64,000 nt of DNA, from the NCBI GenBank assembly GCA_009829735.1, contig CM020618.1, forward strand, positions 35,068,894 through 35,132,893, in the 5' to 3' direction. Below, piece after piece: positions 1-64,000 of the stretch. Position 1 is the first letter of the stretch; each line of letters starts with the position of its first letter. The notes beneath the pieces were generated by a model. That model was given only the letters and a program-made list of their open reading frames with translations. It did no database searches and was not told the DNA's origin. The stretch comes from Pyropia yezoensis. Its lineage: Eukaryota > Rhodophyta > Bangiophyceae > Bangiales > Bangiaceae. The position numbers and the translations under genes were made by a program.

Positions 1-3000
1 TCGTCTAGGTACACAAGACAGATCTGCCACCGTACTCCGGCCAGAATCATGTCCATAGCGCGCTGGAAAGTTGCCGGCGCGTTACGCAGACCAAACGGTA
101 GGCGCTTGCACTGGTAGGTACCACAGTGACAGGTAAAGTTAGTTTTGTGCCTTTTTTCCGGGGCAATGGGAACTTGCCGGTACCCCGCGTTACAGTCCAG
201 GGTAGAGAACACGTTCGCCTCCCCCAGAGAGTCCAGACAGTCATCCACCCTAGGTAGGGGATAACTGTCTTTCACCGTGCTCTCGTTGAGCTTACGGTAG
301 TCGATACAGAACCGGGGGGTCCCATCAACTTTGGGGACGATAACCACCGGACTCGCCCACTCGGCGTTGCTGGCCTCGATCACATCGAGGGCCTCCATGC
401 GAGCGACCTGCTCCGATCACATCGAGGGCCTCCATGCGAGCAACTTGCTCCCTAACGAGGGCCCTTGAACGGGGTCCTCCCCTATACGGTTGTTGGCGTA
501 TAGGGGGTGCACCGGGCTTCAACTCGATCCGGTGTTGGGTAGCTCTCATGAGTCCCAATTGACCATCCCACAACTTGTGATATTGGTCCAAGAGGCGTTC
601 AACTTGAACCCTCAACCTGGGGGGGACACCCTCCATGTTCACATGGGGTCGAGGAGAGGCGGCCGACTTGGCTTGATGCTTCTCCTTTCCGGACTTCAGG
701 TCGCTACTTGCGCCCGCGTCGAGGGTGACCGCTACTACCGGTCCCTCGTGTTGGTCGATATAGCCGAACTTGGCTCCCGACTTGAAGTACTTGGGCGACG
801 AGCTCAGGTTCATCACCTGGATCCTCCACGGGACTCCGGCTTTGGAGTCCATCGTGCCAAGGGCAACATGCACTTGGTGCTTGCGAGCAAGACGGGGGTG
901 AGGGTGCACCAACCCGTTCCCCGAAAAATCAGTTACAACGTCAACGTGCGCCACCGAGTTGGGGGGCAACGTGACTTTTCGGGCTAAACGCAGGGTAGCA
1001 GTAAACCCTTCCCTCACAGAGCAAACAGGCTTCGACTGTGAGACTATCACAGGAGCCACAGACTTTCCCTTACCGGGGATGGGAATAGTGTCCCCATTCA
1101 TCAACTTGACCCAGTACTCGGGGCCACAAATCAAAGGCACTTGTGTTACAACATAAGGGGTACCCAGAAGCAGGGGTACCGATATATTCTCAACTACACC
1201 ATAGGTCACGTCGACCTCATGGGTCCCCAACCTAGTTGGTAGGGTCACGGCACCAACGATGGGAAGTACCCCACCATTGATGTCAATGACACGGTCGGCC
1301 TTAGACCTCCAGCGTTGGAGCTTCACCTCCTTTGGTAATAGCGACTTGCGTATCAAGGAGGCTCCTGACCCGGTATCAAGTACGATACGGGCACAACAGG
1401 TGCGGCCGGGGGCAAGTTGCACCCGTCCAGCCACCTGGAAGTTCTCACCCGTGAGCACCGCGATGACCCGACGTGGGTTTACGTTCTTGGGGAGTCCTAC
1501 CCGAGGTGGGCGGACTCCCTTAGGTCGCCGCAGTATCCGGCACGGTTGATTCGACCTCTTGACCCACTTGGCCGAGGCTGCCGTTGTGAGCTTCGGACGA
1601 CCAGCCCCAACGGTCATTCGTTTCCCGCCGACTTGGCGTCCGAATCTGAGGGCGGGGAGGAAGACGACGAGTCCGAGGACGACGTGTCCGCCTCCTCCGC
1701 CGAGGGTGTGGCGACCGCGACGACCGGTCGAGACCCACCCTCGCGGCGTGAACGTACTTCATTCGTAGCCGACTTCTTACTCGCATTCCTAACAAGTTGT
1801 TTGATGCGTTTACTCAACTTGGGGCAATCATATGCCCAGTGTCCATCGGAGTTGCAGTTCCAACACCGATGGTCTGTTCCGGGAGGGGTCTTCCCAACTG
1901 GGGAAGACGAAGAGGTACCCTGGGAAGCTCCCACGGCAGCTACCACCCTCTCCTTGCGGATTCGGCGTGCCTCTCTCAACTCTCTGGCTTGGCGCGCCTC
2001 CTCCCGTTCCTTGGCCAACTCGGCCTGACGCTCCTGGCGTTGTTCCTCCCGCAACTTGCGGTAGGCCTCGCCTCTGCGATAGGCGAACCTGGCCAACTCG
2101 GCCAGGGTCGCCCGGGCGGTGTTTTGCTCCCGGGTCTCCATCCGGACTGACCAATGGAGTCCCTCCACAAACCGACTCTTCACCACAGCTTGTGGATGAA
2201 GAAACCCACAAAGATTGTTGAGCTTACGGACTCGCTCCGCAAAGGACAACTCGTCCTCCGCCTCTTCCTGATGGGCTTGCGTAAACTCCTCGACTTGAGA
2301 AGCCAACGCTGCCTCATCAACCATGGCTCTCAACAACCAGTTGACGAGTTCCAAATAGGACGTCACCTCCCCAGCGCCTCCACTTGAGGAGCTGGGCATG
2401 ACGGACATAAGTTCTGTCCGCAGGTCTCCCTTCGTAAACTCCTGTAGCATGTAAAAAGCCATGCCTTCACTTATGGCATTGTCGTCACAGGCTTTTGTGA
2501 AACGACGTAGGAACTCAAAGACACGGAGGGGGGGAGTTCCATCCCACTCCGCTCTGTGCCCAAAAGAATGAAGTGCATTCTTCTTGGCACGGCCCATAGC
2601 TCGGGCCTGGTCAGGACCATACGCCACCGACTTGTTGTGGAGGGCGTAGGTCTCACAGTCAAAGATCCTCTGGTAGACCGGGTTGGCTACCTGGATCTTG
2701 GGCGGCACCTCACGTTGAGGGAACAGCCGCTGTGGCACTGGGGTAAGTTCACCCTCAGTGCCTGTAGTCTGGTACGGCGAGCTTGGTGTAGCCGCCGGCG
2801 TTTCCGGGGGGAACTCCCCCATGAAGGGCGTACGCCCCACCGCGTATGGTGTGGCTCCCTCGTTGGGAGTCACAGGTGTCGCCCCCAGTTCGGGGCGACC
2901 CGAGGTAGGCGTCAGGAGAGATTCCCCCTGCGCCTGTGGGCTCGAAAGCCCCAATCCGGTCTGGACATTAAGGCCATCTGGCAAACTCGCCACAATCTGA

Positions 3001-3253
3001 TTCAGAATAGTATCCGTCATCGTGACCACCAGGTCCGGCAAAGTCTGCCGCAACACATTGGTCGCCTCCCGACGGACAGTTTCCGCGAGGAGTGGATTGA
3101 CGACTCCAGTTGAGTCTCGGTCCGCCTCCGGGAGTCCACCTGAGGGGTAACCACGTTCCTCAGGGGTCTCAACCGGGGGCATGGGCGCGAGCCCATCGCC
3201 GACCAATGGAGGTCCGCCGTCCTCCGAAAGCCTAGTTGGCGACGGCTCCAAGC
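1..3253 (-). mobile_element. Family A Ty3/Gypsy fragment (A1), inverted
   Basis: This is a partial family A chromovirus read on the minus strand. In element order it holds most of gag (3253 down to 1614), the aspartic protease region (about 1617 down to 900) and the start of reverse transcriptase (to position 1). The gag zinc knuckle (CX2CX4HX4C, CWNCNSDGHWAYDC) and the protease motif DTGSGAS are visible. It lacks LTRs, RNase H and integrase inside the window. It is nearly identical to the matching part of the A2 element on its right but reversed, so the two form a large inverted repeat. It is a broken fossil with about two breaks in addition to its missing ends. The near identity to A2 says it is young. 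Confidence 0.9.
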
Positions 3254-3713
3254 ATTGACCCCCAGGTAGGGGGGCAACACGTGCCATGCAAGGGGCGGCA
3301 GGCCACTAGCCTGATCCGTTCCTCCCCCTGCATTTGGGTCCATATTCCCTAAGTTTGGGATAGTTAGCTTAGTAGTAAATCCAACTTGGATTTGAGGGTT
3401 TTCTGCATTTATCGTCTTGAATTTTCGTGTGGCCCGGTGGGCAGGTGCTGGGGTGGGAGATTCTGAGTGGCGAGATTCTGAGTGGACCCTGGGGGGATAA
3501 GGGGAGGGACAGCGGGGCTTGGCCCTGCGTCCCCGTCCCGACCAAGAAACTGTTGGACCACACACCATCCTCTTGTTTGTCCGTGGGGGGTTTGCCCCAC
3601 AACAGGGACAGAGTGTGTGCGACTTGCACTTCTTCCGGTTCCCCCGACACGGGAGGCAGCCCTGGCACACCGCCCCAACTTGGGTGCCGTGTGTGCATGT
3701 GGTTTTTGCCACA
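3254..3713 (+). repeat. A2 5' LTR (lacks outermost 9 bases)
   Basis: It aligns base for base with the 3' LTR at 12162-12621 with one mismatch, and ends TTTTTGCCACA just before the primer binding site. It contains a 17-bp odd palindrome at 3377-3393 (AAATCCAACTTGGATTT). Confidence 0.93.
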
Positions 3714-3715
3714 TT

Positions 3716-3733
3716 TGGTGGAGCAGCAGGGGA
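3716..3733 (+). other. Primer binding site, family A
   Basis: The 18 bases TGGTGGAGCAGCAGGGGA lie two bases after the LTR. The TGG start is the complement of a tRNA 3' CCA end, so the primer tRNA should end TCCCCTGCTGCTCCACCA. The same 18 bases occur in families C and D. I cannot name the tRNA. Confidence 0.88.
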
Positions 3734-3808
3734 CAGAGGTAAACTTTACCTCCGGGTGCACCCGGGTGTAGGGGGCCCTCTGTCTCAGAGGAACGGTGGT
3801 CTTGGACC

Positions 3809-5779
3809 GTGTCATACGGATCGTCAGCCAACATTGGCAGTTCGGATCCCCCGTCGTCCGGGGAGTACACGGGTGACGCACGTACTTCAGTGCCTTTGAA
3901 TACTGGTGAGACACAGGTGGGTTTACTTGGGGTCGCAGAGGGACTGGAGGTCCCTCAAGCCAGCAGGACTGGAAGTGCGGGCGCGCAACAGGCCACCCCG
4001 ACTCAGTCGGGAGTTCACTCGGGTGACACTTCTGATGTGGGTGGGCCGAAGTCTGGCCACCGTGTGGTATACTCAACGGGAACGTCCCAAGGGGTGAGGA
4101 CTGTCCCCGCGGGTTCCACTCGGGTTGGAGCCAACTTTGGCTTGGAGCCGTCGCCAACTAGGCTTTCGGAGGACGGCGGACCTCCATTGGTCGGCGATGG
4201 GCTCGCGCCCATGCCCCCGGTTGAGACCCCTGAGGAACGTGGTTACCCCTCAGGTGGACTCCCGGAGGCGGACCGAGACTCAACTGGAGTCGTCAATCCA
4301 CTCCTCGCGGAAACTGTCCGTCGGGAGGCGACCAATGTGTTGGGGCAGACTTTGCCGGACCTGGTGGTCACGATGACGAATACTATTCTGAATCAGATTG
4401 TGGCGAGTTTGCCAGATGGCCTTAATGTCCAGACCGGATTGGGGCTTTCGAGCCCACAGGCGCAGGGGGAATCTCTCCTGACGCCTACCTCGGGTCGCCC
4501 CGAACTGGGGGCGACACCTGTGACTCCCAACGAGGGAGCCACACCATACGCGGTGGGGCGTACGCCCTTCATGGGGGAGTTCCCCCCGGAAACGCCGGCG
4601 GCTACACCAAGCTCGCCGTACCAGACTACAGGCACTGAGGGTGAACTTACCCCAGTGCCACAGCGGCTGTTCCCTCAACGTGAGGTGCCGCCCAAGATCC
4701 AGGTAGCCAACCCGGTCTACCAGAGGATCTTTGACTGTGAGACCTACGCCCTCCACAACAAGTCGGTGGCGTATGGTCCTGACCAGGCCCGAGCTATGGG
4801 CCGTGCCAAGAAGAATGCACTTCATTCTTTTGGGCACAGAGCGGAGTGGGATGGAACTCCCCCCCTCCGTGTCTTTGAGTTCCTACGTCGTTTCACAAAA
4901 GCCTGTGACGACAATGCCATAAGTGAAGGCATGGCTTTTTACATGCTACAGGAGTTTACGAAGGGAGACCTGCGGACAGAACTTATGTCCGTCATGCCCA
5001 GCTCCTCAAGTGGAGGCGCTGGGGAGGTGACGTCCTATTTGGAACTCGTCAACTGGTTGTTGAGAGCCATGGTTGATGAGGCAGCGTTGGCTTCTCAAGT
5101 CGAGGAGTTTACGCAAGCCCATCAGGAAGAGGCGGAGGACGAGTTGTCCTTTGCGGAGCGAGTCCGTAAGCTCAACAATCTTTGTGGGTTTCTTCATCCA
5201 CAAGCTGTGGTGAAGAGTCGGTTTGTGGAGGGACTCCATTGGTCAGTCCGGATGGAGACCCGGGAGCAAAACACCGCCCGGGCGACCCTGGCCGAGTTGG
5301 CCAGGTTCGCCTATCGCAGAGGCGAGGCCTACCGCAAGTTGCGGGAGGAACAACGCCAGGAGCGTCAGGCCGAGTTGGCCAAGGAACGGGAGGAGGCGCG
5401 CCAAGCCAGAGAGTTGAGAGAGGCACGCCGAATCCGCAAGGAGAGGGTGGTAGCTGCCGTGGGAGCTTCGCAGGGTACCTCTTCGTCTTCCCCAGTTGGG
5501 AAGACCCCTCCCGGAACAGACCATCGGTGTTGGAACTGCAACTCCGATGGACACTGGGCATATGATTGCCCCAAGTTGAGTAAACGCATCCAACAACTTG
5601 TTAGGAATGCGAGTAAGAAGTCGGCTACGAACGAAGTACGTTCACGCCGCGAGGGTGGGTCTCGACCGGTCGTCGCGGTCGCCACACCCTCGGCGGAGGA
5701 GGCGGACACGTCGTCCTCGGACTCGTCGTCTTCCTCCCCGCCCTCAGATTCGGACGCCAAGTCGGCGGGAAACGAATGA
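3809..5779 (+). CDS. gag: A2 Gag
   Basis: A 656-residue Gag-type structural protein of a Ty3/Gypsy element. The N-terminal third is Pro/Thr/Gly-rich. The middle, from about residue 280 to 480, is the helical capsid-like part, followed by a strongly charged Glu/Arg/Gln helix (about 500-550). A single zinc knuckle, CWNCNSDGHWAYDC (5528-5569), gives the nucleocapsid function of binding the element RNA. The tail is Ser/Asp-rich. Its stop codon overlaps the ATG of the pol frame by four bases (ATGA), an arrangement also kept in the A1 copy, which suggests coupled translation or a programmed shift. The start is the first in-frame ATG after the leader and primer binding site. Confidence 0.9.
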   Translation: MSYGSSANIGSSDPPSSGEYTGDARTSVPLNTGETQVGLLGVAEGLEVPQASRTGSAGAQQATPTQSGVHSGDTSDVGGPKSGHRVVYSTGTSQGVRTVPAGSTRVGANFGLEPSPTRLSEDGGPPLVGDGLAPMPPVETPEERGYPSGGLPEADRDSTGVVNPLLAETVRREATNVLGQTLPDLVVTMTNTILNQIVASLPDGLNVQTGLGLSSPQAQGESLLTPTSGRPELGATPVTPNEGATPYAVGRTPFMGEFPPETPAATPSSPYQTTGTEGELTPVPQRLFPQREVPPKIQVANPVYQRIFDCETYALHNKSVAYGPDQARAMGRAKKNALHSFGHRAEWDGTPPLRVFEFLRRFTKACDDNAISEGMAFYMLQEFTKGDLRTELMSVMPSSSSGGAGEVTSYLELVNWLLRAMVDEAALASQVEEFTQAHQEEAEDELSFAERVRKLNNLCGFLHPQAVVKSRFVEGLHWSVRMETREQNTARATLAELARFAYRRGEAYRKLREEQRQERQAELAKEREEARQARELREARRIRKERVVAAVGASQGTSSSSPVGKTPPGTDHRCWNCNSDGHWAYDCPKLSKRIQQLVRNASKKSATNEVRSRREGGSRPVVAVATPSAEEADTSSSDSSSSSPPSDSDAKSAGNE

Positions 5780-8700
5780 CCGTTGGGGCTGGTCGTCCGA
5801 AGCTCACAACGGCAGCCTCGGCCAAGTGGGCCAGGAGGACGAATCAACCGTGCCGGATACTGCGGCGACCTAAGGGAGTCCGCCCACCTCGGGTAGGACT
5901 CCCCAAGAATGTAAACCCACGTCGGGTCATCGCGGTGCTGACGGGTGAGAACTTCCAGGTGGCTGGACGGGTGCAACTTGCCCCCGGCCGCACCTGTTGT
6001 GCCCGTATCGTACTTGATACCGGGTCAGGAGCCTCCTTGATACGCAAGTCGCTATTACCAAAGGAGGTGAAGCTCCAACGCTGGAGGTCCAAAGCTGACC
6101 ATATGATTGACATCAATGGTGGGGTACTTACCATCGTTGGTGCCGTGACCCTACCAACTAGGTTGGGGACCCATGAGGTCGACGTGACCTATGGCGTAGT
6201 TGAGAATATATCGGTACCCCTGCTTCTGGGTACCCCTTATGTTGTAACTCAAGTGCCTTTGATTTGTGGCCCTGAGTACCGGGTCAAGTTGATGAATGGG
6301 GAGACCATCCCCATCCTTGGTAAGGGAAAGTCTGTGGCTCCTGTGATAGTCTCACAGTCGAAGCCTGTTTGCTCTGTGAGGGAAGGGTTTACTGCTACCC
6401 TGCGTTTAGCCCGAAAAGTCACGTTGCCCCCCAACTCGGTGGCGCACGTTGACGTTGTAACTGATTTTTCGGGGAACGGGTTGGTGCACCCTCACCCCCG
6501 TCTTGCTCGCAAGCACCAAGTGCATGTTGCCCTTGGCACGATGGACTCCAAAGCCGGAGTCCCGTGGAGGATCCAGGTGATGAACCTGAGCCCGACGCCC
6601 AAGTACTTCAAGTCGGGAGCCAAGTTCGGCTACATCGACCAACACGAGGGACCGGTAGTAGCGGTCACCCTCAACGCGGGTGCAAGTAGCGACCCGAAGT
6701 CCGGAAAGGAGAAGCATCAAGCCAAGTCGGCCGCCTCTCCTCGACCCCATGTGAACATGGAGGGTGTCCCCCCCAGGTTGAGGGTTCAAGTTGAACGCCT
6801 CTTGGACCAATATCACAAGTTGTGGGATGGTCAATTGGGACTCATGAGAGCCACCTAACACCGGATCGAGTTGAAGCCCGGTGCACCCCCTATACGCCAA
6901 CAACCGTATAGGGGAGGACCCCGTTCAAGGGCCCTCGTTAGGGAGCAAGTTGCTCGCATGGAGGCCCTCGATGTGATCGAGGCCAGCAACGCCGAGTGGG
7001 CGAGTCCGGTGGTTATAGTCCCCAAAGTGGATGGGACCCCCCGGTTTTGTATCGACTACCGTAAGCTCAACGAGAGCACGGTGAAAGACAGTCATCCCCT
7101 ACCTAGGATGGATGACTGTCTGGACTCTCTGGGGGAGGCGAACGTGTTCTCTACCCTGGACTGTAACGCGGGGTGCTGGCAAATTCCCATTGCCCCGGAG
7201 GACAGGCATAAAACTACCTTTACCTGTCACTGTGGTACCTACCAGTGCAAGCGCCTACCGTTTGGTCTGTGTAACGCGCCGGCAACTTTCCAGCGCGCTA
7301 TGGACATGATTCTGGCCGGAGTACGGTGGCAGATCTGTCTTGTGTACCTAGACGACATCATTGTGTTCTCCCGAAGTCCGGAGGAACACATTGGCCATCT
7401 TGGCCAGGTGTTCAAGCTACTTGCTGACGCCGGTGTGTCACTTAAGGCGAGTAAGTGCCACCTCTTCACTCAAGAGGTGGAGTACTTGGGACATGTTGTC
7501 CGTCCGGGGCGTCTCAGTGTTAACGAGAAGAACTTGAGGGCCATACGTAAGGCTCAGTACCCCCGGACCCAGACCCAGATAAGGAGCTTCCTCGGGATGT
7601 GTAACGTGTACCGACGTTTCACCAAGGGCTTCGCCAAGGTGGCGAAGCCGTTGAATGAGCTAGTGAGCTCAACGCTACCGAAGAACCTGCCTCCCCCAAG
7701 TCGGGTGGAGCAGGAATCCTTTGAGACTCTTCGGGACCTTCTGCTGAAGCCGCCCATCTTGGCTATTCCCAGGTTGGGAGGCCACTACATCCTGGATGTG
7801 GATGCCAGCTACGACCAACTTGGTTGTGTGTTGCTTCAGCAGCAGCCGGACAAGGAGTACTTGCCGGTGGGATACTTTAATAAGGGGCTGAACTCGGCCG
7901 AGAAGAACTACGGAGTCACCGAGTTGGAAGGACTCGCAGTGGTGTGGGCGGTGACGTCACTTCGTCACTACCTGGAGGCCGAGAAGTTCCTCATCCGCTG
8001 TGACCACCGCGCGTTGCAGTTCATCTTTAAGACGGACTGTACGAACACTCGTCTCAACCGGTGGAGGGTGCGACTGGCACCCTTCAACTTTGACATTGAG
8101 TACCGACCTGGCAGGCAACATGCCCTTGCCGACGGCCTCTCTCGGGTACCTACCGAGGGGCTGGACACTAACCCAGTCGATGAGGACATCCCCATCGTGG
8201 GGGTAGTCACGCGCTCGGGTCAGGCGTTGAACCTAGAGGCGCCAGGGAACAAGAAGTACTTGCCCCTGTCCCTGGACGAGGTGGTGAACGCCCAGGCCGA
8301 GGACTCCTTCTGCAAGTCGCAGAGGGATACGCTAGATACGCTGGCGGAGACGCCGTTCTTCATCGGAGACAATGGCCTCCTCTTGAGGAGGAAGGTAATT
8401 CAGGGGACCGAATAACTTGTCGTCCCCGCATCCGTCAAGGACAGTATCCTTGAGAGGGAGCACAACGCTCCCACGGGTGGAAACCTGGGGTCTAGTAAAC
8501 TGTACCAGACCCTGAGGACCAGGTACTACTGGCCGTCCATGGTGGTGGACATCTACAGTTGGGTGGCTGCCTGCACAAGTTGTGCACAGAATCGTCTGAT
8601 GGAACGGCGGCCTAGTACGGCTATGCTATTGTTCCCGGCCAAGGAGCCCTTCGCCGCGTTGGCGATGGACATCCTTGGGCCACTGCCCGTGACCGAGGAG

Positions 8701-9759
8701 GGCAACCAGTACCTCCTGGTCATCTGTGACCGCTTCACGAAACTTACGCGAGCGATCCCACTGGCAGAGATCACGGCCATGTCGGTCGTGTCAGCCTTCC
8801 TAGATCACTGGGTTGCCGCGTATGGCATCCCAGATAGTACACTATCGGACAATGGACCGCAATTTGCGTCCGTACTGTTTCAGGGAGTGCTGGATATGTT
8901 GGGGGTTAAGGCAAACTATGCCACCCCCTACCACCCACAAACTAATGGGCAGGTGGAGCGCTTCAACAAAACTATTGTTAGGCAGCTGCGCCACTATGTG
9001 AGTGAGCACGTGAAGACGTGGGACCAATACATTTCTATCCTTACTACTGCCTACAATTCGCAGGTTCACTCATCTACAGGGGAAGTACCCCTCGCTTTTG
9101 TGACCCCCCGTCGTGTGCGGTCTATTGCCGTGCGGCGGTCGCTCCAAACTGGGGAGGGTAGTGGCAGTACGCCTACTCCTACTGAGAGTAAGGCGGAGCT
9201 CGCTGCTAGGCTGGAGCACCTCATCCCTAAAGTCAGGGCTGAGATGGACAAAGCACAAAAGCGCTACAAGCGTACCTTTGACAAAAAGGTGCGCAATGCT
9301 AAGCATGTCCCCGAGCAGGGTGACTGGGTGCTGGTACACTCGCACACCCCAACTGGGGGTAAGTTGGTATTCCAGACGAAGGGACCGTACCAGGTCCTTC
9401 GTACTGATGGGCGGCGCTTCACCATCGAAAGTGACGATGGGGTCCGCACAGTGAACGGACAGGACGTGGTCAAAGTTGCACCACCGCCTGCAGGCGACCC
9501 AGCTTGGGCACGTGCGTTGGAGTCGTGGCGCCTCCCCTCACTGCCTGCGGCCAAACAGGGTCCGCAGGAGTACGTGTTCGATAAGTTCATCGACCACGGA
9601 TGGGATGAAGACACTGACCGCCTCATGTTGAGGGTGCGTTGGTTTGGCTACAAAGCCAAGGACGATACATGGGAGTATGTGGAGGACCTTCCCGCTGAGA
9701 AGGTCCGGGCGTACTGTGCCCGGAATGAGATAGACCCTAACAGCCCTCCCTCAACGTGA
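5776..9759 (+). CDS. pol: A2 Pol region (protease, RT, RNase H, integrase, chromodomain)
   Basis: Domains run in Ty3/Gypsy order. The retropepsin-like aspartic protease has DTGSGAS at 6016-6036. Reverse transcriptase spans about 6990-7500, with VYLDDIIVF at about 7342-7368. RNase H, with an LDVDASYDQLG-type start, covers about 7790-8130. The zinc-finger/core integrase lies at about 8540-9100 and shows MDILGPLP, SDNGPQF and HPQTNGQVERF, which carry the D, D and E residues. The tail LRVRWFGYKAKDDTWEYV (about 9626-9680) matches the chromodomain consensus of chromoviral integrases, which in other organisms steers integration to marked chromatin. As a fossil it carries about two breaks; otherwise it looks intact and recent. 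Confidence 0.9.
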
Positions 9760-9870
9760 GGGAAGGCCGAGCAACAGTGCCACGAGAGTGCTTCAAGTCG
9801 AAGTGGTACGCAGAGTGGCTTTTAACTACAGCCCTAACCCTCACACTCTCACAACAAAGGCAGCTGCCAA

Positions 9871-11985
9871 CTAGGCACGCATGCTAGACTCTCCCACTCC
9901 ACGGCCCTCGCCCTCACGTGGAGGCGAGCGGCGAGACCCACGCCGATAACGGTCTCCACTCGTTGGAGGGGGCGGCGGCTCCAAGTCGGAACCGTCGCGC
10001 CCCTCACGGTCGCGCAAGTGGCGCCGACCGTGGCCACTCTTCTGCCTGGTCTTGCGCGCAAGTTTGCGACGCAGACGCTGGACAGACTCCGTCTCCGACG
10101 GGGTAGAGGACTCCGAGACGGAGTAAGACAACTCGTCTTCCGACACGGAGGGAGAGCGCCGCGAGTGTCGGCGACGACGGCGAGGAGGCGAGTATGCCCG
10201 GCTCGCGCGACGTTTGCCACGCCCAAGTGGGGCTGGCTGGGGCATAATAGCCCCAATACGAGCCAACTCGGCTGTCATAAAGTCCGCCACCGACTCGCAA
10301 CTCGCGGTCGCTACTGCAGTACGAACGCGCTCCTCAAGTTGAGGAGTCTCGGAACTCTGTAGGGTTGCGGTCGACGCGGCCAACCAGGAAATGGTGCGCA
10401 CCAACGTGGTGATCATCATCTCTGAGGTTAGAGGCGTGGGCGGCAACACCAACTTGGGGTATACCGTCAGGAGGGTGGCGCCCAAGTTGGGGGACACCGG
10501 GGTGGAAGACTCCACGGCCACGCTGATCGGGATGTTCCCGTGAGGTTGGAAAGGAACCGGAGGAAGCGGAGGGGCCCGCCGAGGTGGCGGTACCCGGGTG
10601 TAACTGCGACCCCGACTTGGGGCCCCCGCAGTGGGTTGAGTCATATGGTCATCATAGGACGGCACGGCCATAACTATGGGCTTGTCCGGGGGTGGCGCAG
10701 TGTGGCGATCCACCCCCGGGGCATACGGGTAGTCCCCGATGCCCAACCCCTCTCGTAGGACTACACGGCCGTCGTGAAGTTCACGAGCGACCCACACGAA
10801 CTGGCGAAGTGCGCCATCGTCCTTGGGCCCACGAGTGGGGCGGCGCAACTTGTGCTCAATGCTCTCCCACTCGATAAACTTATGGAGCCGGAGCATCTCC
10901 TCAAGTAGACTGAGTTGTCCTGATGAGCACCCCTCAGCAACTAGCTGAGGGGTGAGCTGTTCCAAACCCTGGATGAGCCGGAGGGGGAGATGCCAGAGCA
11001 TCCCCCGCCGCTGAACACAGGACACCCAGGTCGACATGACCTCGAGGAGCCACTCGGTGGCCAACATGGCCCACACCAGGTGATCAGGGCCAGCCGTCAA
11101 CATGACGGAGCCGAAGTGGTCAAGCAACCGGGGCAACAACGCCGGGAACCCGTAGGGGACCTCAACTTGAGGCCACCACTCGGGCTTCTTCGGATAGTAC
11201 TGCTCCTTACTGGCAGCAGACTGTTGAGGAAACTCAAGTTGAGCCGAGGTCACCAAGTAGGGACCTCGCCGGAAGTCCTTCTCCATCCGCATATCAAAGT
11301 GATGAGTGTGCGGATCGGCCTCGTGGAGGTACGGTGGGCGAGTTGCCACAGCGTCCCACGTGAAGGTCGGCAAGTCGCCGGGACCCGGGATAGTTCCCCC
11401 GCGGTCCACCATGGCCTTGGCACGTTGGACGTCCTCAACCTCCTCGTCGTCCAGGAAGGCAAACTGGTCCGTCCTGAAGCCGGCCGGGAACCCGACCCTA
11501 CGGGGATACTTCTCCCGTAGGCGGTCCCATACCCGGCCCATCGCTGCGCCAAGTCGGCCACAGCGAAGAACAGTCAACCCCTCCTCATAAAGAGGCCAAG
11601 CGGGGTAAAACCACCGCCCCAAGGCCTCACGCGGGACAACTTGTCCCGCCTCCGGGGGAGATCCCGCCGTCAACCCAAAGCCGGGTGACGCGGGAGTCCC
11701 ATCCCCCGGAGCGATCGCGGAGCCCCCGCCGGAAGTCCCGGCGGGTGCTGCACCGTAGGAGGTGTCCTCCATGCGCTCGTCAAGAGAGTCCGTCTCCACT
11801 CCCGGAGTCGCCATGACTCTCCCCAAGTTGGGGAGAGACGCTCTGGCTATCGCAGCACGAGACCCGCCTCGAGTTGAGGGGGACTCGGATCGTGGGTATA
11901 CGGGTGGCCTCCCCAGCGTGGGGCGGCCCAGTGGAAAGTGAAAGGGAGGTGGTGGTGAAGGTGAAGTGTGAACTGAAGAAAGCAA
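9871..11985 (-). CDS. Antisense ORF of family A (704 codons), function unknown
   Basis: A long open frame on the strand opposite gag-pol, between the integrase stop and the polypurine tract. It may start at 11985 or at 11814, where M(A/V)TPG.ETD is conserved in the F copy. The protein has a Pro/Ser-rich N-terminus, a globular middle and a basic Arg/Ser tail (RRRRRHSRRSPSVSEDE type) that looks suited to nucleic-acid binding or nuclear entry. The middle contains PPYL, then YYPKKPEWWPQVEVPYGF (about 11146-11199) and ATEWLLEVM. These align with the antisense ORF of family D (YYPKVIPQQQEIEIPVGF, ANNWLHEVL). No known family is recognised. The conservation in family D and in F argues that it is translated, presumably from a transcript started in the 3' LTR. 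Confidence 0.72.
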   Translation of the reverse strand: MLSSVHTSPSPPPPFHFPLGRPTLGRPPVYPRSESPSTRGGSRAAIARASLPNLGRVMATPGVETDSLDERMEDTSYGAAPAGTSGGGSAIAPGDGTPASPGFGLTAGSPPEAGQVVPREALGRWFYPAWPLYEEGLTVLRCGRLGAAMGRVWDRLREKYPRRVGFPAGFRTDQFAFLDDEEVEDVQRAKAMVDRGGTIPGPGDLPTFTWDAVATRPPYLHEADPHTHHFDMRMEKDFRRGPYLVTSAQLEFPQQSAASKEQYYPKKPEWWPQVEVPYGFPALLPRLLDHFGSVMLTAGPDHLVWAMLATEWLLEVMSTWVSCVQRRGMLWHLPLRLIQGLEQLTPQLVAEGCSSGQLSLLEEMLRLHKFIEWESIEHKLRRPTRGPKDDGALRQFVWVARELHDGRVVLREGLGIGDYPYAPGVDRHTAPPPDKPIVMAVPSYDDHMTQPTAGAPSRGRSYTRVPPPRRAPPLPPVPFQPHGNIPISVAVESSTPVSPNLGATLLTVYPKLVLPPTPLTSEMMITTLVRTISWLAASTATLQSSETPQLEERVRTAVATASCESVADFMTAELARIGAIMPQPAPLGRGKRRASRAYSPPRRRRRHSRRSPSVSEDELSYSVSESSTPSETESVQRLRRKLARKTRQKSGHGRRHLRDREGRDGSDLEPPPPPTSGDRYRRGSRRSPPREGEGRGVGESSMRA

Positions 11986-12139
11986 GCTGCCGAGTGGGCA
12001 AGCTTGAGGAGAGGGGCGGTCAACGTGACCGCCTCCACATCCGCGTTACGTACACGCTGGGGGACAGCAAGTCGCGCCCCCAACGCCGAGACGTGCGTTT
12101 ACGCACCCCCTCACAGGGCCGACCGGGTCGGTCGGAACT

Positions 12140-12152
12140 GAGGAGAGGGGAG
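12140..12152 (+). other. Polypurine tract, A2
   Basis: GAGGAGAGGGGAG lies immediately before the 3' LTR, the expected position for plus-strand priming. The same tract is found in reverse next to the F LTR at 52814. Confidence 0.85.
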
Positions 12153-12621
12153 TGTGGCAGTATTGACCCCCAGGTAGGGGGGCAACACGTGCCATGCAAG
12201 GGGCGGCAGGCCACTAGCCTGATCCGTTCCTCCCCCTGCATTTGGGTCCATATTCCCTAAGTTTGGGATAGTTAGCTTAGTAGTAAATCCAACTTGGATT
12301 TGAGGGTTTTCTGCATTTATCGTCTTGAATTTTCGTGTGGCCCGGTGGGCAGGTGCTGGGGTGGGAGATTCTGAGTGGCGAGATTCTGAGTGGACCCTGG
12401 GGGGATAAGGGGAGGGACAGCGGGGCTTGGCCCTGCGTCCCCGTCCCGACCAAGAAACTGTTGGACCACACACCATCCTCTTGTTTGTCCGTGGGGGGTT
12501 TGCCCCACAACAGGGACAGAGTGTGTGCGACTTGCACTTCTTCCGGTTCCCCCGACACGGGAGGCAGCCCTGGCACACCGCCCCAACTTGGGTGCCGTGT
12601 GTGCTTGTGGTTTTTGCCACA
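12153..12621 (+). repeat. A2 3' LTR (469 bp)
   Basis: TGTGGCAG at the left and TTTTTGCCACA at the right give a 7-bp terminal inverted repeat. The length equals that of the solo LTR at 49192-49660 and of the F LTR. The first bases of the right flank are ACGAC; the left target duplication cannot be seen because of the inverted junction. Confidence 0.94.
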
Positions 12622-13328
12622 ACGACGGCCCGCCTTCCGAGCCAGACGACGGCGACGACGAGGACTACTCGGGGGACGAGGGCCCTTTCGACGGTTACGA
12701 CTGGGAACGAGACGAGTCCAAGGTGAAGCCGTCGTACGTCAGCCCCTTCGACCCCAAGCATGTGGCCAAGATCCGGGCGGCACCTCCAATCATCCGCGGA
12801 TTTGTTCTGCCACCGGAAGGTAGCCCCCGCCTGGCCTTTCCTGCGCCAGTTGACGTCACTGGCGATATGCGTTACGCACGTGATCAGTCCCGCGTCGGCG
12901 GCAAGGCCGCGCACGACCTGAAATTTGTATACAACATCTGTGCCTGGGTGCGATTCCTGCACAACCGCGTGCTGACGCGAGAGCAAGCGGTGGTGGAGCG
13001 CAGAAGCGCCGTCTCGTCCTTTGACAAGGATACCCGTGTGGCGCTGCACCAGCTGTTTGTCCTCCCCAGCGCCCGCTACAGGGTCCTCGAATTAGCTACC
13101 ACCGATGGGCACGCTGCGGACACTCTTCGGTCGCTGGTCTTCCAGGACACCGACGCAGCCGTCTACTGTCCCGCGTACGACTTCCTCCAGGCTGCCCAGA
13201 ACGAGAGCTTTGTCAGGCTCGCTGCCCGCCGCCATGGCGAGCGCCACGCCAACGGCATCCGCGGCGATGCCGCAACGCCCAAGCCTGCCAAGCCCGGCCG
13301 AGGGGGGCGCCCCAATGGGGGCGCCTAA
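12622..13328 (+). CDS. Gag-like ORF1 of the DIRS-like element (5' partial)
   Basis: This is the visible part (about 235 codons) of the first protein of the element; the upstream portion lies beyond the A2 insertion. It begins with an Asp/Glu-rich segment, followed by a mostly helical region (HDLKFVYNICAWVRFLHN and ALHQLFVLPSARYRVLEL) and ends in a basic Pro/Gly-rich tail. Its place before the reverse transcriptase matches the gag-like ORF1 of DIRS and Ngaro elements. It overlaps the start of the next frame. Confidence 0.65.
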
Positions 13329-15234
13329 GGCCAAGCCGGGCCGGGCGCCGCCGACCCCCCGCCCATCTCGGGGGTCGGGCTCGCCCCCTCGCGTGCCGGG
13401 GGGCGCAGCCGTCCCAAAGGCACGCAAACGTCGGCGCCGCCCCAACCAACGGCAACGTCGACACGAGAAGGCGGTTGCAGAGGACGACGCGGCGGCGGCG
13501 GCCGTCTCCCTGTTCAACTCTCTCCGCCTCTCCGCGCGAGTATGGGCCGCGCTCGGGGCGGGGCCTTGGGTGTTGCGCACTATCCTTTACGGCTTGCGCA
13601 TCCCCTGGGTGTCCACGCCCAAGCCCACACGCTCCCACGGCTACACCATGCCGTGCGCAGAGCTGGTCTGGTGCCGGACCGAAGTCGACCGGTGGGTGGG
13701 TGCGGGTTACGTCAGACGCCTCAGCAAGGCGGTCGGCGCCTCGTCGTCGTGGGTGTCTCCGACCTTTGTCGTGCACGGCCCCAAGGACAGGGTGGTGGTG
13801 GACCGAAGGCAGATCAATCACTACATTGCGGCACGGCCTTTCAAGTACCAGCGGCTCGCCGGCTTTCTTGCTGGAGTACTCCCGGACGAGCACTTAATTT
13901 CTTGGGACGTCAAGGATGCATTCTACCACATACGCATTTTCCCCGCTCACCGAATGTACTTTCAATTCGTCGTGGACGGAGTGGTCTACGAGCCACGGAT
14001 GCTACCTTTCGGGATGCGTCTGTCGCCGTGGGCATGGACGAAGGTGCTGCACCCCGTCGTTGCTGCCCTTCGCCTACGCGGCTTCCATATGATGGCGTAC
14101 GTGGACGACTTCGCGTCCACGGGGCGGGACGAGCGCCCTTCGTCGGCGGCTTCGGCTACGGCTGGCCGCGTCGAGATCGTGCGGCTGTTTGCGGACTTGG
14201 GGCTGCACGTTCACGCCACCAAGGGTGTGGCTGCGGGCACCACCAAGCTGCCCATTCTCGGCTTCTTGGCCGACACCCGGCGCCGCGTTGTCGTGCTGCC
14301 GAAGGAGCGCCTGGACAAAGTCATCCACGGGGCCAAAGCCTTGCTGTCTGCGGCAACGAGCACCAGTCGCAGCGTGTCCGCGAAGGCGCTGACGCGCTTC
14401 ACCGGCACGGCGGTGTCCTGCTCTTTGGCCATTCCCTCCGCGCGCTTCTACCTGCGCCACCTGTACGACGCGCAGACGCGACGGACCGGAACCACCATGC
14501 TCTCCGACGGGGCTGTGCGCGACCTGCAGTGGTTCACCCGCTTGCGGCGGGAGCCCGGCGTTGGGCGGGCGCTGTGGCCCACGGAGGTCGGGGTCCTCAC
14601 CACCGACGCATCGCCTTGGGGGTGGGGCGGTCACTGGGGCGACCTGCTACCCGCTGCGGACTTCTTCAGCCTGCAGCACCGCAGCCTGCACATCAACGTG
14701 AAGGAATTGGTGGCAGTACGATTTTGCCTGCTGGCCTTCGGTCCGCAATTGGCTGGCAAGCTCGGCGAATTGAGACTGCGCGTGGACAGCCGAGTCGCCA
14801 TGCACGTGGTCAATTCCTTCTCCAGCCGCTCCCCCGTCATCATGGAGGAGCTGCGCAAGCTGCACAACGTGGTGCAGCGGCTGGGCATCTCCATCAAGGC
14901 TTCCTGGTTGGCATCCGTCGCCCACGTGTGGGCAGATGCGCTGTCTCGGCTGACGGACAGCGTCGACTGGCGACTGCATCCCGGAATGTACGAGGCACTC
15001 GTGCGGCGCTACGGCCAGCACACCGTCGACCGGTTTGCCTCGCCCCTCAACACTGTCTGCCCAAGGTTCAACACGCAGCTGCATTCGCCAGGAACGGAGG
15101 CGGTGGACGCCTTCGCGGTGTGGTGGGGGGGCGCAGAGAACAACTGGATCAACGCCGCATTTTCGCAGGCCAGCAGAGTGCTGGACAAGGTCATCGCCGA
15201 CAAGGCAACGGCAACTGTAATTCTTCCCGTTTGA
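13105..15234 (+). CDS. DIRS-type reverse transcriptase and RNase H
   Basis: A frame of 709 codons. The N-terminal 130 residues are Pro/Arg-rich and overlap ORF1, so translation may begin further in. RT motifs include a VVDRRQINHYI segment (about 13800), ISWDVKDAFYHIRI (about 13900) with the first catalytic Asp, LPFGMRLSPWAW (about 14006) and YVDDF at 14098-14112 with the catalytic Asp pair. RNase H follows at about 14600-14960 (TTDASPWGWGGHW, NVKELVA, WADALSRL). The C-terminal YGQHTVDRFAS...CPRFNT segment is typical of the DIRS order. This enzyme copies the element RNA. The spacing and the recombinase downstream exclude Ty3/Gypsy. Confidence 0.88.
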   Translation: MGTLRTLFGRWSSRTPTQPSTVPRTTSSRLPRTRALSGSLPAAMASATPTASAAMPQRPSLPSPAEGGAPMGAPKAKPGRAPPTPRPSRGSGSPPRVPGGAAVPKARKRRRRPNQRQRRHEKAVAEDDAAAAAVSLFNSLRLSARVWAALGAGPWVLRTILYGLRIPWVSTPKPTRSHGYTMPCAELVWCRTEVDRWVGAGYVRRLSKAVGASSSWVSPTFVVHGPKDRVVVDRRQINHYIAARPFKYQRLAGFLAGVLPDEHLISWDVKDAFYHIRIFPAHRMYFQFVVDGVVYEPRMLPFGMRLSPWAWTKVLHPVVAALRLRGFHMMAYVDDFASTGRDERPSSAASATAGRVEIVRLFADLGLHVHATKGVAAGTTKLPILGFLADTRRRVVVLPKERLDKVIHGAKALLSAATSTSRSVSAKALTRFTGTAVSCSLAIPSARFYLRHLYDAQTRRTGTTMLSDGAVRDLQWFTRLRREPGVGRALWPTEVGVLTTDASPWGWGGHWGDLLPAADFFSLQHRSLHINVKELVAVRFCLLAFGPQLAGKLGELRLRVDSRVAMHVVNSFSSRSPVIMEELRKLHNVVQRLGISIKASWLASVAHVWADALSRLTDSVDWRLHPGMYEALVRRYGQHTVDRFASPLNTVCPRFNTQLHSPGTEAVDAFAVWWGGAENNWINAAFSQASRVLDKVIADKATATVILPV

Positions 15235-15500
15235 ACGGCGCAAGAGTGGTGGGGGCCGGCGGTCGCTCGAGCGCAAGAGGCGTGGCTGTTGCCGCAAGTC
15301 GCGGGCATTTTTTACGCGGGCCGCAGCCAGCGACCGGCCCCCCACCCCACATGGCGAGTCGCCGTATTTCGTTTTGAGCAAGGCGGCCGCTCGGAGGAAG
15401 GGGTGCAGCGTCAACGCTCGGCGACGGCCCGCGCTTACGCACGCGAGACGCGGAAGGGACTGCGCCTGGCCGCCGCTGGCGCCGTGACCAGGGCAAGGTC

Positions 15501-16481
15501 TTGGGGCGTGCCGCGCCCGGCGGCGGCGCTGATGGAGCTGCCGCTCGATTCCTAAGGCTTTGGTCCGTGCGGCCGGGCACCGCGGTCCGATACGACGGGC
15601 TCTGGGCCGCGTTCGCCGCATACTGTCGCAGCCGTGGTGTGCGTGCGCTGCCCGCTACGACGGCGACGGTGGTCCACTACATTGGCTACCAGTGGCGGCG
15701 CGGCACCGTTGTGTCAGCGACACTGAAGCCGATGTTGGCTGCCGTTCGCAAGCGACACGTGGCAGCTGGCTTCGGCAATCCTTGCAATTTGGAGCTGGTC
15801 CGCGAAGCCAAGGCAGGATTTCGCCGAGCGGGATTGACCTTTCGTCCTGACACCAGGCCGATCCGGGTCCCTCTGCCGTCGGCCATTGCCTGGCGTCTGG
15901 CTCTCTTGGCTCCATACACCCCCATGCCCCTGCGCCACCGCCTGACGGCCGTCGTGCTCCAGTTCTGGTGGCTACGCCGCGCCGCGGACATCACTCGACT
16001 CCGCCTTCAAGACGTCGAGTTGCCGGCCGATGGACGCACGTGCTACCAAGTCCCGGACCACAAGACTACGCCCCGTGACGGCCTCATTGCGCGGACGTTC
16101 CCGGCCGCGCCGCCGGGGCATCCTGACCTCCCTCGGCAGCTGCTCGCTCGCGTCTTGTTGGACCGCCGCGCAGCTGGAGCACGCAACGATGAGTGCATCT
16201 TCCCTAGCTGCCCAACAGCGGCAGCAAGCAAGATCGTCACTGGCTGGCTGCGGGAGGGGCTTCAACGCCTCGGCGTTTCGGCTCCAGTGGGCACCGTCTT
16301 TGCCTCCCAGTCCCTCAAGAAGGGTGGGGCGACCTCGGCAGCCGCCGCTGGTGTGTCCCGCGGTGTTATTGCCGAGCTGTCCAACACATCGGAGCACACC
16401 CTCGCTGAGTCGTACATCTCGGCCCTCGCGGTGCCGTCGTGCTACGACCGGTATTTTTTCGGGCCTTTGCGCTCGGCCTGA
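15501..16481 (+). CDS. Tyrosine recombinase of the DIRS-like element
   Basis: A frame of 326 codons. The N-terminal part (VRPGTAVRYDGLWAAFAAYC) resembles the SAM-like core-binding domain of phage-integrase-type recombinases. The catalytic half includes WLRRAADITRLRLQDV with the first Arg region, YQVPDHKT with the beta-hairpin Lys region, QSLKKGGATSAAAAGVS at the box II position and SEHTLAESYI with the candidate nucleophilic Tyr. In DIRS and Ngaro elements this enzyme integrates a circular DNA intermediate and usually leaves no target duplication. The true start may be upstream in the same frame, since the frame is open before the first Met. Confidence 0.8.
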   Translation: MGRAAPGGGADGAAARFLRLWSVRPGTAVRYDGLWAAFAAYCRSRGVRALPATTATVVHYIGYQWRRGTVVSATLKPMLAAVRKRHVAAGFGNPCNLELVREAKAGFRRAGLTFRPDTRPIRVPLPSAIAWRLALLAPYTPMPLRHRLTAVVLQFWWLRRAADITRLRLQDVELPADGRTCYQVPDHKTTPRDGLIARTFPAAPPGHPDLPRQLLARVLLDRRAAGARNDECIFPSCPTAAASKIVTGWLREGLQRLGVSAPVGTVFASQSLKKGGATSAAAAGVSRGVIAELSNTSEHTLAESYISALAVPSCYDRYFFGPLRSA

Positions 16482-16516
16482 GAGGGCCCTTCGCACAGGC
16501 CCGTACTCGGTTGGGT

Positions 16517-17030
16517 TGGCATACGCGGCTCACGCAGGTGTAACCCCCACGTATCATGTCCCTGATTTGTCGGTTATAGGCTCCCCTTCTGAGCGTCGCC
16601 GGAATTGTCAGTTAGATTGAATGGACGGAGGCGCGGGCGACGGGTGATCACTTCGATCACCCCGTGCCGCTGCGGGGGGGAAGTGCCTCGGCGCCGGATA
16701 CGCCGAGCACCGGCGGCCACACGCCGCCGCCGCCGTGGCAGCCACACCACGGCGGTGCCCTGCACCTCCCCCCGCCCCAGCGCCCCATAAGAGGCGACGC
16801 CGCCGCGTCCCTCCCCCTGGCAACTGGGTGCAGCACGTCCGCTGTTTTTCGGTCTCCCACCCACCTCCCTGGTGATTCCACGCATTGTGCGCCCCGTGCA
16901 CAACCGTTGTTTTTCTGACTGACTATGTCAGTTTGTGTGTACGGGTGTTTCTTTTTCTTTTCTTTTCTCGTGGCCTCGATTATTAAAGTCAACACGTCGA
17001 TGGCATACGCGGCTCACGCAGGTGTAACCC
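16517..17030 (+). repeat. Split direct repeat at the 3' end of the DIRS-like element
   Basis: A perfect 30-bp direct repeat, beginning TGGCATACGCGGCTCACG and ending GTGTAACCC, occurs at 16517-16546 and 17001-17030. A shared CCCACGT follows after a 2-base offset. Spacing is 454 bp. Ngaro elements are known for a B1-A2-B2 repeat layout downstream of the recombinase, and this fits the B repeats. Confidence 0.72.
16547..17000 (+). other. Non-coding tail of the DIRS-like element with two hairpins
   Basis: No gene is seen. One hairpin is GGGTGATC-ACTTC-GATCACCC at 16642-16662. Another has 9-bp arms CCGCCGTGG (16730-16738) and CCACGGCGG (16747-16755). Towards the end the sequence turns T-rich (16940-16970) with TATTAAAG at about 16981. 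It probably serves as the terminal region for circle formation or as a transcription end. Confidence 0.55.
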
Positions 17031-18480
17031 ACCCACGTGGACTAACCTGGGTGACTAAAACGAGGCCATGTATTTTTTTTTCGGTATGTACGTCCTACTT
17101 ACCTTTCGTCACAATTTTAAAATCACTTCAGCCAATCAGACGCGCGTATCACCACGCGCCCGATAGTCAGTTGACAATCGATGTGACTAAAACTCCCTGC
17201 TTTGGTCACTCAGATAGTCCACGGACCAACGGAGGTCTCCCTGGGCTTCATCTGATTGGCTGTCGCTTCGTTATAAGAATATGCGATTTCGCTCCGCAAC
17301 CTTACATTATAGTCCATTGTCGGATAGTCACGTTGGTGGTTGCGCCCTCAGCCTCTGCGATTGGGATTTCCACAATGCCAACGATCATCGATGATGGGGG
17401 CCGACCGCGGGCACACGCGGCCTGTCGCATTCCTCGACACGTGGGCCAATCAGACACACGGCACTGCGCGACCGGGGTCGACGATGAGACAGCACGCCGG
17501 GTTGCGGGCCCGCCAGCGCACGGCAGCCTGGTTGACAATCCACCCGATCCGCCGTGGGCCGTCCCGGCAGTGTCTACGTAGCGACGGGGCTGCGAGTGCA
17601 TGGGCCCGCGCGAGGTGGCCCGCCGGGCCGGCCGCGTGCAGACACGCAGGCGACCACGCCCCGCCCCGCGCGGTGATTGCACCGACGTCTGTGTCGGGAC
17701 GCTCGGCGCATGGGCTCCCGTTGCCCAGCCCGGCGATCCCTGTCATACTATGTGTCCTATACGGTACACTACGAACGACCAACCGGCCACGTGGAGCCCG
17801 TCTGCGCGTACACCCCCCGCGGCCCTCACCGTCGGTGCCACGCCGCGCGGGCCTGCATTCTTTTAAGAGTCGCTGCCCCCCAGACGAGTGCCGCCGCCCT
17901 CGCGCTGCGTGCGGAGAATCGGCGAGGCCGCACGCACGCCCGTGCACGCGCGGTCGCCTCTGTTGCCTCTTTGCCTTCCCCTGCCCCCATCCCTCCCCCC
18001 CTATCCTCTTTGGTCGTCCATCATCGCAGCGCCAAGCTCCCGCCGCCCCCCTTTAGTTGGAGGCGCTCTGTGCGCCGCGGCCGCCGCGGCCGCGTTGACC
18101 AGAGGTGCTCGCCGCCGCCGCCGTCACCCCACCCCGCCGCCAGGTGCCAGCCGACCTCCCCTGCGCTTGGCGGTAGTGGCGGTGGTGGACGAGGTGGGGC
18201 GCCTCCGTCTTCCCCCCCCCACACCTTGATCCCCCTATTCGGGTGCTGTGGCGGGCCCCGCCGCCGCCGGCCGCCGCCCCGTCGCGTGGCCGTAGCAACC
18301 ACCGCCGCTGGGCGGCCGTGCGGCCGCCAACCGCCGCCGTCGCGGCGGTTGCGCCGCGAACGACATCGGCAGCGATTTTCCCTACGGCCGTCGCAGTTTG
18401 GCGGCAGAGCAGTCGGGTGGGCGACGGCGCTTGCCCCTGGTGCGGCGGTTGTGTGCGAACTTCGGGGGGGCGTAGCCACA
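17031..18480 (+). promoter_or_regulatory. Upstream region of the ankyrin gene
   Basis: No credible gene is seen here. The left part (17031-17400) is much less GC-rich than its surroundings and contains inverted CCAAT-type boxes (17129-17140 and 17251-17262), a further GGCCAATCAG at about 17445 and three GATAGTC heptamers. The right part (17580-18480) is GC- and CCG-rich and remains open in the frame of the ankyrin gene for 268 codons before its likely start. I read it as promoter plus long 5' leader; an N-terminal extension of the protein cannot be excluded. Confidence 0.5.
17129..17262. promoter_or_regulatory. Paired CCAAT boxes as a 12-bp inverted repeat
   Basis: CAGCCAATCAGA (17129-17140) and TCTGATTGGCTG (17251-17262) are exact reverse complements, each containing a CCAAT box of the kind bound by NF-Y. 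The same AGCCAATCA core occurs before the truncated host gene (23461) and in the family D LTR (about 32541), so it is probably a common promoter element of this genome. Confidence 0.5.
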
Positions 18481-21300
18481 ATGGCGACCATCCCGGCGGT
18501 GCTGCCGCCGCCGCCGCCGCCGCCCGAGCCGGAGGCGGCGCCGACTGGTACAGCGGCGGGTGCGCCCGCGGCGCCGTTGCGACGGTCGCCGCCCTGGTAC
18601 GCGACGAAGGAGCGGCCACTGCCGCCGCTGCACGAGACCGCGTGGAGCGGAGGTGTGGAAGCCGTGCAGGCGCTCCTTGACGCCGGCGCCGACGCAACGA
18701 CGGCCAACAACGAGGGCGACACGGCGCTGCACTGGGCGGCGGCCGCCGGGGACGTTGCGTCGGTGCGGGCGCTGCAGGCAGCGGGCGCCAGCGTGACGGC
18801 TGCATCAACATGGCGCGTCACAGGCCGGTGGGAGCACAAATATCATCACGGTTTTCTTGCTTTGCACTGGGCGGCCAGTGGCGGGGACGTGTCGACGATC
18901 GAGGCGCTTCTTGCTGCCGGCACGCCCGTGAACAGTCCCACCGACATTGGATCTACCGCTCTACACTACGCGGCGAGAGCTGGGCGCGCGGCTCCCATCC
19001 GAGTGCTGCTCGACGCTGGGGCAGACGTGGCGACCAGCACTGAGTTTGGAGAGGCGCCTTTGCACTGTGCGGCGTACAGTGGGAGCGCAGTAGCAGTACG
19101 GACGTTATTATCTGCTGGCGCAAATGTGGCTGCACGCACTGTGCACGGGGTGACCGCGCTGCACATGGTGAGAGAGGACGACCGCGATGAGGCTGCTCGA
19201 GCACTGTTGGACGCGGGTGCCTGTATTGAAGCCACAACCGGCGGATTGCGGAGGTCCAAGCCAGCTCCGTTTGAGCCACCCCTCGGACGCTTGCTCAACA
19301 CCTACTTGGCTCACGAGGTTGCGTGCGCTGTTGCAGGTGTCACACCCCTCCACACTGCTGCGGTCAGAGGTAGCGTCGCAACGATAAAGGTGCTGCTGAG
19401 CGCAGGTGCCAACGTGAAGGCCACGAGCGTCGACGGGCGGACGACGCTGCACTTTGCGGGCCGCAGTGGCAGCGCGGTCGCGGTGCGGGCACTGCTCGAC
19501 GCGGGTGCCGAGGTACGCGCGGTGAGCAACGACGGGCGCACGGCGCTGCACGAGGCGGGGTGGAGTGGCAGCGCGGCGGCGGTGCGGACACTGCTCGACG
19601 CGGGTGCCGAGGTACGCGCGGTGAGCAACGACGGGCGCACGGCGCTGCACGAGGCGGGGAGGAGTGGCAACGCGGCGGCGGTGCGGACACTGCTCGACGC
19701 GGGTGCCGAGGTCGGCGCGGTGAGCAACGACGGGCGCACAGCGCTCCACGCGGCGGGGACGAGAGGCAGTGCGGCGGCGGTGAGGACACTCCTGAAGGCG
19801 GGCGCGAGGGTGGATGCCCGGGATCACTTCGGCACGGCGCTGCACTGGGCGAGCTGCAATGGCAGCGCGGCGGCGGTGCAGACACTGCTCCAGGCGGGTG
19901 CCTCTGTGCATGCCACAAGCAGGGTTGGGAGCACGGCGTTGCACTTGGCAGCGCTCAATGGCAATGCCGCTGCGTTGCGGGTACTTCTTGAAGCGGGTGC
20001 GAACATGCATGCCACGAACCAGTACGGACGCACGGCGCTGCACGAGGCGGGGTGGAGTGGCAGCGATGCGGCGGTGCAGACACTTCTCCAGGCGGATGCC
20101 GACGCTGCTGTTCTTGACTCGTCAAAACGGACGGCTTTACATATGGCGGCTCGTGCTTGGTTTCCTGGCGCGCTGGTTTTGCTTTGTCGAGCAGGTGCCA
20201 GCACTGCTGCTCGGGATTGCCACGGTCAAACTGCGCTGCACTTGGCCGCGGAGCGTGGCAGAGGACCCGTGGTTGCCGCTCTTCTCTCGTATCTTCGTGC
20301 AGCACCTGGTGGAGACAGCGGAAACAGATCACTGGGCGTCAACCTCGACCGTATGGCGCAAGACGTGGCCACCCAGCTGCCCGACGTGGGCGTGGATGCG
20401 GTCGACGATGATGGCCAGACGCCGCTGCATTGCGCGGCCTTCAAGGGGCACGCAAACATTGTGGCGATGCTTCTTGAACACGGTGCCCACCCTGCGGCGG
20501 TGAACGTCATGGGCGTGACACCCCTATATATTGCTGCATCGCTTGGCCACGGGGACATTGTGGACCAACTTAGCCATGAGCAGCCGACGGACGCGGTGAG
20601 CACGCCCTTACACGGAGCTGCCAAGTACAGACGGGTGACACTTTTTGACCGGCCGCAGCTGCGCCCTTTCTTGCTGACGGCGGACGAGACCGGCAACACG
20701 GCGCTGCACCTTGCCGCCAGCGCTGTGGACGCCGCCTCTGTGCGGGCGCTGGTGAGGCTTGGGGCCGACGTCCACCGGCGCAATGAGGACGATGACACGC
20801 CGCTGCACCGGGCGGTAGCGTGGCTCGAGTGTCGAGTGCGGGACGCCGAGAATGACAATACGAGGGCAAAGGACCGCAAGGACGTGGGCCGCCGCCTGCG
20901 CGGCGCGGCCGCTGGCCACCTGGTGCGGCGGCGGCCGCCGGGCCCGGTGATGGAGCTGCCGGGCGTCCCCGACCGAGTCGTCCGCAAGCTCGACGACTTT
21001 CGCGCGGTGCTGCTGTGCTTTCTCTCCGCCGGCGTGGACGTTGGCGGCCTGGGCGGCGGCGGCGGCGGCGGCGGGATGGGCCACCGGCATGTACGGCGGC
21101 TGTGCCTGCGCATCGTCCGCAGCGCGGACGGGTTTGGGCCGCGGCAGTTTGCGCGGCTGGCCATCACGGGGCGGCTGCAGGGCGAGGCGGCCGACGGCGG
21201 GCGGCCGCGGCGTCGCCGGGACGGGCGCGCCGGCGACGCGGCGGGGGGCGACGCGGCGGGGGGTGCGGTGGCGGTCGGCGCCGCCACGCGCGGTCGGTGA
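18481..21300 (+). CDS. Ankyrin-repeat protein, 939 residues, intronless
   Basis: This is a host gene. It opens with a Pro-rich leader (MATIPAVLPPPPPPPEPE), followed from about residue 45 by about 20 ankyrin repeats of 33 residues with the consensus TALHxAAxxGxxxxVxxLLxAGA. The repeats stack into a solenoid for protein binding; partner and function are unknown. Repeats 8-11 (19438-19833) are almost identical at DNA level. Near residues 600-640 and 700-740 the array is interrupted by longer loops. The C-terminus holds a Gly run, a helical segment and a basic Arg/Gly tail, with no recognised enzymatic, death or SOCS domain and no membrane segment. The start at 18481 is the first Met before the Pro-rich leader; the frame stays open 268 codons further upstream, so an earlier start is possible. 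No introns are needed. Confidence 0.82.
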   Translation: MATIPAVLPPPPPPPEPEAAPTGTAAGAPAAPLRRSPPWYATKERPLPPLHETAWSGGVEAVQALLDAGADATTANNEGDTALHWAAAAGDVASVRALQAAGASVTAASTWRVTGRWEHKYHHGFLALHWAASGGDVSTIEALLAAGTPVNSPTDIGSTALHYAARAGRAAPIRVLLDAGADVATSTEFGEAPLHCAAYSGSAVAVRTLLSAGANVAARTVHGVTALHMVREDDRDEAARALLDAGACIEATTGGLRRSKPAPFEPPLGRLLNTYLAHEVACAVAGVTPLHTAAVRGSVATIKVLLSAGANVKATSVDGRTTLHFAGRSGSAVAVRALLDAGAEVRAVSNDGRTALHEAGWSGSAAAVRTLLDAGAEVRAVSNDGRTALHEAGRSGNAAAVRTLLDAGAEVGAVSNDGRTALHAAGTRGSAAAVRTLLKAGARVDARDHFGTALHWASCNGSAAAVQTLLQAGASVHATSRVGSTALHLAALNGNAAALRVLLEAGANMHATNQYGRTALHEAGWSGSDAAVQTLLQADADAAVLDSSKRTALHMAARAWFPGALVLLCRAGASTAARDCHGQTALHLAAERGRGPVVAALLSYLRAAPGGDSGNRSLGVNLDRMAQDVATQLPDVGVDAVDDDGQTPLHCAAFKGHANIVAMLLEHGAHPAAVNVMGVTPLYIAASLGHGDIVDQLSHEQPTDAVSTPLHGAAKYRRVTLFDRPQLRPFLLTADETGNTALHLAASAVDAASVRALVRLGADVHRRNEDDDTPLHRAVAWLECRVRDAENDNTRAKDRKDVGRRLRGAAAGHLVRRRPPGPVMELPGVPDRVVRKLDDFRAVLLCFLSAGVDVGGLGGGGGGGGMGHRHVRRLCLRIVRSADGFGPRQFARLAITGRLQGEAADGGRPRRRRDGRAGDAAGGDAAGGAVAVGAATRGR
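19438..19833 (+). repeat. Four tandem 99-bp ankyrin units
   Basis: Units begin at 19438, 19537, 19636 and 19735. Each codes one 33-residue ankyrin repeat, and neighbours differ at only a few bases, including in wobble positions. This is a recent in-frame tandem expansion. Confidence 0.85.
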
Positions 21301-21974
21301 GGGCGCGGCTTGGTGGCGGCCACGCCCGCGGCGGCCGCCGCCGCCACGGTCGCGCTGCATTGACTACACAACTGGCGCCTGCGCGCATGGCTCTCTTTCT
21401 GTCCCCCGCTCCTTCCCCCTCCCGCCTCCCCGGCTGTCCGCTTGCCCCCTCCCCCCTCCCCCCCGTCGTCCCCCCCCCATCCACGCCCAGCACCCAGGTG
21501 GACGCCGCAGCCACAGCCGCCACCGGCGCCACCACCGGCGCCAGCCCAGCCCAAACAAGCGCGCGCCCGCCCTCCCTACGCCCCCCTCCGCCCCCCACCC
21601 GACGCCCGGCGCGCCGACAGCGGCGCGGCGGCAGCACGCGCGCCGCCGACGCGGGGAGACCCCCCACGGCGGCGGCCGCGACAGTGGCCGACCGGCCGCC
21701 GCCGGCAGCCACGGCCGCGTCGACGCCGCGCGGGCGGCGGCGGCGGCCGCGCGGCGAGCGGCGCGGCGGCCGCAGCGGCGGGCGGGCGGGGCCAGCGCGC
21801 TAGCGCGGGGGACCGCGCCAGACCCCCACCGCCGCGGCGGCGGCAGCGGCAGCGGGCGGCGGGGACGGCGGGCGGCGGGCAGGGAGCGGCGGGCGGCGGG
21901 CGGCGGCCGCCGCGGGGATGGCCGTCGCCGCCGACGCCGCGTGCGCGAGCGGCATCCGCGCGGCGGCCGACGGT

Positions 21975-21999
21975 GGGGGGGGGGGGGGGGGGGGGGGGG
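21975..21999. repeat. G25 homopolymer
   Basis: Twenty-five consecutive G residues, followed two bases later by eight C. It is a candidate G-quadruplex or slipped-strand site and may be inaccurate in length. Confidence 0.8.
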
Positions 22000-22576
22000 T
22001 GCCCCCCCCGCCGCCGCGGGCGGCCGTCCGCGGTCGCTGGCCGCCACGCGGGACGCTGCCTCCCGCCGCTCCCCCCCCCCCCCCCTCCACCATCCCCGCC
22101 CGCCCGCGCCGCAGCGGCCCCGTCGGCGGTGGCCGTGACGCCGCCGGCAGCGGCGCGCGGGCAGCGCGGGCATCAACGGTCCGCCCGCGGGTGGGGCGCA
22201 CCGCCGCCGGCCGCCGCGTCCTTGATGACGTCCACGCGGGCGTCGGCGCTGCCGCCGCCACCGCCGTCGTCGCCGCCGTCGCCGTCGCCGCCGTCGTCGC
22301 CGCCGTCGCCGCCGTCGTCGCCGCCGTCGCCGCCGTCGTCGCCGCCGCCGCCGTCGTCTTGCGGTTGGCCTCGACGCGCAGCCGGCGCGGGGCGGCCAAG
22401 CGCCGGCAGCGCGCACCCAGGACGGCACGCCCGCCACGTCGCGCGGGTGCCGCCGCCCCCGCGCGCCCGCGCGCGGCCACCGCCACGGCCGCCACGCCAC
22501 GCTCGGCCGCGGCCGCCGCCCAGCAGACGCACGCCAACGGCGCGGCGTGTCCGCGGCGGGGCTGGGGGTCTAGGCC

Positions 22577-22600
22577 AAAAAAAAAAAAAAAAAAAAAAAA
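22577..22600 (+). repeat. A24 homopolymer
   Basis: Twenty-four A residues in otherwise extreme GC sequence. It could be the tail of a retroposed transcript on the + strand, but no SINE, LINE or gene copy is recognised before it and no flanking duplication is evident. Confidence 0.6.
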
Positions 22601-23110
22601 CTGCGAGAACCGCCCGCGGCGGGCATCCGGCGGCGGCGCGGACGGGGCCAGGCGGCCGTACCGGCACCCGAACTTTGCTGCCGCCATAGCCGCCGACGCT
22701 GCAGCGGCCGTTGCCGCGTCGCGCCTTCCGGTCCGCCGCCGACGCTGCGGCGGCCGCTGCCGCGTGGCGCCTTCCGGTCCGCCGCCGTCGCCACCAAGCA
22801 CCATCGCCGCCACACCACCGACACGAAGGTCAACGCCAAGAGGGTTCCGGCGCAGCGGCGACCCCCCCCCCCCACCAGCAGTTCCACCCGCGCCACGGCG
22901 CGGGCCACTCGTCCCGCCGGCCGCGTCTTGAGCGGCCCGGCAGTGGCCCACGCCGGGTCCTCCACAAGCAAGCCGCGCGTCACCGTCCCGGGCGGCGGCC
23001 GGCCTACCCCGCCATCCGCTTCACGGGTGGGCGCGCCGCACCAGCCGGGGGGCGGTGACCGCCAGGGCCGCCGCCCGGGCGCGGGGGGGTTGCCCACGAG
23101 CCGCGCGCCG

Positions 23111-23141
<31 letters not shown>

Positions 23142-23370
23142 CGCGGCCGTCGCCGTCGGCGCCGCCGCCGTCCCTGCCGCCGCCGCCAGATCGACCCCGC
23201 CGGAGCCCCACCAGTGCCGCCGCCAACCCACCATCCAAACAAGCCGCCAGTGTCCTAACCCCCCCCCCCCCCTCCCCGGGTAAACAGTCGCCGCCAAGCA
23301 GGTGGCCAGGCAGGAACGTCGGCAGGCGGGGAGGGGGGCGGGGGGGGGGCGAGGAGACGCACCTCAAGGG

Positions 23371-23634
23371 CACAGAGGAGACCCATGCCCAATTCAGGAC
23401 AATTATACGCCCAAACTAGTTGTGGATATAATTGCTTGTCGCTCCGCGAGTACACAACTCAGCCAATCAAGTACGTATGACTGCTACCGCGCGGAGCGCG
23501 CGACCAGTGCCGCCACCTTGGCCACCGCCCCACCTCCCCCATCGCGGCCAGGCCCATCGTCGCCGCCCCTGCCCCCCTCCCGTCCCGTCCCGTCGTCCAC
23601 TTTCCGGCAACCCTTGTGTCTGGCCCCTGCCCCA
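23371..23634 (+). promoter_or_regulatory. Promoter and 5' leader of the truncated host gene
   Basis: An AT-richer island (23390-23480) within GC-rich DNA contains CAGCCAATCAAG (23461-23472), a CCAAT box about 170 bp before the ATG, followed by a pyrimidine-rich leader (CCCGTCCCGTCCCGTCG) up to the start codon. This resembles the region before the ankyrin gene. Confidence 0.55.
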
Positions 23635-23814
23635 ATGTCCTCCATGCTGCGCCTCCTGGCCGCCGGGCGGCGGCTTGCCCCCGCGGGGATCCCGACCGGC
23701 ATCCCCGCCGGCATCCCCGCCACGGCGCGGGCGCTGACCACCACCCCCGCCGCCGCAGCGGCGGCGGCGGCGGCGGCCGCCGCGTCGGCGCGCCCGCCCC
23801 CCGCCGCGTCGCCG
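23635..23814 (+). pseudogene. 5' end of a host gene with mitochondrial-type presequence, cut by element E
   Basis: The frame starts MSSMLRLLAAGRRLAPAG, continues with GIPTGIPAGIPATARALTTT and an Ala run, then SARPPPAAS, after which the family D LTR sequence begins. The amphipathic start rich in Arg, Leu and Ala, without acidic residues, followed by RALTTT, is what mitochondrial presequences look like; the Ala/Pro linker would precede the mature protein. The mature part is absent from the window, so the product cannot be named. Either the gene was broken by the insertion or the rest lies as a later exon beyond the retroelement pile. A second in-frame ATG is at 23644. Confidence 0.6.
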
Positions 23815-24044
23815 TCCCACTCACTAATCTCACACTCAAAGTCTCTCAAATCAAGTCCCTCACAAGTATACAAAAACCCATCAGAAATCCCTCTCTCACG
23901 TGTGGGTAGCGTAGTCCACCGCATCCCAGTGTCGGGCACGGGCCACGGCCGCCAACCATCACCACACGGCGGGCGTGTTCTGGCACCTGGTGCCCTCTGG
24001 TTGCCATCCCTGGTCCACGCCAAGTCGGGGCCAGGGATGCTACA
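23815..24044 (-). repeat. Partial 3' LTR of E
   Basis: It matches the last 230 bp (+ strand reading) of the 802-bp family D LTR at about 94% and ends GGGATGCTACA. The remaining LTR, including the MITE found in D, is absent on the left, where host sequence begins directly. Confidence 0.85.
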
Positions 24045-24224
24045 TAGCTCCCTCCCTAGTCCGGCACGTCCTCGGGCCGTACCAGGTGCCACCGTGCACA
24101 GCCTCGAGCACGTCCACACCAGGGCCGAGGTCGAGCGTCTTCACCCCGAGCGCGATCACCTTCTCCAATCCTGCCCCTCCCCTCCTTCACCTTGACCTTC
24201 CCGTTCCCCCGCATTCTGGACGAC

Positions 24225-26338
24225 ATGTCGAGCTCCGAGATCCTTGTTGGGCCCGCGGCTCCGGCGGCGAGTGTTGCGGAGGAGAGCTCCAGCGGCCGTG
24301 CCCTGCTCCTGCCTCCGGTTCCTCGGATGTCGGTGCCGGCGTCGGTCGCCACGGCGGAGGCGGATCGAGCTCCCCCGGCTTCTGCGTCGCGCCCGGTCGA
24401 GACCCCCCCGGCGGGTCTCCCGGAGATGCTTCTTGGGCAGAATCCTCTGGCGGCCTGGCGCTACTCCATCGTGGTCGGCAACGCCAGCGCAGCCCAGTGC
24501 CAGCAAGATTGTCTGGTCACCTGGCGCAAGGAACTCCAGCGCAGGGTCTTGGCGGAGATGGACAAGACGCGTCTCCACGCGGCGGACCAGATGCGCCTGG
24601 CTCAAGACCGCTCCCAGAGCTTTTCGGGTCCCTCTTGGATTTCCTGTCTAGAAGATCCCCCCTTCGCGCTGGCGCTGGATCTTCCATTGACCGAGCGTCG
24701 TGTGTCTGCGTCCGTTCTTCGGTGGCCAGAGGAGGAAGGGTACGTCCACCGGGCGCTCAAGGTCTGGGACGAGGCCCTCAAGGGGTCGGGGAGCTTGACT
24801 TGTGATCCCCGTCCGAGCATGGTCCCTCTGGAGCCGCCTTTCTTGACCCGTAAGTACTCCATGTTGTCGCCGGCGCGGGAGCAAGGCGAGCGGCGTGGGC
24901 GCCAGCGGGACTACATCGTGAGCTGCAACCACCAAGAGTTCTAGAAGCTGGAAAAGGCCAACCGGGCGGCGTACTACCCCAATGTCATCCCGCAGCAGCA
25001 GGAAGTCGAGGTCCCGTTCGGGTTTGCTCCGCCCAGCATCCCCCTTACGTGGTACTTCCTGGACGCCTTGACCCAGGCGTCGATCAACGGCTTCTTCCAT
25101 TCCATCCCGTACATGATGTACACCTCCGAGATGATGGTCTTGGCTGCTAACAACTGGCTCCACAAGGTCTTGGTGTCCATCCGGCTCTGGCTTCTCCCCG
25201 ACCTCATGATGGTCTGGACTGTCGACAAGTTGACCGTCGACTTCCTGTGCAGCCAGGACGAGGAGTACAAGGAGCTCTTCCAGGAGATGATCGACTTCCG
25301 GCGTCAACTCCCGGTGCATGACCGGAGCTTCTTGAACATGATCGCCGACCAGAACAGCCCGCGTCGGGATGGCTCGGGTTGGGTGCAGGTGGTCTACCAG
25401 TCTTCTCCGGCCAAGGTGCAGCGGGCGACGCCGCTGCCGGCGTGGCCGCAGCTGGGCAGTCTTCCTGCTCCGGTCGCTCTTGATCTTTTGCCGACTAGGC
25501 CGCCGGTACAGGAGTCGGGATGGGCCCGGCGGTCGGTCGGGCGTCTGCGGCGGCTCAACTTCCTCCAGTTGCGCCTGTCGCCCCGGTTGCTTCGCCTTTG
25601 CCGTCGCCGGCGCGTATGCGCCCAGCTCTACCTGTGCCGGTGCTTCGAGCTCCTCCGGCACCGCGCTTGTCTGCGGCGGCTCTTGGCGTCGCCATCCGGT
25701 CGCCGGCTACTCCGGCCGTTCCTCCTCGGGCGCCTTCTATGCCTGATGGCGGCGCGGTGCCCATCCGCGAGTTGGGGACTTCGGTTTCCGGCGCCACTGC
25801 TGACCGTCCGGGGGTGGCAAGCTCGGGTCGATTCGAGATCCCGGCGCCGACTCTGCGCCTTTCCCGCTTTCGGGTGCCCGACTGGTACCTGACCCAAGGT
25901 GGCCCGAGGTGCGACCAGTACGACGTCGGCATGATTGAGGACCAGCTGGGTCGTCTTCCGGTGCAGGTCGAAGGCGTCGGGTCTTCCTTGGTGCTGGGCA
26001 CATATGCCAGCGTGTTGAACGGCGTAGTCGACCGGGTGTTTGCTTGCGCGGACAGCGGCCAGATGTCGGACAGCCCGGTGGTTGGTGTGCTTCTGGCGAC
26101 CTTGACCCGGCATGGCTTGGCCCAGCATTGGTCGCGAATCTTCGCTAGCTTCCAGGGCCGCCAGCAGACGTACCTGGAGGAGCGGGAGCGCCCGGCGACT
26201 ACTGGTGCTGCTCCGATGGCGGAGTATGTGGAAGCGCCCCGCCCGCGGCACTTCATCCCGTCGTCCTCTGGGTCCCGCCGTGCTGCGGAGGCGGTGCTTG
26301 ATGACGCGACCGCGGCGCAGCGTCCGCGCCGGGAGTAG
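24225..26338 (+). pseudogene. Antisense ORF of E (family D type), broken
   Basis: It is the counterpart of the D antisense protein, starting MSSSEI in both. Protein similarity is high through the central block (YYPNVIPQQQEVEVPFGF and YMMYTSEM.VLAANNWLH) and the C-terminal part, with many silent changes, so it was probably under protein-level selection before decay. About two breaks are present. No known family is recognised. Confidence 0.75.
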
Positions 26339-26484
26339 CACTTGGAGGCAAGGAGGGTGAGAGTGCAGGGAGAAGGGAGGAGGGAAGAGGCGGAGAGAAG
26401 GGTTGCACGAGCGGGTGCTTGCTTGTTTCCTGGTAGTTCCTTGCTTGTATCGCTTGTTTTTCTTGATACACCCGTTCCCTTTTC

Positions 26485-28416
26485 TCAACCTTCTTGTTCC
26501 GCATCCGTTGAAGGTGAGCTCGACTCGTTTCGCAGGCCTTGATCAGCTCCTTCCTTCTCGTCATCCTCCGAGTCCGATTCCAGGATCTTGCCGGCTCTGG
26601 CCACCGGAGTACCTTCAATCCCGTTCCGCCACGTGTAGGCGCAAACATCCGCAATGGGCACCCGGTTTGAGGGTTCCCAGGTATCATCAGCCGAGTTGAA
26701 ACCGAGCCAGCGTATTTGCAGGTACAAGCGCCCGTCTCTCCAGGCATGGTCAACGAACTTGACGTGGACTAATTCTCGGCCTTCTTCTTGGGATAGCCAG
26801 GGTACTGCGGCCCGCTTGCGCCGGGTCAAGTCCCGTTTGCTTGGCGGTGGAGCTCGGGTGACATGGTCGCTGCTCACCCGGTGCGAGGAGCCATCCACGT
26901 CTAGAAGGAATGTCCAGCCGTCCGTACTCAGAATCTCATAGGGCCCGTCCGTCTTGGATTCCAGCTTCCCCCGGGTCTTGCTATGATTGTCCACGAAAAC
27001 CCAGTCGCCACCACCCAGTTCCTTGTTCTTCTCCCGAACATCCTTGTCGAAGTCCCGCTTGTATCGCTCCTGGGTCTTTGAGATTGACTTCTTGACTCGT
27101 GGGAGCACGAGCTTCAGTTGTTCCAGGATTTCGTCCTTTGCCTTGGGGCCCGACTTCCGGGCAGGCTGTAGACCGTCCGTTATTCTTTCCGGGGAGAAGT
27201 TGGTCAGCCGCCTTGGGGTGACAAAGTCTAGTGGAGCGACCCCTGTTGTCCGGTGAACACGAGAGTTGTAGGATAGCGTGAGGACGGCCAGGAGCTCGTC
27301 CCTGTCTTCTTGATGCTCCTCCACGTAGCGCCGTAGCATATCCACCAGGGTCCGGTTGAATCGTTCCGCCTGGCCGTTCGTTTGTGGGTGATACGTCGTA
27401 GTGAACAAGTTCTTGATACCCATCAGGTCGCAGACTCCTTGCAAGGACAGGGATGCAAACTGGGGACCGTTGTCTGTTAAGACGGCGTCTGGAGGGCCAT
27501 AGGCAGCTATCTAGTACTCGCAGAAGGCCGACGTAACATCCAGGGCCGTCATGGTCCTCAGTGGGATAGCTCGGGTGAGCTTGGAGAACCAGTCACAGAT
27601 AATGAGCAGGTAGATGTTGCCACTGGATGTCTCAGGTAGAGACCCCAGGATGTCCATGCTCAAGCTTGCAAAAGACTCCGCCGCAGGGAACAGGCGTAGC
27701 TTAGAATTCTTCTTCCTCTGGGTCAACGGGTTCCTTGCACAGCAGACACAAGCCTCTAGATGCTTGTGGACGTCACTGGCCATGGTTTCCCAGTAGAAGT
27801 GCCGCCGCATCGAAGCATACATCCGGTTGATGCCAGGGTGTGCGGCCTGGGGAGACGAGTGTTCCAGGCGGAGTATATCAGCTCGTAGACTTCGGGGTAC
27901 GTAGACCTGAGTTGCCCCATCGAATAGTGACACCCGTACCAGGAGTCCATCCGTACACTCGTAGAAGCGAGTATTCCGGTTCAGGTCCATCTGGTGGCGA
28001 AGCTCTAAGCAATGAGGACTCGTGAGCAGTGCCTCCAGAATCCGGTGAATAGTTACCGGTTGATGAGCTTCAGGTGTCGCATATAAGGGAGCGTGCCAAC
28101 CACGTCCGACATTCGGGAGGATGAAGCAAGGTATTTCCTGCGGGATAGGGCCGGTGTCGGCTGCAGGAGTCTCCAACCGGGACATGGTGTCGGCGCAGTG
28201 GTGCTCCCTGCTCTGGTGCACACCTTGCACTTGAATTCCGAGAGGCGTAGTCGCCACCGGGCGACCCTTCCTTGGCTGCTCTACATGCAAAGCAGCCACC
28301 TTAAGCTGGCGTGGTCCGTCCGGATGAGGAACTCTTGCCCTTACTGATAGGGGCGCAACAGGAAGCAAGCCCAGATGACCGCCAAGCATTTGCGCTCCAT
28401 TGTGGAATAGTTCTTC
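26485..28416 (-). pseudogene. pol: E Pol, 3' portion (RNase H end, integrase, chromodomain)
   Basis: Read on the minus strand it shows the end of RNase H, the integrase zinc-binding region with CVCCARNPL (HHCC type), MDILGSLPETSSGN, HPQTNGQAERFN and a chromodomain tail (LQIRWLGFNSADDTWEP). It is a decayed copy of the D pol at 35461-37400. The 146 bp between 26339 and 26484, separating it from the antisense ORF, hold nothing else. It carries several breaks. Confidence 0.85.
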
Positions 28417-28779
28417 TGTAGCATTATGGTCGGCCGTATTGTGACCCTAGTATTAGGGGGGCTACTTCTAATCCTTGGCTTTTAATTTGATAGTCCGTAC
28501 TGGTCACGGTATCTTTAAGTTACGTATGACCAGAGGGACTTGCATCTTGGGGTGGAGGGTAGTTAGTAGTGTCTCAGAGGGTTTATTACGAGGGGGCCGG
28601 CGGCGAATCCACCACCGGCCAAAGTAGAACAACAAACCCCTCCCATTTGGGCTCCCATCTTGGTCCCGTGGCTTGCGCTCCAAGGACAGCAACCTTGGCC
28701 TCCCGGTGACGTTGGTGCCGATCCCCCTTGGTGAGTGTTCCCTGAGAGTGGACGTGCGACGGATTCCTATTGTGCTACA
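28417..28779 (+). repeat. C 5' LTR (363 bp)
   Basis: It starts TGTAGCA and ends TGCTACA, a 7-bp terminal inverted repeat, and has the same length as the copy at 48783-49145. Confidence 0.94.
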
Positions 28780-28780
28780 T

Positions 28781-28798
28781 TGGTGGAGCAGCAGGGGA
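28781..28798 (+). other. Primer binding site, family C
   Basis: TGGTGGAGCAGCAGGGGA lies one base after the LTR and is identical to the sites of families A and D. Confidence 0.88.
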
Positions 28799-29004
28799 CG
28801 GGTTTCCGTCACCTTTGTGGTGACGCCGTCTTCGGCCCTGGCACACGGATAGGGATCCGGTCCTTTTCTTGTACTCGTGGTGTTGCGACCTGTTCGATTG
28901 TGTTGAGTTTTTACCTTTGACTGTGATCTACTGTTACTCTCCCCAATCTACCCCCTCGCTCTCTTATTCGTGGTGATTGTTACGTCGGTTGACTGATTGT
29001 GACT

Positions 29005-31189
29005 ATGTCTACCCAAGAGACGGGGAACGTTCAAGATGACGGATCGGCGTCGACGCCGACTCCGGAGGTGACTACGGGAACCGGGATCGGGAACCCGATC
29101 GACAACATTGAGACGCCAATGCTTTCCGGTGCCGGATCGACGTTTGGGCACGGCTCGGACGGCAGGAGGCGGGGGCCCGCCTCAACTGTCATCGACCGAC
29201 CTCACTCCGCCGCCTCCTTCACCAGGGGATTCCCTGATGGCATCATTGGCCCGCGTCGAGGCCCGGTTTTCCGGACTCGATGCTCGTCAAGAGCGGACGG
29301 AGGACGCAATGGCAGTGTTGATGTCAACACGCCACACGACGGGACCCCGTCGTGTTCCTCCCACACCGGTACGGTTTGAACCGGCCGGACTACTTTCGGA
29401 GTCCACCGGGGTCGACCCCGGCGCAGCAACTCCCGGACAAACCCCGGACACAATGGGGTATGGATCCGACTCGTCGGCAGAGTTGGAACGGAGTCACTCG
29501 GAGCGATACGCTCGGAGCACCCGAAGCGGACTCCGCGGACACGACCCGGCGGATACTTACGCCGGTGGAGAGTCGGTTATTGGGGGAGGGGGTACCCTCT
29601 CACAGTATCCCCACGACGAAGGACGCCAGGCAATTCGGGTTCCCGAGGTGCCGACGCCTGAAGTACCATCTTCAGTGGTGGAAGCTATGACCGCGCAGGT
29701 AACTGCGAGCCTACTGAAGCGGATGGAGTCCGATGAGTTTGCTCATCAACTGGCTAAGCGACTGGATATCCAGGACGCTGACACGGAGATCGTCAACGAG
29801 GTCTTCCGGTCGGTTCTTACTCCGGAACGTTATCGTTTGGAGGACCGCTCTACCACCGTATCGGAATCGATGCGTAATACGTCGCATCGGGCGATCCGCT
29901 CTATGCAGACCCTTATGAAGGGAGTCCCTATGTTCGGGGGGCCGAACGGACGCCCGTTGGCAGTCATCGGCTTCTTGACTAGCTTCAAGGCAGCCGCGGA
30001 CAAGGCCCTCGTTAACGAGGGGCTGGCCCTGGAGATCCTCCCGTTCTTTGTTGATGAACGGGTGCGAGGCATCCTTCGCCAGGCATCCCCGATGCCGGGA
30101 ATGAGGGTTGCGGCCACCCCCACGGATTACCGTGGGATTCTCAAGGAGCTGCTGAGCAGTTACCTCAGTGAGGACAAGTGCGAGGACCACTACCGGGCCC
30201 TGCGCACTGCCACCGCCCAGAGCTGGGAGGATGAGGAGATGTTCGGACGACGGATTCAAGAGCTCGACTACGAGCTGGGGAAGCTCCTCGGAGAAGGGGA
30301 GCTACGGGCCATCCTGTTCGCAGGAGTACCCAACTACGTGCGGATATCCGCACGGGGCGCCAACACGGCACGGACGAACTTCAGTCGACTGATACATATG
30401 TGAAAGTCCCTGGGGGACGCCTACCGGGTGCTTCACCGGGAGTGTGCTCTTGCCTCAAAGCCCAAGGGTGAGGGGAGCAAGCTCAATGTTACCCCGGTAC
30501 CGAGGCAAGACAAGATGGAACGGAAGGCCGCACCGGTACTGGTGGCTACCGATTACGCCCCCACGGGCGAGGAGGAACCACTGGTTGACCAGCAGGGCCA
30601 CCTGCTGTTACCGGCTACGCCGGTGATTGATAAGCAAGGTACGGTAGCGTGCATCGCTCCGGCGGGGACCCAGTTCCAGGTCAGCGAGGGCACGGGACGT
30701 CGCGTCCCGTACGTACGGACTACGGGGTACTCCCCGGTGACGGGTAACCCTCACCAACCCTTGCCAACATGGGCGGTGCGCACGGAGGCACCTCCGCAGA
30801 TTGCGGGCCGACCCAACCGGTTGGGGGAGTCCATGTTCCGGTTGACCCAAGGACCCAAGGCCTACCAGGGAGCAGGCACTCGGGCGCCCGAGGGAGGCAA
30901 CCGCAGCTACGGGGCTACCCCGATGCGAACTCAAGGGGGGACCGGCACGTCCGGATGTATGTTGTGTGGGGATCCCCAGCACTGGGTGTCTTCCTGCCCA
31001 CTCATCCCCGAGGAGCCTCGGCGGGCAGCGGCGCAACGCAAGGCATCCACCGGGGGGTATCCCGCCAGAGCACCCGGACCCGCACCGGGTAGGCAGCCAG
31101 CTCCAGGTGGAGTACTGGCCGTCGGGGAGGCACCTCCTCAGCCGGATGTCCCGGCGGACAGCACCTTACCAAGGGCGGGAAACGAGTAA
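29005..31189 (+). CDS. gag: C Gag region
   Basis: This is the structural protein region of family C. The N-terminal part is Ser/Thr/Gly-rich, followed by a capsid-like helical part (about 29680-30400) and a zinc knuckle CMLCGDPQHWVSSC (30955-30996) near the C-terminus. The likely start is the ATG at 29005, about 200 bases after the primer binding site. About two breaks are present. The nucleotide sequence consists largely of back-to-back palindromes of 11-20 bp, which is not needed by the protein. Confidence 0.82.
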
Positions 31190-31374
31190 GAGGAAGGATG
31201 ACCGGGGGGCGCTGGGGTAACCCAAGCAAGCCACCCCGGAGTACCGCGGGGAAAGCCCCACGGCGAGCGCGTTTGAGCCGGCGCCGCATCAATCCCCGGG
31301 TACACCTTCCGGCCCCGACGACACGGAGTCAGGGGAATGATTAGAATCCCCCGATAACGGGAGGCGAGGACGGG

Positions 31375-32205
31375 ATGCCCCGTCACGTTGAATCAGCCAA
31401 GGGCCCTGTCCAGGATGCCCAAGGAACACCGGATATCGGTGTAGGACATGTGCTGTTTACCTTGGAGAACTTCAAGGTATCAGCCACACTGGGGGTTGAC
31501 CCCCAGTCGACACGATCGTACTACCCTGTACTGGATACAGGGGCTGGACCCAACCTTATCCGGAAGGATACCCTCCCGGACAAGTGGCTTCCGCGAGTCA
31601 GAGTGACTCGGGGACCCACCATCAAGGACGCGAATGGTCGCCTCATTCGTACGACCGCAGCGATGTCGCTGCGGGTTACCATCGGGGAACTCACCACGGA
31701 AGTCGACTTCCTGGTGTGTGAGACCCTATCGGTGCCCTGCATACTGGGGTGCACCTTCATCAACGTTCACGTGGATGCAATCCGGCCAGGCCGGAGGACC
31801 GTCGAGCTTCAAGAAGCCGACGGGACGAAGCGAGGACATACGGCTATCGTCAGGGACCTGACGCTACAAGAGAGCCACGTTAACGTGGCTGAGGTGTACG
31901 CAAGCGTCGAGCCGAAGACACTTCGGTTGGCCAAGCGAACTCGCTTTGAGCTCCCGGTTAACTGCGACCTCGCAGGCATCTGCAGAGTCCGGTCCAACCT
32001 GCGGACGTACAAGCGCCATGGGTTGACCATGGCCAACGGTCTCATAGACCTCCCAGCAGGAGGGTCGTCCCTCCTAGTGATGGCGAACTATCGCCGTAAG
32101 GCAGTCACCCTCCCGAAGGGAACTATCCTCGGGATTGCCGAGCTCTACGAAGGAGATATCCTTTCCCCTGACAAGGAAGGTCAAGTGGAACCACTTGAGG
32201 TGCTG
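31375..32205 (+). CDS. pol: C protease region, ending at the D insertion
   Basis: Retropepsin-like protease with YYPVLDTGAGPNLIRKDTL (about 31520-31580); the motif DTGAG carries the catalytic Asp. It is followed by a conserved linker domain of the kind found between protease and RT in these elements. Element D enters in this linker, with the target duplication at 32206-32210. The RT part continues after D. Between gag and this frame, 31190-31374 holds no separate gene. Confidence 0.87.
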
Positions 32206-32210
32206 GCGGT

Positions 32211-33012
32211 TGTGGTATAAAACTTGATCCTCCCAGACACGTGTCAATATCCCTCGGGGGAAAGGGACAGGTAACACAGAACGGGGAACTACGAGAATGG
32301 TATGCCTGTTGCCTCACGTGCCTGCTCGCAGAGCAAACAGATACGCACGGTAGTGTACACGGGGAAGAGAAAAGCAAACGCGCAGTTGTTTTTTTCCTGA
32401 GGGCGCGGGCCAAGGGCGCCTCGCTGTCCATCTTACAGTGCGACCCCTCACTTGCCCTGGGGTAGACCAAGGAGGTGGCCCCCCTTCCAGTGTCCGACAG
32501 TTGTCCTGAGATGTTCAGATTTCAGCGATCTGGACGGTATGAGCCAATCAGCGCCCGTCAATCGCCCGAATATGAGCCGCCCGGCCGGGCCACTTCACGC
32601 GTACCCCCCCCTCAGTTGTGCCGATCGGCACAACTGCGGGGCAGCCAAGTGAGGGGTCGCACTGTAACGTGCATCTGGGGGAGCCTCGGCACGTTGGCCA
32701 GGTAGCCCCCCCATACCCCCGAGTGGCTCCGACCCGAGTCTAACCTCGTCAGGTCGGGGGCCACTATCACTACTAATTCTATTCCCACTCACTAATCTCA
32801 CACTCAATTTCTCTCAAATCAAGTCCCTCACAAGTATGCAAAAACCCATCAGAAATCCCTCTCTCGCGTGTGGATAGCGTAGTCCACCGCATCCCAGTGC
32901 CGGGCACGGGCCACGGCCGCCAACCATCACCACACGGCGGGCGTGTTCTGGCACCTGGTGCCCTCTGGTTGTAGTCCCGGGTCGGCGCCGAGTCGGGGCC
33001 AGGGATGCTACA
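32211..33012 (-). repeat. D 3' LTR (802 bp)
   Basis: On the minus strand it begins TGTAGCATCCC and ends ATACCACA. It contains the 229-bp MITE, a CCAAT box (about 32541) and near its minus-strand start the sequence shared with the partial LTR of E. Confidence 0.93.
32436..32664. mobile_element. Tc1/mariner-like MITE inside the D LTR
   Basis: It has perfect 19-bp terminal inverted repeats, CAGTGCGACCCCTCACTTG (32436-32454) and its complement (32646-32664), each bordered by TA. CAGT ends with TA duplications are typical of Tc1/mariner-type elements. At 229 bp it has no transposase and is non-autonomous. A 24-bp perfect palindrome lies inside at 32613-32636 (core TTGTGCCGATCGGCACAA). The same unit is in the other D LTR and in the duplicated copy, so it entered the LTR before D transposed. 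Confidence 0.85.
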
Positions 33013-33027
33013 TAGCTCCCTCCCTAG
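33013..33027 (-). other. Polypurine tract, D
   Basis: On the minus strand CTAGGGAGGGAGCTA directly precedes the 3' LTR. Confidence 0.65.
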
Positions 33028-33197
33028 TCCGGCACGTCCTCGGGCCGAACCAGGTGCCACCGTGCACAGCCTCGAGCACGTCCACACCGGTGCCGAGGTC
33101 GAGCGTCTACACCCCGGTCACGATCACCTGCTCCGATTCTTCCCCCCCCCTTCTCTCCTTCACCTTGGCCCTCTCGTTCCCCCGGAGTCTGGACATC

Positions 33198-35315
33198 ATG
33201 TCCAGTTCCGAGATCCAAGCTGGGCCCGTGGTTCCGGCGGCGAGTGTTGCGGAGGAGAACTCGGGTAGTCGCGCCCCACTCCTGCCTCCGGTTCCTCAGG
33301 TGTCGGTGTCGGCGCCGGTTGCCACGGCAGGGACGGATCGGGTTCCCCCGGCTTCTGCGTTGCACCCGGTCGAGACCCCCCCGGTGGGTCTCCCGGAGAT
33401 GCTTCTTGGGCAGGATCCTCTGGCGGGCCGGCGCTACTCCACGGTGGTCGGCAACGCCAGCGCGGCCCAGTGCCAACAGGATTGCTTGGATATCTGGCGC
33501 AAGGAACTCCAGCGCGGGGTCTTGACCAAGATGGACAAGACTCGTCTTCATACGGCGGACCAGATGCGCCTGGCACAACACCGCTCCCAGAGCTTCTCGG
33601 GTTCCTCTTGGGTTGCTCGCTTGGAGGATCTCCTTTTCGCGCTGGAGCTGGATCTACCCCTGACCGAGCGTCGCGTGTCCGCGTCCGTTCTCCGGTGGCC
33701 AGAGGAGGAAGGGTACGTCCACCGGGCGCTCAAGGTCTGGGACGAGGCGCTCAAAGGGTCGGGGAACCTGAACTGCGATCCCCGTCTAAGCATGGTCGCT
33801 CTGGAGCCGCCTTTCCTGACCCGAAAATACCCCATGTTGTCGCCGGCGCGGGAGCAGGGCGAGCGGCGCGGCCGCCAGCGTGACTTCATCGTGAGCTGCA
33901 ACCATCAGGAGTTCTGGAAGCTGGAAAAGGCTAACCGGGCGGCGTACTACCCCAAGGTCATCCCGCAGCAGCAGGAAATCGAGATCCCAGTTGGGTTCGC
34001 TCCATCCAGCATCCCCTTCACCTGGTACTTCTTGGACGCCTTGACCCAGGCGTCGATCAAGGGCTTCTTCCAATCGATCCCGTACATGATGTACACCTCC
34101 GAGATGACGGTCTTGGCTGCTAACAACTGGCTCCACGAGGTCTTGGTGTCCATCCGGCTCTGGCTTCTCCCCGACCTCATGATGGTCTGGACTGTCGACA
34201 AGTTGACCGTCGACTTCCTGTGCAGCCAGGACGAGGAGTACAAGGAGCTCTTCCAGGCGATGATTGACTTCCGGCGTCGGCTGCCGGTACATGACCGGAG
34301 CTTCTTGAACATGATCGCCGACCAGAACAGCCCGCGTCGGGATGGCTCGGGTTGGGTGCAGGTGGTCTATCAGTCTTCTCCGGCCAAGGTGCAGCTAGCG
34401 ACACCGCTTCCGGCGTGGCCGCAGCTAGGCAGCTTTCCTGCTCCGGTCGCCCTCGATCTTCTACCAACTGGGCCGCCGGTGCAAGAGTCGGGATGGGCCG
34501 CGGCGGTCAGTCGGGCGTCTGCGGCAGTTCCGCTTGCTCCTGTTGCACCTGCCGTCCCGGTGGCTTCGCCTGGACCGTCGCCGGCGCGTTTGTCTTCCGC
34601 TCCGTCTGTGCCGGTGCTTCAAGCTCCTCCGGCACCGCGCTTGTCTGCAGCTAGTCTGGGGGTGGCTGTGCGGTCACCGACTACTCCGGCCGTTCTTCCT
34701 CGGACGCCTTCTTCAAACGTCGGCGGCCCTGTGCCTCCGCTGGAGTTGGGGACTCCGGCTTCTGGGGCTGTTGTGGACCGTCCGGTAGTGGCATCCTCGG
34801 GGCGGTTCGAGATCCCGCCGCCGACTCTGCGCCTTACCCGGTTCCGGGTGCCTGACTGGTACCTGAACCAAGGTGGCCCGACATGCGACCAGTACGACGT
34901 TGGTATGATTGAAGACCAGCTGGGTCGCCTTCCAGTGCAGGTTGAGGGCGTCGGGTCTTCCCTGGTGCTGGGTACTTACGCCAGCGTCTTGAACAACGTG
35001 GTTGACCGGGTGTTTGCTTGCGCGGACAGCGGCCAGATGTCGGACAGCCCGGTGGTTGGCGAACTTCTGGCGACTTTGACGCGGCATGGCTTGGCTCAGC
35101 AGTGGTCAGAGACCTTCACTGGCTTCCAGGGGCGCCGACAGGCATATCTGGATGGGCGGGAGCCCCCTGCAACTACCGGTACTACTCCGATGGCGTCATA
35201 CCGGGATGCACCGCGCCCACCGCACTACGTCATCCCGCCTTCCTCCGGTTCCCGTCGTGCCGCGGAGGCAGCGCTGGAGGATACTCCCGCGGCACAGCGT
35301 CCGCGCCTGGAGTAG
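33198..35315 (+). CDS. Antisense ORF of family D (705 codons), function unknown
   Basis: It runs opposite to gag-pol, between the 3' LTR and the end of pol, starting at MSSSEIQ; the frame is open further upstream into the LTR (from 32943). It has a Pro/Ser/Val-rich N-terminus, then a globular central domain with RWPEEEGYVHRALKVWDE, YYPKVIPQQQEIEIPVGF (33944-34000), YMMYTSEM, LAANNWLHEVL and LTVDFLCSQDEEYKELFQ, a long Pro/Ala linker, and a C-terminal helical domain (LVLGTYASVLNNVV to LAQQWSE, about 34953-35109). The central domain aligns with the family A antisense protein and the C-terminal one with family C. There is no zinc knuckle, protease or membrane helix that would identify it as a second Gag or Env. 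Strong conservation in E supports it being a real protein. Confidence 0.78.
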   Translation: MSSSEIQAGPVVPAASVAEENSGSRAPLLPPVPQVSVSAPVATAGTDRVPPASALHPVETPPVGLPEMLLGQDPLAGRRYSTVVGNASAAQCQQDCLDIWRKELQRGVLTKMDKTRLHTADQMRLAQHRSQSFSGSSWVARLEDLLFALELDLPLTERRVSASVLRWPEEEGYVHRALKVWDEALKGSGNLNCDPRLSMVALEPPFLTRKYPMLSPAREQGERRGRQRDFIVSCNHQEFWKLEKANRAAYYPKVIPQQQEIEIPVGFAPSSIPFTWYFLDALTQASIKGFFQSIPYMMYTSEMTVLAANNWLHEVLVSIRLWLLPDLMMVWTVDKLTVDFLCSQDEEYKELFQAMIDFRRRLPVHDRSFLNMIADQNSPRRDGSGWVQVVYQSSPAKVQLATPLPAWPQLGSFPAPVALDLLPTGPPVQESGWAAAVSRASAAVPLAPVAPAVPVASPGPSPARLSSAPSVPVLQAPPAPRLSAASLGVAVRSPTTPAVLPRTPSSNVGGPVPPLELGTPASGAVVDRPVVASSGRFEIPPPTLRLTRFRVPDWYLNQGGPTCDQYDVGMIEDQLGRLPVQVEGVGSSLVLGTYASVLNNVVDRVFACADSGQMSDSPVVGELLATLTRHGLAQQWSETFTGFQGRRQAYLDGREPPATTGTTPMASYRDAPRPPHYVIPPSSGSRRAAEAALEDTPAAQRPRLE

Positions 35316-35460
35316 TAATTGGAGGCAAGGAGGGTGAGAGTTATGGGAGAAGAGGGGAGGGAAGAGGCGGAGAGAAGGGTTGCTCGAGCGGGTGCTTGTT
35401 TTCCTTGATTGTTCCATGCTTGCATTGCGTGTTTTCCTTGATTTACCCGTTCCCTTCTTC

Positions 35461-38400
35461 TCAATCCTCTTGTTCCGCATCCGTTGCAGGTGAGCTCGGC
35501 TCGTCCTGAGGGTCATGATCGGCCCCGTCCTCCTGGTCCTCCTCCGAGTCCGACTCCAGGATCTTGCCGGCTCTGGCCACCGGAGTGCCCTCAATCCCGG
35601 TCCGTCGCGTATAGGCACAGACGTCCGCGATGGGTAACCGGTTTGAGGGTTCCCAGGTATCATCTGCCGGGTTAAAACCGAACCAGCGTACTCGCAGGTA
35701 CAAGCGCCCGTCTCTCCAGGCATGGTCGACAAACTTGACGTTGACATATTCCCGGCCGTCTTCTTGGGATAGCCAGGGTACTGCGGCCCGCTTGCGCCGG
35801 GTCAAGTCCCGTTTGCTTGGCGGTGGAGCTCGGGTGACATGGTTGCTGCTCACCGGGTACGGGGAGCCATCTACGTCTAGAAAGAAGGTCCAGCCATCCG
35901 TATTCTGGATCTCATAAGGTCCATCCGTCTTAGAGTCCAGCTTCCCCCGGGTCTTGCTATAGTTGTCCACAAAAACCCAGTCGCCACCACCCAGTTCCTT
36001 GTTCTTTTCCTGGACTCCCTTGTCATAGTCCCGCTTGTATTGCTCCTGGGTCTTTGAGATTGACTCCTTCACTCTGGGGAGCAGGAGCTTCAGTTGTTCC
36101 AGGAACTCATCCTTGGCCTTGGGACCTGACTTCAATGCAGGCTGGAGACCGTCTGGTATTCTTTCCAGGGAGAAGTTGGTCAGCCGCCTTGGGGTGACAA
36201 AGTCGAGTGAAGCGACCCCCGTTGTCCGGTGAACTCAGGAGTTGTAGGCTAGAGTGAGGACAGCCAGGAGCTCATCCCAGTCTTCTTGGTGCTCCTCCAC
36301 GTAGTGCCGTAGCATATCCACAAGGGTCCGGTTAAATCGTTCCACCTGGCCGTTCGTTTGCGGGTGGTACGTCGTGGTGAACAAGTTCTTGATGCCCATC
36401 AGGTCACAGACTCCTTGGAAGAACAGGGATGCAAACTGGGGGCCATTGTCTGTTAGGACGGAGTCTGGAGGGCCATAGGCAGCTATCCAGTGCTCGCAGA
36501 AGGCTGACGTGACATCCAGAGCCGTAATGGTCCTCAGCGGGATTGCTCGAGTGAACTTGGAGAACCGGTCACAAATGATGAGCAGGTATATGTTGCCGCT
36601 GGATGTTTCAGGTAGGGGCCCCAGAATGTCCATGCTTAAGCTTGCAAAGGGCTCCGCCGCCGGGAATAGGCGTAGCTTAGTAGAAGTCTTCTTCCTCTGG
36701 GACAACCGGTTCCTTGCACAAGAAACACAAGCCTCCAGGTGCTTATGGACGTCACTGGCCATGGTTTCCCAGTAGTAATGTCGTCGCATTGAAGCATACA
36801 TCCGATTGATGCCAGGATGTCCGGCCTGGGGAGACGAGTGTTCCAGGCGTACGATGTCAGCTCGCAGACTTCGGGGTACGTAAACTTGAGTTGCCCCATC
36901 GAAGGGTGACACCCGTACCAGGAGTCCATCTGTAGACTCGGAGAAACGACCGTTCCGGTTCAGGTCCATCTGGTGGCGAAGCTCTAAGCAATGAGGATCC
37001 GTCAGTTGTGCCTCCAGCATCCGGTGAATGGTCACCGGTTGATGAGCTTCAGGGGTCTCATATAGGGGAGCATGCCAGCCACGTCCGACATTCGGGAGGA
37101 TGAAGCAAGGTATTTCCTGCGGGATAGGACCGGTGTCGGCTGCAGGAGTCTCCAGCCGGGACATGGTGTCGGCGCAGTGGTGCTCCCTCCCTGCTCTGGT
37201 GCACACCTTGTACTTGAACTCCGAAAGGCGTAAACGCCACCGGGCGACCCTTCCTTGGCTGCGGTCCATACATAGTAGCCATCTTAGGCTGGCGTGGTCC
37301 GTCCGGATGAGGAACTCTTGTCCTTCAAGATATGGACGTAACAGGAAGCAAGCCCACACGACCGCCAAGCACTCGCGCTCCGTCGTGGAATAATTCTTCT
37401 CGGCTGGATTCAGGACGCGACTGTAGTAGCCTATCGGGAGGAAGTGCCCATCAGGTTGCTGTTGGAGTAGTGAGCACCCCACCTGGACGCCACAGGCATC
37501 AGTCTCCAGAACAAACTGGCCCTCCCGCTTGGGTAACGCCAGTACTGGGGTGGTGGTCAGGCGCTTCTTGAGCTCTTCAAAGGCCGCGGTTTGCTTCTCG
37601 TCGAACACCGGGAGTTGTGCGGGAAGCTTCTTGCTGGTAAGCTTGGTCAGTGGCCGGGAAATCAGAGCATAGTCCCGTACGAGCCGGCGATAGACGTTGC
37701 ACATACCCAGGAAGCCCTTGAGTTCCGTCTGGGTTTTGGGTTGCCGTGCATGCCGGAGGGCCTTGATGTTCTTCTCATTGACTCGGAGCTCCCCCGGACT
37801 CAGCACGTGCCCCAGGTACTCCACCTCAGTCTCAAACAGGTGGCACTTCTCGGCCTTGAGGGTAACTCCAGCCTTGGACAGGAGGGCCAGGACCTTCCGA
37901 AGGTGCTCCAGGTGTTCCGCTGGGGTCTTGGAGAAAACGATAATGTCGTCCAGGTAGACCAAACATGTTCTCCACCTTAGCCCCGACAGGATGATGTCGA
38001 TGGCTCTTTGGAAGGTGGCCGGAGCATTGTTGAGACCAAAAGGAAGACGCTTGCACCGGAATAGTCCCAGGTGGCACGTGAAGGTGGTCCTGTCCTTGTC
38101 CTCGTCAGCCAGAGGGATTTGCCAGTAACCGGCATTACAATCCAGCGTCGAGAAGAGGGTGGCATCACCAAGAAAGTCGATGCAATCATCCATCCGGGGT
38201 ATCGCGTATGCATCCTTGACGGTCATCTCGTTCAGGCACCTGTAGTCAACGCAGAAACGGAAGTGACCGCCAGGTTTCGGGACGACTACCACCGGGAAGG
38301 CCCACTCGCCATCAGACGGCTCGATAACATCCATCTTGAGCATCTTGTTAACCTGCTTCTCAATCTCATCCCGGCGATGAGGTCCAGCCCGGTATGGTTG

Positions 38401-39423
38401 CAGGTGTAATGGCTTAGCTTCCGGCTTGAGTTGAATCTGGTGTAGAGTGGCGTCCATCTTGCCCAGCTCTCCCGACCACAGGTGCCGATATTCCTGGAGA
38501 AGCTTCTCCAGTGCCTCCTTCAAGTCGGGAGGGACATTTTCTTGTTTGACCTTCGGCATCCCGGGTGGTGCTTGTTCGGGCTTCGGAGTAGCGCTACCAG
38601 CCTGCTCTTGTTTCGGAGGTACGTCTCAGGCCGTCAAGTTGGATGCCAGCTCTTGTTGCAGGTTCAAGAGGTCTTCCTTGCTCATAGCACGGGCGGACCC
38701 CCGGTAAGGCTCTGCTGTACCAACTCGGGTGCCCTTGGCGAGGGTTATTGGCTTCCGGCTCACGTTTACGATGGGCACCGAGAACGGGGTGTGCCTTTCT
38801 ACCTTCTTGTGATGTCCATGGGCCAAGTATAACCGGTGTTTCGCCAGAAATTCCTTGCGCCCGTAGATCAGGCATTGACCTGCAATCCGGGTCGTTACTT
38901 GAACCTTGGTCTCCGAACGAGGAGGTAGGAGCACCGGCTTGAAGAGAGTCAAGGTAGAGGGTGGGATGCGTTCCCTCTTGTTCTTGGCTACACGAACCTT
39001 GGCATCCAGATGCTCCAATACCGGGGACACGAACCCATGGTTGAACTGGACCTTCCCATCTCCAGGTAGGATGCTCTTGACATGCTGCTTCTGGAAGTCC
39101 CAGCCTAGGATAAGGGGGACTGATAGGGTCTTGACTACTAGAAAGGGAAAAAGCATTGGTTCATTGTTGACATAGATGGCGACGGGAAGGCGGCCCAGCG
39201 GTCGCAGGGTTTGACCTGATGCGTCAACAATGTGGGTTTTGGTAGGCGCTCTCCAGGCATGTCGACGCCAGCCCGGAGGTAACAGGTTCTCAGTGATGAC
39301 GCTCGGTCCGGCTCTCGTGTCAACCACCGGAGTAACAGCTTGGGGAAGGCTATCCCCCACACGCATACGAGCATTGATCTTGAGGTTTTCCTTACGCAGG
39401 ACGATCAAGGTCCCCTTGAACAA
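35461..39423 (-). CDS. pol: D Pol region (protease, RT, RNase H, integrase, chromodomain)
   Basis: Read on the minus strand. A protease region near 39300 (VDTRAGPSVI at the active-site position) is followed by RT with QPYRAGPHRRDEIEKQV, YAIPRMDDCIDFLG and VYLDDIIVF (about 37940-37965). RNase H covers about 37500-37200 (LETDACGVQVGCSLLQ, NYSTTERECLAVVWA). Integrase has HHCC (CVSCARNRL), MDILGPLPETSSGN, LTDNGPQF and HPQTNGQVERFN (about 36350). The chromodomain tail is LRVRWFGFNPADDTWEP (about 35640-35700). Order and motifs are those of Ty3/Gypsy chromoviruses. About two breaks are present. Confidence 0.92.
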
Positions 39424-39551
39424 ACAGGGTGTCCAGGCGGCTACCGGTTGAGCAGGTAACTGCCGTCCTTTCTCCCGGCACGCAAGGGGAGAACGGGTAG
39501 AAGTACCCTGCCGTTGGAGGTTCGGGAAGACACTTGGGGAGAGCGCCTGCC

Positions 39552-41312
39552 CTACTCGTTTCCCGGGTCCGAGGAGTCCTTAGAGGTTTCGGTCTCCAGG
39601 TCGAAGTCCGTAGGAGCTTCCTTGGCCAGAGCCTCCGTGATGCTCTGTAAGGCTGCCACTCGGATTGCGTGTACCTGTGCCTTGTCCATCTTGGAGGGTG
39701 CTCGCCGGTCAGCCCAGTTGACCGCCTTTGCAAACACCAGTCCTTGACGCTTGAGTTTCTCCAGGAGATCCTTGGGAATGGTCGGGCACTGGTAGGACAG
39801 GTGGTCCTCCTTCTGGCACAGCCAGCCAGACCGGAACCGCTGGTTCTTGACCTGCTTGGGGGAGACCAGAGAAGGTTGCTCCTTAGAAACGAAGCCGCCC
39901 CACTTGTCCCCTGACCCCATGGGTGAAGCCTCGCCAACTGCGAGTACCGGTACAGGGCTATCACCTCCCTTATACTTGTCGGGTCCGGGAGGGACTCGCG
40001 ACAACGGCTTGGGAGTTGATACCATGGCAGCTTGGAGGGCCTTGGCTTGCCGGTACTTGCCCTGGGTGTAGGCCAGCAACTGCTGGAAGGCATGTTCTTG
40101 ATGTTCCTGGTTGTAGTTCTCCGCATCCACTTGAAGATATTCAGGAAGCCCTTCCGAGAAGATCATCTTGAGCCTGTCCTCAGCGTAAACGTTGCCACAA
40201 GCCTCGCTCATCTCCCGGACACGACGGGTGAATGCCTCTGGAGTCTCTTGTCTCTCCATGGTTGCCCGGTTCAGCCTGCCGACTGCTTTATGCAGGGAGT
40301 CCGCGTCAGCGTAATTGGACAGGAGCCAGTTGACCGCCTCCGGATAACTCGCAACGGTACGCCCGACAATGTGTCCGGCAGAATCTGGTAGAACCTGTGC
40401 AAACCGCTGTTCCGCTTCTCCGGTCATGAAGTTAACCAGGAGGTAGAGAGCCTTGCCCTCGGACACATCGTTGTCATTGCATGCCTTGACAAACCGGCGC
40501 AGGAAGGCAAAGATAAGCGCCGGTCTCTTCCCGGAAAACTTAGGATGTCCCCCAAAGCTCGGCTGCATTCGCCGGTTCAGGGATGCCATCTTCTTGGCCA
40601 TCTTCCGGTTGTAACCTTGGTCTTGGTTCTCCAGCCGGTAGTTACCTCAATACGTGACCTTGTTCAGGGTGGCATCTCCCACTTGGTGGGCAGGGAAGTC
40701 AAACTCGACGAGCCTGCGCCGGGTGGGACCGGGAGATGCATCCCAGTCATATCCCTCCTCAGAGCTGGACAAACTGGTCTCGCTGGTGCTAGAGCGACGG
40801 TGACGACGCCGACGCCTCTGGCTGCTCCGGTTACCGGTCTTGGAGCTCCCCGCCCTACAGGATGCAAGGGAAGGAAAAGCTTGGCCGGTCCCAGGAGTCG
40901 AGGTCTCAGGGAGACCCGTAGAATCAGTCACAGCGGTGCCTCTGGCACTGCTAGTGCCCACAGGAAGAGGTGTATACACCCAGCTGCCATGTATGGGTCC
41001 AGGAGTAAACACACCAGGGGCTATCCCTGGAGGTTGAGGAGTAGAACCGACAGGAGGGAGACGTCTGCTGCGAGCGGACTCAAACGCCGTTGACCCCGGG
41101 GTGGCTCCCATAGGAGGAACAGCCGGAGGAACGGGAGCAGGTGTTGCTTGGCCGCCTGTAGACTCCAGTCCGGTACCGGATGTCACACCCAGGTCTGCTT
41201 CACCCGTAGGGAGCACGCCGGGTTGGGCACCGTCCCCCGCGGTGACCAGGGATGCGTCAAGGGACGCGGGGTCTACCCCTTCGGGCACCGTCGTGCTAGG
41301 GAGGGTAGCCAT
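39552..41312 (-). CDS. gag: D Gag region
   Basis: Read on the minus strand, a Pro/Thr/Ser-rich N-terminal portion (MATLPSTTVPEGVDPASLDA) is followed by a helical capsid-like portion (ALIFAFLRRFVKACNDNDVSEG, also recognisable in A Gag as VFEFLRRFTKACDDNAIS) and a nucleocapsid-type segment (WLCQKEDHLSYQC; the E copy shows CX2CX4HX4C). It ends PGNE. The leader from 41313 to 41504 holds nothing else. One break lies in the region. Confidence 0.85.
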
Positions 41313-41504
41313 GTTGGTCTCTTGACAGCCACAGTCCAGTTACCTGCGTGTCCAAAGATCGCAAGACCACAAGAGAGGGGTTGGAGAGCCAGGAATGGGA
41401 TTCCCGTGAACGGGTGCAAATAATTCCCAACCCACAGAAAAAGACAGAACAAGAACAACCCAACCGCTGCTCCCAAATGTCTCTTCTAAAACACTCCGAG
41501 TAAA

Positions 41505-41522
41505 TCCCCTGCTGCTCCACCA
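41505..41522 (-). other. Primer binding site, family D
   Basis: On the minus strand TGGTGGAGCAGCAGGGGA lies four bases inside the 5' LTR and is identical to the sites of A2 and C. Confidence 0.88.
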
Positions 41523-41526
41523 AATA

Positions 41527-42328
41527 TGTGGTATAAAACTTGATCCTCCTAGACACGTGTCAATATCCCTCGGGGGAATGGGACAGGTAACACAGAAAGG
41601 GGAACTACGAGAATGGTATGCCTGTTGCCTCACGTGCCTGCTCGCAGAGCAAACAGATACGCACGGTAGTGTACACGGGGAAGAGGAAAGCAAACGCGCA
41701 GTTGTTTTTTTCCTGAGGGCGCGGGCCAAGGGCGCCTCGCTGTCCCTCTTACAGTGCGACCCCTCACTTGCCCTGGGGTAGACCAAGGAGGTGGCCCCCC
41801 TTCCAGTGTCCGACAGTTGTCCTGAGATGCTCAGATTTCAGCGATCTGGACGGTATGAGCCAATCAGCGCCCGTCAATCGCCCGAATATGAGCCGCCCGG
41901 CCGCGCCACTTCACGCGTACCCCCCCCTCAGTTGTGCCGATCGGCACAACTGCGGGGCAGCCAAGTGAGGGGTCGCACTGTAACGTGCATCTGGGGGAGC
42001 CTCGGCACGTTGGCCAGGTAGCCCCCCCATACCCCCGAGTGGCTCCGACCCGAGTCTAACCTCGTCAGGTCGGGGGCCACTATCACTACTAATTCTATTC
42101 CCACTCACTAATCTCACACTCAATTTCTCTCAAATCAAGTCCCTCACAAGTATGCAAAAACCCATCAGAAATCCCTCTCTCGCGTGTGGATAGCGTAGTC
42201 CACCGCATCCCAGTGCCGGGCACGGGCCACGGCCGCCAACCATCACCACACGGCGGGCGTGTTCTGGCACCTGGTGCCCTCTGGTTGTAGTCCCGGGTCG
42301 GGGCCAAGTCGGGGCCAGGGATGCTACA
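41527..42328 (-). repeat. D 5' LTR (802 bp)
   Basis: It is about 98.9% identical to 32211-33012, and the MITE lies at 41752-41980. The base after its right end starts the second GCGGT target duplication. Confidence 0.94.
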
Positions 42329-42333
42329 GCGGT

Positions 42334-45300
42334 CGCCGAGACCGCCGAGCGACAGCAGCCCGATGACGGGAAGCCTTACCCATCGGCGGCTCCGGCGGAC
42401 ATGCCGCCAAAGGACCAAGAAGCACTGAAGGCCCTGGCCGAGGCTGACCTCGACCACCTTTCCCCTTCGGTAGCCGACGGGGTACGTCGGATGCTAAGAA
42501 AGCATGGCGTCATGTGGACAGGCGGGGCCTTGGGTACCATTGGGGCAACCCAACATCGTATAGACCTGGTACCAGGCGCACGACCCGCCCGCTCACAACC
42601 GCACCGAGCGGGACCTATGCAACGAGAGATCGTTGATGGAGAAGTGAAGACGATGAGTGAAGCTAAGGTGATCCGACCTTCGATGTCGGAATGGGGTGCC
42701 CCAGTCGTTATCGTACCGAAGAAGGATCAAACCCCTCTGTTTTGCATCGATTATCGACGCCTCAATTTGGTTACCAAGAAAGACTCATACCCTTTACCAA
42801 GGATGGATGAATGCATCGACTCCCTGGGGGAAGCTACGGTCTTTACCACCATCGACTGCAATGCCGGATACTGGCAGATCCCAGTGGCGGACGAGGATAT
42901 CCCCAAGACGGCGTTCGTCTGTCACAGTGGAGTGTACGAGTTCCTAAGGATGCCCTTCGGATTGTCCAACGCCCCCGCTACATTCCAGTGGGCTATCGAC
43001 ATTATACTGTCGGGGGTGAAGTGGCTTAACTGCCTAGTGTACCTCGATGACGTCATCGTCTTCTCGCGTAACATGGATGCCCATGTGCAACATGTTGACG
43101 AGGTACTCACCCTCTTGAGGGACGCCGGGGTAACCCTGCGTCTGAAGAAGTGCGCCTTCTTCCAACAGACGGTCGAGTATCTGGGCCACCAGATAACCCC
43201 TGGTAAACTAGGGGTACTCGAAGCCAATACCCGGGCACTCCGGGATGCCCGGTTCCCTAACACCCAGACGCAGCTCAAGAGCTTCCTGTGAATGTGCAAC
43301 GTATACCGACGGTTCGTCAAGGACTTCGCTCGGATAGCTAAACCGTTAACGGTTCTTACGAGCAGTACCTTACCCAAGGTACTCCAACCCCCTTCACCTA
43401 GCGAAGAGGAGGCATTCGAGTCGCTGAAGCGAGCCCTACTAGCCCCACCCGTCCTTGCGTTACCGCATAGACGGGGTACCTTCGTCATCGATGTCGATGC
43501 GTGCGATACACAAGTGGGATGCACCCTATTACAGGGAGAGACGTTGATCGGTTCCGATAACGTTATCCCGGACCTACGTCCGGTAGGGTACTTCAGCCGG
43601 ACACTCAACCCGGCTGAGCGTAACTACAGAGCCACCGAGCGTGAGTGCCTTGGGGTTATATGGGCAGTGCAACTGCTCCGTCCATACCTGGACGGCTCCA
43701 GGTTCATCGTGAGGTCCGACCACGAACCCCTACGATGGCTCCTCAACCTTGGTGACAAGGATTCCGATAGCCATGGGAGGCTAGCCCGATGGAGGCTGAA
43801 GATGGCCGAGCACGACTACCGCACGGTGTATAAGGCTGGGTCAACCCACCACCTCGGAGACGCGTTGTCTCGACTCGACACCCCGAGCGGGGATACCCGC
43901 TCGGTGGACGAAGACATCCCGGTGGTACCGGTCTGCATGGTGGGTAACGCCGTCCAAGGTATGGTTGACCATACCATGGCGCACCGAGCATGCCCACTGA
44001 CTCTCGCGGACTTTCGCGAGGCACAAGCCAATGACGATTACTGTAGACGTCATCGTGCTAACCTCCTGGCCGGCACGGCCGGCATCTTCTCCGAGAATGA
44101 AGACGGACTCATATACCGGCGGGCACCCGCCGATGGACGACATCAAGCCGTGGTCCCCGTGTCCTTACGGCAAGCCGTCATGGAACGAGAACACGAGAAC
44201 CCTACAGCCGGACACCCGGGGGGTTCACGTATGTTCGCAGCAATGCGAAGGTTCTTCTACTGGCCAGCAATGGCCGTCGACGTGGTCGACCACGTAAGGG
44301 GATGCCACCCCTGTGCACGTAACCGCATGAGTCTACATAAGCAGGCGTCTGCCATGAAGCTATTCCCACCCGATGGGCCCAACGAGCAAGTCGCTATCGA
44401 CATACTCGGGCCACTTCCGGTAGCGGAAGAAGGGAACAGGTACAGCCTGGTCATGTCGGACCGCTTCACTAAGCTGTCACGAGCGGCAGCCATCCCGAAT
44501 GATACGGCATACACGATTATGAACGCAGTGGTTGACCACTGGGTCAGTGCATACGGAGTCATGAAGCAACTCCTCTCCGACAACGGAGCAAACCTTACGT
44601 CAGCATTCTGCACTAGGGTCCTGGGCATGTTCGGGATCGAACCACGTCGGGCATCCGACTACCACCCGCAGACCAACGAGCAGGTGGAGCGGTTCAACCG
44701 CACCATCGTCAAGATGCTACAGTGCTACGTGGCCGAGCACACGAACACTTGGGACAGGCTCCTGTCCGTACTCACCCTGGCATACAATGCCAGGCCACAT
44801 CGGAGCACGAACATAGCCCCTCTAGAGTGGGTCATGCCACTAGGCGTCGGTAACCTGACGCTGCCGCCAGGCAGGTGCACTCGGTATGATACACCGAAAG
44901 GCCGACCGGCCGAACGTATACACCTAGCTTGGTTGGCCAAGCTATCGTGGATGATACCGAAACTCAAGGGCGCCCTTGACCGTACACAACTTCGATACAA
45001 GAAGAACTTCGACGCCCGGCTACGGGTGCGCAACGCTACCCTGATGACAGGTGACTGGGTCTACATCAGACACCAGAAGTTCCGGGAGAACAAGCGTATG
45101 CAACCGGTCAAGGGACCGTACCAGATTCTCCACAGAGATGACCACTCTGTTATCTTACACTCCGATACGGAGATCCAACGCATCAGTGTGAATGATGTCA
45201 CACCAGCGCCGAAGCCAGAACATCCTCAGCCGGTACCGGCTGGGTTGCTACATGAAGCGCTTACCACCCACCGGTCGGATGACCCGGTGGGACCGGATGG

Positions 45301-45469
45301 AATCCCATACCAGGTGGAGAGCATCGTCGGACATACCGACCCAGATGTACCAGAACCCTGGTACGTCACGGTAATGTGGGTCGGTTACGACTCACCCACC
45401 TGGGAACAGGCGGCGAATATACCCCGCCACCTACTCATGCCTTACATGAGGCGACGCCGCCTCCTGTAA
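42334..45469 (+). CDS. pol: C Pol, RT to chromodomain
   Basis: This is the continuation of C after element D. RT has QPHRAGPMQREIVDGEV, YPLPRMDECIDSLGE and VYLDDVIVF (43036-43062). RNase H covers about 43480-43870 (IDVDACDTQVGCTLLQ, NYRATERECLGVIWA). Integrase has the HHCC region (CHPCARNRM), IDILGPLPVAEEGN, LSDNGANL (about 44573) and HPQTNEQVERFN (about 44665). The C-terminal tail YVTVMWVGYDSPTWEQAANI (about 45360-45420) is a short chromodomain-like module. One break is present. The duplicated copy at 57647-60715 is open across the same stretch. Confidence 0.9.
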
Positions 45470-45919
45470 CAACCCAACCGAATCCGACTTCGGATGTAGG
45501 GGGGTGGGGCTTAGTCCTACTAAGTAGGGTGCGACATGGTTACGGCAGACTTACGTTTCTATGTCAAATCATACTTAGGTTTCTAAGTCCAGCCAAGCTA
45601 AGGTAACTAAGTAAAACCTGAACCTTAATAAGTTAACTTAAAGGTAAAGGCTGACTTAGATAATATCGAAGTAACTAGGGGGCTTACAAGGGAGGATGAC
45701 CTTCCCAAGCCAATACACAAAGTGACGGAGGATGACCTCCCCAAGCATGAACCAACCGGAAGAAGTTGGACGGGAGGCAAGGCACCACTGAGCCAGACGG
45801 GGTATTCCCCAGGGCAACAAACATAGGCAAGCAATGCCCCCGAAGGGGATGAGTTTATACTCACTAATACCCGGCCACCATCAGGGTCACCGGGTCCCTC
45901 ACTCTCACTCCCACAACCA
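45470..45919. other. Non-coding spacer of C between pol and the antisense ORF
   Basis: No gene is seen. Its left part (45510-45670) is unusually AT-rich and has eight ACTTA/TAAGT pentamers in about 160 bp. A GGAGGATGACC..CCCAAGC unit repeats at about 45691 and 45728. It is where sense and antisense transcripts would converge and may carry both polyadenylation signals. Confidence 0.5.
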
Positions 45920-48292
45920 TCAGAAGGGGTTACCCCCGCCAGCAGAAGGGGGCCAGTCACGCGTCGTCGCGTACACTTCCGTACTCCAACGGTCGGCTAT
46001 CTCACGCCGGTTGAGCGCCTGCGCTACCTCAGCGCTAAGATGCACAAGAGTGCTGTCACCAGCCTCCACAGCATCCAGAGCCATCTGTAGGTGGTTGAGC
46101 ACCCAACCGAAGCAACGCGCGGTACCGACCAGCGCAGCACCTGGGGGGATGTCCCCCCAGCTAACCGGAGGCGCTTCCGTCAACTCACGAGAGAGAAGGG
46201 CGTTCACGCCCTCATACCACAAGCGGGGACCCCCGTCGGGCATGACGGGAGCCGGCGATGCTACCGGAGGGACCGGAGCCATAGCCGGAGGAGTGGACAC
46301 CGCCACCGCCGGAGACGGCGGTAGCTGGTAAGGAGCACGGTTCGACCGTGAAGGAGGACCAGACTCCTGGGCAGAACGCCCACCGGGAACCCGGTGGAAC
46401 TCCCCACGACGACGATACGTCTCGCGGCCCCCACCAGTGGAGTCCCACTCACGGCGACGGCGACCCGTCCCCATAGGAGTCGGTTTACCGAACCAGGGGG
46501 TTCCCACCTGGAGAGGGTCGGGCAGGACCACGGGAATACCCAGGCTGGGTACCGACTCGGTGGATGCCCACCCCTGGTATCCATCCTCACCCGAGATAAC
46601 TCGGCGGATACGTAGCGAGTGACGAGGCAACGGCACATGCGTGGGCCGAGCGGCCAGCACACTGCTGAAGTAGCGCAGGCAAGGACCGGTGTCAAACCGG
46701 AAAGCCGGGGCGGGCTCCCACCCCTCTTGCCAACCAGGCGGGCGCAACAGAGTGTATACGGGCGCAGGACCGTTACCGGTCTGCAACGCGCGCGTTACAT
46801 CCGTGCGGAATGGGTCCGCCATGACACCATGGTTTCGCCGCCAGCTGGACGCCGACTTCAGACCACCCATGGTCGGGAAAGGCGGCGTCAGCCACAGATA
46901 CGGGGGATCCCCCGGGTAGTAATCCAAACCGGGATACCGGTTGGTACCAGGCACGAGCTGCCCGAAGGCCACAGGGGTCTGGGTAGCAGCCACCCCGTGG
47001 GCACCCGCAGGGTAATCCACCTCCCGCGGCAGCGCGGGGGCAACCAAGTCGCACACCCCAAAGGCGGGGTGGAGGGCAGCCTCAGGCCGCCCGACCCGGG
47101 CGCGCCAGAGTTGAGCATGCCGGTCGTCCGGCTGGCTGAGTATCCAATGATGCTCGGCGCGAACCGCGTCAGGCTGGGCAACCAGCCGAGCCAACTCCCG
47201 CTCCCAACAGGGGTCCAACGGGACCGGACGGGAGGTACCTCCGCGGCGACTCGACGGGTGGAAGTCCACCCGCATCCGACCGCCCGAATCCATGGGCTCT
47301 TGCACGGTCAAGCTGCGCACCCGGGCCAACAGCTCGGAGACCGACAACGGTGGATGTCCCACCGTAGAGGCGTCGCCGCCACTCGCGGAGGCGGTACCGC
47401 CAACCGCAGAGGCGACGCCGCCACCAATCAAGCCAACGCGGCCACCCAACGGGGCAACCCGGGCCGGCCCAGGAAGAAGCGCCGGCGCCGGCGGAAGCCC
47501 AACGGGTAGGTGCACCGGCGCCGGAGCACGGGGACGAGGAGGAAGAAGTAGGGCGGGCACCCGCCCGGAGTAGCTCCCGGTGTCAACCGCCATGGGGGAA
47601 GGAGCGTCTTGACCGCTCGACGCCCGCGGCACCGCGGGTAGGGTACCGGCGCAGGCCCCACCCGTCGACGTCGCCCCCGCCTCGGAAGGGGGAGGCACTT
47701 GGACAGCCTCGGGAGCCTGAGCACCAGCCGTGCGGGCACCCGCACCGTCTTGACCGGCCACCCCGGGTGTCGCGCCACCACCACCACCCGCGTCAACGTC
47801 GGGGTCGCGTTGAGGATGCACCGTCCGGACTCCCGGACCACCTTGCCCAGCCGGAGTCGGCCGGGGATCGCCACTTCCGCCGTAGGGCGGGCCATCTTGG
47901 GGTAGCTGCGGCGAGCCGGCACCGGCACCAGGCTCCATCCGGGCAGCCGGCAGAGAGGGGGTAGAAGCCGCCACGCGCGGTTGACCGCCGGGTTGACCCC
48001 CGACCGACGGCACCGTCGTGCCGCTGCACACGGACGACAGTCCTCCGGCCGACAGACGGACGGACACCGCAGGCTCGTCGTCCTCAGACGAGCTCGCCCC
48101 GTAACGCGCGGCGGCAGGACCGACAGGCGCGTCGTCCTCCATCTCCTCCCCGATCAGGAGGTCTTTCTCCTCCCCAAGCACCTCGGGACAGGACATGGTA
48201 ACGGGTGGCACAGTCCCCCGCGCCCACAAGCCGTCGACGGCTACGAACCGGTACGGTGGGACCACCAGGACGAGCCAGGTAGGCGCGGGCAC
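45920..48292 (-). CDS. Antisense ORF of family C (790 codons), function unknown
   Basis: It is open for 790 codons on the strand opposite gag-pol. The first 330 residues are Pro/Gly/Ala/Val-rich and probably disordered, and include an acidic stretch (SSSEDDEPAVS). The middle includes RAEHHWILSQPDDRHAQLWRA and LDYYPGDPPYLWLTPPF. The C-terminus (about 46140 down to 45990) has GTARCFGWVLNHLQMAL then VAQALNRREIADRWSTEV, whose spacing resembles the C-terminal domain of the family D protein (GTYASVLNNVV then LATLTRHGLAQQWSE). Otherwise similarity to A and D is weak. No known family is recognised. It is equally open in the duplicate at 61166-63538. Confidence 0.7.
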   Translation of the reverse strand: MPAPTWLVLVVPPYRFVAVDGLWARGTVPPVTMSCPEVLGEEKDLLIGEEMEDDAPVGPAAARYGASSSEDDEPAVSVRLSAGGLSSVCSGTTVPSVGGQPGGQPRVAASTPSLPAARMEPGAGAGSPQLPQDGPPYGGSGDPRPTPAGQGGPGVRTVHPQRDPDVDAGGGGGATPGVAGQDGAGARTAGAQAPEAVQVPPPSEAGATSTGGACAGTLPAVPRASSGQDAPSPMAVDTGSYSGRVPALLLPPRPRAPAPVHLPVGLPPAPALLPGPARVAPLGGRVGLIGGGVASAVGGTASASGGDASTVGHPPLSVSELLARVRSLTVQEPMDSGGRMRVDFHPSSRRGGTSRPVPLDPCWERELARLVAQPDAVRAEHHWILSQPDDRHAQLWRARVGRPEAALHPAFGVCDLVAPALPREVDYPAGAHGVAATQTPVAFGQLVPGTNRYPGLDYYPGDPPYLWLTPPFPTMGGLKSASSWRRNHGVMADPFRTDVTRALQTGNGPAPVYTLLRPPGWQEGWEPAPAFRFDTGPCLRYFSSVLAARPTHVPLPRHSLRIRRVISGEDGYQGWASTESVPSLGIPVVLPDPLQVGTPWFGKPTPMGTGRRRREWDSTGGGRETYRRRGEFHRVPGGRSAQESGPPSRSNRAPYQLPPSPAVAVSTPPAMAPVPPVASPAPVMPDGGPRLWYEGVNALLSRELTEAPPVSWGDIPPGAALVGTARCFGWVLNHLQMALDAVEAGDSTLVHLSAEVAQALNRREIADRWSTEVYATTRDWPPSAGGGNPF

Positions 48293-48782
48293 CCGCGTTT
48301 ATGACCACAACAGGCCACGAGAAGCGTCGCAAGTGCGCGGGTCGACCTGCGCCCCACGGGGCTATGAACGCGCTCCACCCAGGCACTTGGGCGGGCTTGG
48401 ACACACCCCCGCACGGGGCAACCACAAGGGGGTCACCCCGAAAGCGCCCCCGCGAAAAGCGGGCAGCGGCCGCCCCCATTCACTCGGTAACACGAGAGGG
48501 GCTCCCCTACCACCAGACGCCTGGTGGCGGATCCGCTTGCACCACCCCTCGGAAAGGGGGGTCGTGAACAGAAACCCGCATCGGGAATTTAACAGTCCGG
48601 AAAACGGATCGTGTGTGTACCACACAAAGGGGGGCACCCCCCTCGGACAACCTCGAAAAGGGGTGTCTGTCGCGACAGGGCGCAAAGACCCACCCGACTG
48701 GTAAACGGTCACGCGACCCACTTACATTCGGTAACCCGAATGCAACTCGACCCGAGGACGGGCCGAATCTAAGGGGGGGATA
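48293..48782. other. Non-coding 3' region of C with dense hairpins and polypurine tract
   Basis: This is the presumed leader of the antisense transcript. It has no gene. Hairpins include CATTCGG-TAAC-CCGAATG (48725-48742), CCACCAG-ACGC-CTGGTGG (about 48519), TGTGTG-TAC-CACACA (about 48611) and CTGTCGCGACAG (about 48666). The polypurine tract AAGGGGGGGA (48771-48780) lies two bases before the 3' LTR. Confidence 0.7.
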
Positions 48783-49145
48783 TGTAGCAATATGGTCGGC
48801 CGTATTGTGACCCTAGTATTAGGGGGGCTACTTCTAATCCTTGGCTTTCGAGTTGATAGTCCGTACTGGTCACGGTATCTATAAGTTACGTATGACCAGA
48901 GGGACTTGCATCTTGGGGTGTAGGGTAGTTAGTAGTGTCTCAGAGGGTTTATAACGAGTGGGCCGGCGGCGAATCCACCGCCGGCCAAAGAAGAACAACA
49001 AACCCCTCCCATTTGGGCTCCCATCTTGGTCCCGTGGCTTGCGCTCCAAGGACAGCAACCTTGGCCTCCCGGTGACGTTGGTGCCGATCCCCTTTGGTGA
49101 GTGTTCCCTGAGAGTGGACGTGCGACGGATTCCTATTGTGCTACA
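48783..49145 (+). repeat. C 3' LTR (363 bp)
   Basis: TGTAGCA to TGCTACA, followed by the TCTTC target duplication and then by the continuation of E. Confidence 0.94.
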
Positions 49146-49191
49146 TCTTCTCGGCTGGAGTCAGGACGCGACTGTAGTAGCCTATCCGGGG

Positions 49192-49660
49192 TGTGGCAAA
49201 AACCACTTGCACACACGACACCCAAGTTGGGGCGGTGTACAAGGGCTGCCTCCCGTGTCGGGGGAACCGGAAGAAGTGCAAGTCGCACACACACTGTCCC
49301 TGTTGTGGGGCAATCCCCCCTCTGACAAACAAGAGGATGGTGTGTGGTCCAACGGTTTCTTGGTCGGGACGGGGACGCAGGGCCAAGCCCCGCTGTCCCT
49401 CCCCTTATCCCCCCAGGGTCCACTCAGAATCTCGCCACTCTGAATCTCCCACCCCAGCACCTGCCCACCGGGCCACACGAAAATTCAAGACGATAAATGC
49501 AGAAAACCCTCAAATCCAAGTTGGATTTACTACTAAGCTAACTATCCCAAACTTCGGGAATACGGACCCAAATGCATGGGGAGGAACGGGTCAGGCTAGT
49601 GGCCTGCCGCCCCTTGCACGGCACGTGTTGCCCCCCTACCTGGGGATCAATACTGCCACA
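49192..49660 (-). repeat. Solo LTR of family A inserted in E
   Basis: It is 469 bp, the same length as the A2 LTR in reverse orientation, with TGTGGCA and TGCCACA ends. A perfect target duplication CGGGG lies at 49187-49191 and 49661-49665. The internal part was presumably lost by LTR-LTR recombination. It differs from the A2 LTR by a few percent, so it is an older arrival. Confidence 0.92.
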
Positions 49661-52344
49661 CGGGGGAAGTGCCCATCAGGTTGCTCTCGGAGTAGAGAGC
49701 ACCCCACCTGGACGCCACAGGCATCAGTTTCTAGCACATACTGGCCTTCCCGCTTGGGTATTGCCAGTGCCGGAGTCGTGGTCAGACGCTTCTTGAGCTC
49801 CTCGAAGGCAGCGGTCTGCTTTTCGTCGAACACCGGGAGTTGTGCGGGGAGCTTCGTACTGGTAAGCTTAGTCAACGGCCGGGCAATCAGGGCATAGTCC
49901 CATACGAACCGACGATGGACGTTGCACATACCCAGAAAGCTCTTGAGTTCCGTCTGGGTCTTAGGTTGCCGGGCTTGCCGGAGGGCCTTGATATTCTATT
50001 CGTTGACCCGGAGCTCCCCCGGACTCAGCACGTGCCCCAGGTGCTCCACTTCGGTCTCGAACAGGTGGCACCTCTCAGCCTTCAGGGTAACTCCAGCCTT
50101 GGATAGGAGTCCCAGGACTTCTCGAAGGTGCTCTAGGTGTTCCGCTGGAGTCATGGGGAAAACGATAAAGTCGTCCAGGTAGACGAAACATGTTCTCCAC
50201 CTTAGCCCTGACAGGATCATGTCAATGGCTCTCTGGAAGGTAGCCGGAGCATTGGTGAGACCAATCGGAGGACGCTTGCATCGGAATAGCCCCAGATGGC
50301 ACGTGAAGGTGGTCCTGTCCTTGTCCTCGTCAACCAGAGGGATTTGCCAATAACCGGCATTACAATCCAGCGTTGAGAAGAGGGTGGCATCACCAAGGAA
50401 GTCGATGCAATCGTCCATCAGGGGTATCGGGTATACATCCTTGACTGTCATCTCGTTCAAGCGCCTGTAGTCAATCCAGAAACGGAAGTCACCACCAGGT
50501 TTTGGGACGACTGCCACCGGGAAGGCCCACTCGCCATCAGACGGCGCGATAACATCCATCTTGAGCATCTTGTCAACTTGCTTCTCAAACTCGTCCCGGC
50601 GATGTGGTCCAGCCCGATACGGTTGCAGGTGCACTGGCTTGGCGTCCGGCTTGAGTTGAATCCGGTGTAGGGTGGCGTCCATCTTGCCCAGTTCTCCGGA
50701 CCACAGGTGCCGATATTCCTGGAGAAGCTTCTCCAGTGCCTCCTTTAGGTCGGGAGGGACATGTTTTTGGTTGACATTCGGCATCCTGGGTGGTGCTTGA
50801 TCGGGTTTCACGGTAACGCTGCCGGCCTGCTCTTGTCCTGGATGTACGTCTAGGGCGGATAGGTTCGATGCCAGTTCTTGTTGCAGGTTCAAGAGGTCTT
50901 CCTTGTTCATGGCACGGGCAGACCCTCGGTAAGATCCTGCTGTTCCAACTCGAGTGCCCTTGGCGAGAGTTATGGGCTTCCGGCTCACGTTGACGATTAG
51001 CACCGAGAACGGGGTGTGCCTCTTCACCTTCTTGTGATGTCCGTGGGCCAAGTATAACCGGTGTTTCGCCAGAAATTCCTTACGCCCATAGATCAGGCGT
51101 GGACCCGGAGTCCGAGTGGTTACCTGAACCTTGGTCTCCGAACGAGGAGGTAGGAGCACCGATTTGAAGAGAGTGAAGGTAAAGGGTGGGATGCGGTCCT
51201 TCTTGTTCTTGACTGCACGAACCTTGGCGTCCAGATGCTCCAACACCGGTGACACAAACCCATGGTTGAGCTGCACCTTTCCTCCTCCGGGCAGGATTCT
51301 CTTGACATGCTGCTTCTGGAAGTCCTAGCCTAGGATGAGGGGGACTGAGAGGGTCTTGACTGCTAGAAAGGGAAGAAGCATCGGTTCATTGTTGACATAG
51401 ATGGCGACAGGAAGGCGGCCAAGCGGTCGTAAGGTTTGACCCGAAGCATCTACAATCCGGGTCTTAGTAGGAGCTCTCCAGACATGTCGACGCCAGCCCG
51501 GAGACAGCAGGTCTTCAGTGATGACGCTTTGTCCGGCTCTCGTGTCAACGACCGGAGTAACAGCTTGGGGGAGGCTATCCCCCACACGCATACGAGCATT
51601 GATCTTGAGGTTTTCCTTTCGAAGGACGAGCAAGGTCCTCTTGAACGAACAGGGCGTCCAGGCGGCTACCGGTTGAACAGGTAACTGCCGTCCTTTCTCC
51701 CGGCACGCAAGGGGAGAACGGGTAAAAGTGCCCTGCCGTCGGAGAATCGGGAAGGCACTCGGGGAGAGCGCCTGCCCTACTCGTTTCCCGGGTCCGAAGA
51801 TTCCTTGGAGGTCTCGGTCTCCAGGTCAAAGTCCGTAGGAGCTTCCTTGGCCATTGCCTCCGTGATGCTCTGTAAAGTTGCCACTCGGATTGCGTGTACC
51901 TGTGCCTTGTCCATCTTGGAGGGTGCTCGCCGGTCAGCCCGGTTGACTGCCTTCGCAAACACTAGTCCTTGACGCTTGAGCTTCTCCTAGAGGTCCTTGG
52001 GAATGGTCGGGCACTGGTAGGACAGGTGGTCCTCCTTCGGGCACAGCCAACAAGACCGGAACCGCTGGCTCTTGACCTGTTCGGGGGCGACCAAGAAAGG
52101 TTGCTCATTAGAGACAAAGCCGCCCCACCTGTCTCCTGACACCACGGGTGAGGTCTCGCCAACTGCCAGCACCGGTGCAGGGCTATTACCTCCCTTATAC
52201 TTGTGGGTCCGGGACGAAGTCGCGACAACGGCTTGGGAGTTGATACCATGGGAGCTTGGAGGGCCTCGGCTTGCCGGTACTTACCCTGGGTGTAGGCCAT
52301 CAGCTGCTGGAAGGTTTGTTCTTGGTGTTCCTGGTTGTTGTTCT
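49661..52344 (-). pseudogene. E Pol and Gag, 5' portion, decayed
   Basis: Read on the minus strand from 52344: the C-terminal half of gag including a zinc knuckle (CWLCPKEDHLSYQC, about 52035-52075), then the protease region (about 51600-51300), the protease-RT linker and most of RT (QPYRAGPHRRDEFEKQ to a YLDDFIVF box near 50180). It is a diverged copy of D 37430-40110. Many breaks are present. Confidence 0.87.
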
Positions 52345-54738
52345 TGTGGCAAAAACCACTCGCACACGCGACACCCAAGTTGGGGCGGTGCGCAAGGGCT
52401 GCCTCCCGTGTTGGGGGAACCGGAAGAAGTGTAAGTCGCACACACACTGTCCCTGTTGTGGGGCAATCCCCCCTCTGACAAACAAGAGGATGGTGTGTGG
52501 GCCAACAGTTTCTTGGTCGGGACGGGGAAGCAAGGCCAAGCCCCGCTGTCCCTCCCCTTATCCCCCCAGGGTCCCCTCAGAATCTCGCCACTCTGAATCT
52601 CCCACCCCAGCACCTGCCCACCGGGCCACACGAAAATTCAAGACCATAAATGCAGAAAACCCTCAAATCCAAGTTGGATTTACTACTAAGCTAACTATCC
52701 CAAACTTAGGGAATACGGACCCAAATGCATGGGGAGGAACGGGTCAGGCTAGTGGCCTGCCGCCCCTTGCATGGCACGTGTTGCCCCCCTACCTGAGGGT
52801 CAATACTGCCGCACTCCCCTCTCCTCACTTCCGACCGACCCGGTCGGCCCTGCGAGGGGGCGTAGGAACGCACATCGCGGCGTTGGGGGCGCGACTTGCT
52901 GTCACCTCGGTACGTCGCCTGGACGTGGAGGCGGTCACGTTGACCGCACCTCTCCTCAAGTTTGCCCACTTGGCAGCTTCCTCTTATTGGTTCTCACCTC
53001 ACCACCTCGAACACATCCTCTTTACCTTACCCTGGGCCACCCCACGCTGAGGAGGCCACCCATCTACCCGCGATCCGAGCCCCACTCAACTCGAGGTGGG
53101 TCTCGTGCAACTGCAACCAGGTCGTCTCTTCCTAACTTGCGGAGAGCCATGGTGACCCCGGGGTTGGAGACTGACCCCCTGGGTGAACGTATGGAGGACA
53201 CATCCTACGATGCAGCGCCCGCCGGGACTTCCGGCGGGGGCTCCGCGATCGCTCCGGGGGATGGGACTCCCGCGTCACCCGGCTTTGGGTTGGCGGCGGG
53301 ATCTCCCCCGGAGACGGGCCGCGTTATCCCACGAGAGGTCTTGGGGCGGTGGTTTTACCCCGCTTGGCCTCTGTATGAGGAGGGGTTGACTGTTCTACGC
53401 TGTGGCCGACTTGGCACAGCGATAAGTCGTGTATGGGACCGCCTACGGGAGACGTTCCCCCGTAGGGTGGGGTTTCCTCCCGACTTCAGGACGGACCAGT
53501 TTGCCCTCCTGGATGAGGACGAGGTCGACGACGTGCAGCGGGCCAAGGCCATGGTGGACCGCGGGGGTACTATCCCGGGCACCGGCGACGTGCCGACCTT
53601 CACTTGGGACGCGGTGGCAACTCGCCCTACGTACCTTCGCGACGTCGATCCGCACACTCATCACTTTGATGTGCGGATGGAGAAGGACTTCCGGCGAGGT
53701 CCCTACTTGGTGACCTCGGCTCAACTCGAGTTTCCGCAGCAGTCCCCTGCTAGCAAGGAGCAGTACTACCCTGAGAAGCCTGAGTGGTGGCCTCAAGTTG
53801 AGGTCCCCTACGGGTTTCCGGCTTTACTTCCACGGTTGCTCGATCACTTCGGCTCCACCATGTTGGCGGCTAGCCCGGACCACGTGGTGTTCGCCATGTT
53901 GGCAACCTAGTGGCTCCTCGAGGTCATGTTGACCTGGGTATCTTGTGTTCAGCGGCGGGGGATGCTCTTGCATCTCGCCCCCCGGCTTATCCAAGGCTTG
54001 GAACAGCTCACCCCTCAGCTAGTTGCTGAGGGGTGCTCATCAGGACAGCTCATTCTACTTGAGGAGATGCTGCGTCTCCATCAGCTGATCGAGTGGGAGA
54101 GCATCGAGCACAAGTTGCGCCGCTCCTCCCGCGGGCCCAAGGACGATGGCGCACTTCGCCAGTTCATCTGGGTCGGTCGTGAACTTCACGACGGCAGTGT
54201 GGCACTCCAAGAGGGATTGGGCATCGGGGACTACCTGTATGCCCCTGGGGTGGATCACCACACTGCGCCTCCCCCGGACAAGGCAATCGTGATGGCCGTG
54301 CCCTTTCACGATGACTACATGACTCAACCCACTGCGGGGGCCCCGAGTAAGCGTCGCAGTTACTCTCGGGCTCCCCCAACTCGGCGAGCCCCTCCGCTTC
54401 CTCCTGTCCCTTTCCAGCCGCACAAAGACATCCCGATAAGCGTTGCCGTTGAGTCGTCCACTCCGGTGTCCCCCAACTTGGGGGCCACCCACCTCAAGGT
54501 GTATCTCAAGTTGGTATTGCCGGCGACGCCCTTGACCTCTGAGATGATGATCACCACGTTGGTGCGCACCATGTCTTGGTTGGCCGCGTCGGCTGCAACC
54601 CTTCAAGTATCCGAGACTCATCAAGTTGAGGAGCGCGCTCGTACTGTGGTGGCGACTGCGAGTTGCGAGTTGGTATCGGGGTTCATGACGACCGAGCTGG
54701 CTCGTATTGGGTCGATTGTGGCCCAGCCGGCCCCACTT
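52345..54738 (-). mobile_element. Family A element F, 3' part only
   Basis: On the minus strand its 3' end is in the window: LTR (52345-52813, 469 bp, ends TGTGGCA and TGCCGCA), polypurine tract (from 52814) and the antisense ORF (from 53149 on the + strand). It entered the gag region of E after GTTCT (52340-52344). The rest of F is missing because its right side stops at the start of the duplicated block, with about eight filler bases (54739-54746). Divergence from A2 is clearly higher than between the A2 LTRs. About two breaks are seen. Confidence 0.88.
53149..54738 (+). pseudogene. Antisense ORF of F (family A type), partial
   Basis: It starts M(V)TPGLETDPLGERMEDTSY, matching the internal start of the A2 antisense protein. 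The central block is nearly the same (YYPEKPEWWPQVEVPYGF), while many third codon positions differ, a pattern of protein-level constraint. The basic C-terminal tail is cut off at the duplication border. About one break is present. Confidence 0.75.
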
Positions 54739-54797
54739 TACACCACAAGTACCCTGCCGTTGGAGGTTCGGGAAGACACTTGGGGAGAGCGCCTGCC

Positions 54798-56558
54798 CTA
54801 CTCGTTTCCCGGGTCCGAGGAGTCCTTAGAGGTTTCGGTCTCCAGGTCGAAGTCCGTAGGAGCTTCCTTGGCCAGAGCCTCCGTGATGCTCTGTAAGGCT
54901 GCCACTCGGATTGCGTGTACCTGTGCCTTGTCCATCTTGGAGGGTGCTCGCCGGTCAGCCCAGTTGACCGCCTTTGCAAACACCAGTCCTTGACGCTTGA
55001 GTTTCTCCAGGAGATCCTTGGGAATGGTCGGGCACTGGTAGGACAGGTGGTCCTCCTTCTGGCACAGCCAGCCAGACCGGAACCGCTGGTTCTTGACCTG
55101 CTTGGGGGAGACCAGAGAAGGTTGCTCCTTAGAAACGAAGCCGCCCCACTTGTCCCCTGACCCCATGGGTGAAGCCTCGCCAACTGCGAGTACCGGTACA
55201 GGGCTATCACCTCCCTTATACTTGTCGGGTCCGGGAGGGACTCGCGACAACGGCTTGGGAGTTGATACCATGGCAGCTTGGAGGGCCTTGGCTTGCCGGT
55301 ACTTGCCCTGGGTGTAGGCCAGCAACTGCTGGAAGGCATGTTCTTGATGTTCCTGGTTGTAGTTCTCCGCATCCACTTGAAGATATTCAGGAAGCCCTTC
55401 CGAGAAGATCATCTTGAGCCTGTCCTCAGCGTAAACGTTGCCACAAGCCTCGCTCATCTCCCGGACACGACGGGTGAATGCCTCTGGAGTCTCTTGTCTC
55501 TCCATGGTTGCCCGGTTCAGCCTGCCGACTGCTTTATGCAGGGAGTCCGCGTCAGCGTAATTGGACAGGAGCCAGTTGACCGCCTCCGGATAACTCGCAA
55601 CGGTACGCCCGACAATGTGTCCGGCAGAATCTGGTAGAACCTGTGCAAACCGCTGTTCCGCTTCTCCGGTCATGAAGTTAACCAGGAGGTAGAGAGCCTT
55701 GCCCTCGGACACATCGTTGTCATTGCATGCCTTGACAAACCGGCGCAGGAAGGCAAAGATAAGCGCCGGTCTCTTCCCGGAAAACTTAGGATGTCCCCCA
55801 AAGCTCGGCTGCATTCGCCGGTTCAGGGATGCCATCTTCTTGGCCATCTTCCGGTTGTAACCTTGGTCTTGGTTCTCCAGCCGGTAGTTACCTCAATACG
55901 TGACCTTGTTCAGGGTGGCATCTCCCACTTGGTGGGCAGGGAAGTCAAACTCGACGAGCCTGCGCCGGGTGGGACCGGGAGATGCATCCCAGTCATATCC
56001 CTCCTCAGAGCTGGACAAACTGGTCTCGCTGGTGCTAGAGCGACGGTGACGACGCCGACGCCTCTGGCTGCTCCGGTTACCGGTCTTGGAGCTCCCCGCC
56101 CTACAGGATGCAAGGGAAGGAAAAGCTTGGCCGGTCCCAGGAGTCGAGGTCTCAGGGAGACCCGTAGAATCAGTCACAGCGGTGCCTCTGGCACTGCTAG
56201 TGCCCACAGGAAGAGGTGTATACACCCAGCTGCCATGTATGGGTCCAGGAGTAAACACACCAGGGGCTATCCCTGGAGGTTGAGGAGTAGAACCGACAGG
56301 AGGGAGACGTCTGCTGCGAGCGGACTCAAACGCCGTTGACCCCGGGGTGGCTCCCATAGGAGGAACAGCCGGAGGAACGGGAGCAGGTGTTGCTTGGCCG
56401 CCTGTAGACTCCAGTCCGGTACCGGATGTCACACCCAGGTCTGCTTCACCCGTAGGGAGCACGCCGGGTTGGGCACCGTCCCCCGCGGTGACCAGGGATG
56501 CGTCAAGGGACGCGGGGTCTACCCCTTCGGGCACCGTCGTGCTAGGGAGGGTAGCCAT
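54798..56558 (-). CDS. gag: D Gag region, duplicated copy
   Basis: Essentially identical to 39552-41312, with the same single break. No pol of this D copy is present, because the duplication starts just downstream of gag. Confidence 0.85.
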
Positions 56559-56750
56559 GTTGGTCTCTTGACAGCCACAGTCCAGTTACCTGCGTGTCCA
56601 AAGATCGCAAGACCACAAGAGAGGGGTTGGAGAGCCAGGAATGGGATTCCCGTGAACGGGTGCAAATAATTCCCAACCCACAGAAAAAGACAGAACAAGA
56701 ACAACCCAACCGCTGCTCCCAAATGTCTCTTCTAAAACACTCCGAGTAAA

Positions 56751-56768
56751 TCCCCTGCTGCTCCACCA
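56751..56768 (-). other. Primer binding site, duplicated D copy
   Basis: Same 18 bases as 41505-41522. Confidence 0.85.
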
Positions 56769-56772
56769 AATA

Positions 56773-57574
56773 TGTGGTATAAAACTTGATCCTCCTAGAC
56801 ACGTGTCAATATCCCTCGGGGGAATGGGACAGGTAACACAGAAAGGGGAACTACGAGAATGGTATGCCTGTTGCCTCACGTGCCTGCTCGCAGAGCAAAC
56901 AGATACGCACGGTAGTGTACACGGGGAAGAGGAAAGCAAACGCGCAGTTGTTTTTTTCCTGAGGGCGCGGGCCAAGGGCGCCTCGCTGTCCCTCTTACAG
57001 TGCGACCCCTCACTTGCCCTGGGGTAGACCAAGGAGGTGGCCCCCCTTCCAGTGTCCGACAGTTGTCCTGAGATGCTCAGATTTCAGCGATCTGGACGGT
57101 ATGAGCCAATCAGCGCCCGTCAATCGCCCGAATATGAGCCGCCCGGCCGCGCCACTTCACGCGTACCCCCCCCTCAGTTGTGCCGATCGGCACAACTGCG
57201 GGGCAGCCAAGTGAGGGGTCGCACTGTAACGTGCATCTGGGGGAGCCTCGGCACGTTGGCCAGGTAGCCCCCCCATACCCCCGAGTGGCTCCGACCCGAG
57301 TCTAACCTCGTCAGGTCGGGGGCCACTATCACTACTAATTCTATTCCCACTCACTAATCTCACACTCAATTTCTCTCAAATCAAGTCCCTCACAAGTATG
57401 CAAAAACCCATCAGAAATCCCTCTCTCGCGTGTGGATAGCGTAGTCCACCGCATCCCAGTGCCGGGCACGGGCCACGGCCGCCAACCATCACCACACGGC
57501 GGGCGTGTTCTGGCACCTGGTGCCCTCTGGTTGTAGTCCCGGGTCGGGGCCAAGTCGGGGCCAGGGATGCTACA
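56773..57574 (-). repeat. D LTR, duplicated copy
   Basis: Copy of 41527-42328, with the MITE at 56998-57226 and the GCGGT junction to C immediately after it. Confidence 0.93.
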
Positions 57575-57646
57575 GCGGTCGCCGAGACCGCCGAGCGACA
57601 GCAGCCCGATGACGGGAAGCCTTACCCATCGGCGGCTCCGGCGGAC

Positions 57647-60600
57647 ATGCCGCCAAAGGACCAAGAAGCACTGAAGGCCCTGGCCGAGGCTGACCTCGAC
57701 CACCTTTCCCCTTCGGTAGCCGAAGGGGTACGTCGGATGCTAAGAAAGCATGGCGTCATGTGGACAGGCGGGGCCTTGGGTACCATTGGGGCAACCCAAC
57801 ATCGTATAGACCTGGTACCAGGCGCACGACCCGCCCGCTCACAACCGCACCGAGCGGGACCTATGCAACGAGAGATCGTTGATGGAGAAGTGAAGACGAT
57901 GAGTGAAGCTAAGGTGATCCGACCTTCGATGTCGGAATGGGGTGCCCCAGTCGTTATCGTACCGAAGAAGGATCAAACCCCTCTGTTTTGCATCGATTAT
58001 CGACGCCTCAATTTGGTTACCAAGAAAGACTCATACCCTTTACCAAGGATGGATGAATGCATCGACTCCCTGGGGGAAGCTACGGTCTTTACCACCATCG
58101 ACTGCAATGCCGGATACTGGCAGATCCCAGTGGCGGACGAGGATATCCCCAAGACGGCGTTCGTCTGTCACAGTGGAGTGTACGAGTTCCTAAGGATGCC
58201 CTTCGGATTGTCCAACGCCCCCGCTACATTGCAGTGGGCTATCGACATTATACTGTCGGGGGTGAAGTGGCTTAACTGCCTAGTGTACCTCGATGACGTC
58301 ATCGTCTTCTCGCGTAACATGGATGCCCATGTGCAACATGTTGACGAGGTACTCACCCTCTTGAGGGACGCCGGGGTAACCCTGCGTCTGAAGAAGTGCG
58401 CCTTCTTCCAACAGACGGTCGAGTATCTGGGCCACCAGATAACCCCTGGTAAACTAGGGGTACTCGAAGCCAATACCCGGGCACTCCGGGATGCCCGGTT
58501 CCCTAACACCCAGACGCAGCTCAAGAGCTTCCTGGGAATGTGCAACGTATACCGACGGTTCGTCAAGGACTTCGCTCGGATAGCTAAACCGTTAACGGTT
58601 CTTACGAGCAGTACCTTACCCAAGGTACTCCAACCCCCTTCACCTAGCGAAGAGGAGGCATTCGAGTCGCTGAAGCGAGCCCTACTAGCCCCACCCGTCC
58701 TTGCGTTACCGCATAGACGGGGTACCTTCGTCATCGATGTCGATGCGTGCGATACACAAGTGGGATGCACCCTATTACAGGGAGAGACGTTGATCGGTTC
58801 CGATAACGTTATCCCGGACCTACGTCCGGTAGGGTACTTCAGCCGGACACTCAACCCGGCTGAGCGTAACTACAGAGCCACCGAGCGTGAGTGCCTTGGG
58901 GTTATATGGGCAGTGCAACTGCTCCGTCCATACCTGGACGGCTCCAGGTTCATCGTGAGGTCCGACCACGAACCCCTACGATGGCTCCTCAACCTTGGTG
59001 ACAAGGATTCCGATAGCCATGGGAGGCTAGCCCGATGGAGGCTGAAGATGGCCGAGCACGACTACCGCACGGTGTATAAGGCTGGGTCAACCCACCACCT
59101 CGGAGACGCGTTGTCTCGACTCGACACCCCGAGCGGGGATACCCGCTCGGTGGACGAAGACATCCCGGTGGTACCGGTCTGCATGGTGGGTAACGCCGTC
59201 CAAGGTATGGTTGACCATACCATGGCGCACCGAGCATGCCCACTGACTCTCGCGGACTTTCGCGAGGCACAAGCCAATGACGATTACTGTAGACGTCATC
59301 GCGCTAACCTCCTGGCCGGCACGGCCGGCATCTTCTCCGAGAATGAAGACGGACTCATATACCGGCGGGCACCCGCCGATGGACGACATCAAGCCGTGGT
59401 CCCCGTGTCCTTACGGCAAGCCGTCATGGAACGAGAACACGAGAACCCTACAGCCGGACACCCGGGGGGTTCACGTATGTTCGCAGCAATGCGAAGGTTC
59501 TTCTACTGGCCAGCAATGGCCGTCGACGTGGTCGACCACGTAAGGGGATGCCACCCCTGTGCACGTAACCGCATGAGTCTACATAGGCGGGCGTCTGCCA
59601 TGAAGCTATTCCCACCCGATGGGCCCAACGAGCAAGTCGCTATCGACATACTCGGGCCACTTCCGGTAGCGGAAGAAGGGAACAGGTACAGCCTGGTCAT
59701 GTCGGACCGCTTCACTAAGCTGTCACGAGCGGCAGCCATCCCGAATGATACGGCATACACGATTATGAACGCAGTGGTTGACCACTGGGTCAGTGCATAC
59801 GGAGTCATGAAGCAACTCCTCTCCGACAACGGAGCAAACCTGACGTCAGCATTCTGCACTAGGGTCCTGGGCATGTTCGGGATCGAACCACGTCGGGCAT
59901 CCGACTACCACCCGCAGACCAACGAGCAGGTGGAGCGGTTCAACCGCACCATCGTCAAGATGCTACAGTGCTACGTGGCCGAGCACACGAACACTTGGGA
60001 CAGGCTCCTGTCCGTACTCACCCTGGCATACAATGCCAGGCCACATCGGAGCACGAACATAGCCCCTCTAGAGTGGGTCATGCCACTAGGCGTCGGTAAC
60101 CTGACGCTGCCGCCAGGCAGGTGCACTCGGTATGATACACCGAAAGGCCGACCGGCCGAACGTATACACCTAGCTTGGTTGGCCAAGCTATCGTGGATGA
60201 TACCGAAACTCAAGGGCGCCCTTGACCGTACACAACTTCGATACAAGAAGAACTTCGACGCCCGGCTACGGGTGCGCAACGCTACCCTGATGACAGGTGA
60301 CTGGGTCTACATCAGACACCAGAAGTTCCGGGAGAACAAGCGTATGCAACCGGTCAAGGGACCGTACCAGATTCTCCACAGAGATGACCACTCTGTTATC
60401 TTACACTCCGATACGGAGATCCAACGCATCAGTGTGAATGATGTCACACCAGCGCCGAAGCCAGAACATCCTCAGCCGGTACCGGCTGGGTTGCTACATG
60501 AAGCGCTTACCACCCACCGGTCGGATGACCCGGTGGGACCGGATGGAATCCCATACCAGGTGGAGAGCATCGTCGGACATACCGACCCAGATGTACCAGA

Positions 60601-60715
60601 ACCCTGGTACGTCACGGTAATGTGGGTCGGTTACGACTCACCCACCTGGGAACAGGCGGCGAATATACCCCGCCACCTACTCATGCCTTACATGAGGCGA
60701 CGCCGCCTCCTGTAA
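57647..60715 (+). CDS. pol: C Pol (RT to chromodomain), duplicated copy, open throughout
   Basis: One uninterrupted frame of 1022 codons from MPPKDQEALK to the chromodomain-like tail, with the same domain order as 42334-45469: RT with VYLDDVIVF, RNase H, HHCC and DDE integrase, chromodomain. The protease part is not with it, as D sits on its left. This stretch looks whole. Confidence 0.9.
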   Translation: MPPKDQEALKALAEADLDHLSPSVAEGVRRMLRKHGVMWTGGALGTIGATQHRIDLVPGARPARSQPHRAGPMQREIVDGEVKTMSEAKVIRPSMSEWGAPVVIVPKKDQTPLFCIDYRRLNLVTKKDSYPLPRMDECIDSLGEATVFTTIDCNAGYWQIPVADEDIPKTAFVCHSGVYEFLRMPFGLSNAPATLQWAIDIILSGVKWLNCLVYLDDVIVFSRNMDAHVQHVDEVLTLLRDAGVTLRLKKCAFFQQTVEYLGHQITPGKLGVLEANTRALRDARFPNTQTQLKSFLGMCNVYRRFVKDFARIAKPLTVLTSSTLPKVLQPPSPSEEEAFESLKRALLAPPVLALPHRRGTFVIDVDACDTQVGCTLLQGETLIGSDNVIPDLRPVGYFSRTLNPAERNYRATERECLGVIWAVQLLRPYLDGSRFIVRSDHEPLRWLLNLGDKDSDSHGRLARWRLKMAEHDYRTVYKAGSTHHLGDALSRLDTPSGDTRSVDEDIPVVPVCMVGNAVQGMVDHTMAHRACPLTLADFREAQANDDYCRRHRANLLAGTAGIFSENEDGLIYRRAPADGRHQAVVPVSLRQAVMEREHENPTAGHPGGSRMFAAMRRFFYWPAMAVDVVDHVRGCHPCARNRMSLHRRASAMKLFPPDGPNEQVAIDILGPLPVAEEGNRYSLVMSDRFTKLSRAAAIPNDTAYTIMNAVVDHWVSAYGVMKQLLSDNGANLTSAFCTRVLGMFGIEPRRASDYHPQTNEQVERFNRTIVKMLQCYVAEHTNTWDRLLSVLTLAYNARPHRSTNIAPLEWVMPLGVGNLTLPPGRCTRYDTPKGRPAERIHLAWLAKLSWMIPKLKGALDRTQLRYKKNFDARLRVRNATLMTGDWVYIRHQKFRENKRMQPVKGPYQILHRDDHSVILHSDTEIQRISVNDVTPAPKPEHPQPVPAGLLHEALTTHRSDDPVGPDGIPYQVESIVGHTDPDVPEPWYVTVMWVGYDSPTWEQAANIPRHLLMPYMRRRRLL

Positions 60716-61165
60716 CAACCCAACCGAATCCGACTTCGGATGTAGGGGGGTGGGGCTTAGTCCTACTAAGTAGGGTGCGACATGGTTACGGCAGACTTAC
60801 GTTTCTATGTCAAATCATACTTAGGTTTCTAAGTCCAGCCAAGCTAAGGTAACTAAGTAAAACCTGAACCTTAATAAGTTAACTTAAAGGTAAAGGCTAA
60901 CTTAGATAATATCGAAGTAACGAGGGGGCTTACAAGGGAGGATGACCTTCCCAAGCCAATACACAAAGTGACGGAGGATGACCTCCCCAAGCATGAACCA
61001 ACCGGAAGAAGTTGGACGGGAGGCAAGGCACCACTGAGCCAGACGGGGTATTCCCCAGGGCAACAAACATAGGCAAGCAATGCCCCCGAAGGGGATGAGT
61101 TTATACTCACTAATACCCGGCCACCATCAGGGTCACCGGGTCCCTCACTCTCACTCCCACAACCA

Positions 61166-63538
61166 TCAGAAGGGGTTACCCCCGCCAGCAGAAGGGGGCC
61201 AGTCACGCGTCGTCGCGTACACTTCCGTACTCCAACGGTCGGCTATCTCACGCCGGTTGAGCGCCTGCGCTACCTCAGCGCTAAGATGCACAAGAGTGCT
61301 GTCACCAGCCTCCACAGCATCCAGAGCCATCTGTAGGTGGTTGAGCACCCAACCGAAGCAACGCGCGGTACCGACCAGCGCAGCACCTGGGGGGATGTCC
61401 CCCCAGCTAACCGGAGGCGCTTCCGTCAACTCACGAGAGAGAAGGGCGTTCACGCCCTCATACCACAAGCGGGGACCCCCGTCGGGCATGACGGGAGCCG
61501 GCGATGCTACCGGAGGGACCGGAGCCACAGCCGGAGGAGTGGACACCGCCACCGCCGGAGACGGCGGTAGCTGGTAAGGAGCACGGTTCGACCGTGAAGG
61601 AGGACCAGACTCCTGGGCAGAACGCCCACCGGGAACCCGGTGGAACTCCCCACGACGACGATACGTCTCGCGGCCCCCACCAGTGGAGTCCCACTCACGG
61701 CGACGGCGACCCGTCCCCATAGGAGTCGGTTTACCGAACCAGGGGGTTCCCACCTGGAGAGGGTCGGGCAGGACCACGGGAATACCCAGGCTGGGTACCG
61801 ACTCGGTGGATGCCCACCCCTGGTATCCATCCTCACCCGAGATAACTCGGCGGATACGTAGCGAGTGACGAGGCAACGGCACATGCGTGGGCCGAGCGGC
61901 CAGCACACTGCTGAAGTAGCGCAGGCAAGGACCGGTGTCAAACCGGAAAGCCGGGGCGGGCTCCCACCCCTCTTGCCAACCAGGCGGGCGCAACAGAGTG
62001 TATACGGGCGCAGGACCGTTACCGGTCTGCAACGCGCGCGTTACATCCGTGCGGAATGGGTCCGCCATGACACCATGGTTTCGCCGCCAGCTGGACGCCG
62101 ACTTCAGACCACCCATGGTCGGGAAAGGCGGCGTCAGCCACAGATACGGGGGATCCCCCGGGTAGTAATCCAAACCGGGATACCGGTTGGTACCAGGCAC
62201 GAGCTGCCCGAAGGCCACAGGGGTCTGGGTAGCAGCCACCCCGTGGGCACCCGCAGGGTAATCCACCTCCCGCGGTAGCGCGGGGGCAACCAAGTCGCAC
62301 ACCCCAAAGGCGGGGTGGAGGGCAGCCTCAGGCCGCCCGACCCGGGCGCGCCAGAGTTGAGCATGCCGGTCGTCCGGCTGGCTGAGTATCCAATGATGCT
62401 CGGCGCGAACCGCGTCAGGCTGGGCAACCAGCCGAGCCAACTCCCGCTCCCAACAGGGGTCCAACGGGACCGGACGGGAGGTACCTCCGCGGCGACTCGA
62501 CGGGTGGAAGTCCACCCGCATCCGACCGCCCGAATCCATGGGCTCTTGCACGGTCAAGCTGCGCACCCGGGCCAACAGCTCGGAGACCGACAACGGTGGA
62601 TGTCCCACCGTAGAGGCGTCGCCGCCACTCGCGGAGGCGGTACCGCCAACCGCAGAGGCGACGCCGCCACCAATCAAGCCAACGCGGCCACCCAACGGGG
62701 CAACCCGGGCCGGCCCAGGAAGAAGCGCCGGCGCCGGCGGAAGCCCAACGGGTAGGTGCACCGGCGCCGGAGCACGGGGACGAGGAGGAAGAAGTAGGGC
62801 GGGCACCCGCCCGGAGTAGCTCCCGGTGTCAACCGCCATGGGGGAAGGAGCGTCTTGACCGCTCGACGCCCGCGGCACCGCGGGTAGGGTACCGGCGCAG
62901 GCCCCACCCGTCGACGTCGCCCCCGCCTCGGAAGGGGGAGGCACTTGGACAGCCTCGGGAGCCTGAGCACCAGCCGTGCGGGCACCCGCACCGTCTTGAC
63001 CGGCCACCCCGGGTGTCGCGCCACCACCACCACCCGCGTCAACGTCGGGGTCGCGTTGAGGATGCACCGTCCGGACTCCCGGACCACCTTGCCCAGCCGG
63101 AGTCGGCCGGGGATCGCCACTTCCGCCGTAGGGCGGGCCATCTTGGGGTAGCTGCGGCGAGCCGGCACCGGCACCAGGCTCCATCCGGGCAGCCGGCAGA
63201 GAGGGGGTAGAAGCCGCCACGCGCGGTTGACCGCCGGGTTGACCCCCGACCGACGGCACCGTCGTGCCGCTGCACACGGACGACAGTCCTCCGGCCGACA
63301 GACGGACGGACACCGCAGGCTCGTCGTCCTCAGACGAGCTCGCCCCGTAACGCGCGGCGGCAGGACCGACAGGCGCGTCGTCCTCCATCTCCTCCCCGAT
63401 CAGGAGGTCTTTCTCCTCCCCAAGCACCTCGGGACAGGACATGGTAACGGGTGGCACAGTCCCCCGCGCCCACAAGCCGTCGACGGCTACGAACCGGTAC
63501 GGTGGGACCACCAGGACGAGCCAGGTAGGCGCGGGCAC
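61166..63538 (-). CDS. C antisense ORF, duplicated copy
   Basis: 790 codons, essentially identical to 45920-48292 and equally open. Upstream of it, 63539-64000 repeats the hairpin-rich leader; the window ends about 28 bases before the expected 3' LTR. Confidence 0.7.
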   Translation of the reverse strand: MPAPTWLVLVVPPYRFVAVDGLWARGTVPPVTMSCPEVLGEEKDLLIGEEMEDDAPVGPAAARYGASSSEDDEPAVSVRLSAGGLSSVCSGTTVPSVGGQPGGQPRVAASTPSLPAARMEPGAGAGSPQLPQDGPPYGGSGDPRPTPAGQGGPGVRTVHPQRDPDVDAGGGGGATPGVAGQDGAGARTAGAQAPEAVQVPPPSEAGATSTGGACAGTLPAVPRASSGQDAPSPMAVDTGSYSGRVPALLLPPRPRAPAPVHLPVGLPPAPALLPGPARVAPLGGRVGLIGGGVASAVGGTASASGGDASTVGHPPLSVSELLARVRSLTVQEPMDSGGRMRVDFHPSSRRGGTSRPVPLDPCWERELARLVAQPDAVRAEHHWILSQPDDRHAQLWRARVGRPEAALHPAFGVCDLVAPALPREVDYPAGAHGVAATQTPVAFGQLVPGTNRYPGLDYYPGDPPYLWLTPPFPTMGGLKSASSWRRNHGVMADPFRTDVTRALQTGNGPAPVYTLLRPPGWQEGWEPAPAFRFDTGPCLRYFSSVLAARPTHVPLPRHSLRIRRVISGEDGYQGWASTESVPSLGIPVVLPDPLQVGTPWFGKPTPMGTGRRRREWDSTGGGRETYRRRGEFHRVPGGRSAQESGPPSRSNRAPYQLPPSPAVAVSTPPAVAPVPPVASPAPVMPDGGPRLWYEGVNALLSRELTEAPPVSWGDIPPGAALVGTARCFGWVLNHLQMALDAVEAGDSTLVHLSAEVAQALNRREIADRWSTEVYATTRDWPPSAGGGNPF

Positions 63539-64000
63539 CCGCGTTTATGACCACAACAGGCCACGAGAAGCGTCGCAAGTGCGCGGGTCGACCTGCGCCC
63601 CACGGGGCTATGAACGCGCTCCACCCAGGCACTTGGGCGGGCTTGGACACACCCCCGCACGGGGCAACCACAAGGGGGTCACCCCGAAAGCGCCCCCGCG
63701 AAAAGCGGGCAGCGGCCGCCCCCATTCACTCGGTAACACGAGAGGGGCTCCCCTACCACCAGACGCCTGGTGGCGGATCCGCTTGCACCACCCCTCGGAA
63801 AGGGGGGTCGTGAACAGAAACCCGCATCGGGAATTTAACAGTCCGGAAAACGGATCGTGTGTGTACCACACAAAGGGGGGCACCCCCCTCGGACAACCTC
63901 GAAAAGGGGTGTCTGTCGCGACAGGGCGCAAAGACCCACCCGACTGGTAAACGGTCACGCGACCCACTTACATTCGGTAACCCGAATGCAACTCGACCCG

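Follow-up and report, generated by a model that had tools for sequence, protein, structure and literature searches.

Element C, a Ty3/gypsy LTR retrotransposon of Pyropia yezoensis, carries short perfect inverted repeats along its length, far in excess of shuffled sequence. These palindromes share a family-specific centre, their arms covary, variants shared among copies are depleted in them, and G.U pairs are avoided as strongly as A.C. The explanation we favour, with a little less than even confidence, is that they form element-wide, family-specific arrays of DNA dyads, which a putative factor would read as DNA. The element lies in a 64,000-nucleotide stretch of contig CM020618.1 (the window, to which all coordinates refer). 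All 11 palindromes quoted in the original prediction were found exactly in place, and the tiling that it described was stronger than claimed.

C is bounded by LTRs of the form TG...CA (5′ LTR, 28417..28779, and 3′ LTR, 48783..49145, both on the plus strand, 97% identity) and by a 5-bp target-site duplication, TCTTC (28412..28416 and 49146..49150), as in Ty3/gypsy elements. The range first given, 28417..48782, stopped short of the 3′ LTR. Between the LTRs, Pfam matches above cut-off were obtained on the plus strand, in order, for an aspartic protease (PF13975; 31375..32210, up to an inserted element D), reverse transcriptase (pol part 1, PF00078; 42401..43291) and RNase H and integrase (pol part 2, PF17917, PF17921 and PF00665; 43292..45469). 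Upstream, also on the plus strand, two gag-region frames (29108..30403 and 30428..31189) had no Pfam match; a CX2CX4HX4C knuckle was read by eye in the second. A spacer (45470..45919) precedes a minus-strand ORF of 790 aa (45920..48292), for which a Pfam family match was not found; this ORF gave 2 matches among 8000 candidates scored. The C-terminal chromodomain of integrase that marks chromoviruses had no Pfam match in C, and related family A scored 21.4 bits (cut-off 25.1). On the RT tree, C was placed near A, F, G and D, and its copies were spread across all three large contigs (C1–C3). Element D (32211..42328, pol on the minus strand) interrupts C, with its own 5-bp duplication, GCGGT (32206..32210 and 42329..42333), and served as an internal control.

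The plant element Retand is reportedly a Ty3/gypsy LTR retrotransposon with an antisense ORF ahead of its 3′ LTR. C resembles this type in its LTRs, 5-bp duplication, order of protease, RT, RNase H and integrase, and long antisense ORF before the 3′ LTR, but differs in its element-wide perfect palindromes, which were absent from the descriptions found in a limited literature search. To that extent the search agreed with the earlier statement that no such element had been described.

Perfect inverted repeats with arms of at least 6 and loops of at most 8 were counted in C minus the D insert (28417–32210 plus 42329–49146, 10.6 kb) and compared with 1000 local dinucleotide shuffles. C contained 127, against a shuffle mean of 28.0 and a maximum of 46; at arms of at least 7 and at least 8 the counts were 64 (7.5 expected) and 23 (2.0 expected). 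In D, 23 were found against 22.0, a number reached by 429 of 1000 shuffles, and longer arms gave 7 against 5.8 (at least 7) and 4 against 1.6 (at least 8); D did hold a few long repeats (arms of at least 9, 3 against 0.3). Such stems occupied 15.9% of the bases of C and 3.1% of those of D, confirming the contrast first noticed by eye. Further controls gave 21 against 17.5 (13000–18000), 11 against 10.9 (23815–28416) and, in the ankyrin region, 15 against 10.7; the latter reached 5 against 0.8 at arms of at least 8, and it contains 99-bp tandem repeats, by which one match is multiplied.

The palindromes of C lay mostly within coding DNA, at mean spacings of 74.5 and 86.1 bp. Every internal part named earlier exceeded its shuffles: the gag-region frames (16 against 6.3 and 10 against 3.4 in codon-preserving shuffles), the protease region (17 against 4.3), pol parts 1 and 2 (10 against 3.5 and 28 against 8.3), the spacer (5 against 0.9) and the antisense ORF (27 against 8.6). 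Palindromes were also present in the 364-bp LTR, as predicted, where 2 against 0.7 is too small a number for judgement. A second null preserved protein, codon usage and dinucleotides (200 shuffles per frame), and it is conservative since it leaves 82–88% of bases unchanged. All six C frames were above its maximum at arms of at least 6; four D frames were not above it (6 against 6.5, 4 against 3.5, 1 against 2.3 and 3 against 1.8).

Examples found exactly in the window, with no strand assigned, are TCGGCGTCGACGCCGA (29044..29059; its centre, GTCGAC, fits the motif given below), CCGGGGTCGACCCCGG (29406..29421), CCCTCGTTAACGAGGG (30006..30021), AGCCACGTTAACGTGGCT (31873..31890), TCAAGGGCGCCCTTGA (44964..44979) and, within the antisense ORF, CGGGTGGAAGTCCACCCG (47255..47272), which loses perfection in the most diverged C copies. 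Arms of 9 occur in CGTGCGGATATCCGCACG (30337..30354) and in CCGCAGCGATGTCGCTGCGG (31655..31674), the latter with a 2-base loop, TG.

Hairpins of at least 5 bp with a 4-base loop numbered 114 in C. The closing pair was G-C in 87 of them, and a YR step stood at the centre in 61 (27.7 expected), with strand-symmetric centre dinucleotides (CA 17, TG 14). The centre is GNYRNC, even in length and reverse-complement symmetric. GGNYRNCC occurred 76 times against 31.6. GNYRNC alone was raised only mildly everywhere (1.5-fold over shuffles in C, 1.2- to 1.4-fold in six other sets), so that the paired flanks rather than the six bases distinguish C: successive flanks were paired at 0.46, 0.46 and 0.48, against 0.20–0.34 in the six other sets.

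The property had been ascribed to C, but families A, F and G of the same genome also carry an excess, while D does not and E hardly does. The body of A (3809..12050, plus strand; zinc knuckle, RT, RNase H, integrase and antisense ORF) has odd palindromes on a different centre, AASTT, likewise reverse-complement symmetric, as in CTCTCCCCAAGTTGGGGAGAG (11817..11837, centre 11827). AASTT was found 35 times against 8.8 in A, whereas C, D, E, G and host DNA showed no enrichment of it; its flanks were paired at 0.60, 0.66 and 0.63, and C and G were equally frequent at S. Paired flanks around AASTT were confined to A and those around GNYRNC to C. No clear centre motif was seen in the palindromes of F and G. 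Against an independent-column null, the arms covaried in C (z 8.4, 8.6, 9.0, 4.0 and 2.4) and in A (z 2.3, 5.6 and 4.6), and base consensus was absent. Of the three causes first offered, a dyad-binding protein with arrayed sites came closest to the data; exact complementarity with free arm sequence, however, differs from the sites of ordinary dimeric proteins.

Anti-silencing by VANC of Arabidopsis VANDAL transposons uses plain 8–9 bp motifs in non-coding tandem repeats (PMC5735166). As in C and A, short family-specific DNA motifs amass within the element and change fast between families; unlike the VANDAL motifs, most sites of C and A fall within coding DNA, and their arms are self-complementary and of free sequence. 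A VANC-like protein was not identified.

Variation among copies was compared in sets of 23 and 11, which share phylogeny and are not independent samples. Variants present in at least 3 C copies fell within stems in 13 of 206 cases, against 186 of 932 singletons (Fisher 4.9e-7); with stems defined symmetrically in both alleles, the counts were 29/206 and 236/932 (p 3.7e-4). Synonymous variants alone gave 10/106 shared against 63/324 singletons (18/106 and 80/324 with the symmetric definition), and hairpins with a YR tetraloop contained 6/206 and 95/932. Shared variants avoid stems and singletons do not, pointing to selection during active life rather than mutation, and maintenance of the palindromes by selection is fairly well supported by these sequence comparisons. 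One compensatory change, G-C to A-T, was common to 6 copies, and four copies swapped one palindrome for another through 8 changes across both arms. Over longer times conservation is weak, which counts against the explanation favoured here: F loci that are 79% identical differ by 0.197 in the arms and by 0.217 outside them, and stems of locus L048 were kept in L045, those of L045 not being kept in L048.

In the explanation we propose, C, A, F and G would carry short perfect dyads along the whole element (~14–19 bp in C and A). These would apparently have arisen in place through substitutions, with selection preserving them during the element's active life. The arms around the family centre would have to be exactly Watson-Crick complementary, their sequence being free. 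The form sensed would be DNA, not RNA: a two-fold symmetric duplex, hairpins extruded from it, or hairpins formed in cDNA. Cruciform extrusion in ordinary chromatin is unlikely for stems as short as 5–8 bp. Candidate readers are Gag, integrase and the antisense-ORF protein, all encoded by the element, or else a host factor that it recruits; reading of the family site may serve to mark or protect the DNA of the element, or to handle it. It is possible, though doubtful, that DNA symmetry itself serves as a code for self-recognition, consisting of a family centre and self-complementary arms of any sequence. If so, an element would be recognisable as its own DNA over its full length with its proteins unconstrained, by way of duplex or extruded DNA hairpins; self-marking of this kind would be new among mobile elements. 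A second constraint, sequence-wide and unexplained by ordinary RNA structure, appears to act on the coding DNA of recently active retrotransposons. If confirmed, this would point to an unknown step of the life cycle that reads self-complementarity of DNA with a short centre differing by family. Short dyad symmetries have been proposed as non-B DNA in centromeres; the dyads described here are similarly short, but lie in retrotransposon coding DNA, in C copies scattered over three large contigs.

A rather unlikely alternative, raised in the original prediction, is quasi-palindrome correction, or local template switching in reverse transcription, in which one arm is copied onto the other and the centre is the fold-back point. 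Strict Watson-Crick arms of free sequence, strand neutrality and differences between families by enzyme are all predicted by it, and clustered pairing gains were in excess (20 against 8.8 under random placement), several being one subfamily event recounted across copies. Singletons, however, did not create more arms than chance would (31 gains against a null of 30.9 at arms of at least 6; 42 against 54.6 at arms of at least 5). Shared stem variants from gag to RT included 1 compensated pair and 8 uncompensated, where copying able to erase the missing variants should, by our estimate, leave about 9 compensated; double changes were not found in the antisense ORF. Of 244 stem pairs compared between F loci, a one-sided change had disrupted 63, and 11 were compensated. 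Clustered losses were rarer than the null (18 against 52.2), which copying alone need not yield, and the clearest subfamily difference, at column 1476, alters both arms.

It is unlikely that the palindromes are dispersed RNA hairpins by which Gag recognises the RNA for packaging or assembly, each Gag with its own loop preference. Loop size is family-specific, as is the closing pair in C; the 114 hairpins with their frequent G-C closure give C numerous scattered stem-loops that share a loop feature; hairpins run along the entire genomic RNA, which folds better than shuffles; and in each of the 25 F stems listed, pairing ended at least 1 pair before the centre, compatible with a loop. Packaging signals of RNA viruses (PMC4751978) are likewise many, dispersed and degenerate across coding RNA, but here the centre is strand-symmetric and G.U is avoided. 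At third codon positions, summed over five sequence sets, G.U reached 33 against 90.4 expected (0.37) and A.C 41 against 116.3 (0.35); inside stems, G.U numbered 16 against 34.4. G.U being avoided as strongly as A.C, ordinary RNA folding fails as an explanation. In F alone G.U was less avoided (8 against 14.2; A.C 8 against 23.8). The folding advantage of the sense strand was small, plus minus minus being −0.39 ± 0.14 (G), −0.30 ± 0.16 (F) and up to +0.04 ± 0.20 (C pol); the lower sense-strand energy in G and F, and the weaker G.U avoidance in F, would suit RNA.

It is quite improbable that the RNA is simply folded throughout and so evades RNA silencing or nucleases. Genome-scale ordered RNA structure is recognised by folding energy below that of shuffles, and such lower energy was found along the whole element: both strands of C had lower folding energies than their shuffles (mean z between −0.88 and −1.80). 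On the plus strand, mean z ran from −1.16 to −1.75 for three segments of C and from −1.09 to −1.74 for F, G and A, whereas the first 5 kb of D, E and one host stretch gave −0.23 to −0.47. C does fold well, as proposed originally, but G.U behaves as a mismatch and the two strands carry an identical central motif, making RNA folding unlikely as the selected property; general folding requires neither a central motif, nor fixed centre parity, nor G.U avoidance, and all three were seen. Folding-energy scans alone would have labelled these palindromes RNA structure, which is a warning.

Very improbable is the idea that the palindromes are integration targets, with new insertions directed into existing copies. 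Retroviral target preferences are similar to the YR step found at the centre. Palindromic integrase targets with a weak two-fold symmetric motif do occur, as cited for Tos17 in PMC6911290; the duplications of C and D, however, are 5 bp and odd, the centres of C are even, and no stem was hit by the nested insertions in C copies, a small sample of 6 breakpoints. Chance, base composition or codon usage is refuted by both kinds of shuffle, although C is GC-rich and in part codon-constrained. E loci and GC-rich stretches were mildly raised, 1.3- to 1.9-fold, and the control at 20500–23800 (78% GC) gave 58 inverted repeats against 33.5.

Element C, an LTR retrotransposon, occupied 28417–49145 between 5-bp duplications (TCTTC), and element D (32211–42328, duplication GCGGT) was nested inside it. 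C had matches to PR, RT, RNase H and integrase, and an antisense ORF of 790 aa (two matches among 8000 candidates scored). The pol frame was broken once in the window copy and uninterrupted in another C copy. The genome searched measured 107 Mb, its three large contigs being 43.59, 34.33 and 29.39 Mb long, and one piece of C had at least 40 matches in it, including the window's own (40 scored of 1013 candidates), nearly all 95–98% identical. At 31951 the window copy lacked 18 bp (a multiple of three) present in the other aligned copies shown; 29 other C loci were 16–18 bp longer than it. A 9.25-kb stretch was duplicated in direct orientation (39501–48754 and 54747–64000, 99.88% identity); it carried the right-hand portion of D along with the 3′ portion of C.

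The original prediction held that C, and not D, was tiled with short palindromes. All 11 palindromes quoted for it were exact, and counts of perfect inverted repeats (arms of at least 6, loops of at most 8) against shuffle means bore out both parts: 127 were found in C (28.0 expected) and 23 in D (22.0 expected). The excess remained in six C frames on shuffling that preserved codons, protein and dinucleotides. The tiling itself is near certain. With arms of at least 6, the excess in C was mostly at even loops: loops of 0, 2 and 4 together gave 84 (summed counts; about 9.5 expected), those of 3 and 5 together 21 (about 5.3 expected) and loops of 1 only 4 (4.2 expected). A limited literature search, a weak negative, found no description of palindrome tiling in an LTR retrotransposon.

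Twenty further RT-bearing loci (L031–L050) were picked from 150 listed matches and scanned. Two families among them were palindrome-rich, F (L044, 58 vs. 15.6 expected) and G (L045–L048 and L050, 51–56 vs. 12.5–14.4). Thirteen loci of two E subfamilies (L031–L035, L037–L043 and L049) had a mild excess (1.3 to 1.9 at arms of at least 6; 1.1 to 2.7 at arms of at least 7), and L036, with matches to A sequence too, gave 2.0. Family A of the window was also rich, its figure being inflated by an inverted duplication; centre analyses of A used the body from 3809 onward. A 2.84-kb inverted duplication in A sequence lay at 414–3253 and 4140–6979 (98.8% identity, gap 886 bp). Three of seven arbitrary stretches were raised at 2.1 to 2.8 (L051, L053 and L057), the other four giving 0.9 to 1.5; on BLAST each of the three had sequence in common with A, F or the 7356–13000 part, and they were therefore no clean host controls. 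On an RT tree made by a quick method, C, F, G, A and D fell in one supported group (14 rows, metagenomic proteins included), with D close to A and E far outside. Since D lay within the RT group of the rich families, either it lost its palindromes or the property arose more than once. An IMG/VR search for relatives confirmed none.

Among C hairpins with at least five pairs around four bases (n = 114), 87 had a closing G-C and 61 a central pyrimidine-purine step (27.7 expected); the middle bases were CG/TA in 30 and CA/TG in 31, complementary steps not being favoured. The even centre of C sites, GNYRNC, occurred 368 times in C (242 expected). It was dropped as a C-specific motif in its own right because it was mildly raised in all sets (host, 583 vs. 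436; D, 255 vs. 199). The speciality of C was not GNYRNC itself but its paired flanks (0.46, 0.46, 0.48, 0.35 and 0.32) and an excess of GGNYRNCC (76 vs. 31.6 expected). Arms anchored on GNYRNC had no consensus but covaried (z 8.4, 8.6, 9.0, 4.0 and 2.4 at positions 1–5). The centre in A was odd, AASTT (35 vs. 8.8 expected), with flanks paired at 0.60, 0.66, 0.63, 0.43, 0.43, 0.51 and 0.40; in D, E and host it was found 11, 9 and 7 times (11.3, 9.1 and 17.1 expected, respectively). No clear centre was seen in F or G. Pairing in the 25 listed F stems never ran unbroken to the centre but ended at least one pair before it; a rule that the centre bases were always non-complementary was dropped, as 3 of 15 even stems paired there. 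Palindrome centres gave no helical phasing signal at 10–11 bp. Weak phasing of C centres at 147–160 bp (R 0.10–0.11 vs. about 0.029) did not recur in A and was distrusted. Self-tagging like that of VANC (PMC5735166) fits these sites in their family specificity, but VANC motifs differ from them in place and form.

Variants in gag-RT were counted in 23 of 30 C loci (L001 was left out because of D and six for broken flanks), with 3852 of 3882 columns kept and those with more than two gaps left out; for the antisense ORF, 11 sequences were used (10 fetched of 40 listed matches, and the window). At gag-RT column 1476 (near window 31350), four of the 23 copies (L009, L011, L018 and L030) had another palindrome in place, with 8 bases differing and both arms affected. 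Over both sets, singletons (in one copy) fell in stems as area predicts (186/932), whereas shared variants (in three or more copies) did so in only 13/206 (Fisher 4.9e-7). The contrast was weaker when a stem was defined by either allele (236/932 vs. 29/206, p 3.7e-4). Synonymous gag-RT variants alone gave 63/324 singletons vs. 10/106 shared in stems (80/324 vs. 18/106 on the symmetric definition), and whole sites of YR-tetraloop hairpins (stem and loop) held 95/932 singletons vs. 6/206 shared variants. Post-insertion mutation neither creates nor spares palindromes, which are maintained by something during the active life of the element. The case for selection on the sites is fairly strong, its support limited by copy relatedness and a single genome. 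Quasi-palindrome correction, the copying of one arm onto the other, had been put forward as a cause. It accounts for the strict complementarity of arms, and clustered gains of pairing (20 vs. 8.8) were its strongest support, but it leaves the singleton pattern and the lack of compensated pairs unexplained and was rejected.

A folded genomic RNA, also suggested originally, was our first idea too, but the G.U tests went against it. In the rich families both strands had low folding energies, the sense strand being slightly favoured in F and G. At free internal stem positions, Watson-Crick pairs numbered 224 (87.4 expected), G.U 16 (34.4), A.C 36 (46.0) and others 60 (168.2); both transition mismatches were less reduced than other mismatches, and the lesser reduction of A.C than of G.U would if anything favour the minus strand. 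At third codon positions facing a stem partner, where the choice of C/T or A/G is mostly synonymous, G.U was found 33 times (90.4 expected) and A.C 41 times (116.3 expected) in C, A, two F loci and G summed; F alone gave 8 G.U (14.2 expected). Overall, G.U was handled as a mismatch, which together with the strand-symmetric centres points to DNA. The evidence that DNA rather than RNA is sensed, as duplex or as DNA hairpins, is good but indirect. RNA packaging signals fail as an explanation on the same two grounds, avoidance of G.U and strand symmetry of centres. Palindromes as integration targets fail on a parity mismatch, and none of six nested breakpoints, though six are few, lay in stems.

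Palindromes turn over across longer times. In F, at 79% identity, arms were barely better conserved than the remaining sequence, 11 of 18 double changes were compensated, and unchanged pairs stood at 0.668 vs. 0.613 for slid partners. In G the two comparison directions conflicted (0.835 vs. 0.838 and 0.900 vs. 0.854).

A distant relationship (E 7e-9) linked the antisense ORF proteins of A (9871–11985) and D (32943–35315); the C protein (45920–48292) had no clear relation to those of A and D (E 0.14 and 0.054). A relative elsewhere (P0001 and P0121, possibly one contig, the longest contig of each being 10136 bases) retained 94% identity in pol part 2, but the antisense ORF fell to 57%, with 67% of its length aligned, so the antisense protein seems to evolve much faster. 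An ORF at 13105–15234 matched RVT_1 and, weakly, Dam N6-adenine methyltransferase (27.2 bits, below the cut-off of 28.1), a combination as in DIRS-like elements. Tandem repeats of 99 bp (19342–20201) lay within an ankyrin-repeat ORF, and GC reached up to 82% at 21001–23000.
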